In this document: one piece after another, positions 1-64,000 of the stretch
How positions within the stretch are numbered: the stretch's first letter is position 1
How the letters are laid out: each line of letters starts with the position of its first letter
DNA from: Liolophura sinensis
Taxonomy: Eukaryota > Mollusca > Polyplacophora > Chitonida > Chitonidae
Assembly (NCBI RefSeq): GCF_032854445.1
Contig: NC_088301.1
Location: forward strand, 47,053,116-47,117,115
Direction of reading: 5' to 3'
Length of the DNA stretch: 64,000 nt
The notes under the pieces: generated by a model
What the model saw: only the letters and a program-made list of their open reading frames with translations
Databases searched by the model: none
What the model was told of the DNA's origin: nothing
Made by a program: the position numbers and the translations under genes

Positions 1-2700
1 GAGTCATAAAATTTACAACAAAAATCGGCTAATAAGAAAATGACGAGACCTTCGAATATATTCAATTACCTGACGGAATATTAAACTATAATGATCGTAA
101 AATAAAAAGGTGACATATTCATAGAGACAAAATACACCGCTTAGCCTTATCAATGACCATGGCTTGTCCCTTGTTCCATGACAATTACTGTTGGATCTCA
201 ACGACCAGAACTCCTGTGTGGCACACATCTCCATGTTCTCTCTTTGAATAAAAGTAACACCTTTTTATAAAGAATCGATGTCGCTAGTAAATGTACGGAT
301 CTGGTCAAAATGTTTTAAATTTGCTGCTGTAAATCATTTACCAAACTTCAGAATCCCGAAAAAGAAACCGGGAGGCAAAATTACAAAACGCGTACTCACC
401 TGAAGCTATCATCGCCACCTAAAGTCAGATGGAGTGAGCCAACCAGACCGCGTGCGCTCACAGTCACTCCTGCTATCCTAATGTCAAAGACAGAATGATC
501 TGATACCACACAAGTAGATCAAATGTGTTTGTGAGGATTGACAGAGACCAACGAAGCTTACTGTGTGTCATATTCGATTTCATACGCCCCGCTTCCAAAA
601 ATTGCCTTAAGTCTGGTCAACGCAACTGGTCATGAAGATTTCCCTACAAGGGAGATAACTCGCAAGGCGAACAGGTTACTTCTGGGATCTTTGGAGATGT
701 TCAAATTGAATTTACGTAAAAATTTCAAAACCAAACCTAAATTGAAAAAATATAACCAGATAATGAGTTTTTATTCCATCGACGGGCCGAATAAGGGCTT
801 GTCCAGACGGCTTCTATGAGTGTTATTACACTCATAGTATCAACTGGTGGCCTATCTCCTCATTCTTTACTCGATCACCCACTGATAGATAGGCCTATAG
901 ATCCATTCTCCGATGAAAACACCTTCGTAACCCAGCTATCGGAAAGCCATTCAAATGGAAGAAATGCCTGGGGCCAGGACAAATCCATACACAAAATATT
1001 TTTGGACAGTTTACCTCTTGTGATCAAATTGAAAGCTGACTGGCTCCACGTGAGTGCCAGACAACTAAATAAATTATCATTTATATCAATAAAGAAATCT
1101 CAACATTGATATACTGAGCTGAAACTTAAGTTTTTCGGATGGCTGGCCAGGTAAATAAGGAAAAAAATAGGCCTGTATGTTCGCCGACCGACAGTGGAAA
1201 GTCAGTGTACTTTTGCCTTGTCGAGCGACTCGAAGTCATGGCAACAACAACAACAACCGCCGATCAACCAATATTTTAGAAGATTGTTGTTAAAATATTC
1301 CTAACGGTCAGTAAGTGGATAAACATACTACAAGTGGGTTTCCAGGCGTGAGTGTAATCATGGTAATCATGGACATAATTGCCACTGTCAGGCTAAACAT
1401 TCTTCGTACAACGGATGTGTAACCATGTTTCATTGGTTGACACAACTTTTAAAGATTCATGTCATAGGGAATTCCCGAAGTGGACCTATAATGGCTCAAT
1501 ATTTATCAATGGGTGATCAAGTAAAGATGGACTGTATGAGGTTACACTTCGTTTTGTGAACAGGCCTTGCGATTCTTGACCTAGAACGCCCTTATTGGTT
1601 GACGACTGTTTCGACGCATATATTAAAAAGGCTGCACTTGCTTTAGGCCTATATGTGAACTACTAGTCATTTTCAATCCACTTCGCTCTTTAATTGTCTC
1701 AAAAGGATGTTACGATAAGTTTTTCCACATGCTGTCGTCGTTGTTAGGTGCGCAATCATCAGAAAATTTGAAGCCCAAGAAAGTTTTTGATTCGCTTATT
1801 ACACAGGTATACAAAAAAAACCAAAAAAAAAAAAAACATCCATCTCTTGTGGCTGTATTCTGCGCCTGTTCGGCGAATGCAGTGTTTTATCTTAGGTGGA
1901 TTGTCCATTCAGAAAAATTCAAAATTTTCTCTGAATTTTGATAACAGATAACGCATCGTGCCTCCTCTTTTCGTGACGGACTAATTTCTTGTCGGATTGG
2001 GCCTTACGGGTAGGCCTTAAAGCCAAAGAAAACATTGAAATAAAGTATTTATCAGATGAAAGACCATTAAACACTGTTCAGGAAAATAGTGTCATTTATT
2101 TTTTTAGAATTTTTCAAACCGACTAAAATGCATTTAAAACATAGGATTCTATGCTGATCTGTTAGGACCCAGAAGGTATCAGTGACGTCACATCAATTGT
2201 TTTGGCTTGATTTGGCTTGTCCATTTGTTGAATGCATTCATGCCTCTCAATGAAGATGCATTTTGAATGATGAAATATGTGTGTAAATTGGCAAAAAGCT
2301 GAAGTGATATCACTGGCCCCAATATGGTCAGAAAAGGTCATAGTAGAATCCAAAGTTTTAAATGCATTTTACCAGGTGAAAAAATATTCTAAAAAAGGAT
2401 AATATTTAACGGTTTTCCATCTGACATGTACTTCATGCTAGTGTGTTCTTTCGCTTTAAAGTATACGTAGATAAGAAAAATGTATAGCATTATTATCCAG
2501 ATAATGTATTTAATTTATAAATCTGAAATAAATCCCAGCTGGAAAACTTATGTATTTAAAAGAATATTCATTGTGAGCAGGATTCGAATTCCAAAAAGAT
2601 TATCAGTTATCAATGAGAGCAGCTGAATCTGAGTCGATGGACGCTTTCATGGAGCTGTATGCCGATTTCCTGGGGCCGTACGGCGCAAGATATCGGGTAT
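1..2700. other. No recognisable gene
   Basis: Only short open frames occur here and none resembles a protein family I know. The stretch holds an A-run (about 1808-1836), a short hairpin near 813-836 with 9-base arms (CTATGAGTG/CACTCATAG), and the phrase AAGGGAGATAACT near 648, which resembles a motif in molluscan repeats. One TGACGTCA palindrome lies near 2182. A distal exon of a gene outside the window cannot be excluded. Confidence 0.5.
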
Positions 2701-2718
2701 AGTTGAGCTGCAAACCTG

Positions 2719-2790
2719 GCCCCATTTTCACAAAACTTCGTAAGTCACACACACCAAATAAAGTGTTACTGATTAACACGTTAATGTGTT
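2719..2790 (+). repeat. Left member of a distant inverted-repeat pair
   Basis: A phrase reading GCCCCATTTTCACAAAACTT and ending CGTAAGTC is followed 10 bp later by CCAAATAAAGTGTTA and several TAACAC/GTGTTA words. The same two phrases, in the same order, occur on the minus strand at about 14855-15013. They could be the outer ends of a 12-kb mobile unit or two copies of one small repeat. Confidence 0.4.
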
Positions 2791-3366
2791 CAAAGTGCCC
2801 CAGTTATTAACACTCGTGTTATTCTGGTGACATGCATATGTTGATATGATAACGTTTGTGTTAACTGCGAAACGGATGGAAATGAAAACGAGACCCTTAA
2901 CACTTTTAGCCCGGACTTTGGAAGGGGCTCCCCGGGGCTCCAGCCCAGGGCCCCGGCGCTTTAAGGGCCCCGAATGTTGTTTTGTATTTTTGTGCATGAA
3001 TAGTGTGAGAATGCCTTAATTTTATCACAGAGGATTTTGACGTTGAAAAATGTTCTAATTTTCTTTGACAAACGTCTATCATGAATGCTTGATTCTTATT
3101 GGTCCAAGTTTGACGCATCTTACGCATTAGGAGGAGCATCAGTGAATATTTTCTCACGATGGCAGACAACAGAAATTATGACAGTGGAGCGCAGAAAAGA
3201 AAGAAAAAGAAGATCGCGACAAAGAAATGACAAAGAAAATGCCCAAGCTGACAGGCTTTTTTAAACCTCTTAGCGGAGATGGAACAGAACATCGTTCCTC
3301 TCCGTTCCTGAAAACGTTAGTGTTGCTGCTAACACCGGCACTACGGTCCCGCCAGAACCTTTAACT

Positions 3367-5535
3367 GTGGCTGAATCGATGGCTGATCTGGCGCCTGTGG
3401 AATCAGAGGCGCCAGATGTAACGTCGCCAGATGTAACTTCGCCAGATGTAACGTCGCCAGATGGAACTTCAGCAGATGGAACCATGATCATGGATAACCC
3501 ATACAGTACTGATCCTGCGCATTGGGGGAAAATTGACGAGTCAGTGCGGGCTTACTGGGCTGAGCAAGGACTGGGGAACTGTCAAAATATGAATGCTAGC
3601 TTTCAACCATCGGAACGGGTGTACAAATATCAGAGGCAGCTCTTCTCCAGATCGCACTTTAAACGTAAGATCGCAAATGGTGAGTACATCCAAAGACAGT
3701 GGCTGCTTTACTCTCCATCCTCCGGAGCTGTGTTTTGCTTTGCATGTCGCATTTTCAGCGATGCTAAAACCCAGTCATGCTTTGAAACGGGTTTCAGTGA
3801 CTGGAAGCACGCATCACAACGCATGAAAGAGCATGAAAACAGCGAACATCACAGAAAAGCAATACTGACATATATTACACTTGCAACAGCCAGCGGAAAG
3901 ATAGACACAGAACTGCAGAAACAATTTGAACCAGAGTGTGCTTATTGGACTGAAGTGTTGAGAAGAGTTGTGTCTGTTGTCAAGTTTTTGGCAGAGAGAG
4001 GACTCGCTCTTAGAGGCTCCTTTGACATTTTTGGCTGAACTGATAATGGGAATTATCTAGGTATTCTGGAGTTAATCAGCGAGTTTGATCTCTTTTTGAA
4101 GACTCACATAGAGAAATATGGAAATGCAGGTGCAGGGACACCTTTATATCTTCCAAAACATGTGAGGAGTTTATTCACAGATGGGTGATCGTGTTCTATC
4201 AGAAATAGTCAGTGAAGTAAAAATGGCGAAATACTTCTCCATCATTGTTGATGCAGTCATACTGGGAAGCTTTATGTGAGTCTGTATTCAAGGTTTTGGA
4301 AGAGATGGGGATTGACATTGCAAACTGGAGGGGGTAATGCTATGATAATGCTGCCAACATGTCTGGAGTATATAAAGGACTACAAGCACGAATAAAAGAA
4401 ATTAACCCCCTAGTTGAATGGGTTCCATTTGCTGCACATACCCTGAATTTGGTCGGAGTAAATAGTGTTAATTGCTGTTTTGAGACAGCTGATTTTTTTC
4501 CAGTTTGTGCAAAACCTATTTAACTTCTGCTCTAAGTCCACAGCAAGGTGGAAGGTGGTGACAGATGGACTGCAGCCTAATGCAAACAAGCGCATTGAAA
4601 CATTGAAGTCTCTTTCTAACACTAGATGAGCTGCACATGCAGATGCCACACAGGCAATGCATATTAACTATGCAAACATTCAAAAATAGTTGAAGAACAT
4701 TGTAAATGACACAGACCAAAATGCAGCAACAAGAAATGAAGCAAGGTTACTTGACAAAAAAATGGACAAGCTTGAAACAGCCTTTATGTGCACATTGTGG
4801 CATTGCATTCTGCAGCGCTTTGAAAAAGCAAGTGTAGCTGTGGATTTGGTAGGATCCTTGCGGGACTACATTGGAGGTCTGAGAGATCAGTTTGATAGTT
4901 TTGAGTCTCAAGCAAAGGAGTTGTCTCCAACAGTTTCACCGGTTTACAGAGTTAGCACTCAAAGACCAAAAAATCCAAAAGCTTTTTTTGGAGAAAGCGC
5001 CACCTCAGAGGTTGAGATATCAGCTCGACAAAAGTTCTCCACCAGTGTTTTTTGGTGGTTGTTGACAAACTACTTTCTGAAATCGATCGCAGGTATGCTG
5101 CATATGATAACCTCAACAACACGTTTGGCTTCCTGAACAATTTTTCTGATGTTACTGTTCCAGAGCTAAGAAACAAAGCATCTCATCTCCAAAGTAAATA
5201 TTCAGCTGACCTGGAGATGGACTTTGTGGAGGAGATTGTCCAGTTTAAAGATTTTATTCGTAGTAAAGGCATCACATCTGCTCCATTGCTTTTACAGTTC
5301 ATTAGGGAAAAGAACCTGCAGGACATCTTCCCATATGTGGATATTGCATTCAGGCTTTACCTGACATTTCCTGTCACGAATGCAAGTGGTGAAGGATCAT
5401 TCTCCAAGCTTAGAATAGTTAAGAACAGGCTCAGATCCACAATGGGACCATTTGACTCTCATGTCTATTGAGAGTGATCTAGTGAGAAAGCTGGACTTTA
5501 GCGATCTTGTCATGGATTTTGCTGCAAAAAAAATC
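3367..5535 (+). pseudogene. Broken hAT transposase (TTF zinc finger, DUF4371-like core, hAT C-terminal domain)
   Basis: The first piece (3367-4038, 223 codons) contains the TTF-type zinc-finger region. It has the phrase FSRSHFKRKIANGEYIQRQW, then CFACRIF and a histidine pair in HENSEHH. Then come core pieces in shifting frames, including a fragment near 4340-4460 reading CYDNAANMSGVYKGLQ, the DNAANM-type motif of hAT cores. The last pieces (4690-5136 and 5052-5471) end with the dimerisation segment, including FPVTNASGEGSFSKLRIVKN. There are in-frame stops (for example the TGA ending at 4038), frame changes, and missing core sequence around 4250. It would have moved DNA by cut and paste. It cannot make a working enzyme now. 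Confidence 0.85.
3412..3486 (+). repeat. 15-bp tandem repeat in transposase N-terminus
   Basis: About five copies of a 15-base unit (GCCAGATGTAACGTC and variants) encode repeated Asp-Val-Thr-Ser-Pro. They lie in the low-complexity leader ahead of the TTF domain, so length change here would be neutral to the fold. Confidence 0.85.
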
Positions 5536-5812
5536 CAGAAAAGTAGGCATCTTTTCAAGGTTTATGCCAAACTAATGCCTATAAGACTTATCCATATTAT
5601 AACCCTCATTACTGAAAGGATTTGGTATTATTGGTTAGGGTATTCCTTTTAAACTTTAAAAACTTCAGTATTGTCTGATCTCTTTTTTCCAGGAACGTTG
5701 TATTTGTTTATATCCATGTTCTGTCTGACTGGCAGGGAAGCACAAGTAGGGCCCGCACATTGGCTTAAGCCCAGGGGCCCACATCCTCCTAAATCCGGCC
5801 CCGGTTATTACC

Positions 5813-7418
5813 TGTCTATATTGTTTTACATGTGTATTATTTTTATATTTGGAAACTTTCTGATCATTATGAAATGATGTTTGCCAAAGGCCGATTTAAA
5901 GGACAGTGGTATTAAAACGCATTTTGTTTTAATTTTATCATGAAATGTTGAGAAATAAATATAATACATGTCATATAATATACATTAAGTTGGACTTAAG
6001 TATGCCTAGTTTATCTTTGAGGCGTACTGACAAAACTCATCTTAACTAAATATATTTGTATTTAACAAACAATGAAAAAAAATGATAGGTATACACAGGT
6101 GTTAGTTAGTATTTATTTTCAATCAAGATTTTAATAAAATACTTCCTAAACTCGAAATTAACACTAATGTTAAACCGTTAGTATTGACTTCCGCTGAGCG
6201 TTGTTCAAGCACGTGATCGTATATTCCAACCGTTATATTTTTTAAATGTATTACCGCCATCGTCCGTTACTAGTAAAGGTAAAACATAAACTTGCTACTC
6301 TTACGAAAGGAATGTAAGCAGCAAAATTCGTTTCATCGTGTGTTTGTATCGGTTTCGTTTGTAAAATTCAAAACAACTACATCTTATCTTCAAGAAATAC
6401 ACATGGATGATTACTGTTGATTTTGGAAAGGTATGCATCGTCGTTTTTTTTCGGTTTCATTCTGGGTGTGAAACTTATATGCATTTCCACTGGGCTAAGT
6501 TGGCGATACCGCATGGTTCGAATTAATAAGTTGAGAAGTTTCAGTCACCAACCAGTTCAGTTATTTGGTAAGTCCGCATTGTTTTTTGCCAGTACAACAT
6601 CTAACAGAGATGTTTGTACATTTTGTTAGTTAGTAAGAAATGATTAACGTCAATTCGGCCATCGGAAAATATAAATATATGTTGTTGTTGTTGCGATACT
6701 ATCTCAATGTTAAAGAATAATACATGCTTATTAGCAATTTTCCATTAAACATTTAATATCATATTAGCGTAACGCATTGCATAAGCATGAAATGAAACTG
6801 TCTGATGTATATTTATTGCATTTAATACTTAAGCCTGGTCCTAGTAAAAATTTGTTTGGTAGAAATGTAGGCTTATGAAAGACACACACGGGCACTTGAT
6901 TGGCATGCGACAGTGTCTTAAAACAGACACCAAAATGAAAGATATCTTAACATTAAAATGTACAGGGAAGTCAACAAAAATTAGATATATTCTCATACAT
7001 GTGGCTGATAAATAATAATCGGGAATTATATCGTATGTTAGATGCCAGTACAATCTGCGAAGCGTATGTAAATTGAAACAAAAAACACAAAAGTCAACTA
7101 AAAGAGCTCCTTCCAAAATGTCTTTATGAATAAATATTCCAAATTATATTAGAGATTATTTTCCAAATGACATCAGAAGTCACTATCGTTTCTTGCAATA
7201 CACATTAACTTCAGTTTCAATTTAAACAATATAATTACGGATATGTTGAATTGAAATGCAATATTTATTAGTTATCTACATGGTTTACTGTGTTTATAAA
7301 AATGTGTGTTCTTGCATTTTCAGGTTGCTATTTGTATGTGAAAAAAAAATACATACCACAGCATCTGATGTTTCCACTGAAACTCACCAGTACCCTAAAA
7401 CAACTTTATCACTTACCC

Positions 7419-7420
<2 letters not shown>
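5813..7420. other. No recognisable gene
   Basis: AT-rich sequence between the hAT element and the zinc-finger remnant. Inverted words (AACACTAATGTTAAACC and CGTTAGTATTGAC) occur near 6160-6190. No open frame resembles a known protein. If the downstream gene remnant had a promoter, it would lie here, but no core promoter is evident. Confidence 0.45.
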
Positions 7421-7449
<29 letters not shown>

Positions 7450-7468
7450 CATACATACATACATACAT
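7421..7468 (+). repeat. (ACAT)n microsatellite
   Basis: Twelve nearly perfect copies of ACAT lie directly before the zinc-finger exon. Open frames reading Tyr-Ile-His-Thr through it are artefacts of the repeat. Confidence 0.97.
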
Positions 7469-7524
7469 AAATGATTGGTGTGGAAATTTCACTTTTGTTC
7501 ACTGCATATTTGGCATACATGGCC

Positions 7525-8151
7525 ATGGAACATCAGTGTCCAATGTGCCTTTTCTGTGTTGAAGATTTTGCAGCTCTTACTAACCATGTAATTAGGGTAC
7601 ACAAACATGACCCCAGGTTCTTAGTGTATTGTCAGTTTGAAGGATGTAAGTATAGCACAAATAAATGGTCTTATTTCAAAACCCATGTAAGTCGGAAACA
7701 TAAACAAACCCATATAGATTTTGATGGTCAGGATATCAATAATGAAACTGATGAGCAAATTTATGATCATGTCAGTGATTGTGGACCTCGGTCAGCTCTA
7801 CCTGAACATTATTTAACTGCAAGTTACTTGCTGAGACTGGAAACTTCTGCGTGCTTGATGAACTCATTTGATACAGAATATTATAGAAAGTGTTTCTACA
7901 AAACACATAGTAAGATGGTACCACCTGTTGGCGTAGAGTTGGGAACAACACTAAAACAGCATCTGGGCAAAGTTAGATCTGTAAGACAATATGGTTATCT
8001 TGTAACTTTTGTAGAGCTATAGTCCAGTCCCGAGTTTAAATATTGGGAGGAAAATCCTCATAAAACATCAAATGAAAATGTAATGTTTGATATTTGTGAT
8101 GGGAAGTATACGGAATCCTCTGGTCTTACAAATCATATTTTATACATGTAA
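7525..8151 (+). pseudogene. C2H2 zinc-finger exon of a multicopy gene family, interrupted
   Basis: From the ATG at 7525 the frame encodes MEHQCPMCLF and two C2H2 fingers. The first is C-x2-C-x12-H-x4-H (CPMC to HVIRVH). The second is C-x4-C-x12-H-x4-H (CQFEGC to HVSRKH). Next come a leucine-rich stretch and a VGVELGTT segment. A TAG at 8020-8022 stops the frame, but similarity continues in the same frame to 8151 with SSPEFKYWEENPHKTSNENV and MFDICDGKY. I recognise this order (fingers, E-V-x-LGTT, DxCDG) from a multicopy family of uncharacterised zinc-finger genes in fish and marine invertebrates. Its function is unknown to me. The stop, plus missing middle exons downstream, suggests a dead copy. 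Confidence 0.65.
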
Positions 8152-8159
8152 ACATGTAG

Positions 8160-8244
8160 CCCCATTCCCTCCAAGACAGCCCAGAAGTCAAGACGTGTTT
8201 TGCCAAGATCACAGCCAGTCTTCATTCATACATTTCACCCAGGT
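8160..8244 (+). repeat. 85-bp direct repeat, copy 1
   Basis: Matches 10233-10317 at about 82 of 85 positions and begins CCCCATTCCCTCCAAGACAG. It ends ACCCAG|GTAAG, which looks like a splice donor, so it may be a duplicated exon end of the surrounding gene remnant. Confidence 0.9.
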
Positions 8245-10232
8245 AAGAATTTAACCCTTGTGGTCTCAGAACACTTCCGTGACATATGTAATTGTTGTTA
8301 CATATCCACTAATCTGACTCTGCCATATAGGATATATTATGCACATCTTTTTGAGTAATTTAAGTTATTACTTCGGGTAGCCATTCACAAGTTAGTGTGA
8401 TCTCTGCAAAGAGATACACACAGTCTAAAAGGATTGGCTGAATAGATTTCAGGAATTTACACTAAGAAACAAGTGGGATAACTGCTTCTCTCATCAACCT
8501 GTTTACAGTGAAAATATTTGGTTAGCTGTGTTATTTTTGGGTAAACCTCCACATTGGAACTATTAACCCACTTAAGTAAACTAGTTTTAAAAAGTGACCA
8601 CTGTTTACTTGAATTAATCTGGAATTTAAGGATTATATGTATCAACTACTAGCTTTCGCCTAGACTTACTTGATCTCCTAACTTCCAAAACAGATAGTTC
8701 CTCTTACACTGGTTAACACATGGTCAAGCCTAATTCCTTTGTTCGAGCTGACCATGCCAGCCTCCAGTAGCTACAGATGTGTATTGCCTCAGTGTATGTA
8801 AGCAAGGTGGCAGCACATCTGGAATGGATTAACTTCTCCTTGGCATCTATTGCCCCCAATGACCCCTGCTGGTTAATCCCATCCTATCAGCCCAGCCTCT
8901 ATCAAGTGGCTAAACAAGATGGAGGCACCAGCAGTACACAGGCCAAATGAAAACTTAGTACATCAGCAACCACTTGTAACTGTTCTGAGTTTCTGTATTT
9001 AGTTATGCCTCAGTGATTGTCCTAACACAACACAATCCTCAGAAATTATATATCACTGCAGATGCACATATACTGGAATTTATCATACTTTTGGACTTAG
9101 ACATTTTGAGTCCAGTGAACATGTTCTCTATGGCCAGTCAGTAAGCATTTGTTATTATTGTTGATAGATACATATATATAGATATTAACTTTGTATATAC
9201 AGTTAATATGCATATGGGCTATCGCGTGGTAATATTGTGTTTAGTTTATAGATATTATCAAAATCCCCTATCTGACAAGCATGTTGATCTTATATTGTCC
9301 CACTGATGTAGACCTAGTCAATTATTGTTCCCTTATGAGGAATTGCATACATACATTGATAAATGGTTATCATGTTTAAATGTTTCCCTCATAATTTGTT
9401 ATTCTGTCTAAATGCGTAATTTGACATTTTGACTACCTTAAGAACAAGGGTTACCAGCACATACCATACAATGACATGTCACATGCATCACATAAATGTG
9501 GTTATCATGCGTGACCCGTATCATTGTTCCTCATGCGGTAACCGTTCTGGGTTGTACAATATGTATACAGCCTCTAGTATAAAAATGTACCACTCAGATT
9601 ATTATTGTATACATTAGTCTACACTCTTGACTTGTAACCTGTATGTTAAATGATCGAAAGAGTGATTTAAGAATGTTATGTTTTGGTTGGAGGTGAAGGT
9701 CAGCTGGCATAGACCAGCATGTCTTGTTATATATGAGATATGACCTGGCATCATAAAATGCATTTGTACCCATCATGTGGATACACTGAGTCATCTAAAT
9801 TTCTAATGGGGGCCCGGCCCCTTATTAGCCTGGCAACGTACTCGACATTATGTTTAGATGCCTCTCTTAAACAGGATACCGGTAACCCTGTGGCCCTTGG
9901 CCTCTCTTGTATTGACTATATTGCAATCATTGTTAGCATGATGTCACTTGGTTTTCTAGATGCCATGCTTAAACGTCACATGCATTATGGTCTGACTGTC
10001 AGGCTGACCTCTCAACTTCAACCTACCTTGACCTACATGTATGTGTACAGGTCGCTGTGTATACATGTGGACACACATGTAACATGTCTATTATATAATT
10101 GGGTTAATACTCATATCCAACGCCTTAACTTGTTTAACTTACCTGTTATGATCATATGGCATTTCTATTAAGTCTTTGAAAGCTAAGTTCTAAATTATTT
10201 ACTCATTAATACTTGAAAGCTCTAGTAGCTCT

Positions 10233-10317
10233 CCCCATTCCCTCCAAGACAGCCGAGCAGTCAAGACGTGTTTTCCCAAGATCACAGCCAGTCTTCATTC
10301 ATACATTTCACCCAGGT
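10233..10317 (+). repeat. 85-bp direct repeat, copy 2
   Basis: Partner of 8160-8244. Here the donor-like end reads CAGGTGCT, a weaker splice site. An 11-base inverted word (CAGTCAAGACG at 10258 and CGTCTTGACTG at 10325) marks its right side. Confidence 0.9.
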
Positions 10318-10400
10318 GCTGTACCGTCTTGACTGCCAGACGTTACTCTCTAGGCTGCTTCTCCTTGTAAGTCCCTCAGCGGGAACACTGTCCAAACTCA

Positions 10401-10424
10401 GAAGGAAGGAAGGAAGGAAGGAAG
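10401..10424 (+). repeat. (GGAA)n microsatellite
   Basis: Six tandem GAAG/GGAA units. Confidence 0.95.
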
Positions 10425-10650
10425 GGAAGAAACATATTTACAGATACTCCTACTCTTATACTGATTACCTCTGTCTCACGTAATAAATTCCCAGGCTGTG
10501 GCAGTTGTGAAAACCCACCAGAGCATTTGCGTTTCTTTGTCCAGCATATATTTAATACTTGTTTCCCCAAAAGCCAGTCACGTGTCCACCCGACAACGTA
10601 AGATAGTCTCGCAGGTGATTGAACCGCAGACAAACAGGTCTTACATACAG

Positions 10651-11468
10651 ATGATATAGAAGTTGTAAATCCATTGGGAACACATGTTGAGAAACACAAG
10701 CTGACCATGTTCTGTGCCACTTTTGGAAATATACCACCAGAATATAGATCAAAACTCAGTGCTATGTATCTCATTTGTACAGCAAAGTCCGTCCCGCTTA
10801 AAACGCATGGCAGTTTTCGTCTTCTTAAAGACGTTATAGGCACGGTTACTAAACTTTCAAGTGGAGGAGTGACCATTAAAGTGGATGGACAAGACAAACT
10901 GATTGAAGGAGCACTAATTATGCGTTTTGAGGCCAAGCATGGCCACATCACATTTCATAAATGGACGAACTTTAAGAACCTGCCTCTCAGTTTATCAAAC
11001 CTTCACCAAAAATGGTTGTGCTCCCAAATGCACAAATGCTGATCCCAAATGCTGACCCCTCTTGGGACTCATCTAATTTTTTTATATGCTGGAGATCATG
11101 TAAAAGGAGGAGAGGTCATGAAAGTGAGAGAGTTGCCCATTTTAACACAGCAACTTATAGTCTTCTCAGAAATCGCAACATATGAACAACTGTACAAAAC
11201 CAGTGAAGTTACTGTCCATGGTTGTACATTCCGGGAAGGGTGTGTAGTTACTCTTGGGTATGACAGTGATCACTATCCATGCTTTGGAATGGTAGAGAAC
11301 ATCTTTGTCAGTGAGCAGAAGAAATATTTTCAGGTGCAATTGGCATTGGTGGTTGATGTGTGTGAACATGTTCTATCTTATGTCGTGGAATTTGGAGACA
11401 GCCGTGCCATTGTACTATATGAGCGTTTATTCTGCAAAATGCCTTTGTCAGTTCATCAGTATGCTTGA
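10651..11468 (+). pseudogene. Second coding block of the zinc-finger family gene, decayed
   Basis: After an acceptor at 10649-10650 (TACATACAG) the frame reads DIEVVNPLGTHVEKHKL and then FGNIPPEYRSKLSA. This is the conserved D-x-E-x-x-NPLG...KHKL...GN-x-PPEYRS signature of the family. It then jumps to IMRFEAKHGHITFHKWTNFK, which in family members comes much further along, so the intervening segment is missing. A TGA ends the frame at 11042. The same frame reopens at 11049 and runs to 11468 with a segment including PCFGMVENIF, a second family block. The internal stop and the missing centre make a working protein unlikely. Confidence 0.6.
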
Positions 11469-11889
11469 AGAAATTGCATTTTGAACAAGTATGGATATTC
11501 TTCCTTCAACATTCAGTAGGAGCACATTTACAGTAAATCTGATTTCTAATTCTGTTGTGTGGATGGCTATAGGTGAAGACTACTTTCAAACTCTGATAGT
11601 GTAATAATACCAGACAGTACTAAGATGATTTAGATTGGGATCGCCTTGAGCCATATGTGTGCAATCCAAAATGACTACCACATCAACAAACAACACAGAA
11701 TTTTAGGTGGGGGACATAGCTCTGCAGTGAGGGCCGATTTGTTTCACATTTTTTTTCATTTTACTCTTTCCTCAACACGTTGCATTTTCTGAAGCCAAAC
11801 GATAACATTCAAATATTTACATCACAACACTTTCAGGATATTTTCTTTTGGATTATCAAAGTGCTCTTTTTTTATATATCCACCTGCAG

Positions 11890-12077
11890 CTAACCTTGAG
11901 CTGGGTTCGACTTGTACAAAGCTCGTATTGGAAGAAGATGGCACTGATATTGATGACGACGAAGTATTGCTCGAGTACAAAACCAAAAGCCTGAATGCAT
12001 TGGAAGATGGAGAGGTGTGGATGTCCGTAAACCAGAACAGTGGAAAGCCATCTGAAGGTTCTCTGAGAGCTGAATGA
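11890..12077 (+). pseudogene. CIDE-N-like exon fragment
   Basis: After a CAG acceptor at 11889 the frame encodes TKLVLEEDGTDIDDDEVLLE and, 12 residues later, LEDGEVW, stopping at TGA 12077. LVLEEDGTxxDDE followed by a hydrophobic strand and a terminal Gly-x-x-Trp is the signature of the CIDE-N (CAD) domain of DFF/CIDE proteins. The N-terminal third of that domain is not visible here and may lie in an unseen exon. The position, between family blocks, suggests it belongs to the same gene remnant. It could instead be an unrelated ubiquitin-like fold with an acidic loop. Confidence 0.5.
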
Positions 12078-12187
12078 TCAACAGAAACCCATGGACCTGT
12101 CAACTCAGCCTCACAAGGCATATTGCTCACTGCGATAGTATTTTAACAGATTAGAAACATATTCTTATGATATGTGTTACATTTACA

Positions 12188-12362
12188 GGGGTGTGAATTT
12201 TTTCTACGTAACCCATGCTGGGTCTCGCAAATTTACCTATGGTAACCCATAGTAGGTCACGCCATTGAAAATTTATGGTAACCCATTGGGTTACCTTGAA
12301 AATTTATGGTAACCCATTGAGTTACCTTGAAAATTTATGGTAACCTATTGGGCTGCCATAAA
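12188..12362 (+). repeat. 31-bp tandem repeat of palindromic units
   Basis: Units of 31 bp (starts near 12267, 12298 and 12329, with decayed units before) each contain GGTAACCCATTGGGTTACC, a near-perfect palindrome separated by AAAATTTAT. Each unit can form its own hairpin. Confidence 0.85.
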
Positions 12363-12740
12363 TTTCAGTGGTGAGCCCTGCAACTCACGGTAACCTAGGT
12401 CTGAAACTTGAAGTTTGAAAGCTAAATACCACAGTTTTCGAAAATGTACTTTAACAGTGCGTGGGTTTTGTTAATTCATGTGTTCTGGATAAAATATCAT
12501 GGACGCAAACTATTGTAGGTACTCCACGATCATCTGCCAAAGAAATGCAGATGATCCGGACAGTGTGCGACCAAGAATACATACAAGGTTAGAGTGGGCC
12601 ATGACGATTGCTGAGGACAAAAAATGGGCCAATGGATGTAAGTAGAAGCTCACTGAAAAAGAATGCTGTTTTATTTCTGTTTGTCTTGGTAAGGATTGGT
12701 ACTGCTAATGTTAACACCACATAGCTGATGAGATTTAATA

Positions 12741-13046
12741 TATCGGGTGGGCATAAAAAAAATGGACCATACTTTGACACTCAGTATCTCCGAAACCCTC
12801 TTACGGCAGCTTCTAAAAATTTACTCACTGAAAAGCCATTATGTCCTAAGTATACAGACCAAATTTCAATTTAATCCTTTAAGATTTCTGTGTACATACT
12901 ACTCAAGCTATGATGTTGAAAATTGGTCAATATATTAACAAAATCATGCCATTTGAATGTCTAAAGTTTGAAAGGGTTTTGAACAAAGGATAATGGAGAA
13001 ATGCAGCATTAAAATATGACCAATTTTTTATGCCACACCCGATGTA
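12741..13046. mobile_element. MITE-like element with 30-bp terminal inverted repeats
   Basis: The left end reads TATCGGGTGGGCATAAAAAA and continues with ATGGACCATA. The right end on the minus strand reads TACATCGGGTGTGGCATAAA and then AATTGGTCATA. The element is about 305 bp and non-coding, so it would need a transposase elsewhere. Confidence 0.75.
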
Positions 13047-13670
13047 TCTGACATGTAACAGCATGCCCCCAATTCTGAAGTGTTGAAATAAATCACTCAA
13101 CAGTTAAATCTTCAGAACATATTATTTATGTATTTCTTGCTGTATATGTACTTCTGAGCAGCACTCCAAAGAGCAAAGATTTAGTCTTGTTAAATTTCTT
13201 TTTAGGAAAGTGACACTATGAGGGGGAAATACTGCTCATTCAGCACCTTTGAGAAACTCGTCATGAAGGATCGCGGCAAAGGGAAGAAGTCTGTCCTGCC
13301 TTTCCATTATCCAGGGCAAGTGCAAGGTGCAACCACATACTAAGTGCCATTATCAATTGGTAGCCTTGAAAAGTGATATCATCTGGAGATCAGAGTCTGA
13401 TCAGATTTCCACTGACTTTCTGTTAGACGCTGACATCATTTTTGCCTATGTCACATGACGCAATTGGAGTGTAAGCTTCTTCAGATAGGAATTTATGAAG
13501 TTAGAGAGCAGAAAACTGACTTCAGATAATGTGAAAGCAGATTTAGCATGAACACAAATTTCTAACAGAACTTAGAGGTGGGGGAATTGTGAATATTCTT
13601 TGAATATAGCAAACCATATATCCAACAATATTGACGAAAGTGCTAATTTACATTTGTTTTTATATTCTTC

Positions 13671-14016
13671 AGATTCAGCAGTTGGATACAGTCCCCGGAA
13701 AAACCTTCAGAGTGCTCCCTTGACACCTCGATCTCTTAGGCTTTTCCTTGCAGGCGACACCTTCAAATGTGCCTATGTGTTGGCAGATCAAGAGTTCATA
13801 CTTGCAAGCACCGAGAATGTCTTCAACATACTAACACTTCTCATGGCTGTGCACTATGTTTTTGATATGTCCTATCCAGCATATATTCCCCTTCCCTGGG
13901 TTATACTACAACACTGGGTACTGGAGGACCCCTACACTGAGAAGATTTGTTCTAACTGGATAAAACTTTCAGAAGTATTAAACCAGGCTACACCTCCTGT
14001 CTCAGTAGTAAACTGA
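13671..14016 (+). pseudogene. Probable terminal exon of the zinc-finger family gene
   Basis: After an acceptor TTCTTCAG at 13670 the frame runs 115 codons to TGA at 14014-14016. It encodes DSAVGYSPRKNL, then FKCAYVLADQEFILAST and AVHYVFDMSYPAYIPLPWV. Family members end with a similar block (a strand ending near V-x-x-Q, a valine/leucine helix, then an aromatic Y-P turn). Upstream pieces near 12490-12600 (SVRPRIHTRLEWAM) and 13205-13340 (CSFSTFEKLVMKDRGKGKK) may be further exons. I could not settle their boundaries. Confidence 0.45.
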
Positions 14017-14067
14017 TCACACAGAGTAATAATATAACACGTTACTCATGTGTAAGGCGTTTTTGAT

Positions 14068-14377
14068 CCACTGACCAATGATAAATTGTGCTTGTTTGCA
14101 TTTTGGTGTGTGTGTGGGATTCCACTGACTCATGATAAATTGTGATTGTTTGCATTTTGGTGTGTGTGGGAATCCACTGACTCATGATAAATTGATCTTG
14201 TTTGCATTTTGGTGTGTGTGGGAATCCACTGATTCATGATAAATTGTGATTGTTTGCATTTTGGTGTGTGTGGGAATCCACTGACTCATGATAAATTGTG
14301 ATTATTTGCATTTTGGTGTGTGTGGGAATCCACTGACTCATGATAAATTGCGCTTATTTGCATTTTGGTGTGCATTT
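14068..14377 (+). repeat. 52-bp minisatellite, about six copies
   Basis: Units begin CCACTGACTCATGATAAATT at 14068, 14122, 14174, 14226, 14278 and 14330. The last four steps are exactly 52 bp. Copies are more than 90 percent alike, so the array is young. It lies just after the last family exon. Confidence 0.95.
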
Positions 14378-14819
14378 TGACTAGCTACCAAATTAACTTT
14401 TACATCATCCCATGAGAACGTGGGTTTTATTTGCTTTTTCACCGCTACTTATGGTTTTAAACCTGAAATTTTTTCGTTTTCCTTTTTTATATGAAAACTT
14501 TTAAAAAATATTTTTTTTTACATGTATATTATATAAACCACAATTGATGAAAGAAGTATGTTGCATCAAGCAATCTATTGGCTAATTTTTGATTTGCTAA
14601 ATGCATTTTGGCCAATCGGCCTAGAGTACTTTGTAATTTCAATAACCAGAAATAAATGTTCATAAAACTTTTAAAATACGGTTTCCGTTTTTTTTTTTTT
14701 TTTTTTTTTTTTTGAAAATGATTTAATTTTATACATAGCATCCTTATGTATAACCTAGTATAACCTCGGTGTTGTTGATTTAACATCTAAACATGGTTTA
14801 CGCGTTTAATTTCGTGTGT

Positions 14820-15013
14820 TAATTAATAAACATCTTATTTCATCGCGTATAAGTGTTACTAACAGTGTTATTTTAATAACACTTTTATTTGGGGTACATT
14901 TCTCGTAATTTTTTTCAGAAAAGACGTTGTGGAGGTTACAGTGCCATAAGGCGACGTCATTCACGAGAAAAGTTACGAAAAACGGATTTACGAAGTTTTA
15001 TGAAAGTGGCCCC
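14820..15013 (-). repeat. Right member of the distant inverted-repeat pair
   Basis: On the minus strand this reads GGGGCCACTTTCATAAAACT and continues TCGTAAATCC. About 93 bp later comes CCCCAAATAAAAGTGTTA with TAACAC words. It mirrors 2719-2790, with extra sequence between the two phrases. Confidence 0.4.
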
Positions 15014-16134
15014 GGGTACCCGTTTCACAAGGCGAACGTATCTACCATGGCGACGTAATACTACAATACTGGATGCCACGGAAGGCATGTAACATTACTT
15101 GCGTTTTTTTAATTGGGCCTCAGGGGTGTCACCGGTGCACAATATAGTCTTATTTTCCTAATGTGTTCAGCTATGGAGTATCAACCAATAGAAAAGCAAT
15201 ATTTTTTCCTCGGTCAACTTCTTACATGTCTGATTTTACATGCTAGTTAGGAAAAGGTGCATGTAGGTGTCAATGTCATAAGATCCTCTGCGTGTTATCA
15301 GACAGACAAGCCATAAACATAACTAGCATCACCCTATTTTAGACCGCGGACATCCGCACATTTGCAGTTATACTCGCGCCAGTATCCTAATTCACTCACA
15401 CACCGCGGTAAAAATATTGTCAAAATAACATGGGGAGTTAATATAAAACTCTGCTTCATCGCCTCATAAATCCAAAACCAAGTTTTGTTGACGTTCACAA
15501 TTTATATATGCTGTGTACATCGTACCGTTGTCTAACATACCATAATTTCTGGTTATTATCAGCCGCACTTCCCTTAATACCGTCCAATGTTGTTCTTTTC
15601 TCTATTCCGTCCGATGTTATCTGTCATCGCGTCGTCTGCTTTCTGCTGCCGCGAATGAGTGAACTGCCCGGATGTTCGCGGTTCTAAATATAGCAAAGCT
15701 GTAAAAGACAGTTTACAGGCGCTGTACATATGCAAAGTGTGGTCTTAACAGCCCTCAACCTACATAGAAGCCAGATAATGGCATGTATGGTATTGTGCAA
15801 ACAAAAACGGTGAATACCCGCATGCGTTTTTGTTTAGTATAGTGTTACACTTACTAGTGTTTAGTATAGTATTAGCCTAGACTATTCCAGGATATGATTT
15901 GGTTGACGTTACGTTCTCAGGACAGAGTTTCACTAGCAGTGAGAACATCCAAACAGCGCATGGCAACGTCATAAAGGGAGCTGATCAACCAGTCAGACTA
16001 GACGCTGTCGGTCGCCCTTGATGTTGTTGAAGTGGACCTATATCGAGAGTTGTCTCTTCCTTCTATGATCACCTTCATAGTAGGCATATATAACTATCTG
16101 TTTATTCCCCACAGATTGGATTACGTTAGACGCT
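15014..16134. promoter_or_regulatory. Upstream region of gene A
   Basis: No coding region is seen. A TATATAA lies at 16087-16093, 42 bp before the gene A start, and CCCCACAG at 16107-16114 could be the acceptor of a 5' UTR intron. Which is used cannot be told from sequence. The TGACGTCA module seen before B, C and D is not clearly present here. Confidence 0.4.
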
Positions 16135-19100
16135 ATGCAGAGAGCCACCCAAGCCGTTGCCCTTTTGTTTTTTCTGTCATTTGCAGGTAGGGCTACTCTA
16201 TTTGTGAATTTTATAACCTGTGGATTTATACAATGTTTTGCAGTTTAAAATTGAAATACTCTCAAAATGCAATTCTGTACAAAAATACGCAAGATATAAA
16301 CCACATGTACTCATTAATTGTTACAAGTTTGCAAAGGAACATGCATTAATTTGTACCAAATTGTGTACCTGAGATTCACATTTTGTTTACATGGCGGGCT
16401 ACACAAACACATGCGCACAAAACGGTACACATTCCTGAGAGTAGATCTACGTCTTGGGATCATTTTATGCTATCGAATATCATCCCGTTACTTCAACGTA
16501 CATGTAATTTTTAACGGAAGTTGCACCTCCAGGCTGCAAATAACGGATTGATCCAATGATCGTCAGGCTAGTTTTACGCAGCAATCGTAACTTGCGGAAA
16601 TCAGGATCCTTCAGACTTTCTTCTGTGATTTCGGGGCCTCCGTGGCTCAGTCGGTTAGCGCGCTAGCGCAGCGTAATGACCCAGGAGCCTCTCACCAATG
16701 CGGTTGCTATGAGTTCAAGTCCAGCTCATGCTGGCTTCCTCTCCGGCCGTAAGTGGGAAGGTCTTGCAGCAACCTGCGGATGGTCGTGGGTTTCCACCCA
16801 CCATAATGCTGGCCGCCGTCGTATAAGTGAAATATTCTTGAGTACGGCGTAAAACACCAATCAAATAAATCAAATAAATAAACCTTCTTTGATTTCAAAT
16901 AGGTTCATTGGAGCATAACGCTTGTAGCTCAACAGAACTGTAAGGCCCCTATACCTTTATTGTAGCAGTAGACGGCTTAGGCCAGTGTTTGCGTCATTTT
17001 CTGGCCTACTAGTCCTAGGACTAGTGAGATAGGTGAATAAGGGGATCTTTCTCTACGTATCGCATGTCGGTGTATAAATCTATACACAGTTTATTCACAA
17101 ACATGGCTCACAACTTTATCAAATCATGCCGGTAAACGTGCACTTCAAAACATATACGGGATCAGCAAAGCATTGCCCAGGCCCAAGATCACAAAGCTGT
17201 CTTAGACTTAAGTCAGACTTAGTCTTAACTTTTGGTATTAATTCTGTACTTAGACCCGAACTTAAACACATTTTTTATTTTGTCGTGTAGAACTAAAATA
17301 ACTTTCAGTATTGACAGTATTCCTCATGTAAATCACAATTTTAGCGTTTAGCGTTATTTTGAAGTTATAAGACTAAAGTCTGACTTACGTCTAAAACAGC
17401 TTCATGATCCTGGGCCCGATGCCACAAAGCCCTTTATGACTTAAGTCAAACTCTAAAAACTCTGTATGATGTTAAGTTTTAGTATTGGAAGTTTAAACTT
17501 TGACACATTTGCCTTAGATAACATTGATGAGCTGTACAAAGGTTAATTTCTAAAACCGAAAAGTAAGCGCTGAGATCGTATTTCAAATTTTGAACCTTAA
17601 AGGCCATTGCAACGTAGGTTGTAGATATATAAAGTGCACCAAGCGAAGGGCAAAGTACGCTTTATGAAACAAGCCCCTGTCTTCTAAATAGCTGTAGTGT
17701 CATTATATGTATACTAACTGTAGAAGAACAAAACCAGTACAGCGAAAACAGTCCTACAAGCCCCTCCGGCAGATTTGTTGGGGAAAGGTGGGGGGGAGGG
17801 GGGAGATAGGTGTAGGCGGTGCAGTGATGTTAATTGCATTTTCATAAACTTCATTGGTGTAGAATTACTGAAAACACTGTGTGGTCATCACATTTAATAA
17901 ACAGTGACATGAAAACAATCATATAAACATCTGCATAATTAGGTTATAAGTTTGTACAACAGAATGGCACATACCGATATCATGTCAGTATGTATTAACC
18001 AGTCATAAGTTTGCCCGTCATATGATATCAGTATATATTTATAAGCCAAAATTTACATGCAATATCCACGTGCTCCATGTATGACTAGAGAAAGAACGTA
18101 ATCCGACATCCATGTAGCCGGTATACTAACCAATAAATATATTAAACCATTAAATGTAGCCATATAAGCTGGCATAAATAAACTTTATTTATGCAAGTTA
18201 AATGTTGAATGTATTTTTGTTAGCAAAACTTCTGTTATAAAGATATGTATTAATGGCCACTTAAGTAAATATCATGGCGACTACATGGGTATGTAGTTAG
18301 TTTCATGTAGCGAACTGGAGGGTATAAATTACACCATGCCACGTTTCTTCTACCCATCATTAAACTGGAGGATATAAATTAACCCAGGCTACGGATTTTC
18401 CACTGATCGGTAAATTGGAGGATATAAATTACACTATGCTACGCTGCTTCTATCGATCACTAAACTGGAGGATATAAATTACACTATGCTACGTTGCTTC
18501 TATCGATCACTAAACTGGAGGATATAAATTAACCCACGCTACGTATTTTCCACTGATCGGTAAATTGAAGGATATAAATTACACTATGCTACGTTGCTTC
18601 TATCGATCACTAAACTGGAGGGTATAAATTAACCCACGCTACGTATTTTCCACTGATCGGTAAATTGAAGAATATAAAATACACTATGCTACGTTGCTTC
18701 TATCGATCACTAAACTGGAGGATATAAATTACACTATGCTACGTTGCTTCTATCGATCACTAAACTGGAGGATATAAAATACACTGTGTTACGTTTCTTC
18801 CTCGGGTGGGTAAACCGGAGTATATAAATTAACCCATGCGACGATTCTTCCACCGATCGGTAAACTGGAAGGTGTAAATTAAACCATGCTACGTTTCATC
18901 CACCGATAAGTAAACCGGGGGTTTATAAGGCTTAACTGATATACAGCATATCTGCTTTCAATTTTAGATGCCATTAAGTGCAGCTTCAGGACTGTGTCCG
19001 ACAACAACACATCATACACCGAACACTTGTTTTACTGCGTCTCAGAATGCTGTGGTGATGCATGCTGTCCTGCAAAGCCCTATATTTACGAGTGAGTATA

Positions 19101-20838
19101 ATGAGCAACGTGGAACTATAAAGGGTGAAGTTGTCAGCCACACCTTGGTAGTCTATGCGGATTATTTTCTGCAAATCCTTTTCTTTATTGAGAAAAAAAA
19201 TCGGAAAACTCTTCCACGAAAGTTTAGGTGTGAACCTATTTTTCGCAACGCCTAAATGACGGAAAGACTAAACATCTCGATTTATCCCAGCTGTGTGTCA
19301 ATTATATTTGAGCACATGCACTATATTACTTACAAAATGTAATTTTCTTTCAGCACAAAAGTAACAGAACGATTAGCTGCGGCTTTCGCCTGGGTGTTCA
19401 TTGCAGCCACTATCGTGATCGTGCTGTCCTGGACCAATTTGAATGAGCATGTGGCTAGATATTTGCGACGCTGGAAGGTTACAAGGGAAACTGTATCTTG
19501 TAATTATTATCGTTTAGTTGTTAGATGTTGTATCCTATTTTCAAGCAGAGCACTACATTTAAGTGAGAAATAAACTTTTTTTATTGTAAGCTTTTATACA
19601 GAAAGACTTTAAATCCTTGACTGTAAGCAAGAAATGGGTTATACTGTGTTAAGAAGTTTGCGAATGGCCATTGACCTATAGGGTCTATAACAATGTTTGG
19701 CGAAAACCCATATGAGACGAACATGTTCATGTACACCCTCATTTAATCAGCGGCTACATATGCGGACACGTCTTTCGTGTAGGCAATGAATATGACCGGT
19801 AGAGAAGTAGCTGCCAATGAAATGAGTCTCAGACACATAGATTAATTGATTTGTGCACTAAATTTGTCACTATAATGATGACAGTCGGTTTTATGGGTGG
19901 AGGAAACCGGAATGCCGGCAGTAAACTACCAATGTTTGGCATGCTACTGACGTATTTCTCCACGTGTGGCGTATAGACTTGCACGCTGGGTTAGTGAAAG
20001 ACAAATCATCAACGAAATTGGGTTTGCCAACGACTGCCTTACAAGTACCATCGACCACACATGTCGCTGTAACCTCACTAACAGTGAGCGTGGGAGAACA
20101 ATACTGTATGGGTTAGAATGGGAGACTCGAGGACCAGCAACACAGACTGTCCAAATGACAGTAGAACGCATCCTTTTCGTCTGTGACCTTGTTGTGCGTG
20201 TGTACTTCATATATGTTTTATGAGCGCTCAAACACCGATAATTGTGAAGTAAAGGAAAGGAAAGAACAAATGAACTCACGTCTTGATACAGACGGGAAAG
20301 AGTTTCACGAGTTCCCATTTATTATTACAACTTTCATTTAACCGACGATGTTCTGCTTTTGTGAACAATGATTACTTCGCAACAGTAGCAGATAAAGAGA
20401 CATTTATATGAAATTGTTTATCCGTAAACCTGTTTAATTTTTTTTTTGTAAACTGTCTGTTTGAATTGTATATCAAGTATATATTGGGTATTCTTTTTAA
20501 CAGTGACGTCCGTTGATAACAGCCCTCGGTCTATCCCTAACTACGACATTCCTTCGATGGCACCCAACCTGTACACCCAGATGCCAGTCCTAGTCCCCGC
20601 GACCACGATCGACGCTAGTAAACACTTGGCACCAACAGACAAAACCAATAAGTGTCTGAGCAACGAGGACAAAACTGCTCCTTTGACAAGCCCGCCATCT
20701 TACCCTTCGGTTACGGGACAGCCGGAAACCGAAAACAAGTCTGAGCCTTCCAACTACCATAGCACTTCATCGGGTGAAATGGTTGAAGGAGGCAATACAG
20801 AAGCCGAAATTGGAGACAGAAGTAAACTGTTACAGTAA
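16135..20838 (+). CDS. Gene A: Shisa-like (STMC6-type) single-pass membrane protein with PPxY tail
   Basis: Exons 16135-16186, 18968-19091, 19354-19499 and 20504-20838 give 218 residues with intron phases 1, 2, 1. Residues 1-17 are a signal peptide (ALLFFLSFA core). The ectodomain has exactly six cysteines, C22-x18-C41-x3-CC(45,46)-x3-CC(50,51), with N-glycosylation sites at N30 and N31. This is the six-cysteine pattern of the Shisa-like superfamily. The membrane span is about 66-85. The cytoplasmic tail is Pro/Ser/Thr-rich and carries PPSY at 171-174, a WW-domain ligand. Such proteins act as adaptors in secretory or plasma membranes, and the partner here is unknown. The third donor (T|GTAATT) was chosen because it alone gives the phase shared with B-D. 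It is the first of four tandem paralogues. Confidence 0.82.
16633..16882 (+). mobile_element. Full-length tRNA-derived SINE
   Basis: The head GGGGCCTCCGTGGCTCAGTC holds a Pol III A box, and GAGTTCAAGTCC is the B box. A conserved middle (CCTGCGGATGGTCGTGGGTT) and a tail ending GAGTACGGCGTAAAACACC with (AAAT)n complete it. It resembles the MetaSINE group of molluscs. It is the most intact copy in the window and sits in intron 1 of gene A. Confidence 0.9.
17178..17415. mobile_element. MITE-like element with about 45-bp inverted ends
   Basis: The left end reads GGCCCAAGATCACAAAGCTG and then TCTTAGACTTAAGTCAGAC. The right end on the minus strand reads GGGCCCAGGATCATGAAGCT and then GTTTTAGACGTAAGTCAGAC. 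It is about 235 bp, non-coding, in intron 1 of gene A. A possible related copy, much weaker, follows at 17415-17680. Confidence 0.75.
18311..18930 (+). repeat. 50-bp minisatellite, 12 copies plus a partial, two unit types
   Basis: The period is strictly 50 bp from 18311 to 18911. Every unit carries CTGGAGGATATAAATT or a variant. Type A continues ACACTATGCTACGTTGCTTC and type B continues AACCCACGCTACGTATTTTC. From 18361 the order is B A A B A B A A, implying duplication of multi-unit blocks. It ends about 40 bp before exon 2 of gene A. Confidence 0.96.
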
Positions 20839-20872
20839 TATAACACGTATGTTGAGAATCGAACTTTCCTGT

Positions 20873-20878
20873 AATAAA
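20873..20878 (+). terminator. Poly(A) signal of gene A
   Basis: AATAAA lies 35 bases after the TAA stop of gene A, which makes the 3' UTR very short. Nothing else nearby competes. Confidence 0.6.
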
Positions 20879-21094
20879 ACTGTGTAATGACATCGTTCTA
20901 TTCATTGATTGAGGCTTCATCTGTTCTTGCCAACTTCAGTTGTCTTTTTCGATTTTTCCAGTTGGAACATATGCAAGTTATGTAACCAATTAAACAAATA
21001 TTAGATTGTTGTGTGCCAGCATTTTCGGATCGTTCCAGCTTCATAAAACATATAAGCTTTTCTATTTATTGTCGTTGAAATTCTTTACTGGAAG

Positions 21095-21250
21095 CATAAA
21101 TGTACTGGTGTCAAGACGAGCCCAACAATGTAGGAGGAAAACGTCAAGTCGAAGCTTTGATGTTTATCTTCGAGTTTCGCTTTAATAAGGAAGGTCAACA
21201 GCCAAACAATATGTGGGTTTTACTAAGAATACATGTAGGAACACCCATAT
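21095..21250 (+). repeat. Dispersed repeat, copy 1
   Basis: The phrase TTTGATGTTTATCTTC and, further on, ATATGTGGG and TTTACTAAGAA with CATGTAGGAACA recur in the same order at 60690-60835. The element is unnamed and its boundaries are unclear. Confidence 0.6.
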
Positions 21251-22172
21251 CATATAAACACAGCCTTAATTCCGCCAGCGAGTTGGTCTAAACGTAGTCA
21301 GTATTCCATTTAACTGTGGGTAGGTGAAACCTGTTTGGAAGTTAATGTGGCATAAGCTAGTTGAAGGTTAAGCAATAATTAATTTTAAGCCATTCATACT
21401 AAATTTAAAAATAACCTAATGGAAATAGACGTAGATGGCTATACATGCACAACAGCGAAACAGCTTCGGCGAGCTTCGACAGGTATGTAATTTATACCTA
21501 AGCTGAAAAAGATGTCATCTGAATAAGATATGGGACTCTAAATGTTTATTGTCATGCGTTTCGGCAGTCTAGCATATAATTTCCACTGTTGTGACACAAC
21601 CTACTTATGCTGCGTGGGTCTATACTTCAGGAGGAAGTGTGTCATTTTTCGTAGTTTCACGCCCCCAAAACTAATTGCGCGTTGCGTCTACGGTGACGTG
21701 TTAAAAGGGAGACAATTCGGTTGAGGTCTGTAAGTTTTAGTAATGACAGTCGCCATTTCCGACCAGAATTGTACACATGGTTCAAAATCCGTACCACGTG
21801 ACCCATTATGCTTTTCTTTCCTCCGGAGGCAGATTATAGTACCATACCGTCACTAGAGCCCACCCAATAGGTGTTCATACAGGAACAATCTGCCCCAGGT
21901 TAACTCGACCGTGGGAAAAAGGAAGGACTTATCTTGGAAGCGTAGAGGCTTTAAGTCACACTTTACTGTGTAAAGACAGCTCAACGCCATATGTGGGATA
22001 CGTTCCATTTGCTATCCTATGGACATTTGAAGGGACAGTGTCCACTGACTCGGAACTCGGCTCAGGTAAGATCAGCTGAGGTGTTTCGAGTGAGTGGCCA
22101 CTGATGTGTTCCATCTGCTACCCCGTGTCCAGATTGAATGTAGGTTTTTATGCTGCATTCTGAGTTTAGTAA

Positions 22173-22281
22173 TGCGTTTCCCCGGGCTCTGGCCGCTTCC
22201 TCCCAATTTATAACGCTTGCCGCCGTCGTAAAAGTGAAATATTCTTAAGTACGGCGTAAAACACAAAATAAATAAATAAAT
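22173..22281 (+). mobile_element. Truncated SINE (3' part)
   Basis: Begins near TTTCCCCGGGCTCTGG and runs through CCGCCGTCGTAAAAGTGAAA to GTACGGCGTAAAACAC and (AAAT)n. The tRNA head is missing or unrecognisable. Confidence 0.85.
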
Positions 22282-22354
22282 CTCATCGTAACGTCATTGT
22301 ATTGTGGTGCTCGTCATTCATGCTTTAAAAAATGTGGCAGTTTTGGTAACGTCG

Positions 22355-22565
22355 TTAACGGTGTTCAAACGCCCGGAGTTAAATGTTCCCTTTGTCATGA
22401 TGACGTCACGTCAAACACAGCACGACGCTACAGTTGATACATTGAAACGTTGTAGACGTTGCGCCAGAATTCATTTTTAACGTAATGATGGCTCTAGGTA
22501 CTGCTTTGCATTAGCAGCAGCTCATGGGATTAAAAATATGCCACCTTCCCGTTATATATTGCCCA
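22355..22565 (+). promoter_or_regulatory. Upstream module of gene B with CRE palindrome
   Basis: About 210 bp beginning 550 bp before the gene B start. It holds TGACGTCA at 22401-22408, then TACATTG, GTAGACGTTGCG and ATGGCTC, and AATATGCCACC near its end. The same words in the same order occur before gene C and, on the other strand, before gene D. It could be a shared promoter or enhancer, or an old small transposon. Confidence 0.55.
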
Positions 22566-22905
22566 TATTTGTGTGTGTGTTTTTGGCCAAACTTAAGATA
22601 TATATGGCATACATTTTAATAACTATTAAAATAATAGAAAAATGTAGCACAATAAACACATGAATTAAATCTTAGGACATGTTCATATCCAAAATCTTTT
22701 GAGTTCATATTTAACAGAGGTTTCTGTGAACTCTATTTTGCGTCACAATAAATATTCTATTTATGTATAAGATGTTCTTAAAGAGCAATGTGTAATGATG
22801 TCTGAGAAATAAACGACGCTCCGTGCATGGATTTGAAATCAGAATTATAATCTAAGTTGTGGGCTTAGAACTTACTATAACACCTACATAGGGTTATAGT
22901 TGGCC

Positions 22906-24723
22906 ATGGGCAGTACAGACCTCATTCTTACCCTGTTGCTGTCAATGAACGAAGCAGGTATGCAAGACATTAGGTTATTCAAATGAAATCATAAAATCTT
23001 CCTGTGACTGCACAAGCCCTATATTCTTTTAAAGTCAAACAGTATTGTGCTATATGACTTAAACAGTAAGTGTGGTGATTTTCTCGTATCTATTTGCAAC
23101 CTGCAACCTGCGAATAAGTACCAGCTCCAGTTTGTCATTTTTGTGCAAAATCTGCAAAACAACAGCTGATGTTTATGCCTTATCTTCCTTACATCTGTGT
23201 GTAACGCCTGTAAAACAACAGATAATGCAGTTTCCGCTGTTTCTTCTTAACATTTGTGTGCCAAGGCATGTCAAATAGTAGCTGGTACAAATGGTAGTTT
23301 AATCGCTCTTCGACGCACATCAGCGTGGGAAGCTATTTAATATAGACCTTTGCAGAAATATCTTTGGGCACATCGACGTATGTGCGATATTTCAAAAAAA
23401 GTGAGAGGAAGTTCGAAATAGTTACAGTATCATATCTTCAAAAAAGACAAATTAATGTACCCATTTACAGTATACATCTGAAATTATATGCGAACGATGT
23501 AATTGTGAATGGTAAGAGTAACATGTTGTGTAGTGGATGTGAATTTCAAGCACATAAACACAAGCTAGCGAAATGTCGTATAGCCACATGACAATATGTT
23601 CAGGATTCGCCTGGGGGTAGGCAGTAGACTGGAGCATTGTAGTGCTGGAATGGGGTGTTTGATTTACTGTATTTTTCTAGCATTAACCTATGTAACGTGC
23701 GCAATAACCTTTTCAGTTATGTAGCATATTCAATCATATACTGTTAATGTTAATAACTAAGGCCTGTGTATAAATGTCTCGTTTGTACTTTTCCCAGTCG
23801 CCAGCTATGAGCACGAGTGTTCCGTCACAAATTCGAGCGAAAGCTGCGTGAGGGAGTGTTGCCGTGCAAGTTGCTGTTCAATCGGGGAAGGATGCTGCCA
23901 AGAAGACTGTTGTTCCAAATTCCAAGTAGATGGAGGGTACAAAACCCATTCGATTTTTCTGAATACACAAACAGATACTAACCTTAAGGCATAATACAAT
24001 GTAGATCTGAGATCTGTGTCCTACTTCCCACTATGCTTTCAGAAATACAGCTCTCTTACTCTTAACTCTATCACTAACCTGGAACTCGGCCTTTTCGAAT
24101 GCGCTGTCCTCAACATGTCAATACTGTACTGCTACAAAAACATGTTTCCAGTAATCCTTCAATAATTCTTACTCGATATCACCTAGTTATTCATTAATAA
24201 TAAAGTCCTTACCGTCACAATTAACACAAATACACTTGTTACATTGGCAGCAATTTGAGCCGGCCTCAGTATAAAACATTTAAACCAGAACTCGTGGAAT
24301 GGTTGGAGATGTACGCCATCTAAAGAGCGATTGGCAAAATTCTGGAGAGTCTTAACTTTAATTTCTTTGTTAAGAATGAGCAGAATGGAATATAACCAAA
24401 AACTGTGAAAAACACCAATGATATTAACTTTGGGAGGAGCGGCCAAACCCACCATGGTCGGGTGATGCGAAAATGGCGGTTTGTAAAGTTCTGATGCTGT
24501 CCAAGTGGCTGCATACGTTACATTTCAGTTAAATGCGATGCTGGGGTCTTTATTATTCCCACATAATGAGTTGATATGAATTCAGAATTACTTGAAGATC
24601 ACAGGACACCTTTTTTTGTGACGTTCAGCGTTGGGAATTCGAGGATAGGATAGTGAATGTAACGATTAAGAGCGGTTACTTGTGGAAGCTAAGTTTTACT
24701 GCCGTATGTGAAAATAATACTTT

Positions 24724-24800
<77 letters not shown>

Positions 24801-26452
24801 AGTGAAACCTTACCGATACACGATTTGATTTTTTTTTCTAACAGAGACTGGGCTCTTCAGAACTCAGACTTGATCGGTTACATCGTGATATGTGCATTCC
24901 TGGTTGGTTCCCTGATTTACTACATTTACAAACATCGTCATCGCCCTGCAGTTGCTCGTCTTTTAAGAGTTATAGGACTGGATAGATCTACTAATGGTAT
25001 TATTTATTCTTGTATCATACTTTGTGTAAGTTTCTTGTCCTATGGTTAAGCCTGATGTTATGTTATCATATGACTGAGGCACGTTGACCAATTCAAGTGT
25101 GAACGCTTACTATATAACTGCAATCCTGGCAAAAGCTGATACACATACAGCTCGTCCGATAAACAAAGAGATCCCACAAATGTGACCCAGGACGACGGAT
25201 ATGGGGGTCGGATGAATTTCGTATCTACCCATCTTCCGTCAGTGTTGAGAGCTATACGTGATTAGCTTACGACTGTTCATAGATGAATATCAGCCAATGA
25301 AAAGCTACACACGCGCCGAATTACTTCGCCTGCATTGAGTGCAAATGTCTTACATATGTTGACTGTATAGTCAGAGATACTTTGGAAATTCCTTAATTAG
25401 TTTCATCTTTAATTGTTACGTAAGAATGATGTTGCCATCGAAGTTTTTAATCTTCTTGTCTGGCATATGTTAAGTGGCATTTCAGCTGGCTTTCTCATTC
25501 AGGTAGACATGCATGCCACGCACTCGTGACATTATCGTCGTCGCCGATTTTCCCATGACTCCTCAAAGTCGCCCCTTGACAACCATGTTCGTAAACTCAA
25601 AACAACCATCTGCCACTCAGTTTTAATTGTGTACATGATAATATAAAAAAAAATGTCCACAACTTCCGAGGGTGAACTCTTTTGTGTGGCGAGCATACTT
25701 TTCAGAAATGTTGCGGTATGCTCTGAGGATGAAAGACTGACGTCACTTACTTAAATTACTTCGCGCTTCTTCACTCGCCTCTGTAATCAGAAGCACCAGA
25801 CAAAAAAAACATCGCTGATTTGAGTCATAATTTTGTGCTTGTAGTCCATGTTCCATTTATGAGATAAACAGAATCTCCACCTCGTGTAGTATCAAATTTA
25901 TTAAACGAAAGTTTACAAATTTCGTTTGTTTCAAGTCTCGGCGAAACAAACGAAAGTTTTTAACTCTCGTTGAATAAATTGGATACATTAGGGGCACTCG
26001 TGGAGATCCTCTATTGACAACCTTAGCAAGCAGTCAGTCGTGTCAGTCAAATATTTTTAAGTACGGAGCAATCTCATTTCTTCCAAAGCTATACCGGTAT
26101 GAGCATGGGAGTTAGTACCAACATGTAGCTATTGCTATTGTATGGTCAGTGGGCTTACTAAAGGCTGCGCAGACTATCGGTTTGATTCCATGTTCATATT
26201 CATACTCTTCTTTCAGGCCCTACCGGACACAATCAGACGAATAATATATCACCGTTACCTGGAGCAAGCGGAGGGGTTTCGCGTGGGTTTAATACTGCAT
26301 TTACAAACACTGGAGCACATGTCCAGCCATCATCATACCCCTCAGCCGGCTACCCTTTGGCTAGCACAAACGTTTCGAACACTCCATATGTGGATGATGA
26401 TATACCAACGGTGGCGCCTCCGTCCTATTCGGAAGCCACCGCTACCAGATGA
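22906..26452 (+). CDS. Gene B: Shisa-like membrane protein, ten cysteines, PPSYSEA tail
   Basis: Exons 22906-22957, 23798-23936, 24845-24996 and 26217-26452 give 192 residues, phases 1, 2, 1. The first coding exon is 52 bp as in A, C and D. A leucine-rich signal peptide (1-17) is followed by cysteines at 25, 34, 38-39, 43-44, 50-51 and 55-56, two CC pairs more than gene A. The membrane span is about 73-92, followed by a basic stop (KHRHR). The tail is Gly/Ser/Asn-rich and ends with PPSY at 182-185 in the context APPSYSEA, a strong WW-domain ligand near the C-terminus. The exon 2 donor (GG|GTACAA) was chosen to keep phase 2. An earlier GTAGAT is possible but would break the frame. Confidence 0.82.
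24046..24122 (+). repeat. Dispersed repeat shared with 48818-48893
   Basis: Both copies contain GCTTTCAGAAATA, then TCACTAAC, GAA-TCGGC-TTTTCGA and ATGTCAA in the same order. This one lies in intron 2 of gene B, the other downstream of gene D. Confidence 0.6.
24727..24796 (+). repeat. (TA)n microsatellite
   Basis: About 35 perfect TA units in intron 2 of gene B, 48 bp before exon 3. Likely length-variable and able to extrude a cruciform. Confidence 0.98.
25872..26008. mobile_element. Hairpin element in intron 3 of gene B
   Basis: The left half starts AATCTCCACCTCG and passes GTATCAAATTTATTAAACGA. The right half on the minus strand starts ATCTCCACGAGTG and passes GTATCCAATTTATTCAACGA. Inside, TTTCGTTTGTTTC pairs with GAAACAAACGAAA. 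Almost the whole 137 bp folds on itself, as in short palindromic MITEs. Confidence 0.75.
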
Positions 26453-27704
26453 TGGTGACGTCAGCTTATGATGAGTGCATGAGCCGTTACCATAAGCTCG
26501 TGATATGCTGAGGTTCATCCCACATTATGTCCATGCAGCTCTGACCAATGAATTTTGTCGTGGCTATAAATGCAAGCCACTTTATCTTTGGTTTGAATTA
26601 AGCATAATCCAATTATGATGCGAATTTTTCCTATCGTCTTATTTTTTAATTACATGAAAACTTATATACTTCCAACCAAACTGCCAAGTTTTGATATATA
26701 TTCTTATATAAAAAAAAATGTCAATCTTATTCCGTCGTTTAGGTTTTATCTTGTTTTATCATTATGGTCTACGGCAATGATTTCTTCAAGGCATATAGCT
26801 TATCACTAATATTTTTGGGCACTGCATCTATACCGTCAATTCATGGACCCAAAACACCCGATGTCCGGTTACTGAGCACAGTGGGTCTGGTACACACTGC
26901 AAGATTATCAGTTCGCTGTTTCAATTTCTGTCTTCGACGTAGGACCTGACAGGAAAAAAACACGTGAAATGTGGATTTAATGTACACATTTTATGTTTTT
27001 AACGATTGTACCATCATTAGCAACTCTCACATTGCATGTCGATTACTACCACTCGGAGTCATAAACAGCATCGTTGTACATGTTTCTTCAACTGGAGAAT
27101 GTACGGAAATACACCGTAGTTACATTTTTGTTTTGGTTCAATCACCCAACCCAAACCAACAGATTACCTGTGTCGGACATGTTTGTTAATTTTACGAGGT
27201 TACTGAGCCTCTCCTGCTTTGATGAGGTTTGGTGATAGTTTGAGATACGACTTGCACGTTAATCATCCGAAATGGGATGGAGATAATTACCCGAGTGAAA
27301 TTACCGTCGTAAAGGCATTTTTAGTAATCGGGTAAATGCTACAGTTTAGGTTACTAGGATAGAACGTGGTGCAACAGTTGTGACCAGACGTTCCCAGTTG
27401 TGTCTTGATAGTTGATTGGTTGATTCTCAGATGTCACATGGTGCTGGTATTCGGAGGTCGGCAAATATGAAAAGGGCTGCACGACGGGGGGTCGGCGCAT
27501 TCGGCACCTGAGTCAACCACACAGTCTAATGCGAGGAGAGCGGGATTTTCCTTAACGGTACGATTACATCGGAAATGGATAATAATAAAGTCTAGATGCT
27601 TTAATTCTGAGTGTTGCCCCAGTGTCAAAAAACAAGTATAAATGTTTTTATACTGTAACTGACGTCCGGATAAGGACATGTACATACAATTGCCCAGTGG
27701 TCTT
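26453..27704. other. Region between genes B and C, first part
   Basis: It starts with the gene B 3' UTR. TGACGTCA at 26456-26463 overlaps the sequence just after the stop. No AATAAA was seen close to the stop. Open frames here are short and unrecognised. Confidence 0.4.
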
Positions 27705-28255
27705 ATACCCCGTTCACACTGGCAAAATTTAATCCGGATCAAATATGAGCCGGTTTAAAAGCCAAGGATAAAAATGTGTGTGTTCACACGACCATATGGC
27801 CAAACCGGTTTTAAGCCAGTTCAGAGATTTACCCTTTCACACGGTCACATTTAAACCGGTGTAGTAACTGCACCGTCATGCTTCACTGACCTGCTTCTTG
27901 TCTCACACCTTGTTTCTTACATCACCATTCAATTGTTGTTTCATGATGTTACAAACAGCCATTAGTGCAGACGTTTCTTCGTCGCCCCGTTTATCCCTCG
28001 ACTGTTCCTCTTTGAATGACGAGCTTGTCAACAATTCCATGTCCGCATGCGATTCAAAAATGCATGTCCGCGGCGTTTAATCCAATTATCGTTCACACGG
28101 CGCAAATAAACCCGCTCAAGCCCTGGAACTGGCTTGAAACATGAAGCTGAGGCAAATAAACCGGATTAAATGTTACACTCTGCGTTCAGACGGGCGACGT
28201 CAAAGCCACTTTCGCAAGTTAAACCAGCTTAATTTTGCCCGTGTGAACGGGGTAT
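27705..28255. mobile_element. Non-autonomous DNA element with TACCCCGTTCACAC ends
   Basis: The left end reads ATACCCCGTTCACACTGGCA and then AAATTTAATC. The right end on the minus strand reads ATACCCCGTTCACACGGGCA and then AAATTAAGC. Internal words (AAACCGG, TTCACACGG) repeat in both orientations. It is about 550 bp without a transposase frame. Confidence 0.8.
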
Positions 28256-28694
28256 TGTATATCAGGTTAACGTGATAACCTGTTATACACTATGATGAAG
28301 ATGGGAAAATAGTTGCCATTTACTTTCACAGAATTGACGCGTTATTCATCCGTTATGACGCTTAATATCTTTTATTTATATATTAATAAACTAGCTACAT
28401 CTGTTGTTGTCTGTTCATTGCTTCATGTCGGTTACAGGAACCTGTAATGTCAGAAGTTAATTACACAACAATGGACGATTTGTCCTAATCGCCTTCCTGA
28501 CCGATCAAAGGATATTGATCAGCTTAACAATATATTAAGTATATAAATAGTGCTCTAATACATATATCTTAATATGAAATACCCAAAGCCTATAATCGAA
28601 CGTATGGCATGCTTATATATGTATTTGGAAATTAATTGATCTACGTTTAGGCCCTGGGCTAGTAGCTGAAACAGTAGCAACAATTTCTCAAATA

Positions 28695-29811
28695 CAGTCA
28701 AACCTGTACCTACGGCCACCGTAAACGGCCACTCTCTTCCGCGACCAAACAATTTTCCATGCTAAACGACCTGTAACATCCGGGCACCTGTCCAACGCGT
28801 CCAGATGCCAAAATATTTTGCAAATTCTATATCAGCCTGTCCTGATCGGTCGAGACTTTCAACAGAAATGACGATTGCCGCGTTGGACATTCAAAAATTT
28901 CAAAATGGCGACCACAAGCTGCGGAAGTGTTTGTAGTGATTAAAAGTTACAACTTGCCACTTTGTGATGACAAGTGAAGTGTGAACTTTATTGGTGAATG
29001 GCAGTGAAAGTCTATTGTTCTTTAATGAGGCCCAGCTGGCTATAGTCCGGACACTCTGGAAATCCACTGCTGCGGTTGATAAGCTCCATGCTGAGGTCGG
29101 AGCTATGAATGCCATAAATAGCGGGCAAACTCAGATAGGCCTATAATCTGACCTCCTGTGGTTCCTGCCATGAATGGTTTCTCTGACAAATTATCTGGCT
29201 TGCTTGACGATTATCTTTGCAGGGAAATGGTGTTTTCATTTCGCGTTGCCAAAATATTGCCTGTATCGAACACATGAAGAAATTGATCTTCCTTCACTCG
29301 TACATTTAGTTGTTGTTGTTGTGTCACCGGTAATGGCAAAAATGATTGTCTGGATTTTCGAGCATCCCAGCAGTCTGCCATTTACAGTCCAAAAATTTGT
29401 TAGAATGGTCATTTATACCTACGTAGGCCAAACTAGCACAAGGCTATCTAGAGTTTGACAATGATGGGAAGAAAGTTCTCCTGTCATGCGTGCCCTGACC
29501 TGAAACTCTTTCTGTAAGTGCCCGATGAATGCGTGAGGTCCATAGGTCTAGCCTACCCCACAAAACTTGAAATTATTGAGTTATTAGGCCTATTTCCCTA
29601 CAACTGTTATATTTCTATGAAATGTGTGTAGCAGAACAGATTAGTGTTTTAACAATTATCTACAAGTTGACTATGTACATGTGTAGATTTCCTAAAAGTT
29701 AATTCAGTTGTGATTTGGCTTGGTCTTCACAACCTGTCTTATGTGGCCAACTGTCATATGCGGCCACTTTTTACGTCTCCCTTCACTGGCCGCATAGAGC
29801 AGGTTTGACTG
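28695..29811. mobile_element. Non-autonomous DNA transposon, CAGTCAAACCTG ends, TA target
   Basis: It begins CAGTCAAACCTGTACCTACG (then GCCAC) and ends with the inverse (minus-strand CAGTCAAACCTGCTCTATGC, then GGCCA). It is flanked by TA on both sides (28693-28694 and 29812-29813). The TA duplication and end type fit a Tc1/mariner/pogo-like mover. At about 1.1 kb, with only short unrecognised frames, it is probably a deletion derivative. Confidence 0.75.
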
Positions 29812-29813
29812 TA

Positions 29814-31344
29814 TATACATAAATTTGTGTTGTTTCATGTTATGTATTTCCCCAATCTTCTACGTACTTTAAATACGATATGGCTGTGTATAATCAAGGT
29901 AGAATTATGTAGTCTTAATTGTATGATTGTTCCATCTATTTCACACCCGTCTACAGTGTGCAGACAGGAAAAAGAATTTGAGAATAATAACAAGTTATTG
30001 AGATACGATGCTCTACTTTTTTAGTACATGTGTGATATTAGTGAAATAAATCCAATAAATACACGCAGTGGAATCAGAACTTGTTACAGTCTATGAACGC
30101 ATTAACCCCAGGTTAAATTTATAACTTCCTACAATGCATGGTTAATTCGCATGTCTGCACATAGTTACGACATTTTTGCATGTTAATATTCAATTTAAGA
30201 CACAGAGAGACTGAGAGAGTATACGTGTATGACATATAAAATTGAAGAACATGCTGCAAAGCATAGCATATAAATGACTTTCTGACAAACTTGACAGCTG
30301 GGTAAATGTTTCACATCCGTAATTGGCAATCGAAACGGCCTGAAATCTAGAGAGGTTTGTTCCAGGCTCTGTCCGGTTTCTCTCTCCAGAAAAATTGATT
30401 CACAACATTTTTGTGTACAGCATTGTTGAAGATTTTATAAGCGCTAGTGAAGAAGTGCACATCATATTTAAAAGAAATATTACTGATAAAAACTGCAATA
30501 AAAACTGAAGGAATAAATTAGGTAGACCTGCTCCATGCATTAGCTCTAGACCAATGTTCGATATATCTGCTTTTATTAAAGGAGGCTACACTGAAAACAT
30601 TGCAGCCTCTTACCAGGGATATGGCTGACCTGTGGCATTATGTAATTGGATGTGTTGATATAGTTGCGTGGTAATATAAATATAGGAATATGTATAAAAA
30701 AGATATCAATTATTTAACCACCAGAGCTATATATAAAATTTATTATTTCAATATACATGTATATGACATATACAGAACCTACCTGGGCATATGAAATTAA
30801 GAAATGATGTTCCTGCTATGGGTGCCTACCGGAAGTTTTACAGTGAACCTTACGCAGCTTCCTTACGACACAAAATCAACATTACTCGTTTGAACATCGC
30901 TTCTAGATTTTGTGGCTCTCGATCTACCGTTGTTGGCGTGGGAGCTCAAATCGAAGCTACAGCGTTAAGGTGTACTACCGGGAAGAGCTGTAAATGAAAC
31001 CTAAACATTATGTTCCAATCTGCGCGTGAAATGTGATTCCAGTATGATTTCACACAATATCAAAGGCTTTCATTATATATGGTAAAATAACATAATTTTT
31101 AATTTGATAACCCTTGACTGATTGGGTGTTACATATAAAGAAAGGCGATAAATCTCATGTTTTACACCCTTTTGTGCGTGCAAAGCGCTCGTCCGAGCCT
31201 TCGACCTAAACTAATAACCTCGTCCACTTTACTTATCTTGCTGCAGGGAGATTGACAGGTTTCCATTTGTGACGTAAGAAAGATAGAACGTATATGTGCG
31301 TTATCCTTTGAGAACCTGTCAAACGCCTGACAGCAGGACCTTGA
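29814..31344. other. Region between genes B and C, second part
   Basis: No recognised coding sequence. Short frames at 29827-30024 and 30791-30997 resemble nothing I know. Confidence 0.4.
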
Positions 31345-31560
31345 CGTCGTTTAATTGACGTCAAATGTTCCTTTCCTGGCTCATCGTGATGACGTCACAG
31401 AGAGTACAACGTTACAGCCGAAACTGAGATATTGTAACATGGTAGACGTTTCGTTACAGTCCATTTTTGACGTATCTGTGGTTCGATGTCCTGCTGCGCA
31501 CTGCCTCGTGGGATTAATAGATACGCCGCCTCACTATTGCAAAAGTGTTGACACATGCGT
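31345..31560 (+). promoter_or_regulatory. Upstream module of gene C
   Basis: Same orientation and word order as the gene B module: AAATGTTCC, ATGATGACGTCAC-like (TGACGTCA at 31390-31397), GTAGACGTTTCG, CATTTTTGACGTA, GGGATTA and GCC-CC. It ends about 450 bp before the gene C start. A frame of 69 codons across it also appears in the minus-strand copy near gene D, but similarity is at DNA level, so coding is doubtful. Confidence 0.55.
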
Positions 31561-31940
31561 GTGACAGTTCGTCCAACGGCCCACGTTATAGCTTGGGCCG
31601 GTTCCCTCCCCCTGACGTCATTTGGCGCTAATCATTTGTGATGTCGCACTCAAGGTACACAGAATACGTCAGGGAATCAGACTAGTAATCGCTTAATAAT
31701 TAGTGCACATCGTAGAAAAGTGCTGAAAACACGCCTTTCTAGTTTAATTCGTCATCAGCTACTTATATTTAAGCATACAGTATGCAAAGCTACTTTATTA
31801 ATTCAAGATATATAGAAGTTGCCATACTGAATGGTCTCCCTTTATAAGCAATGACGTCACATACAGAGAAACCTCTATTGTACGTAACGTCGTTCGAGAT
31901 CAGGCCACTGATGAGACAAAACGACTCGAACTTGACGTCA
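31356..31940 (+). promoter_or_regulatory. Cluster of five TGACGTCA (CRE) palindromes
   Basis: Perfect TGACGTCA sites lie at 31356, 31390, 31613, 31852 and 31933, all within 650 bp before the gene C start. An 8-base word is expected about once in 65 kb per strand, so five in 585 bp is strong clustering. TGACGTCA is the binding site of CREB/ATF bZIP factors. Two sites lie inside the repeated module and three outside it. Confidence 0.65.
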
Positions 31941-32004
31941 GCACGTTGATGAAACGCCAACTGAATCTCGTCCATTCAAAGAATTATTTCCTGTTATTCT
32001 CCTA

Positions 32005-35000
32005 ATGATGGAAGCTTTCTTAATCTGCTTGCTGTTTTCATTTTTGACGGTAACAGGTAGGCCTACTTTTCACGCTTATTTTTAGCAAATTTTGTTTATG
32101 TATATTAATGCATTATATACGGTTTTACTTTGTTGTTATTGTAAGTGAAATGCCAGTTACATCGCTCGCCCTTTCGATGGAATAAATACAACTCATCATG
32201 GGCGTCGCTATGGATTGTATGGTGGGGTCAACTATCCTGTCTTATAGGCCACCAAGCAAAGGCCGAGGAAGTTCCAAGGCCTTACATTGGAGGAGACGCG
32301 TTCTGCAAGAAATCGGGAGTGCGTGTGGTAGGGGGTGTTTTCGGGGTTAAGTAAGCTCGCCAGATAATGAAATTTTCAGAGTCTGTGGAATATCATCAGT
32401 TTTGGGGAAGAATGATTGGAGAGACCTTAGGGCACTCATACGCTCAAAATACCAGAGGACTATCTCTATTAAGATTTTGTTCATGCAAAATACTAAATTC
32501 AGTCCTAAACCTATTTTCATGACATTTATCATACATCTTCCTATCTTGTAATGCTTAAGTTTAATTACAGTTGGGTAATCATTTTCATAAGTATTCCCGT
32601 GCAGATACTCAGTGCAATAATGGATTTTCATATTCACAGATTTTGTCATTGCACCACTGTACCTGAAACTTTATGTATCTCTTTTATATCATCTAAACAT
32701 GTATATACTGTCTGATTATTATTTTCATTTTAATTCTCTTTCTTTTATTCTTGGAAATGTTGAGGGATAGAAGGGAGATATTTCGGACATCATTCGAATT
32801 TTAGTTCAAATTCATTTTAACCCAAACAGGAGTGTCGTTCGAACCTGGCGACGCCCCCGAGCATATCTTACAGAAAAATGACAAGAATGCGCTCTACCAG
32901 CAAAGGGATATTATATAGACAAAAGATAATTGCAGTCACTAGCCTGTCATTGTATTTTCTGCTTTGGGATTTACAACTAAAATATTCTGTGGACTAGATT
33001 GACGAAAATTAATTACTTGTATTTTCTTTCATACAGCTGCCAATACATGTTCATATGTCGTAAACTGTGACGTGTTACACTCTGTGTGCTGTACACGTTA
33101 TGACTGCTGTGACGAAGCCTGCTGTGCAGAGAAGTAAGTATTCCTAGTATACTTTTGTGTGTATCTGTGTACATATATTATGGTTTAAATCTGTGCATTC
33201 CTTCACTGTATCCAATCTTTATGAATCCCACTGATTTCCAACAATATGAAATCTCACATTTCCAGTTTTTGCTTACAACCTGGTCCAGTTGCATGTAATT
33301 CATTAGACCTCTTCAGTAGCCTAATGGCTAGACCATCCGCCTCGAAGTCGGGTGTCAGTACAATGTGACTAGGTGGGGTGTCATGTATGATGTCTTAGGC
33401 ATGACACTTCAGGTGGGGGGCAGCACTTTGCCGGCATGGATTCGCCCTGCGGGGAATCAATATAGGTACAAGCACCTAATGACACCTGTCCGTCATATGA
33501 CTGAAAAATTGCTAAATACGACGTAAACCCCGAAGCATAATTTTGACACGTGCGTGAAATATTCTTGAGTATGGCTTAAAACTCCAATCAAAGAAAACAA
33601 TTTTCAGAAATGGCTTGGTGAAAATTATGAAGGTAAGTGCACTTCATGACTGTTCATCACACGTTGTCATGGTAGTTAATTGCTCATTTGTCTATAAGTG
33701 GGCTTTCGACCCGTTTCACAAAACGCATAGGGTTATGGGCACATAACTTCCATGACGAACAAGGCGTGCTTACATGAAGTTATCTTGACGTTACGTTCAC
33801 CTAACTACCATCGCAGCTGTATCAAAGGGTCAAGTTGTTCTCAAGTATTAGCCCACACCGGAATTAAGTTATTTTTTATATTTAAGATTTTAGCCAAATT
33901 CAGCAGTCAATACAATTTTCTAAAGCAGCAAATTTAGGCCATATTTAATATACTGTTACGCCAGTATTTTCGGACTAAGCACTAAATTGAAGACTTGGCT
34001 TAAAGTTAAATCTGGTATTAAGTCTTAAAACAGTTTTGAACTACCGGGCCCTGAAGACATTACGTCGTCATGAGAGTCACGTGCTTGCAACGTTAAGACG
34101 ACTTTGTGCAACAGCACCTAGGCCGTCTTTCACGAAAACTTCGTACATGATTTTTTTTTATATCCTTTCTCGTAAACGACATCTTAATGTGGCGCTATAA
34201 CCTAGAAAAGTGTGAGGTGATGTACACATCGCTAACATCAATCTTTCTGTGACTTTCTTGCTTTTGCTGACAATGAAACAAAAGTGTGCAGTTTGCACGT
34301 ACTTTTCTGAGCGGCTCCTTCTTCCTTTCAGGGTATTGCTCATTAATATTGACGTTTTCAAGAAGTTTCATAATTAGGGTCAAAATGGACTAATAAATAT
34401 CACGTGATAAATTGCATAATAGAGCAAAGACTCAGCTTGATTTGCCTAAATCTGAGCGTAAATTGTTCGATTTTTATACTCTTTTCAAGTAATAAAGCCA
34501 AAATTTTACTTCTTTGGCTGTACCCAATGTACATATCTTCTTGAAAAGTTTTACGTACACTTAAGTGTTTTTATTTTTTGTGTAATATAGGTTCGCCGAG
34601 GACGAGGAACCTGAGGAAACTGATTACACAGTTTTATATATAATAGTAGCATTTTTCGTTGGAATCTTGCTGGTGAAGTTCAAACCTACAAAGGTACTGA
34701 AGTGTCTTACTTGCGGCAAGTGTTTCAAAAACAGTGGTGAGTATATATACTGTCTGTGTTCTTTTAATGCCTACGATATAAAAGAGTATGTACGTCAGTT
34801 TCATATGTGAGTTGGTTATTAATGCCATTTGAAATCCACTTTCCAGCCCCAAAACTCGTGTCGATGTCGACGTTTTGTGTCGAGTCTGCACGCAATACGG
34901 CCCCATGTAAAACCTCTACATCGAATATCAAATGGACCTTTAACTTGCAAAAGCTCTTCGCACATTGTCGACATTTGAAAGGTGGCGTCGACCTTTAGCG

Positions 35001-38000
35001 TGGAGTTTTTACATGTTTAAGCCCTAGAGCTAGACGTCGAATTCTGAAACATTACATTGAAACGCGACATCGAGTTTTAATGGGCTTTAACATACATGTA
35101 ACAACTCGTCGCCAACCCCTTTGACGTCGACGAGTTGAAGGTGCGTCGAGATTTGGGGGTTGATACAAGTGTATTTTCGTGGCACAACGAAGACAATAAT
35201 TTTACCTTTATTCTTACATAAAGGTAACCCCGGGTTCTGCTCGGTTTCCATCCACCATAATGCTGACCGCCGTTGTATAAGTGAAATATTCTTGAGTAAG
35301 GCATAAAACACCAATCAAATAAATAAAGTGTTATAAAGCAGAAATGGTGCAATAATTGTTACACAAGGTAATAGTATTACCGTACCCATCGCGACAACCT
35401 TTAGAATAATATTAGGCCTATTTCATTAAGAGATGGTACTTGTTACTGTTATGTGTATGCCTTTCAACTGGAGCTCGTTTGGTAGCTCGCTATACACAGG
35501 TCAATGCATGATTTGCGCCTCTCCTTCCCTTTGGCTCTTTTCATCGTCAAAACTAACGATAACTGATCCGACGCTGTTCACCTTTCACTTCAACAAATAT
35601 TTATGATATTCAAAAATCACTAGACAGTATGTTATGTTACACTATACATCTTTTACATATATAATCATGAACTGCAAGCACGCTCTAAGACAAGTAATTT
35701 CTTCACCTCTTAACACGTATATGTAACATAAATGTGTCACTTATAGATTGTTGTTTTATCAGCGTTACATTGATAATGTTATCAAAAAAAAAGACGGCAC
35801 TGAGCCCGTGCTAAGAAGTGCAACGAAACGTAAGAAAGTTTCCATCATGCCGACTATATGACAAATTGGATTGTTTCAATTTTAATATTGTAAATTATAC
35901 TTACTTGAGTAGCAATATGGCGTGTATACATCTCATCTTAAAGCATTTGCTAGATCTCTGAGTTATAGAACGATTAACGTCAACTATCGTCAGTTATTGC
36001 TGCAAAAACTGGTGAGTCAAGATTTTTCCACTCAAAGGCTTTCATTCTAATTTTCCTTAGGCTTACAGTGAGTATAATTCTCTTATAACTAAATATAAAC
36101 AAAGTGTCCAGAATCCCGCATCAGTGGTTGTATATTCGTCTTGTTGAATTAGGTCTCCACATTGGGTATATAAACAGTTGCAATCAAGCGCAAGTAAGAT
36201 AAATATTGTGATTATCGACAACATAATCTTACATGTTACACGATTCGGATACTGATTTCATGCATTCGCCTAGCACATGAAAACAGGAAAAATATCGCCA
36301 TTACAGGCATGAGTAGGAATCGAATAAAATTCATTTTGCACCATTATAAAGGTTTGCAACAAAATGTAAAATGGCTGTGCCTGTGGCCCTAGATATTTAC
36401 TGGAATCGGTCTAAATGGTGTCTTATTTGAATTTTAACAGATTTCTGTTGTGCCGTTTTTGTCGTTTGTTCATTTTATCTCAAGAATATTACACTTTTAC
36501 GACGAAGGCCAACCAGGGGGAACCAATAGCCATCCACAGGTTGCAGGCAGGCATTACCATGCATTATCGGAGAGGAAGCTAGCATAATCTGGACTTAAAC
36601 TCACAACGATCTCATTGATGAGAGGCTCCTGGGTCATTGTGCAGCACTATCTTACGAGACGAGCCCATCACCAAGGCTCTTAGTGTTATGAAAACTTGTA
36701 CAAGGGGAGGAAGATGAAAGCTTTTCTTCGTCGCCAACCATATGGCGTCTTGTAAAAGATGCACAGATGAAATTCACTTGACTTAGAGTGATTTGGGAAC
36801 TTGAGTGCGAACTCCCACTTTAAAAACTTTCATGAAACCGACCCCAGGCCTCTGAAATGCTAAGTCCACGTGCACAATCCCGATAAATGAAATTAGCACC
36901 AGTAGCAAGCCAGTACCTCATTGATTTACATACCGATGTACAACCTCTTCGTTCTGCCTACAATGGTTCTCGTCAAAAGGCTGATGACAAAAATCACCGA
37001 GATTAGACAGGTTAGGCAATTCTTGAACAACCTACGAGTAACGAGTGACATCGTCGTTATTTGTGTTGCTTAGTTTCTTATTTGTCATGCTATTTGTCAG
37101 TCTAGAGGGCGTTTTATCTGTCTAAGCGCAAAATCCTGTTGTATGGACGTGATGGTGTACCTGTAGAAGAGATATGTGGGACCTATCACAAATGCTCGAA
37201 AATCAGCGCAGAAACCAGATTTAATTATTATTAGCTCGTTAATGAGTAGCTTAACCTCTTCAGTAATAGTAATAATCAACGAATTAAAACTATTACTGAA
37301 GGGATTGAAGCCTGAATGGTAGAACACCTAATAAATAAATAAATAAATATTTGTCTCTCTTTATTTTAGTTGCTGACTCAGAGGCGCCTTCACAGTCGCA
37401 CCATCCCACGAAGACACCGCCTAATGACTGGGGCGCATCTCGTCCCGTCGAAACACCACCACCTGACGCCGTCTCGGTCAAGGCTAAATCCGACCTTCCT
37501 GCCTCTGACTCTATGAGAACACCATCCTCTGAAACAAGCGATCCCGAGACTGTGACCCAGCATATTGCATCTGACCCTACGAGAACACCGGCCTCTGAAA
37601 CGAGCGCTGTCAAGACTACGTCCCATCATATTGCCTCTCACCCTGCAAGAACACCGTCCTCTGAGACTGGGGTAATTAAATCTTCGTCCCACCATTCTCC
37701 ATCTTCATCCACAAGAACACGGCCTCCTGAAATTAGCGCAGTCAAGATTTCGTCCCATCATCCTACTTCTCACCCCACGAGTACACCGTCCTCTGAGACT
37801 GGCGCAGTCAAGAGTAGGCCTATCTCCCGCCATTCTCCATCTCCATCCACGAGAACACTGTCTCCTGAAACTAGCGCAGTAAAGATTTCCTCACACCATT
37901 CTACACCTCACTCCACGAGTGCACCGTCCTCTGAGACTGGCGCAGTAAAAACTTCGTCCCACCATTCTCTATCTCCTTCTACAAGAACACTGTCTCCTAA

Positions 38001-39537
38001 AACTAGTGAATTTAATCTTCCGTCCCAACACACCGCGAGAACAGCGTCCTCTGTCACAAGTCCAGTCAAGACTGGCTCCCGCCATTCTCCGTCTCATTCG
38101 ACGAGAACACCATCCCCTGTCACAAGCGCAGTAAAGACTACATCCCGCCCTTCTCCATCTTCATCCACGACAACACTGTCTCCTGAAGCTAGTGCACTCA
38201 CGATTTCCTCCCACCATTCTCTATCTCACACCACTAGAACACTGTCCCCTGAAACTAGTGCAGTCAAAGTTTCGTCCCACCATTCTGCTTCTCAGCCCTC
38301 GAGAACAGCGTCCTCTGAGACTGGCGCAGTCAAGACTACGTCCCGCCATTCTCCATCCCCATCCACGAAAACACAATCCCCTGTGACAAGCGCAGCAAAG
38401 ACTTCGTCTCGTCATTCTCCATCTCCTTTCACGAAAACACTGCCTCCTGAAACTAGCGCAGTCAAAATTTCGCCCCACCATTCTGCTTCTCAGCCCTCGA
38501 GAACACCGTCCTCTGAGACTGGCGCAGTCAAGACTACGTCCCGCCATTCTCCATCCCCATCCACGAAAACACAATCCCCTGTGACAAGCGCAGCAAAGAC
38601 TACGTCCCACGATTCTCCATCTCCATCCAAGAGAACACTGCCTCCTGAAACTAGCGCAGCCAAAATTTCATCCCACCATTCTTCTTCTCAGCCCTCGAGA
38701 GCACCGTCCTCTGAGACTGGTGGAGTCAAGGCTACGTCCCGCCATTCTCCATCTCCATCCACGAGAAAATTGTCTCCTGAAACTAGCGCAGCCAAAATTT
38801 CGTCCCACCATTCTGCTTCTCAGCCCTCGAGAACACCGTCCTCTGAGACTGGCGCAGTAAAGACTACGTCCCACGATTCTCCATCTCCATCCACGAGAAC
38901 ACTATCTCCTGAAACTAGCGCAGACAAAATTTCGTCCCACCATTCTGCTTCTCAGCCCTCGAGAACACCGTCCTCTGAGACTGGTGGAGTCAAGACTACG
39001 TCCCGCCATTCTCCATCTAAATCCAGGAGAACACCGTCTCCTGAAACTTGTCCAGTCAAAATTTCGCTCCACCATTCTGATTCTCAACCCTCAAGAACAA
39101 CGTCCTCTGAGACTGGCGCAGTCAAGACTACGTCCCGCCATTCTCCATCTCCATCCACGAAAACACCATCCCCTGTCACAAGCGCAGTAAAGACTTCGTC
39201 CCGTCATTCTCCATCTCATTCTACAAGAACACCGTCTCCTGAAACTTGCCCAGTCAAAATTTCGCTCCACCATTCTGATTCTCAACCCTCAAGAACAACG
39301 TCCTCTGAGACTGGCGCAGTCAAGACTACGTCCCGCCATTCTCCATCTCCATCCACGAGAACACCATCCCCCGTGACAAGCGCAGTCAAAATTTCACTCC
39401 ACCATTCTGATTCTCAATCCTCAAGAACAACGCCCTCTGAGACTTCGCCCAGTCATTCTCCACCTCCACCCACGAGCACACTGCTTCCTGAAACTAATGC
39501 AACCAAACTTTCGGCCTGCACTTCTGCTCTTTTTTAG
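32005..39537 (+). CDS. Gene C: Shisa-like membrane protein with giant Ser/Thr/Pro repeat tail
   Basis: Exons 32005-32056, 33037-33133, 34591-34736 and 37370-39537 give 820 residues with phases 1, 2, 1. Starting at the first of two ATGs makes exon 1 exactly 52 bp, as in its paralogues. Residues 1-17 are a signal peptide. The ectodomain is very short with eight cysteines (22, 28, 35-36, 41-42, 46-47). The membrane span is about 63-78. A juxtamembrane CLTCGKC (88-94) could be palmitoylated. Exon 3 is 146 bp, the same as in gene A. Exon 4 encodes a 722-residue tail, mostly about 31 repeats of 22 residues rich in Ser-Pro and Thr-Pro sites. By topology this tail is cytoplasmic, odd for a mucin-like sequence. 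No PPxY is present. The last exon could be mis-assembled in length, but its frame is open throughout. Confidence 0.78.
33306..33537 (+). mobile_element. SINE of a second tRNA-headed family
   Basis: The head CTTCAGTAGCCTAATGGCTA is tRNA-like, and the tail TCATATGACTGAAAAATTGC leads into ACGACGTAAACCCC. The same tail ends the element at 44411-44697. It lies in intron 2 of gene C. Confidence 0.75.
33549..33600 (+). mobile_element. SINE tail fragment
   Basis: Contains GTGAAATATTCTTGAGTATG and GGCTTAAAACTCCAATCAAA, the 3' end of the first SINE family, directly after the second-family SINE. Confidence 0.7.
34846..35160. mobile_element. MITE-like element rich in CGTCGA
   Basis: The left end is CCCCAAAACTCGTGTCGATG. 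The minus-strand right end is CCCCCAAATCTCGACGCACC, followed by a CTCGTCGACGTC shared with the left side. It is about 315 bp, starting about 110 bp after exon 3 of gene C. Confidence 0.55.
35229..35328 (+). mobile_element. SINE 3' fragment
   Basis: Contains TCTGCTCGGTTTCCATCCAC, CATAATGCTGACCGCC and GTGAAATATTCTTGAGTAAG, ending CACCAATCAAATAAATAAA. Confidence 0.85.
36480..36690 (-). mobile_element. SINE, reverse orientation, head retained
   Basis: Read on the minus strand it shows the tRNA-like head, GAGCCTCTCATCAATGAG, the B-box region GTGAGTTTAAGTCC and CCTGCAACCTGTGGATGGCT. Its tail has decayed. It lies in intron 3 of gene C. Confidence 0.75.
37522..39537 (+). repeat. 66-bp coding repeat (22 residues) in gene C tail
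   Basis: About 31 units follow the consensus x-S-x-E-T-(S/G)-A-V-K-(T/I)-(T/S)-S-(R/H)-H-S-x-S-x-S-T-R-T. Nearly all are 22 residues, with one each of 24, 18 and 17. Adjacent units alternate between a PSSETGAVKTTSRHS type and an LSPETSAVKISSHHS type. A three-unit (198 bp) block is repeated almost identically near 39035 and 39232, showing recent expansion. Indels stay in frame, which argues for selection on the protein. Confidence 0.95.
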
Positions 39538-40024
39538 CCACCGAGAACAGCGTCAGCTGACACAGGTGCAGTCAAAGTTTCGTTCGAAAACCAAAATACC
39601 GTCCTCTAATGAAGTCGCAGCCAAGTCTGCGTCCCAGCATTCCGCATCTCACCAAACAAGTAGATCGTTGGCTGACAAACATTCTCAACATTCCTAGCCT
39701 CACCTAACCAAAACACCGTCAGCTGACACAGGCACAGTCAAGGCTACATCTCCTTATGCCGCATCTCACTCGGCGATCCCTGACGCTAGGTACCCAGACA
39801 CCAGTGGAGATCAGCCTTTGTCCGACCATCCTTCACCTCGGTCTCCCAGAACACAGTCCCCTGTCACCGGTGGAGACCAGCCTTCGTCCGACCATATGGC
39901 ATCTCAATCTTCAACAATCTTGTCCTTGGATACTGGTGGAGACCAGCCTTTGTCCGACTATTCTGCAACTCAAGTCACGATTACTGCGGATAGCACCCAA
40001 CCAACAAAATCCAGAAGCCAGTGA
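39538..40024 (+). pseudogene. Decayed continuation of the gene C repeat tail beyond the stop
   Basis: After the TAG at 39535-39537 the same frame continues with PPRTASADTGAVKVSFENQN before a TAA. Another frame then carries SASQHSASHQTSRS, TKTPSADTGTVKAT and, to 40024, three copies of a GGDQP-containing unit. So the coding tail was once longer, or an allele without the stop exists. The GGDQP block is a different repeat from the 22-residue unit. Confidence 0.65.
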
Positions 40025-40372
40025 CCCCATTTAGTAAACCTGAAGGTGAATGCGTTTATAGACTGACCGAAAGACTTTTCTACGCTGTCCATCTCTAATT
40101 ATATTTTACGTGTGCCAAATTTAGCACGTCAGTTTGATTCGTATCTGTCCTAGCCAGTCACGTCAACTTAAGGAGCATTAACACAGACTACTACTTTTAC
40201 AAAAAGTGTAATGTACGAATATTGTTGAAGTCGCTCAGCCAACATGGTCTGTCGTCAAATCAGTATTGATATTTGTGTGACTTATGTATGTATACAGACA
40301 TTTAGGATGCATACAAGATGTGGATTATATGAGTTTCAAGGATATGATTCAAAGTTTGGTGATTAAATTCTG

Positions 40373-40876
40373 GGGGATGTTTCTCAAATGTGTCTTAGCT
40401 TTACGACAGCGTAGGATATTTACGACGGACTAACTTTCTTTGTCACGTGAGTTGCTCAAAGCACGCCTTCAGTCTCTCCAGCGGGCGAAATTTATACGAC
40501 CTATCAACAACCTAGTATTGAACAAGAAATTAAAAATGTGAAAAGTACAGTCACTGGGACAACAACAACAACAAGTGTTGACAAAAGGCGGTTACGTGTG
40601 CAAATACAGCCCTAGTTTATTTTCTGTAGCTGGTTACAGTAAAGTGCATAATGTTTGTCTGACTCTTATCACCGTGCCTGTAAGTGACATTTGCCGTCAC
40701 ATTTGCACGTCCTGCACGGCCACGACCGGATTTACGCCACTTCCATAGTAGTCGGAAAATTTACGACCACGTGATGGGTGTAGGTTTATTTTGAAAGAAA
40801 GTGACGTCGTAAATTTTATGTCTATGACGGGTCTACGCCTAAGGCCGTCGTAAGTCTCCTTTGAAAAAACATCCCC
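40373..40876. mobile_element. MITE-like element, GGGGATGTTT ends
   Basis: The left end is GGGGATGTTTCTCAAATGTG (then TCTTA). The minus-strand right end is GGGGATGTTTTTTCAAAGGA (then GACTTA). It is about 500 bp and non-coding. Its ends resemble those of the smaller element at 50297. Confidence 0.7.
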
Positions 40877-41424
40877 TTGTAGATGTTTTCATATTCTTCA
40901 AAGATCTTTGAAAGAGCTTGCAATGAATTTTTGATTCGTGCCTTAATTTGTGTCAAGAGGACAGAACTGTCTATTTTAAATAATTGATAGAATAATACAC
41001 AATGAAATATGGTTTCTTGGGGTTTGAAAACATTTTTTACACTTGAACTATGACGGGAAGAGGAAAACGGATTAAACCAGTCACCTTTAACAAGTAAAAA
41101 TGCTTTTCATTGCGTTTGTAGGCCACAGTTGGCATCACATTTTCAGGTGTTTGCAATGTAGTATAACGGCATAGGTGGGGAATCGTGTGTGGTGTCGTGA
41201 TATGGCTGAAATGATCTTGACAGCGATTTGACACCTGAAGCGAAAAAAACAACCCACCAAACTCTTGATTACATTCACTCCACATGTTTTTGCCTTCGTT
41301 TTCAATAAGGTTAACATCGCCTTGAGAAGCAGCGAAGCTCTGCTGTTCAAATTGTATAAGTAGTTAAGTGTGCCATTAAATTTGACTTTAAGTAAACTCC
41401 AAATAATTTTATACTGATCAAGAG

Positions 41425-41500
41425 CTGTTTATTTATTTATTTCACCGTTGTTTAACTCCATTCTGACGGACTTTTCACTTCAGTCGTATGACTCGAATCG
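41425..41500 (-). mobile_element. Possible SINE tail, reverse orientation
   Basis: On the minus strand: CATACGACTGAAGTGAAAAG, then GGAGTTAAACAACGGTGAAA and (TAAA)n, like a decayed tail of the second SINE family. Confidence 0.45.
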
Positions 41501-42104
41501 GTATCCGTTTTGAGGATCTCTAGTTGCTGGAAGTTCCACTCCTTTTGAATGATTTCCGGGCTGATGCGAACTAGGAGTTAGAAGCGAAGAGCAAACGAAC
41601 GAAAGTCGGGGATATAGTGGGATGTCGACCTTTCGTGGTCTCGTCCTTTACTACGTTTAATATTAAAATAAGATGGTAAGAACGAAAAGGCGAAAGAAAA
41701 GTAAAAAAGAAGTTGCGAAAGATCGAAAATGAGAGGTAGCAAAACACAGTTCATATATTCGCTTCGCGCTTTCCTACTTTCTGTTCGACTTTTCGTTGTT
41801 TCACACATGATCCTTTCGTGTTGTTTTCAGATATAAACAGGGCAAAAACAGCCACCGAAAGTACGGTACAAATGGTCGTAACGGGCTTCCGGTAGCCGGA
41901 CTCGTGATCTGGATCGCGTGAAATCACGAGTGAACACAGACAACCATTACAACTTCGGAATGTAATTCTGTGTATTTTAGGGTGTAAAGTCTTTTTGTGC
42001 TGCCAGTCACCGAAATAATATTTTCCAGTGAATGTTGTCTTTACATCTGGGTGGAGGTTTCTAACAGGTTGTTGAAAGACGGAGCGCATTATTGAAAGTC
42101 ACAT

Positions 42105-42320
42105 CGGCGACGACAGTGTGATAGAGGGCAAATGGTCACACGTAGTAGGTGAAATACGGCCTCTTGTCAAATTAGTTCAGTCAGGGTTTATTCTGACTTC
42201 ATGTAAATGCTCATACATTAGCAAATTAGCAGCCTGGCTGAAGCAGAATTACGTAAAAAAAAAAAACAAAAACGCAGTGATGTCAATTGCAAATTATTAG
42301 ACGTCACTGGTCTGAAATTA
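42105..42320 (+). repeat. Interspersed repeat, copy downstream of gene C
   Basis: Shares GACAGTGTGATA, GGCAAATGGTCACA, CGCCTCTTGTCA-like and ACGTCACTGGTC words in the same order with 48345-48560. A third partial copy is at 48702-48780. Confidence 0.65.
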
Positions 42321-42898
42321 CTCAGACTTACTATCTTTAAACTTGTGTTCACCTCGTGTATACATATACACGATTGCATAACAGATCCCACAGCTTCCAT
42401 GGGTCTGGACGCAAGCCTCACTGGTTGGAAGAGTGCCTCCAACTCCACCCCGCTTCCTATACACTTCCTATATAGATAGGCGTATACGCATGAGCCATGG
42501 CCCTTTGTAGTTTCGTTTTCAAACAGGTCTAGGCCTATGTGCTCATTGTTCAGCTCCTGTATTGAGAACAACTATGTGGGCCTAACAGGTCTCATGTCTC
42601 AGGGCAGATGTTAGTGTTGCGAATGAAGTGCTTCATAGACTATAATTAAATTGTACACCATTTTCGGGATGTAATTTGCTGAAGATGCATAGATATACAA
42701 AGACTTGATTAATAGGATTTATGACCACACAACACAAAACCGCTACCTGGAGGTTTAATTATACAGAAAACTAATGGCTAACAGTAGCAATGATATAAAG
42801 GTAACATAACAAAGAAATCATCTATAGCCGTAGAATTATCAAACGACGATAAATTAAAACTTCGATACCTTCAGGCCTACTATAAGGCACTGCTAAAC

Positions 42899-43093
42899 CC
42901 GCGTTCACACAAAAGATGTGATTTGTCACATACCGGCTGGTCGAATTCGACAACTGTCATGAAAGTATGACAAGCGTGTTTAATAAATCGCGTTCAGAAG
43001 ATACGATTTTTCCAATGCTACAATCGTATGGAATATTGCATGTCCTGTTTTCATTCGATTTGTCGATTCGACTATGGCACCGTATGAACGCGA
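42899..43093. mobile_element. Small inverted-repeat element
   Basis: Left CGCGTTCACACAAAAGATG and right (minus) CGCGTTCATACGGTGCCAT. Internal AAATCGCGTTCAGAAG repeats the end word. About 195 bp. Confidence 0.55.
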
Positions 43094-43859
43094 CTGTACA
43101 GAATTCATGAAAAACGTAATGACTCATTCTTTCTTTCAGACCGCCGCATCTGGTTGAGCATTAGAGCAGAGAGTGTCCGTTATCCTTTGATATGAAAGTT
43201 ACAGATGTTGTGACAAATCTTGCAGTTTTAAAATGAGTAAATATAATTATAATATTGATTATGCCGTGGAATCGCAATTGAGACATACCATGTTTATAAC
43301 TTTGATATAAATATTGTATACTAGGATACTCTATATAGGTCATGAATATCGCGGTGCATCCTTACTTAAGTTTCAGCTAAAATTACAATGTCAGTAATAT
43401 TATGGACAGTTTCTTGGGATGAACATCTTTAGCTACAATTAAATTGCATTTTTCAAAGAAATCTGAATACACAAACATCTTCAATGGAAATATCTTGTCG
43501 TGCAAGACATTGATATTATTCGTTTGCTTTCTTTGTTTGTGACGCATCAACCAGCAAAGAATGGTTAAGTGAGCACTACTTTGTCATTTTCATACCGGTG
43601 ATGATTGCACTGTGTTGAACGGAAGCTGGAGTAAGCCTATAGGATACCTTGTATTGTTCACATGCGTCCATTAATGGACATTATACACTGTAAAGACGTG
43701 GCTGCAGAGTATTGCATGAAAGATCTAAAAACAAATAAATAAATAAATAAAAAAAATAAAATAAATAAAAACACGAACTGTACGATTCGGAAGCTGCCCC
43801 GAACCTAAGGTAAAACATATCAATGCACTTTTCAGTACTGGGTGGACCCAGGATCCCCA

Positions 43860-43980
43860 CACCCTTGCGGTCGCTGGGAGTTCAAGTCCAGCTCATGCTG
43901 GCTTCCTCTCCAGCCGTACGTGGGAAGGTCTTCCAGCTACCTGCGAATTGTCGTGGGTTTCCCCGGGCTCTGCCATAAGG
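43860..43980 (+). mobile_element. SINE middle fragment
   Basis: Carries the B-box region GAGTTCAAGTCCAGCTCATG, then GTGGGAAGGTCTTCCAGC and GTCGTGGGTTTCCCCGGGCT. It lacks the usual 3' tail. Confidence 0.85.
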
Positions 43981-44410
43981 CCACACTAAATTCAAACGCT
44001 TTTCTTAAGTGTTAGAATGAGTACAGATCTTTTGTATGCAAATATGGACAGAGTGTCCAGAGATCTGTGGCACCTTGCTTCATTCTGTCTAACTCCGATT
44101 AACTTGGGGTTAGGGGCTATATATTCGTCGTGTTTAATTGGAGGATCATAAATATTTAGACTATCGACGACTTATGAACTACCATGGTTCTACTTATTTA
44201 AGTCATCCACCTATAACATTCCTGTTGATTTTCCATCATCATTAAACACCCAAGCACACACGCACTGACACGCACACAAACAGGCATGCGTAAATGCAGG
44301 TTTATGCAGTCGTGAATACTTACACACATATGTATATAAGTGCATACATGCATACATATGTACATCAGTACATGCATACGTACATAGGCCTACATGCATG
44401 CATACCAGCG

Positions 44411-44697
44411 GACCGGCCCCGATAGCACAGTTGGATAGTACAGTTTTTATGGCGTCCTCTTCCGAGGCGGTAGATTCAGGGTCAATCCTGGGTTGGGTCA
44501 CACCTAAGGCCTGACAGAAAAAGAGGAAGTTGTAACTTCCTTGCCTTCGGTAAGTCGTTGAAGCTGCACTAGATTAAGTAACAGTGGAAATCCGTCCTGC
44601 AACAAGGAGGCACATTACACGCCCTTTAAGGACCTTCTTCGTCGTCATATGACTGAAAAATTGCTAAGTACGAGGTCAAACCCTAAGCGCTCCATTA
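44411..44697 (+). mobile_element. SINE of the second family, near full length
   Basis: The tRNA-like head is CCCCGATAGCACAGTTGGAT, with a B-box-like GATTCAGGGTCAATCCTGGG. The tail is GTCATATGACTGAAAAATTG followed by CTAAGTACGAGG. Length is about 287 bp. Confidence 0.8.
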
Positions 44698-45289
44698 GTC
44701 ACTCACCCTTTCCAGCGGTAATTCAGGCTAAAGACGCGTAGTCTATAGTTCATGCAAGATTTGCCGATGACTATCTGTGGGCAAACTGATGATAACACGA
44801 TATTATAAAAAGAATATTATAAAAGAACAATGATGAGTGCGGTTTAGACCCGAGTGACCATTGCACGACAATAGTAGGCCACGAAATGATGACTATGGCC
44901 AAGAACTCGTAATCTTGGCACTGCTCTGCTGAGGGCTCACTGTGTATAGGGCTAAGCCAAGAATGCCTATTTACAAAGATCGGCACTTATTTACAATGAT
45001 CGGCACTCATATGCAGGCAAATACACGAACAATTAAATTGCATTAATCGGATGAGTTATAGCGAGAGCCTTGGTCGAAATAAGGCTGAAAATTAATGTGG
45101 AATAACCTACAATGTTGAAGACACTCCTAGGGCATTCGTGTACATTAATGTTCAAAGCATATTCTTTCCCTAAAGCAGAAAGACATTATGCAATGACGCA
45201 CTTTATCTACATTGTTTATCTGTGCGTCTTGCCGTTACGACGTCACGATGGATTTTTTGCATTATGACACCAAACCGCACGCCACGAAG

Positions 45290-45510
45290 ACGTCAAATGG
45301 AACAGCCGCCATTTATGGGGTGGTGGCATATTTTGTGATACCGTGAGGTGGCGCTTGTGTGAAGCAGGGCCTCGAGCCATTGTTATGTCAAGAATGCATC
45401 GTAGCGTAACGTCTACACCATTACAATGTATCTGTTTCCATTGCACCATCGTGCAATGTGACGTCATCATGATGAAAACGTCTATAAAAGAGCAAAGCAA
45501 CGTCATATAG
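45290..45510 (-). promoter_or_regulatory. Upstream module of gene D, inverted relative to B and C
   Basis: On the minus strand it reads ATCATGATGACGTCAC (TGACGTCA at 45459-45466), ATACATTGTAATGG, GTAGACGTTACGC, ATGGCTCGAGG and AAAATATGCCACC, matching the B and C modules. On the plus strand the CRE is followed 16 bp on by TATAAAAG. Confidence 0.55.
45483..45490 (+). promoter_or_regulatory. TATA box candidate for gene D
   Basis: TATAAAAG lies 16 bp after the TGACGTCA and about 210 bp before the gene D ATG. A transcript starting about 30 bp downstream would have a 5' UTR near 180 bases. Confidence 0.45.
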
Positions 45511-45698
45511 GTCGAATAGCCATGCAGGATATACTGCTGCTTCCACGACGCTGACAGTTGACGTTAGTTTACGTACACTGGACGCCATTCTGCGAGTAAT
45601 ACTGATTTTGCATCACGAGTACGATAGATCATGTAGCCTGTCCAACACGACTGAATAGTACATATACAATTGTTTCTACAAGAGACCAGATCTATACG

Positions 45699-47486
45699 AT
45701 GGATACAGTCAAGTGGTCGTTGGCATTTGCGTATCTCATTCAGGAAATAGGTAGGCCCCTTGGTTTGGTTGACATTGTAATTTGTATGAACAATAACCGT
45801 TTTTGAATCATGAATTTTCACGTATACATTTTATTTCCTGCACAGGTTAATAGTCTTTAATGTAATGAATCTCTCAAAATATTTACAGTAATGCACTGAT
45901 GATCAGGGCATACATCGCTCTGTTCAAGGCTCCTGTGAAATCTGTTTCTTTTCCTATAAACAATATATATGCCATCGCAGGAGAAAGAAGTGACAATGTA
46001 ATAACAATGTTGACATATAATGATAGCGATTTCAACATACACATAGCTTAGGTTATGTATGTATAAACTTAATTGTACACTGTTTTACCTATACAGTTGC
46101 TCTTCAATGTCCCAGAACGAATTCATCGACAGCAACGTGTCCTACATCATGTTGTGATAGTTCCTTTTGCTGTGCTGGCGAGTGTTGTGACTCCGTATGC
46201 TGCGCTCAATAGTAAGTCAAACGTGTTCAAATGTGACCTGCTAACCTTTCTGGACTTGAACTGAAATTATCAGGTCAAATACATGATGATGTTTGTGTTA
46301 CATTAACATTTCTTACAAAGAAAATTTCGAAAATTTTACACAATAACAGAACCTACCTTTCATAAAATTTCCTCTTCATCTGTGCACGTTTTACCATTCA
46401 AAATCCGTAATAAAAGTTCCTACAATTTATAAAGCGAGTCTCAATATAAATTTTTTATCAGGCTTTACAGAATGATTTTAACACTATGTATAGTGCTAAG
46501 GCCAATTGAAAGGCAAAAAACTGAGAAGATTTGATTCTAGAATATGGATTTTTCTCCCAGAATCCCTGGTATAGCTTCTATACTTATGTTTACATGCTTG
46601 CGACTGATGTACAAGGATTTGTTATTACACATATAAAGGCAATACCATCATATATAGTGTTAACACTCTTAGAATGCAGTTGTTCATCGATAGGCCTATA
46701 CATGATGAAGTAGACAATATTCAAAATCTATACTGGATTGTGTTTTTCATTTTCCACGTTTACATAGTGAGATCAAGGAGATTTTGATGCGGTACTACTA
46801 CGTATTTCCGATTTTCGTCGTTGTATGCGCCACAATAGTGATCATTTGGAACCACCGTGACGCCTGCAGGCGGGAAACTTCCCGAGGTAGGACAGAGGAC
46901 AGGTGTTCGGTGTACATAATGAATTTGACAAATTACACAAAGTGACTGTGCGAGGTTGGATCGAAAATCAAGACATTTAGTTTAGATTTTAAATACTTTC
47001 AAATTAACCCCTTGTTGTTTATGTCTATGTGTCATATGATTGATCATAACATAATATCTGTTCACAATTTATGCACACCTATACAGATGTAAGTGTTTTT
47101 TTTTCCCTGCTTTATTTTGTCTTCCTTCCCGTTTTTCTTCTTTACAATTCTTATTTTGAATGTCAAAATGGTAAGCGTCATTTCTTCATGCCAATTAACC
47201 TTATTCTGCTGCAGATATAAGGGTGTAAAGGTGACATGATAGGTCTGCTCTGATATTTGTACATTACCGGGCTAAATTGGTATGGAATGCTTTGTTGTGG
47301 TCTGTTTCAATGAAAATTTTTCCTTGTTATTTAACAGTTCGGCCAAAGGTATCAAAACCGAGACGAATAATGGTAAAGGAGCGCTCGAGTCAATCAATAA
47401 CGAAGACTTCATCGAAAATCCCCGAACATTCCAGTGCCGACCTTCCCGGAGCAGTCCCGGAACCTACGAGACTTTTGGAACCATGA
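45699..47486 (+). CDS. Gene D: Shisa-like membrane protein with short basic tail
   Basis: Exons 45699-45750, 46097-46211, 46768-46886 and 47338-47486 give 144 residues, phases 1, 2, 1, with a 52-bp first exon. The start is a weak signal peptide (WSLAFAYLI core). Cysteines lie at 22, 32, 36-37, 42-43, 47-48 and 52-53, and N26 is a glycosylation site. The membrane span is about 66-83 (VFPIFVVVCATIVII). The tail is basic and Ser/Thr-rich (VRPKVSKPRR), ending RLLEP, with no PPxY. A second frame in the last exon stays open from before exon 4 to 47566, so the chosen frame depends on the phase-1 junction shared with the paralogues. It is the shortest and perhaps fastest-changing member. Confidence 0.78.
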
Positions 47487-48344
47487 GAGATCATGCAGGC
47501 AGAGGACCACCACGGACACAGTTGTGGAGTAGGCCCATGTATACGCTGGAACACTTCAGACTATAACTGTGCCTTGTTTTGTTGCTAGAGATAAACCGAC
47601 CTCGTCCCGATTGTTGCATGCATGTAACAATATCAGACTTGTTTAGGAAGTTACAGTTTTTTCACTCCATGCATGGCACGACAGGGTATAACCTTACTTG
47701 GACATTAACGAACCAAGGCCAGCCCGGCGTGCGGTAAATCATTGTTGATGTGAAGAAGGGTGCCAAACGTAAAACTCGGATACAAGATTGTTCTTGTTGT
47801 AGAAAGCCATCGCACTTGCGACCATCATGGAAACATACCGAGACAACGAAAATATCATGCCTACGTGGAGCTTCCATTTTCATCTGAGGGAGCGCTATAT
47901 GCAGCCATACAGGGACCGTCAATTCTAATTGTTTTGGGAAAACCTGCATGTATGAAGCTGGAGTTCTCCATGTATATGCTTTTGTTTTTTAAAATATCAA
48001 CTATGAATATTCAAGACGTTTCTTTCATGATACGTCAAATTTCCATTTACTCACATATATGTAGCTTACCAATAGTGGTCTATATATACAATATACTTTT
48101 TTTCTCTTCTTAATATAGGTATTCTTCTGTTTGTGCAAGCGTTTGGAATCCGTGTAGAAATAGAACTAAAGCTTGTCCTCAGTAATCATCTTGACTGATC
48201 CTCTGATGTCAGATTGATCCTCTGATGTTGTCGAACATTACGAACTTGACCGAATGAAGATGTTAATAATAAGCATAGGTATAGGAATATATTTCAATAA
48301 GGCATGCAATATAACAAACTTACAGCATAGAGAGTAAAATCACA

Positions 48345-48560
48345 GCAGCGACAGTGTGATATTTGGCAAATGGTCACAGATAACCGATCAAGTACGCCTC
48401 TTGTCAGTTTACGTCAGTTAGGCTTTTATTCCAACTGTTCATGTATGTATAAGCTTGTAATGTAACAGCATACTCGCCCCTAGCACCATGGGTCTAGTAG
48501 AATAGGTAAAAATAATAATGTTTTTAGGAGTTTATTAAACGTCACTGGTCCATAATTATA
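48345..48560 (+). repeat. Interspersed repeat, copy downstream of gene D
   Basis: Partner of 42105-42320. Words GACAGTGTGATA, GGCAAATGGTCACA and AACGTCACTGGTCC align in order. Confidence 0.65.
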
Positions 48561-48817
48561 TTCAAAATGCGGAGTTATCTTCACATTTAATATACGACCA
48601 CATTAAATTCAAAGGAACCGCTGGACTCTGGGAAGCTTAGTTCACCAACAGGATTTATGCATGGATATAATGTAAACGATTACACCATAGACTAAAACGA
48701 GAGCAATGACGGCAGTGTGATAGTTGGCAAATCGTCACACGTAACTGTTGAAATATCCATCTGTTAAACGTTTTCGGCTGTAATAGTGAATCTGAGATAT
48801 GTTTCTTTCTTCCAAGC

Positions 48818-48893
48818 TTAGCTTTCAGAAATATAGATCACTAACTTCGAAGTCGGCGTTTTCGAGTGTGCCATCCTTAATATGTCAAGGGGC
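48818..48893 (+). repeat. Dispersed repeat shared with gene B intron 2
   Basis: Matches 24046-24122 in word order (GCTTTCAGAAATA through ATGTCAA). A SINE head begins at its right edge. Confidence 0.6.
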
Positions 48894-49355
48894 CTCCCTG
48901 ACCTGGTGGTTAGCGTGCGACAGAGCAGTACAATGATCCAGGCGCCGGGGTCACGATGCGATCTTAGACAAATTCAATTTTAAAGTCAAAATTACTTTAA
49001 AATTTTTTTAAAAAAATTTCTTGCGTAACAAGGTCAAAATATTGTTTGACGTACATTCTGGGGAAGTTATTATGCAACAGTTTTCAACTATAACAACGGA
49101 AAGGAAGGTACCAAATTTATACACTGAAATTTAGACTTAAGAGACTCTCACAAACGCGATCGTTATGAGTTCAAATTCAGCTCATACTGACTTCCTCTGC
49201 GGTCGTACGTGTAAAGGTCTGCCAGCAAGCTTCGGATGGTGGTCGATTTCCACATGACACTGCCCGTCTTCCTCCCACTATAATTTTGACCGCCGTTGTA
49301 TAAGTAAAATATTCTGGAGTATAGGGCGCAAAACTTCAATCAAATGAATAAATGA
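48892..49355 (+). mobile_element. SINE split by about 200 bp of AT-rich DNA
   Basis: The head (GGGGCCTCCCTGACCTGGTG to ATGATCCAGGCGCC, ending near 48942) is separated from the B-box region (ATGAGTTCAAATTCAGCTCA at about 49168) by AT-rich sequence. The rest runs to GAGTATAGGGCGCAAAAC and (AAAT)n. Either something inserted into the SINE or two fragments lie side by side. Confidence 0.7.
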
Positions 49356-50296
49356 AAAAGTGAAAGCCGTAGTTACTATAACTGGTTTCCTTAAATTTTG
49401 ACTTTATGCCAGGTATTTATTCGTGAATGATAAAGGTAATCACACGACCATGTCTGGTGCATCGACAGCTAGCCAAACTTCGGCATCCGCCTAAGCCTAG
49501 GTGATGTGAAAGGAATCGATTCTGTCTAGTTGAAAGTTCCCGCCCACTTGACGGCGGCCGCATTTGTCCATTCCAAGGTGGTGGCCTTTACCTGCTCCCG
49601 GTTTCGAGGATGTCACTTCAGGTTTTGTAAAAATTGCAATCTCGACATCGGCGTTGAAAACTGCAACAGATGCATTTTTCCCACGGTGAAATTTTAACTG
49701 TGAAGCGGTTAGCGCCAGGTAAACTACTTTCTGCCAGCAATACAGCTTGCAAACTATCTGAGAAAGTTCAGCACCATTTTGCCCAAGGTCAGCGTGTGAC
49801 ACCTGAAAATATTCTTCGACTTTCACACATAAAACTCACTGCCATCGTATGTAAGTACATCGTATATAAGTGTATCGTTAAACATATCCGACATATTTCA
49901 TTCTTCCCGGAACCCAACTCGCCGATCTCAAGAGCTTGACATGAAACAGAAATCAAATAATGAAATGACAGATGGCTTTAGCACTAATGAAAAGACTATC
50001 ATGAGTGAGTTGCTACACAGGTACATGTTACGTACATGTTTAATTGGTGAACTCTACGTTACACATGTACACATCTACAGCTACAGAAGACATGCTGTAT
50101 ACATCATGCCGATTGGCTTTATTTGATCAAAAAATCATTCTGTACAGGGTAACCACCGATTACATGGTTACATGGCAACCAGTCTCGCATGATTATTCTC
50201 TTTATACAGGGCATCGATCCTATATACACATCAATAAAATATCATTTGGTACAATGCTAGCAGTACGAAAAAAATGTGCAGTGCTGTCAAGCGTAT

Positions 50297-50427
50297 GGGG
50301 GCTGTTTCTTAAAGGTGTCGTAACGTTACGCCAGCCTAATCACCATGACGTCGAATACTGACGCCATACCTCGCCTTGGCATTTGCGAACCGGCGTAACG
50401 GTACGACCCCTTTGAGAAACAGCCCCC
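50297..50427. mobile_element. 131-bp MITE with long inverted ends
   Basis: Left GGGGGCTGTTTCTTAAAGGT (then GTCGTAACGTTACGCC). Minus-strand right GGGGGCTGTTTCTCAAAGGG (then GTCGTACCGTTACGCC). The arms are about 36 bp and over 85 percent alike, so it looks fairly young. Confidence 0.88.
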
Positions 50428-51984
50428 AGGATTAAAAACTAGGTCATTTGTTAAGACAAGCAATGAATTAATTCCGGAAACACGCAGTTCGTAGCTACGT
50501 TAAGAGACAAAAATGTGGCTACTTTCACAGAAAAAAAAATCGTTCATAGCACATCTTCGACTGTTCCAGTGTGATGGCGGTTTGCATATACCGAAAAGAT
50601 GGTTATGTTTTACACTGCCACCTCAACGTTTGAAGCAGTGCACAAGTAGTGTGGCAACGAAAACCACACTTGTGATTACTACTCAATTTTCTCATGATTG
50701 CAGAAGACAAGCAGAAATCTTATGTCACAATGAACTCGTATGTCTCTTTTTTTCTGGGAAAAATGCTGTACTTGCACATTTAAATGAGCCGTGAATTCTT
50801 TCTTTTTCTCACATACAATTCCAAGGAAAGTTATCACAGAGCGACTGATCACACTAAATAATTTATTACAATTTATTCACACAACTAATGAATATATACA
50901 CCTGACGGGAAAAATGTTGTTAGAAAAACTACATAGCTGATGTGCAGGGAAAGTCTTGAATGTGAAAAATCTATAACATTTGCCTGAACACCATGTATGT
51001 ATACAGCTTTTGTACTTGAAGCCTAAAAGGACAACTACCATGTTTCAAGTAAATTCTGCTAATTTTCACTTGCCAAAATGTTATTAATCTTAGTTTTTTT
51101 CACAAGACTTCCTCTTGCAAATTTGTATTATCATGGCCTTGTGTTGTGTATGTAATTGATCTAAAACTTGGATTAAAAGCTACGGCAGTAGTGTCTTTTA
51201 CACTGAATAAGACCCATTGGAATACAGAGGAAAACTTGTAAGTAGGGGTATATCAAACACCTAATAGCATCATTCAAACTAATAAATATATATGAAGCAG
51301 ACGAATCAACTAATATTAATCAATAAGCTAAAGTATCGCTAGAGGAGGTCAACAGTTGTGGACAAACCCTCTTTAAAACAAAAAAATTCAAATATGAAAA
51401 AAGATGTGGGGATCAGAGACAGTGGTGTAGCCTGTATGCATAGAAAACATGATCATGTCATTGGCTTGATCATGAACAAAGCTGACAGCCAGCCATTTAT
51501 TAGTTTAATGTGCACAAGGATTTGTGTAGATCTGTGTAGGTAGTGAAGTTTTTCTACCAATCGTTGTAATTTAACTTCAATCATTGGGCAGTAAGACAAC
51601 CAAAAATTAATATAAAGGTTTTATAAAACTCTTATTTCTGCATGTACCTATAGGTTACATCGTGTCTAACTTGTTATAGGGGAAAAGGCCAAACTGTGTC
51701 TAAAGCTGTCTGAGACCCAAGTGCATCTAGGTCAGCTTGGTAGCCACTGGGCCCCTGCCTTATGGCCTGGGATTCTTGACCACCATTTAAAAACTCCTGG
51801 AAACGTCCATGTATATACCAGACACTAAACATGGTCAAATTCCAGATTGCCCATGCACAGCACCATCTCCCTGCATATTAACACGATAAAACAGGTGTAT
51901 GCGTGGACAATGACCTAATGCTTGGTGTAATAATCAAACACATTTCAATCTATTACTTACAAGTAAAAACACTCTTACTCCTTA

Positions 51985-52016
51985 TATATATATATATTTA
52001 AATATATATATATATG
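51985..52016 (+). repeat. Short (TA)n tract
   Basis: Interrupted TATA-type repeat in intergenic DNA. Confidence 0.85.
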
Positions 52017-53025
52017 TATACACTCACCGAGAAAGTATAAAAATACTGTACAGTTATGTAATAAATAAGTATCATTCAAAGTAAAAAGTTCACATTTTGT
52101 GCAAAGAAAATAATAAATCACATCTCCCAAATGAATGATGTCCATAAAACAGATAAGTCTGTACACACTCAAAGTTTATACTATCACATACACCTAAATC
52201 AATGAGGTGTAAACACCAAACAAAAATACAAGTACATCACAATGTTCATACGTTCATACACCTCCACTGCTGCTCCATTTACGGTATTCCTTCTATATTC
52301 AATTTAGTAATTTTAATTAAAACCAAAAAAAGAAAAAATGAATCGTCAACTTTGTCACTCCCATGAAAACGTTCCCTTCACTCAATTAAACTGGGCAGAC
52401 ACAACATGTATTATGGAAGATGACTGCCTTGTTACAGCTCTTTTGTATGCTACACCACAAGTGAGGACAACTGGCATTCCTTTCTTGTCTGTTATAACAC
52501 AGGTAAACCCATATTCAAACTGCTTTTATTCGCGCGAGACTACCCATATTCCATGTTTCATGTAGAAACTGACGAAAGACAGTATGGATGAGGTTGGCTT
52601 TTCGTGCACCTTTCTTGGAAGATGGCTTACATTCTTTAACTGCAATGCCATTTTGAAAATGCAAGGTCAATAACAGTAATGTTACTCAGGAATACAGAAA
52701 GCATGATGGCTATCAATTTTGGCCATTTTAGCGCAGTTTGAACAGTTACAAAGACAGTTTTTGGAAAATAGTGTTTGAATAAAATTCTGCACCTTTTTCC
52801 CCCGTAGACATACCATTTATTTTGTCCTATTCATTTGTTTTGGCAAACATGCTTTGAGATAATTTTCTTTCATGCACATGCACATTTCACAGAGAGAGTG
52901 TAAAGTGATGAAATATTCCTTTCAGCATGAATTTCCAGTCTCTTCCTTCAACTTGTCATTTACACATTTCATAAAAAAAGCCCATGAACTTAATGAATTC
53001 TCTATGCCATATTTTTTCAGTTCAA

Positions 53026-53031
53026 TTTATT
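53026..53031 (-). terminator. Candidate poly(A) signal of MON1
   Basis: AATAAA on the minus strand about 430 bases after the MON1 stop. Others lie further on (near 52814), so the true end is open. Confidence 0.35.
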
Positions 53032-53457
53032 AAGTACGTCTCATGGTTACCCTTCAGACATGTTTCAGAATATATTCACATTATTGGTGGTAACAGGGAG
53101 GGGGGGGGGGAGATTTTCAACTACATGTAACACTTCATGCCACAAAGTTTCAGAGTTTGATGAAAAGAGTAAATGTAAGGACAATATGAATATAATCAAG
53201 TTCAGGTGACACAACACAACAATATAAGAAACTGCTACTTCATTCACAGGGTTCATGATTAAACTGCTAACCTGTCACAAATGAATTTCCTGTATATGGG
53301 TCAATCATGATCACAGTTCACAAAATGGCAACATTTAAAAAATACAACCAGACGGTGCATACATTGGCTTCTTGATCAATGTGCACTTACACATTGTCAG
53401 TCAGTAAAAGATGGAACTACACCGTCCTAAAGCTTACCAATGTCACATAAAAGTTTC

Positions 53458-56400
53458 TTAAAAAGACACAGAGTTCAAGATAAACAAGCGGTCCTCTTCT
53501 CGTTTTATCCAGCGTAGGAGTTTGTTTATCGCATGAATAGCTGCTGGTTTTGTAACAAGAGGTCCAAACACCAAATAAAGCTCAAACCCTGTTGTAACCT
53601 GAAATGCAAAGTGAAAAAAATACCTCAATGACCAGTTTTAAAGGCATTTGCCTAGTTGGTCAGTTGTGTATTAAGAGATGAATTTTTGTTCTTGAAATTC
53701 CATTTGTTTAAGATGAGACTAATATAAAGATTTACTCATTTATTTATTTATCAGAAGCTTACCCAGCCAAGCAGTGTCTCGTAAGGTCCTACATGGTATA
53801 ACAACTTCAGCGGCCTAGACGTGGAATGGATACGGTGATGCAGGTATTGATAGAGGCCAAAGAGTCTTTCTTGCTGAGTTGGAGCAAGGTATGGTGCATC
53901 TAGCTCTGGACTCGTGTACTGGGAGGTGCTTCGAGACTTGTACAGGAAATGTCGTAGGTCATTGATTCCGCATTCTTGAGTGCTGTAGCTTGTTCTCGTT
54001 AAAGACTGGCTGATAGCATTCAAACAGTTATTTTTGTTGAGTTTCTGAAAAAAAAAGTTCACACAAAATTTTACTACAAATTTGATGCAATTCTTCAAAA
54101 GGGTAAACAAAATCTGCACATTTATTTTCTTTTATTGCATAAATAGAGGTCGAAGAGAAGATATATTACTTTGGTAAGCTACATAAAAGATTGCTACATA
54201 TAAAACATAGATTGCAAGCAGGAAAACAATATTGCACTTTACAGAATTTTGGGAAATTCAATACTGCTTTGTTTCATATTATTAGCGTAGCTTTATAAAG
54301 CAAATAAAGAGGCAATATCTGCCTGGCCCAGCGATATGCATCAAATTTCTAATCACATATCAGCACATGCTTCCATTTTTCTTTTTGGACATCATAAAAA
54401 ATGGATATCCATCAATGTTTAATGGCTTTTCTAGAGTAGCCATCTTGGTTATGCAGGTACCTGGACATTCACCTAATTTGTTTATTTATCTGTTTATACA
54501 GTGTTTTACGCTGTACTCAAGAATATTTCACATAAACGACATCAGCCAGCATTATGGAGAGAGGAAACTGAGCAGAGCCCAACGGAAACCCATAACAAAC
54601 CGCAGGTTACTGGCAGACCTTCCAACATATGGCTGGAGAGGGAGCCAGCAATAGCTGGACTTGAAATCACAGCAGTCGCATTGGTGAGAGCCTCACTGCT
54701 ACGCTTTTAAATACTAATCCCCAGTTCCTTTCAATTTGTTAATGATTTTACTTGCCGGCCCTTACATTATGGCACATGTAACTTCAGACAACTATCATTA
54801 ACACAAGAAAGAACAAGCACAGAAAGTGAGTCAACCTTAATTCACTATGTTTTAAGCACTTGAAAACAGAGTACATGTACATGTTTAAGAATATGCCTAA
54901 AAATAGCTGCTTACCTCAAATATTTTTTGCTTACTCTCAGAGAGAGTAAAGAAGGAATCTCTGTCAACCGTAAGTAGCAATAGGCACACCTGACAGCTGT
55001 CATCCAGGTAGGAAATATGAGCATGGAGAAACCCACTGAAAGTACAATGCACACAGCTTAACAGATCTATTGTTTGTTTATGTATTTATCTAATTGATGT
55101 TCAGATTATTTCACTTGCATGATCGAGGTCATTTTCATGAAGCCTACTGTGTTTCAAGTAGGCCTTCGCTAAGTGCACTTCCGGGCACAGTTGTTAAAAA
55201 AAGTGCATTAGTATTACCCTAATTTCTCAACCTTTTCACATGTTAAACAGCTATTTTCAGTGCTATTTATGCACATTTTTAAGCTTACTTTGGAGACAAA
55301 GATGTATTGGTTGGATTGGTAGATTTTAGTCCAAAAGAATTTACTTCCATCAATGTACACAGTCTTCACAATATTCTTGAAATAAATACCTGAGAAAAGG
55401 TTAAAGAATTGCAGTATAAGCCTAGTATTAACTTTAGTCCAGGCTAAAATACCATTTACATCATATTAGGACTATTTATCAAATTTTGTGAAAAACAAAG
55501 GGATCGAATCCTCAAAAAGTTTTAATACAGCACACACTTTTATGTCATATTGAAGTCAATTGTTTTGGGTAGCCCCTACTTCTGGATTGGAAACAAACAA
55601 GTGAACAACACACAGGTCTACAATACCTGGGTTCAAACTTTGGTAAGCAGATTGGCGTCCAGGACTCTGCAGCCTTGAAAGACTCTGATGCATTGACGAG
55701 ATTAATGATCAGGTGAAGGTCCATGGCATGGAGATAATATTTCTTCATCCGAACCAATGTAACTAGCTGGTTATTGGCAATCATAATGGCAAATACTAAA
55801 TCCTACACAAAACCAAAACAATAAAAAAAAAATAAATCAACAAATATATAGATAAAATACTCTCTGTATTCCTCTAGTGGGGTTTTGAGTTTGAACTCTA
55901 TTGCTGTTAGGCAAAATTTGTAGACATTAATTTACTTACAGTGTTCCAAAGTACCAAATGACACCTCTTTCCGTCAAGTTCATAAACGTTTCACTCCTCA
56001 ATTTTCTCAATGTGTCTACTTTAATTATCTTTTTCAGACACCCATGTTACAGTAAATATGATCCTGCAATAGCTGGCGATCAAATTTTTTGCATTCTACA
56101 TGATACTATAGGACTTTTTTACCTTTTTTACCTTCAGCGATAAAAGAGTTCGAACTCAAAAGTATTACGAACAACAGTATTATGACTGTATGAAGAACCT
56201 CAAACAGAAATGCACCTACAAGTACACATGCAATTAATTTTGAAAAGAAATATACATCCAACCCACATGGGCACAGTCATCACATGAACGCAGTCACCAT
56301 ATGGACCAAAGTCAACATATGGGCAAAGTCCTCATATGGACACAGTTCTTACATGGGACAGTCACCATATGGAGAATGTTCAACACATGAGCACAGCCAT

Positions 56401-59400
56401 CACATGGACAGTCCCCACATGGGCACAGTCAACACATGGGCACAGTCCCCACATGAGCACAGCCATCACATGGACAGTCCCCACATGGGCACAGTCAACA
56501 CATGGGCACAGTCCCCGCATGGACACAGTCACCATATGGACAAAGTCAACACATAGGCAAAGTCCTCATATGGACACAGTTCTTACATGGACAGTCACCA
56601 TATGGAGAAAGTCAACACATGGGCACAGTCCCCACATGAGCACAGCTATCACATGGACAGTCAACACATGGGCACAGTCAACACATGGGCACAGTCCCCA
56701 CATGAGCACAGCCATCACATGGACAGTCCCCACATGGGCACAGTCAACACATCGACAAAGTCAACACATCAACACAGTCCCCGCATGGACACAGTCACCA
56801 TATGGACAAAGTCAACACATAGGCAAAGTCCTCATATGGACACAGTTCTTACATGGACAGTCACCATATGGAGAAAGTCAACACATGGGCACAGTCCCCA
56901 CATGAGCACAGCTATCACATGGACAGTCGCCCCACATGGGCACAGTCAACACATGGGCAACAGTCAACACATGAGCACAGCCATCCCATGGACAGTCCCC
57001 CACATGGGCACAGTCAACATGTCGACAAAGTCAACACATCGACACAGTCCCCACATCGACACAGTCACCATATGGACAAAGTCAACATATCGGCAAAGTC
57101 CTCATATGGACAAAGTTATCACATGGACAGTCACCATATGGAGAAAGTCAACCACATGGCACAGTCCCCACATGAGCGCAGCCATCACATGGACAGTCCC
57201 CACATGAGCAGAGCCCACATGGGCACAGTCACCATATGGGCAGACCCATCAGATGGACAGTCCTCACATTGGCACAGTCATCATATGGACAGTCAACACA
57301 TGGGCACAGTCACCATATGGGCACAGTCATCATATGAGCATGGTCTTCACACAGGCACAGTTACCATAATCACATACAGAAGCAAGGGGGGACGGTATTT
57401 CAAAGCTAGAAAAGGAATCACATAACACTAATGAACAATAACATTTGATCTTATTAATATCGTTCAAGTAAGAGATAAAATAATCCGTGAAACACATCTC
57501 ATGGTTTATTCTTTTAACCTTCAAATGAAAAATGCTTCATGGTAATCAAAACTAGTAATACACTGAAAGAGTGGCCTTAACACAAGTGTATACAGTAACA
57601 AACATGTTGCTTATATGATAATGATTGAGATATCGTTCCTACCCCCGCTGTGAAGAATCACGGCCGCCATTACGTAACTGAAATATCCTTGAATATGGCA
57701 TAAAACACCAATCAAATATATAAAAAAATAATCCTTTAAAGGACATTTTTCCAAAAAAGAACATTCACACATTTAAACAATTCACATATCAGGTATACAT
57801 CACTATTACCTGAATTTTCAATTTACCTTTGTTTTTGCATATTGCACTATTGTTTGAGCGACAGTGTCTCTGACACCGCTATCCAAAGGCAGGCATCGTA
57901 CTGCTCCCAGCATGAAACTTGATCAACATCCATCATATTCAGCAAATTGTCAACAAAATTTTTCTGCACCAGTCAGAAGGACGTCGTAAGTCATAATTTC
58001 TTCGCTCTTTGAAAATTCCGTGAAAGTTGACTGTGAGTGAGCACACTGAGAAATTTGATTATATACATATGTTAACTGGTGCACTAACTGGGCGGAAGAG
58101 TCTGTGCCTCCTGACACTGCCACTAAAACAAGATGGTCTCTTGTTAAAAACACAAATTTGTGATCCCCTGCCACAATGGAGCGGATACTGTCTTTGGAGT
58201 CTTGAACAAACGAAACAAGTGCCTGCATCACACCCATTATCGTCACAAGTTTGTCTTCATTTCCATGCCTGGATCCAAAACAGAAAGCTATGAGGTATAT
58301 ACATATACACATATATATTTTATTTTCTTGCTGTTTTTACCCAAGAATACTGATAGGGAGAGATGAACAAATAAGTTAGGACTACCATTATTACATCAAC
58401 ATCCAGAAAGTATAGATTACATTGACAAGGGAAGTAACTCTAGCACTGACATTTTTGTGCAACATATAGAGAGAGCCACCGCATACTCTTTTTGTAACTG
58501 TATGAAATAACGCAAACTTTAAAGCAAAATCTTGGTGGTGAAATACAATTATCAATGTGACTATAATGTTTAAACTGTGCTTTACCTTTCTGCAAACAAA
58601 AGGAGAAACTTTTTTTCTGTTTTCATTGAGTATAAAGGCTTTACTCTGGATTTGGACAGTTATGAGTCATTCATTGCACTCAAGAACCTTCTGAATACCA
58701 AATAATTAACTCGTAATTATCTATTATAGTACTTAAACACCTGCGAAGTTTTGACAATTTACTAGAATCAACTAATACATTGTGACTTACAACATCTTTG
58801 TTATTATACGGACTAAACTTAATTCACACCATATGAATAAATTAACAGTAACATACTTTGTATTTTGTGATGAATTAAGACTAAGGATCATAAAAAAACT
58901 TTACTTACCCTAAATGACCATCTGATCAATTTCATCCACTAACACTGACTAACTTGCCCATTTTCCTGATTTTGAGACTTCTAATGATTTTAGATAGGTG
59001 TTTTGAGGTTTTGTTGGAACATAGGATGTGATTATTCTGGAAAATTTTAAGGTTTCAGCAACAAAGTAAAATTTTGAGACATTTATTTGCATCTGAAAAT
59101 ACACTGTTGNNNNNNNNNNNNNNNNNNNNNNNNNNNNNNNNNNNNNNNNNNNNNNNNNNNNNNNNNNNNNNNNNNNNNNNNNNNNNNNNNNNNNNNNNNN
59201 NNNNNNNNNNNNNNNNNNNNNNNNNNNNNNNNNNNNNNNNNNNNNNNNNNNNNNNNNNNNNNNNNNNNNNNNNNNNNNNNNNNNNNNNNNNNNNNNNNNN
59301 NNNNNNNNNCACTGTTGTAAATTTTAGGTCATTTAGGGTACTTTCTGAAAGGCCTGAAATTTTATGACTACCTGGATCACTATACAGACAAGTTTCCCAC

Positions 59401-61636
59401 ACACTTGAATGTCTGTTAAGATTTTGTTAAGTAATAATTTAGATTTTTGCACCTTGAATAAATTGGTTTGCCAGCTTCACTGAGAATAAACACATGTTTT
59501 CTATGAGCTCTCCACCGTGGGCCCCCAACGTCGTCTTCATCTGAAATTAGCTCCCTTGGACTGTCAGGATCTGGTCTGACCTGTGAAGCATTATCAACAT
59601 CTCCTGCCTTCAACTTTTCTAATGCGCCAGCCAAATCCTGACCATTTACCTGCAAAACAGAAGCACCCAATAATAATAAAAACATGACAAGGAGTTCTAT
59701 TTCAACTCTGTGTACAATAAATTACATACACTTGAACGGTATAATACATGTATGTGCGAGACAAGAGATGATGAACCAAAATCATAATGAAACACTGCTT
59801 TATTGGCTAATCCATTGCACACAGACAATAACCAGTATTAGGAGATATGAGATAATTTTAAAATATATCACTGAAAAACAACATATGGTTCTGAATTTTC
59901 AAGAAACCAGCTTCAGATTCATGAAGCTTCATGTCAGATTCATTCAGATTCATGTCTGCCAACACATGGATAGGATTCAAAAAGTCACCTGTGAATTAAT
60001 ATGCTTAAAACTGATTCACCATGTTTTCCAAAGTTGATATAAATACATGTAGAGGTAGAGGCTGACAATGTGTCATTAATCAACAGCTCAGGATTTTAAG
60101 TCCGGTGGCTGAGCACCTTAAGCATTGTAAAGGAGTAACTGGAAAAGACTGAGAGGCTATTATTGAATTACTGTTTTCGGCAACTTCACTTAGTGTCCAA
60201 CAGGAATTTAAATGGGAACAAGTCTAGCACAATTCCAGGGCTAGCCTTATAACAGTCTAACCCTATCATATCAATATGCTTTAACCTGGAAGATGGTGAG
60301 ATTACACTGAAGGATTTGGAGCATTCCATCAAAGTTATGCTCGGAATGTTCCCACATGTATTCTTAGAAAAACCCAAATATTGTTAGACCTTTTGCATAC
60401 CTTGTTAGATAGAAACTTGAAGATTAACATCAAAACTCTGGCTTAATGTCTTGACGTCAGTACATCTACTCTAGGAAAAACGTTGAATACAACCTCTTCA
60501 CCCACCCTTCCACACCAGATGTCTATAATTGCTACTAAGCTGGATTGTCATATCATATGCCCTGCTGCAATCAGAATTCTATGGAAAATATTATAGACAG
60601 AGAAAACCGTCACTGTAAATTGTGCCATATAATAGAAATATTTGTTCCAAGGGGTAGAATTCAATGTTTTCCTAGACAGATGCACCGATGTCAAAGCAAA
60701 GCCAAACATGGCAGTGGATGAAAATATCTAGCCGGAGTTTTGATGTTTATCTTCAGATTTCTCATCTAACAAGGTAGGCTAACGAGAAAAAAATATGTGG
60801 GGTTTACTAAGAAGACATGTAGGAACATTCTGCGCATAAGTTTACTGGAGTGCACATTTCACCAAGTTAAAGCATAGTGAAGTGGTTGGGCTAGACCATT
60901 ATGTATAAGGCTAGCCCTAGAATTATGCTAGAGCAAGCCATGACAATGCGAGTCCCAGTCCAAATTTTTAAAAGCAAACATAGTCATCAAACGATAGGCA
61001 TTGACTCAGATTATTTCCAGTCTATATCATTCAAATAAATATTTGAAACTATTACATGTAATTATATTATTGTTGATTTATTTATTTCATTATCACTGGT
61101 CGTTTTAGGCATTTTCGCTCCTATAACCATTAAAAGTAAAAACGACCCACGTGTTTCCTTATTTCAAATCTCTGTGCATATCATGCATCTGTCAAACTGA
61201 CAAACATTTAGGTACGCCACTTGTTTTGCAGCATGTCTGTTACAAAATAAAAATAAAAATAAAAAAAAAAACAACGAAGTTAAACGGATGTATAAAAGCA
61301 AATCTCTCGAAGGGCTCTTACTAAGATTTCATCTTGACTAGAATGTCCTTCATCCTCTGCTGACGGTGTCTCTGCCACAGTTAACACTTGATCATTGTCC
61401 GTCTCGGAAACTGCACCCTCTCTGGAGATAGCAGCAATGGACCCAGTTCGACGGCTTCCTTTTTTAACTTCGATATTGTTGTATGTATGAAGAGACAAAT
61501 CTTCATAAGAGTCTGCCGCTATGAGCATTCGATTAGCCCCCTCTCCTGGTGCAGGTGCATCACTTTCCACAAAATCCTGCTCCGACTCGGAACTACCCTG
61601 TTGTGTATGATCCGCCTCTTTCAGGGCGGCAGCCAT
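53458..61636 (-). CDS. MON1 vacuolar fusion protein homologue
   Basis: Seven exons, in order: 61636-61322, 59649-59453, 58268-57827, 55802-55627, 55035-54915, 54044-53763 and 53598-53458. All have GT/AG ends and matching phases, about 557 codons, close to human MON1A (555). Residues 1-105 (exon 1) are an acidic, variable leader. Then come HVFILSEAGKPIYSR and MGVMQALVSFVQDSKDSIRS of the first longin domain, LVTLVRMKKYYLHAMDLHLI and SWTPICLPKFEPSGFLHAHI in the middle, and DLRHFLYKSRSTSQYTSPEL with LRWIKREEDRLFIL at the C-terminus. MON1 pairs with CCZ1 as the exchange factor for Rab7 in endosome maturation and autophagy. Within exon 3, four single-base gains and one loss disturb the frame (58047-57930), while flanking code is excellent. 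Sequencing error is more likely than a dead gene. Confidence 0.93.
54485..54706 (-). mobile_element. SINE in MON1 intron 5, reverse orientation
   Basis: Minus-strand order: GTGAGGCTCTCACCAATGCG, GATTTCAAGTCCAGCTATTG, GGAAGGTCTGCCAGTAACCT, then GTGAAATATTCTTGAGTACA and a CGTAAAACACTG tail. The tRNA head is lost. Confidence 0.85.
56274..57360 (+). repeat. Nested satellite in MON1 intron 3: 17-bp units in blocks of about 245-270 bp
   Basis: The base unit resembles CACATGGGCACAGTCAA. Variants (CATATGGACA, CACATGAGCACAGCCAT) recur in fixed order, and the phrase CATATGGACAAAGTCAACA starts blocks at about 56289, 56533, 56800 and 57069. The array is open in several frames on the plus strand because units rarely make stops. 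It lies antisense to and inside a MON1 intron, so those frames are not genes. Confidence 0.95.
57644..57724 (+). mobile_element. SINE 3' fragment in MON1 intron 3
   Basis: CGGCCGCCATTACGTAACTG, AAATATCCTTGAATATGG and CATAAAACACCAATCAAA. Inserted antisense to the gene. Confidence 0.8.
59110..59309. other. Assembly gap of 200 N
   Basis: Exactly 200 N, a conventional size for a gap of unknown length. CACTGTTG occurs on both edges, and a 15-base inverted word (TTACCCTAAATGACC near 58909, GGTCATTTAGGGTAC near 59327) flanks it. It lies in MON1 intron 2. Frames reported across it are meaningless. Confidence 0.99.
60690..60835 (+). repeat. Dispersed repeat, copy 2
   Basis: Partner of 21095-21250, in MON1 intron 1. 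Shares TTTGATGTTTATCTTC, AATATGTGGG, TTTACTAAGAA and CATGTAGGAACA in order. Confidence 0.6.
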
Positions 61637-64000
61637 TTTCGAGCGTCGTTGTTGTTACAGTGGTCCAGGCTAAAATCTTAGATACCGAGAGTGGACTACA
61701 TTGAGAGGCGTTTCGAAGGTCAAAGTTCAATACGGTGGATACTGTTAAAACACAATGCAATCATGGTCGTTTATTTCACTTTTACCACCCATTCTAGATA
61801 CAAAAAAAAAAATATGACTAAGGTAGGCAGTTATTTAGTAAATGTCACACATATTCCGTCATTCAGTTAGTTAGAGCCTACAGGGCCTACAGCTGGACAC
61901 TACGTACATTTAGGCCTAAATGTGAACACATACATACACCTGAGTGCCTAAAATATCGATGCTTGATTGTTCATAAACCATAAATGAAGGGGAGGAGGGG
62001 TCGAGGTTATTAAAATTATGGGATTGTCCAAAAGATTTTAATATTAAAATAAATAAATAAATACCTTAAATAAATAATCATCTTTCTTATGCTGTGGGCC
62101 TACCGATACGATCAGTTTTTGTCTGTTTTTATGCCCATGATTAAATTGACTCAATATTATTAGTTACATGACATAGTGATAGGATACGCAAATATATGGA
62201 GTCAATAATCCTTACATTGGGAAAGGCGTCAGAGTTACATAATAATCTAATTACCTGTTCAAACGCCAGTGGGAGCACCTTGTATTCTGAATATATATAA
62301 ACTTTCTGTCTTAGTCTATGTATATTCATTCTTATTATTTATATTTATTAATATCAGCACTGGTTACCCTACCCATGGAGGTATATATATATATATATAT
62401 ACTGCTATGCTCTACCACACGAAATAAAGCTAGCTAGGGTTATTGGTAATAAAATAATGTAAAGTACCAGTAATACTATAAGTACATGTAGCTGTCCAAA
62501 CAAGTCTATACTTAATTTACTAAATGGAATAATTACTTTAGCTGTTTTATTTTATTTATTGGATTGGTGTTTTATGCCACACCTGTATTCATGAATATTT
62601 CACTTATATAAGTGAAATGAACCCGGAGGAACCCACAACCATACACAGGTTGCTGACGGACATTCCACTGCATGGCTGTTTTAATGAAGGCTACATGAAT
62701 GACTATTTTCTGTGGTAAGTGATTATAGGACCCACAAATTTAGACTTAGCTTACCCAAGGATTAAAGATTGTTACAGAGCAAAAGGCATCCTTGATACAT
62801 TTCAGATGGATCTGTTTTGCTTTTACACAAGTCAAATGTTCAAATTTTTTTATTTTTATGTTTTTATACTTTATCCTTGTAATCTAGTTACCGGTATTTA
62901 TTTGATAGTTGTTTAATATGGGTAGCATATTCAAGAAGGTTTATCTGATACCATGGTGGTCAGTTTTGTATTGGAAAGCTAGAGTCTGGGTTAAAACCAC
63001 TGACCTTTGAAAAGTTTGTGCAAACGAACTTTATGCACTGCAAGCCATATATGGTCGAATTGGTGGCTGTTCAAAACAACCCATCTCATATTGTTACCAA
63101 AGGTGACAACAATAAGAGCAAGACAGCAAATTCCTTGTCGATGTTCGAGACTGAATTTGCATGTCATTTTAATTCTGAGTGGCTGGAGTCACACAGCTTA
63201 CCACATAGCCATCTCCTACTCCCTAGCCTTATGTTACATAAAAGTCCACATCTGCATTAGCTATGGGCTAGTGGTCTCACTGATCTGATCGCACATTGAA
63301 AAATTGCAGAATTAAAGCATTGGACCAAAAATTTCACCCATGACTATTATTTATTCATTTTGTTTGATTCTGAGAGTTCTGTATATTTTAGAGATGTCTC
63401 TTGATGTTTGTTTGAAACGTAGGGTGATCCTATTGGAAATAAGTTTCAGCACTAAAAGTAGTCTTACTACCTTTATCTTTTTCTAAAATTGCACTTTTCT
63501 TCATGAATAATGAGATCAAATGTTAATAAAATACAATAGATACATAAAAATTACAAGAAACACATGGTTGTACGTAGTTTATTTTATTTAAATAGCCTAT
63601 GCAAAAGAAAAACAAGTAACAATAGTTCTGTTTGCAATACTTTAGGACAATTTTCACTTGCAGTTTTTCGATGGGTGAATCCCCCCACCCTCCCAAAAGT
63701 AAAAAATGAAAAATGATTGATATAGAATTTCATTCTCAGAGCATAACCAAAGTAGATTTTCTCCTTCCTTAAAGCCACAGGTATTAATTATTTTAATATT
63801 TAGTTACCATTGTTTGGATGGAAAGAAAAGCTATATAAAGTATGGAACAACAAAAACACATGGAACAATATATACGATCTAATCTCTCTTAAGGGACACA
63901 TCTCGACAGTTTTATTATGTTTAAACAAAACTGCTTTTGGTACAAGACTGGTTGGTCTTTAACTCAATGCAACAATTGATTCTTAAAAATTTATAGAAAA
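61637..64000. other. Upstream of MON1, no recognisable gene
   Basis: The sequence just above 61637 on the minus strand is the presumed MON1 5' UTR and promoter. No TATA box is evident. Beyond lie a (TA)n tract at about 62382-62401 and a SINE. Overlapping frames at 63007-63288 resemble no family I know. Confidence 0.45.
62555..62685 (-). mobile_element. SINE 3' part, reverse orientation
   Basis: Minus-strand order: CAACCTGTGTATGGTTGTGG, GGTTCCTCCGGGTTCA, GTGAAATATTCATGAATACA, GGTGTGGCATAAAACACCAA. Confidence 0.8.

Follow-up and report, generated by a model that had tools for sequence, protein, structure and literature searches.

Shisa-like adaptors in vertebrates control the level and the sorting of receptors. 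The STMC6 superfamily is described in PMC6125347 as comprising single-span proteins with six conserved cysteines, a proline-rich tail and WY, WF or IW residues adjoining the membrane. Both CYYR1 (PMC11399591) and WBP1L (PMC6991692) use PY motifs to bind ubiquitin ligases of the NEDD4 family. Besides its PY motifs, WBP1L has an N-glycosylation site and palmitoylation. Zebrafish Shisas carry their cysteines in the order C*C*CC*C*CC*C (PMC10531659). Among protostomes that have any Shisa-family gene, PMC7653359 gives one or two and reports their loss in Lottia, and PMC5549309 finds the Shisa Pfam domain over-represented in mussel gill transcripts; neither describes an array of the kind treated below, and our literature search, over texts available in part, found no account of Shisa-like genes arrayed in tandem whose cysteines exceed six.

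The array that we compare with these systems lies in a window of 64 kb (contig C7, 47053116-47117115; positions below are those of the window) in a 609-Mb genome of 632 contigs. Our preferred reading, to which we assign a probability of roughly 0.6, is that its genes are four tandemly arranged old paralogues, Shisa-like (STMC6) in kind, which encode divergent type I membrane adaptors. Splice sites and phase served to reconstruct the genes on the DNA. They are A (16135-20838), B (22906-26452), C (32005-39537) and D (45699-47486); they follow one another head to tail, all in plus-strand orientation, with four coding exons each and predicted proteins of 218, 192, 820 and 144 aa, respectively. These four split genes are confirmed as an observation, and the joins between their exons are what we infer from splice sites and phase. 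In every gene, exon 1 encodes a hydrophobic leader, exon 2 a Cys-rich ectodomain of 31 to 45 whole codons, exon 3 the membrane span and exon 4 the entire tail; exon 1 measures 52 nt, the intron phases are 1, 2, 1, and the frame is open across all four exons. The head-to-tail order, the 52-bp first exon and the 1-2-1 phases claimed in the original prediction were thus reproduced by exon reconstruction in all four genes, and the conceptual translations, together with a hydropathy scan of the first exons, likewise bear out its signal peptide, CC-pair ectodomain of about 30-45 residues, one span and single cytoplasmic tail exon in each. Its further claim, that scans of single open reading frames miss all four genes, went too far: the tail exon of A lies within a 128-aa frame, the span exon of B within a 118-aa frame and the tail of C within a 732-aa frame. 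An Rfam search of the window returned no family.

Scored with textbook consensus frequencies, nine of the 12 donors are strong, ranking among the best 3.3 percent of the window's GT sites, and all 12 acceptors fall in the top 7.8 percent of its AG sites. The three weak donors are those of intron 3 in gene A and introns 2 and 3 in gene B, and a phase-compatible donor was found for each of these introns. Exon 3 of gene A has an alternative end at 19562 instead of 19499, and the tail exon of gene B is open in a second frame as well. If the weak donors are taken at face value, and with them the repeat in the gene C tail that, in other frames, runs on after the stop at 39537, then some of the genes might be decaying or mis-modelled, leaving a remnant cluster in which only C and D, with their strong splice sites, or only A and B, with their PY motif, still work. 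We consider this improbable, since decay would have to leave a frame open through four exons with equal phases in every gene, the cysteine spacing intact, and the great majority of donors and every acceptor ranked as high as they are.

The cysteine pattern itself is far above chance: searched in six frames as C-x(3-30)-C-x(1-8)-CC-x(2-6)-CC, it matches four times in the window, as against a mean of 0.1 and a maximum of 1 in 100 order-2 Markov simulations. A scan for signal exons, defined by an ATG, 52 nt, a good donor and a hydrophobic core, recovered, on the plus strand of the window, the starts of the four genes and nothing else, namely those of A (16135-16186, ending in the phase 1 donor CAG|GTAGGG), B (22906-22957), C (32005-32056, counted from the first of two ATGs) and D (45699-45750), together with one low-complexity match on the minus strand. 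With exon lengths of 46, 49, 55, 58 and 61, run on the plus strand, the same scan gave 0, 1, 0, 1 and 0 matches, the single one at length 49 coinciding with gene C's second ATG. Across 120 kb of flank (60 kb each side, both strands), scanned as separate 10-kb pieces such that a motif spanning a border would escape, the 52-nt scan gave one match and the cysteine ladder none, and no additional copy was found within 60 kb on either side. A whole-genome search with protein D returned its own three exons and three weak places (E 0.59, 2.2 and 9.5) and did not retrieve A, B or C; the first of the weak places (L019), read by eye, has no convincing CC ladder.

A segment of about 160 bp recurs upstream of B, C and D, inverted at D, with its copies 68 to 71 percent alike, as might be expected if the genes shared an array-specific promoter and the array were one co-regulated unit. 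The segment is, however, a dispersed repeat with 152 candidate places in the genome, of which the 40 scored lie on many contigs and mostly have 72-79 percent identity, and we reject a shared promoter as very improbable.

What the outer part of these proteins holds constant, and what it varies, is best seen in the second exons. The mature ectodomain of gene A (18968-19091) has six cysteines in the order C*C*CC*CC, which confirms the predicted match to the exact cysteine complement of the superfamily and makes A the only such member. Eight are found in gene C (33037-33133; C*C*CC*CC*CC) and ten each in B (23798-23936, with a weak donor) and D (46097-46211), both of which read C*C*CC*CC*CC*CC. 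The extra cysteines of B, C and D are whole CC pairs, amounting to the six-cysteine pattern plus one or two pairs. An N-glycosylation sequon (N-x-S/T) is present in three of the four ectodomains, as NNT in A and as NSS in both B and D, and C is without one.

Sequence kinship within the array is patchy. The closest ectodomains are those of B and D, with 47 percent identity over the aligned exon, and in cysteine-preserving shuffles the observed score was reached in 7 of 1000 trials for A-D and 11 of 1000 for B-D, which supports similarity beyond the cysteines for these two pairs. The other ectodomain pairs do no better than such shuffles (A-B 169, A-C 115, B-C 420 and C-D 143 of 1000). Among the span exons, which lie at 19354-19499 in A (its end uncertain, as above), 24845-24996 in B (again with a weak donor), 34591-34736 in C and 46768-46886 in D, full shuffles reached the score rarely for B-C (8 of 1000), B-D (5) and A-D (26) and often for A-B (232), A-C (456) and C-D (568), the last three pairs being no better than shuffled sequence. 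Because most ectodomain and span pairs cannot be told from shuffles, we take the paralogues to be old or fast-changing; what ties the four genes together is their position, their exon anatomy and a few of the pairs. AlphaFold2 models of the four ectodomain exons are of low confidence (mean pLDDT 58.8, pTM 0.25). In gene C the span is followed by a juxtamembrane cysteine cluster (KCLTCGKCF).

The tails differ as well. Those of A (20504-20838) and B (26217-26452, with the C-terminal end APPSYSEATATR) each contain one PPSY, the short basic tail of D (47338-47486) and the long tail of C (37370-39537) contain no tyrosine at all and hence no PPxY or other PY motif, and the PPxY tails often seen in relatives are accordingly present in two of the four genes. 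Shuffling the A and B tails produced a PPxY in 253 and 294 of 5000 trials, such that each PPSY alone is suggestive and the two jointly are more so. That the tails differ completely, as first proposed, is too strong a statement given the PPSY common to A and B, although aligning these two tails indeed gains nothing over shuffled sequence (a score as high in 155 of 2000).

The original prediction also held that the extracellular module is kept while the tail diversifies. The tails do diverge, but the module changes too, in its number of CC pairs (two in A, three in C, four each in B and D), with exon borders and phases fixed, and each copy has a tail exon of its own, ranging from PY-bearing to a repeat of 722 residues. 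It is tempting to see here a client-matching family in which both ends diversify in tandem, a suggestion that we offer tentatively and at less than even odds.

Placing the array among known families by profile was not possible. The check proposed with the original prediction, an HMM comparison of the four spliced proteins with Shisa-like profiles, was run and put none of the four above cut-off, and no other Pfam or NCBIfam model exceeded its cut-off for any of them. Shisa_N matched none of the four array proteins and did match the genome's two own Shisas, which served as a positive control. The sole suggestive match is that of the WBP-1 model to full-length D (E 0.0081, 17.2 bits vs a cut-off of 28.1), and it is lost when D is trimmed to exons 1-3 or 2-3. 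Pfam-A contains a CYYR1 model, and this family was not listed for any of the four proteins in Pfam-A scans up to E 10. A six-frame search of the genome with WBP-1 (PF11669) gave four matches, none over the cut-off, none with the cysteine pattern and two of them inside a tandem repeat. In a search for protein relatives, B alone drew 169 word-sharing candidates, while the four proteins aligned over exons 1-3 drew 191, with nothing at E <=10 in either case; a local Shisa used as a control was equally empty (58 candidates), so the collection seems to be without close animal relatives and this negative says little. A match of gene A to a DUF3992 domain-containing protein among PDB sequences (E 0.16) is weak and was taken as chance.

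The genome's own Shisa genes offer a more direct comparison. Two genes with Shisa_N above the Pfam cut-off (E 8.7e-10 and 2.4e-9) lie on the same contig as the window, at C7:60.00 and 60.02 Mb, about 13 Mb from the array, and their ectodomains likewise read C*C*CC*CC. By inspection, the ectodomain exon of each opens in phase 1, closes in phase 2 and is followed by an exon that holds the span and ends in phase 1; these phases are the same in both local Shisas and in all four array genes. The comparison covers the ectodomain and span exons, candidates for the first exon of the local Shisas having been listed and none assigned. This agreement, absent from the original prediction, is the strongest new evidence for a Shisa-like origin. 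Introns in phase 1 often follow signal peptides, and we therefore count the agreement as moderate evidence. Compared directly at the sequence level, the array and the local Shisas show no significant similarity: a profile comparison found nothing, and of eight cysteine-preserving comparisons one was nominal, that of D with the second Shisa (37 of 1000).

These same negatives are what a quite different history would produce. If the four genes formed a family of their own, specific to this lineage and made up of small type I membrane proteins with a cysteine ladder, their likeness to STMC6 would be convergent, built from features as simple as a signal peptide, CC pairs and one span together with the common phase 1 after the signal; such proteins may serve surface recognition or adhesion. 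The missing profile matches, the lack of significant similarity to the local Shisas, the eight and ten cysteines of three members and the PPxY-less tails of C and D would all follow. Convergence would nonetheless explain poorly why all three phases equal those of the local Shisa genes, and it sits uneasily with a gene A that has the superfamily pattern without an extra cysteine, with PPSY in two tails and with sequons in three ectodomains. We think it rather unlikely, though well worth keeping in mind.

Set against the individual families, the array shows a mosaic of likeness. The spacing of the CC pairs in WBP1 and VOPP1 is CC-x3-CC, which the array shares. With WBP1, WBP1L and VOPP1 (WBP-1, PF11669) it also has in common a signal peptide, a very short ectodomain, one span, the C*C*CC*CC order in gene A and a PY motif in the tails of A and B; it differs from them in falling below the Pfam cut-off, in the extra CC pairs of B, C and D and in the absence of PY from C and D. 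The local Shisas (Shisa_N, PF13908) resemble the array in intron phases and in ectodomain cysteine order, whereas they have longer spacing between CC pairs, carry G-Y-V-D and G-x-W between the first cysteines where the array has neither, and match Shisa_N where the array does not. CYYR1, as described in PMC11399591, shares with the array a signal peptide, a Cys-rich ectodomain, one span and PPxY motifs, which in CYYR1 bind WWP1, but it has three PPxY as against one each in A and B and zero in C and D. Of the general STMC6 description, in its single span, six cysteines and proline-rich tail, gene A is a fitting example; B, C and D fit it bar their extra CC pairs, and C and D also bar the PY motif.

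The Shisa-like (STMC6-type) identity originally proposed is therefore the best reading of the anatomy, and the phases of the local Shisas agree with it, even though it stands without a profile match or significant similarity to those genes, with a cysteine count above six in three of the four members and with PPxY in two of four. On balance, we conclude that the array functions in the manner of STMC6 proteins and is probably derived from that superfamily, in which no profile places any member. If so, each gene would encode a type I protein with a signal peptide, a disulphide-bonded stub of 31-45 residues facing the lumen or the outside, one span and a single-exon cytoplasmic tail. The stub and the span may engage client membrane proteins, leaving it to the tail to decide what is brought to them. 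In A and B, the PPSY could bring in proteins with WW domains, for example ubiquitin ligases of the NEDD4 family, by which the amount or the sorting of a client receptor might be tuned. C and D, lacking PY, might have other partners or might counteract A and B by taking up clients that all of them share.

If a Shisa-like origin is correct, four adjacent and divergent members would make a natural series on what so tiny an outer domain recognises and what a tail adds to it, and a part of the superfamily outside vertebrates would be escaping profile searches. Compared with the protostome gene numbers in PMC7653359, the array would add four divergent members.

In the tail of gene C, most of the 722 residues are Ser, Thr or Pro; SP or TP steps number 57 when counting starts at residue 98. 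This tail is encoded by a tandem repeat with periods of 66/132/198 bp. The repeat continues past the stop at 39537 in other frames.

The two Shisa genes of the Liolophura sinensis genome, both with a Shisa_N match, lie on the same contig as the tandem array of putative Shisa-like genes A to D, at 60.00 and 60.02 Mb, on opposite strands and about 23 kb apart, and they are 63 percent alike across the ectodomain and membrane-span pieces that were compared.

Genes B, C and D are each preceded, at a distance of 0.2-0.5 kb, by a copy of a roughly 160-bp dispersed repeat that bears TGACGTCA sites (22378-22546, 31360-31531 and, inverted, 45317-45478 in the window); genome-wide, the repeat has 152 candidate places, 40 of which were scored. 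A SINE-like element recurs at 16640-16880 and in at least 8 further places, with pieces that match one another at 16.7, 22.2, 33.5, 35.2, 36.5, 43.9, 49.2, 54.6, 57.7 and 62.6 kb of the window. Within intron 1 of gene A, a 50-bp unit present in about 12 copies forms a minisatellite (18313-18915). The repeat that encodes the tail of gene C apparently runs on in other frames past the TAG at 39537, through 39538-40024, which hints at a formerly longer tail or at length polymorphism.

Upstream of the array, an interrupted remnant of a hAT-like transposon occupies 3274-5471, where matches to zf-C17orf113 and to the hAT dimerisation domain are weak, both falling below the cut-off. Several plus-strand open frames follow at 7471-14016 (for example, 10623-11468); Pfam returned no match above the cut-off for them, and they are possibly another decayed mobile element.

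Downstream, on the minus strand, domain matches place exons with longin domains of the FUZ/MON1/HPS1 group at 53754-58336, probably extending to 61654, the first and third domains scoring E values of 3.8e-21 and 5.5e-19. We read these exons as a putative MON1 gene, whose first exon would lie near 61654. A further minisatellite, at 56194-57425, leaves several frames open and has a strong strand skew.
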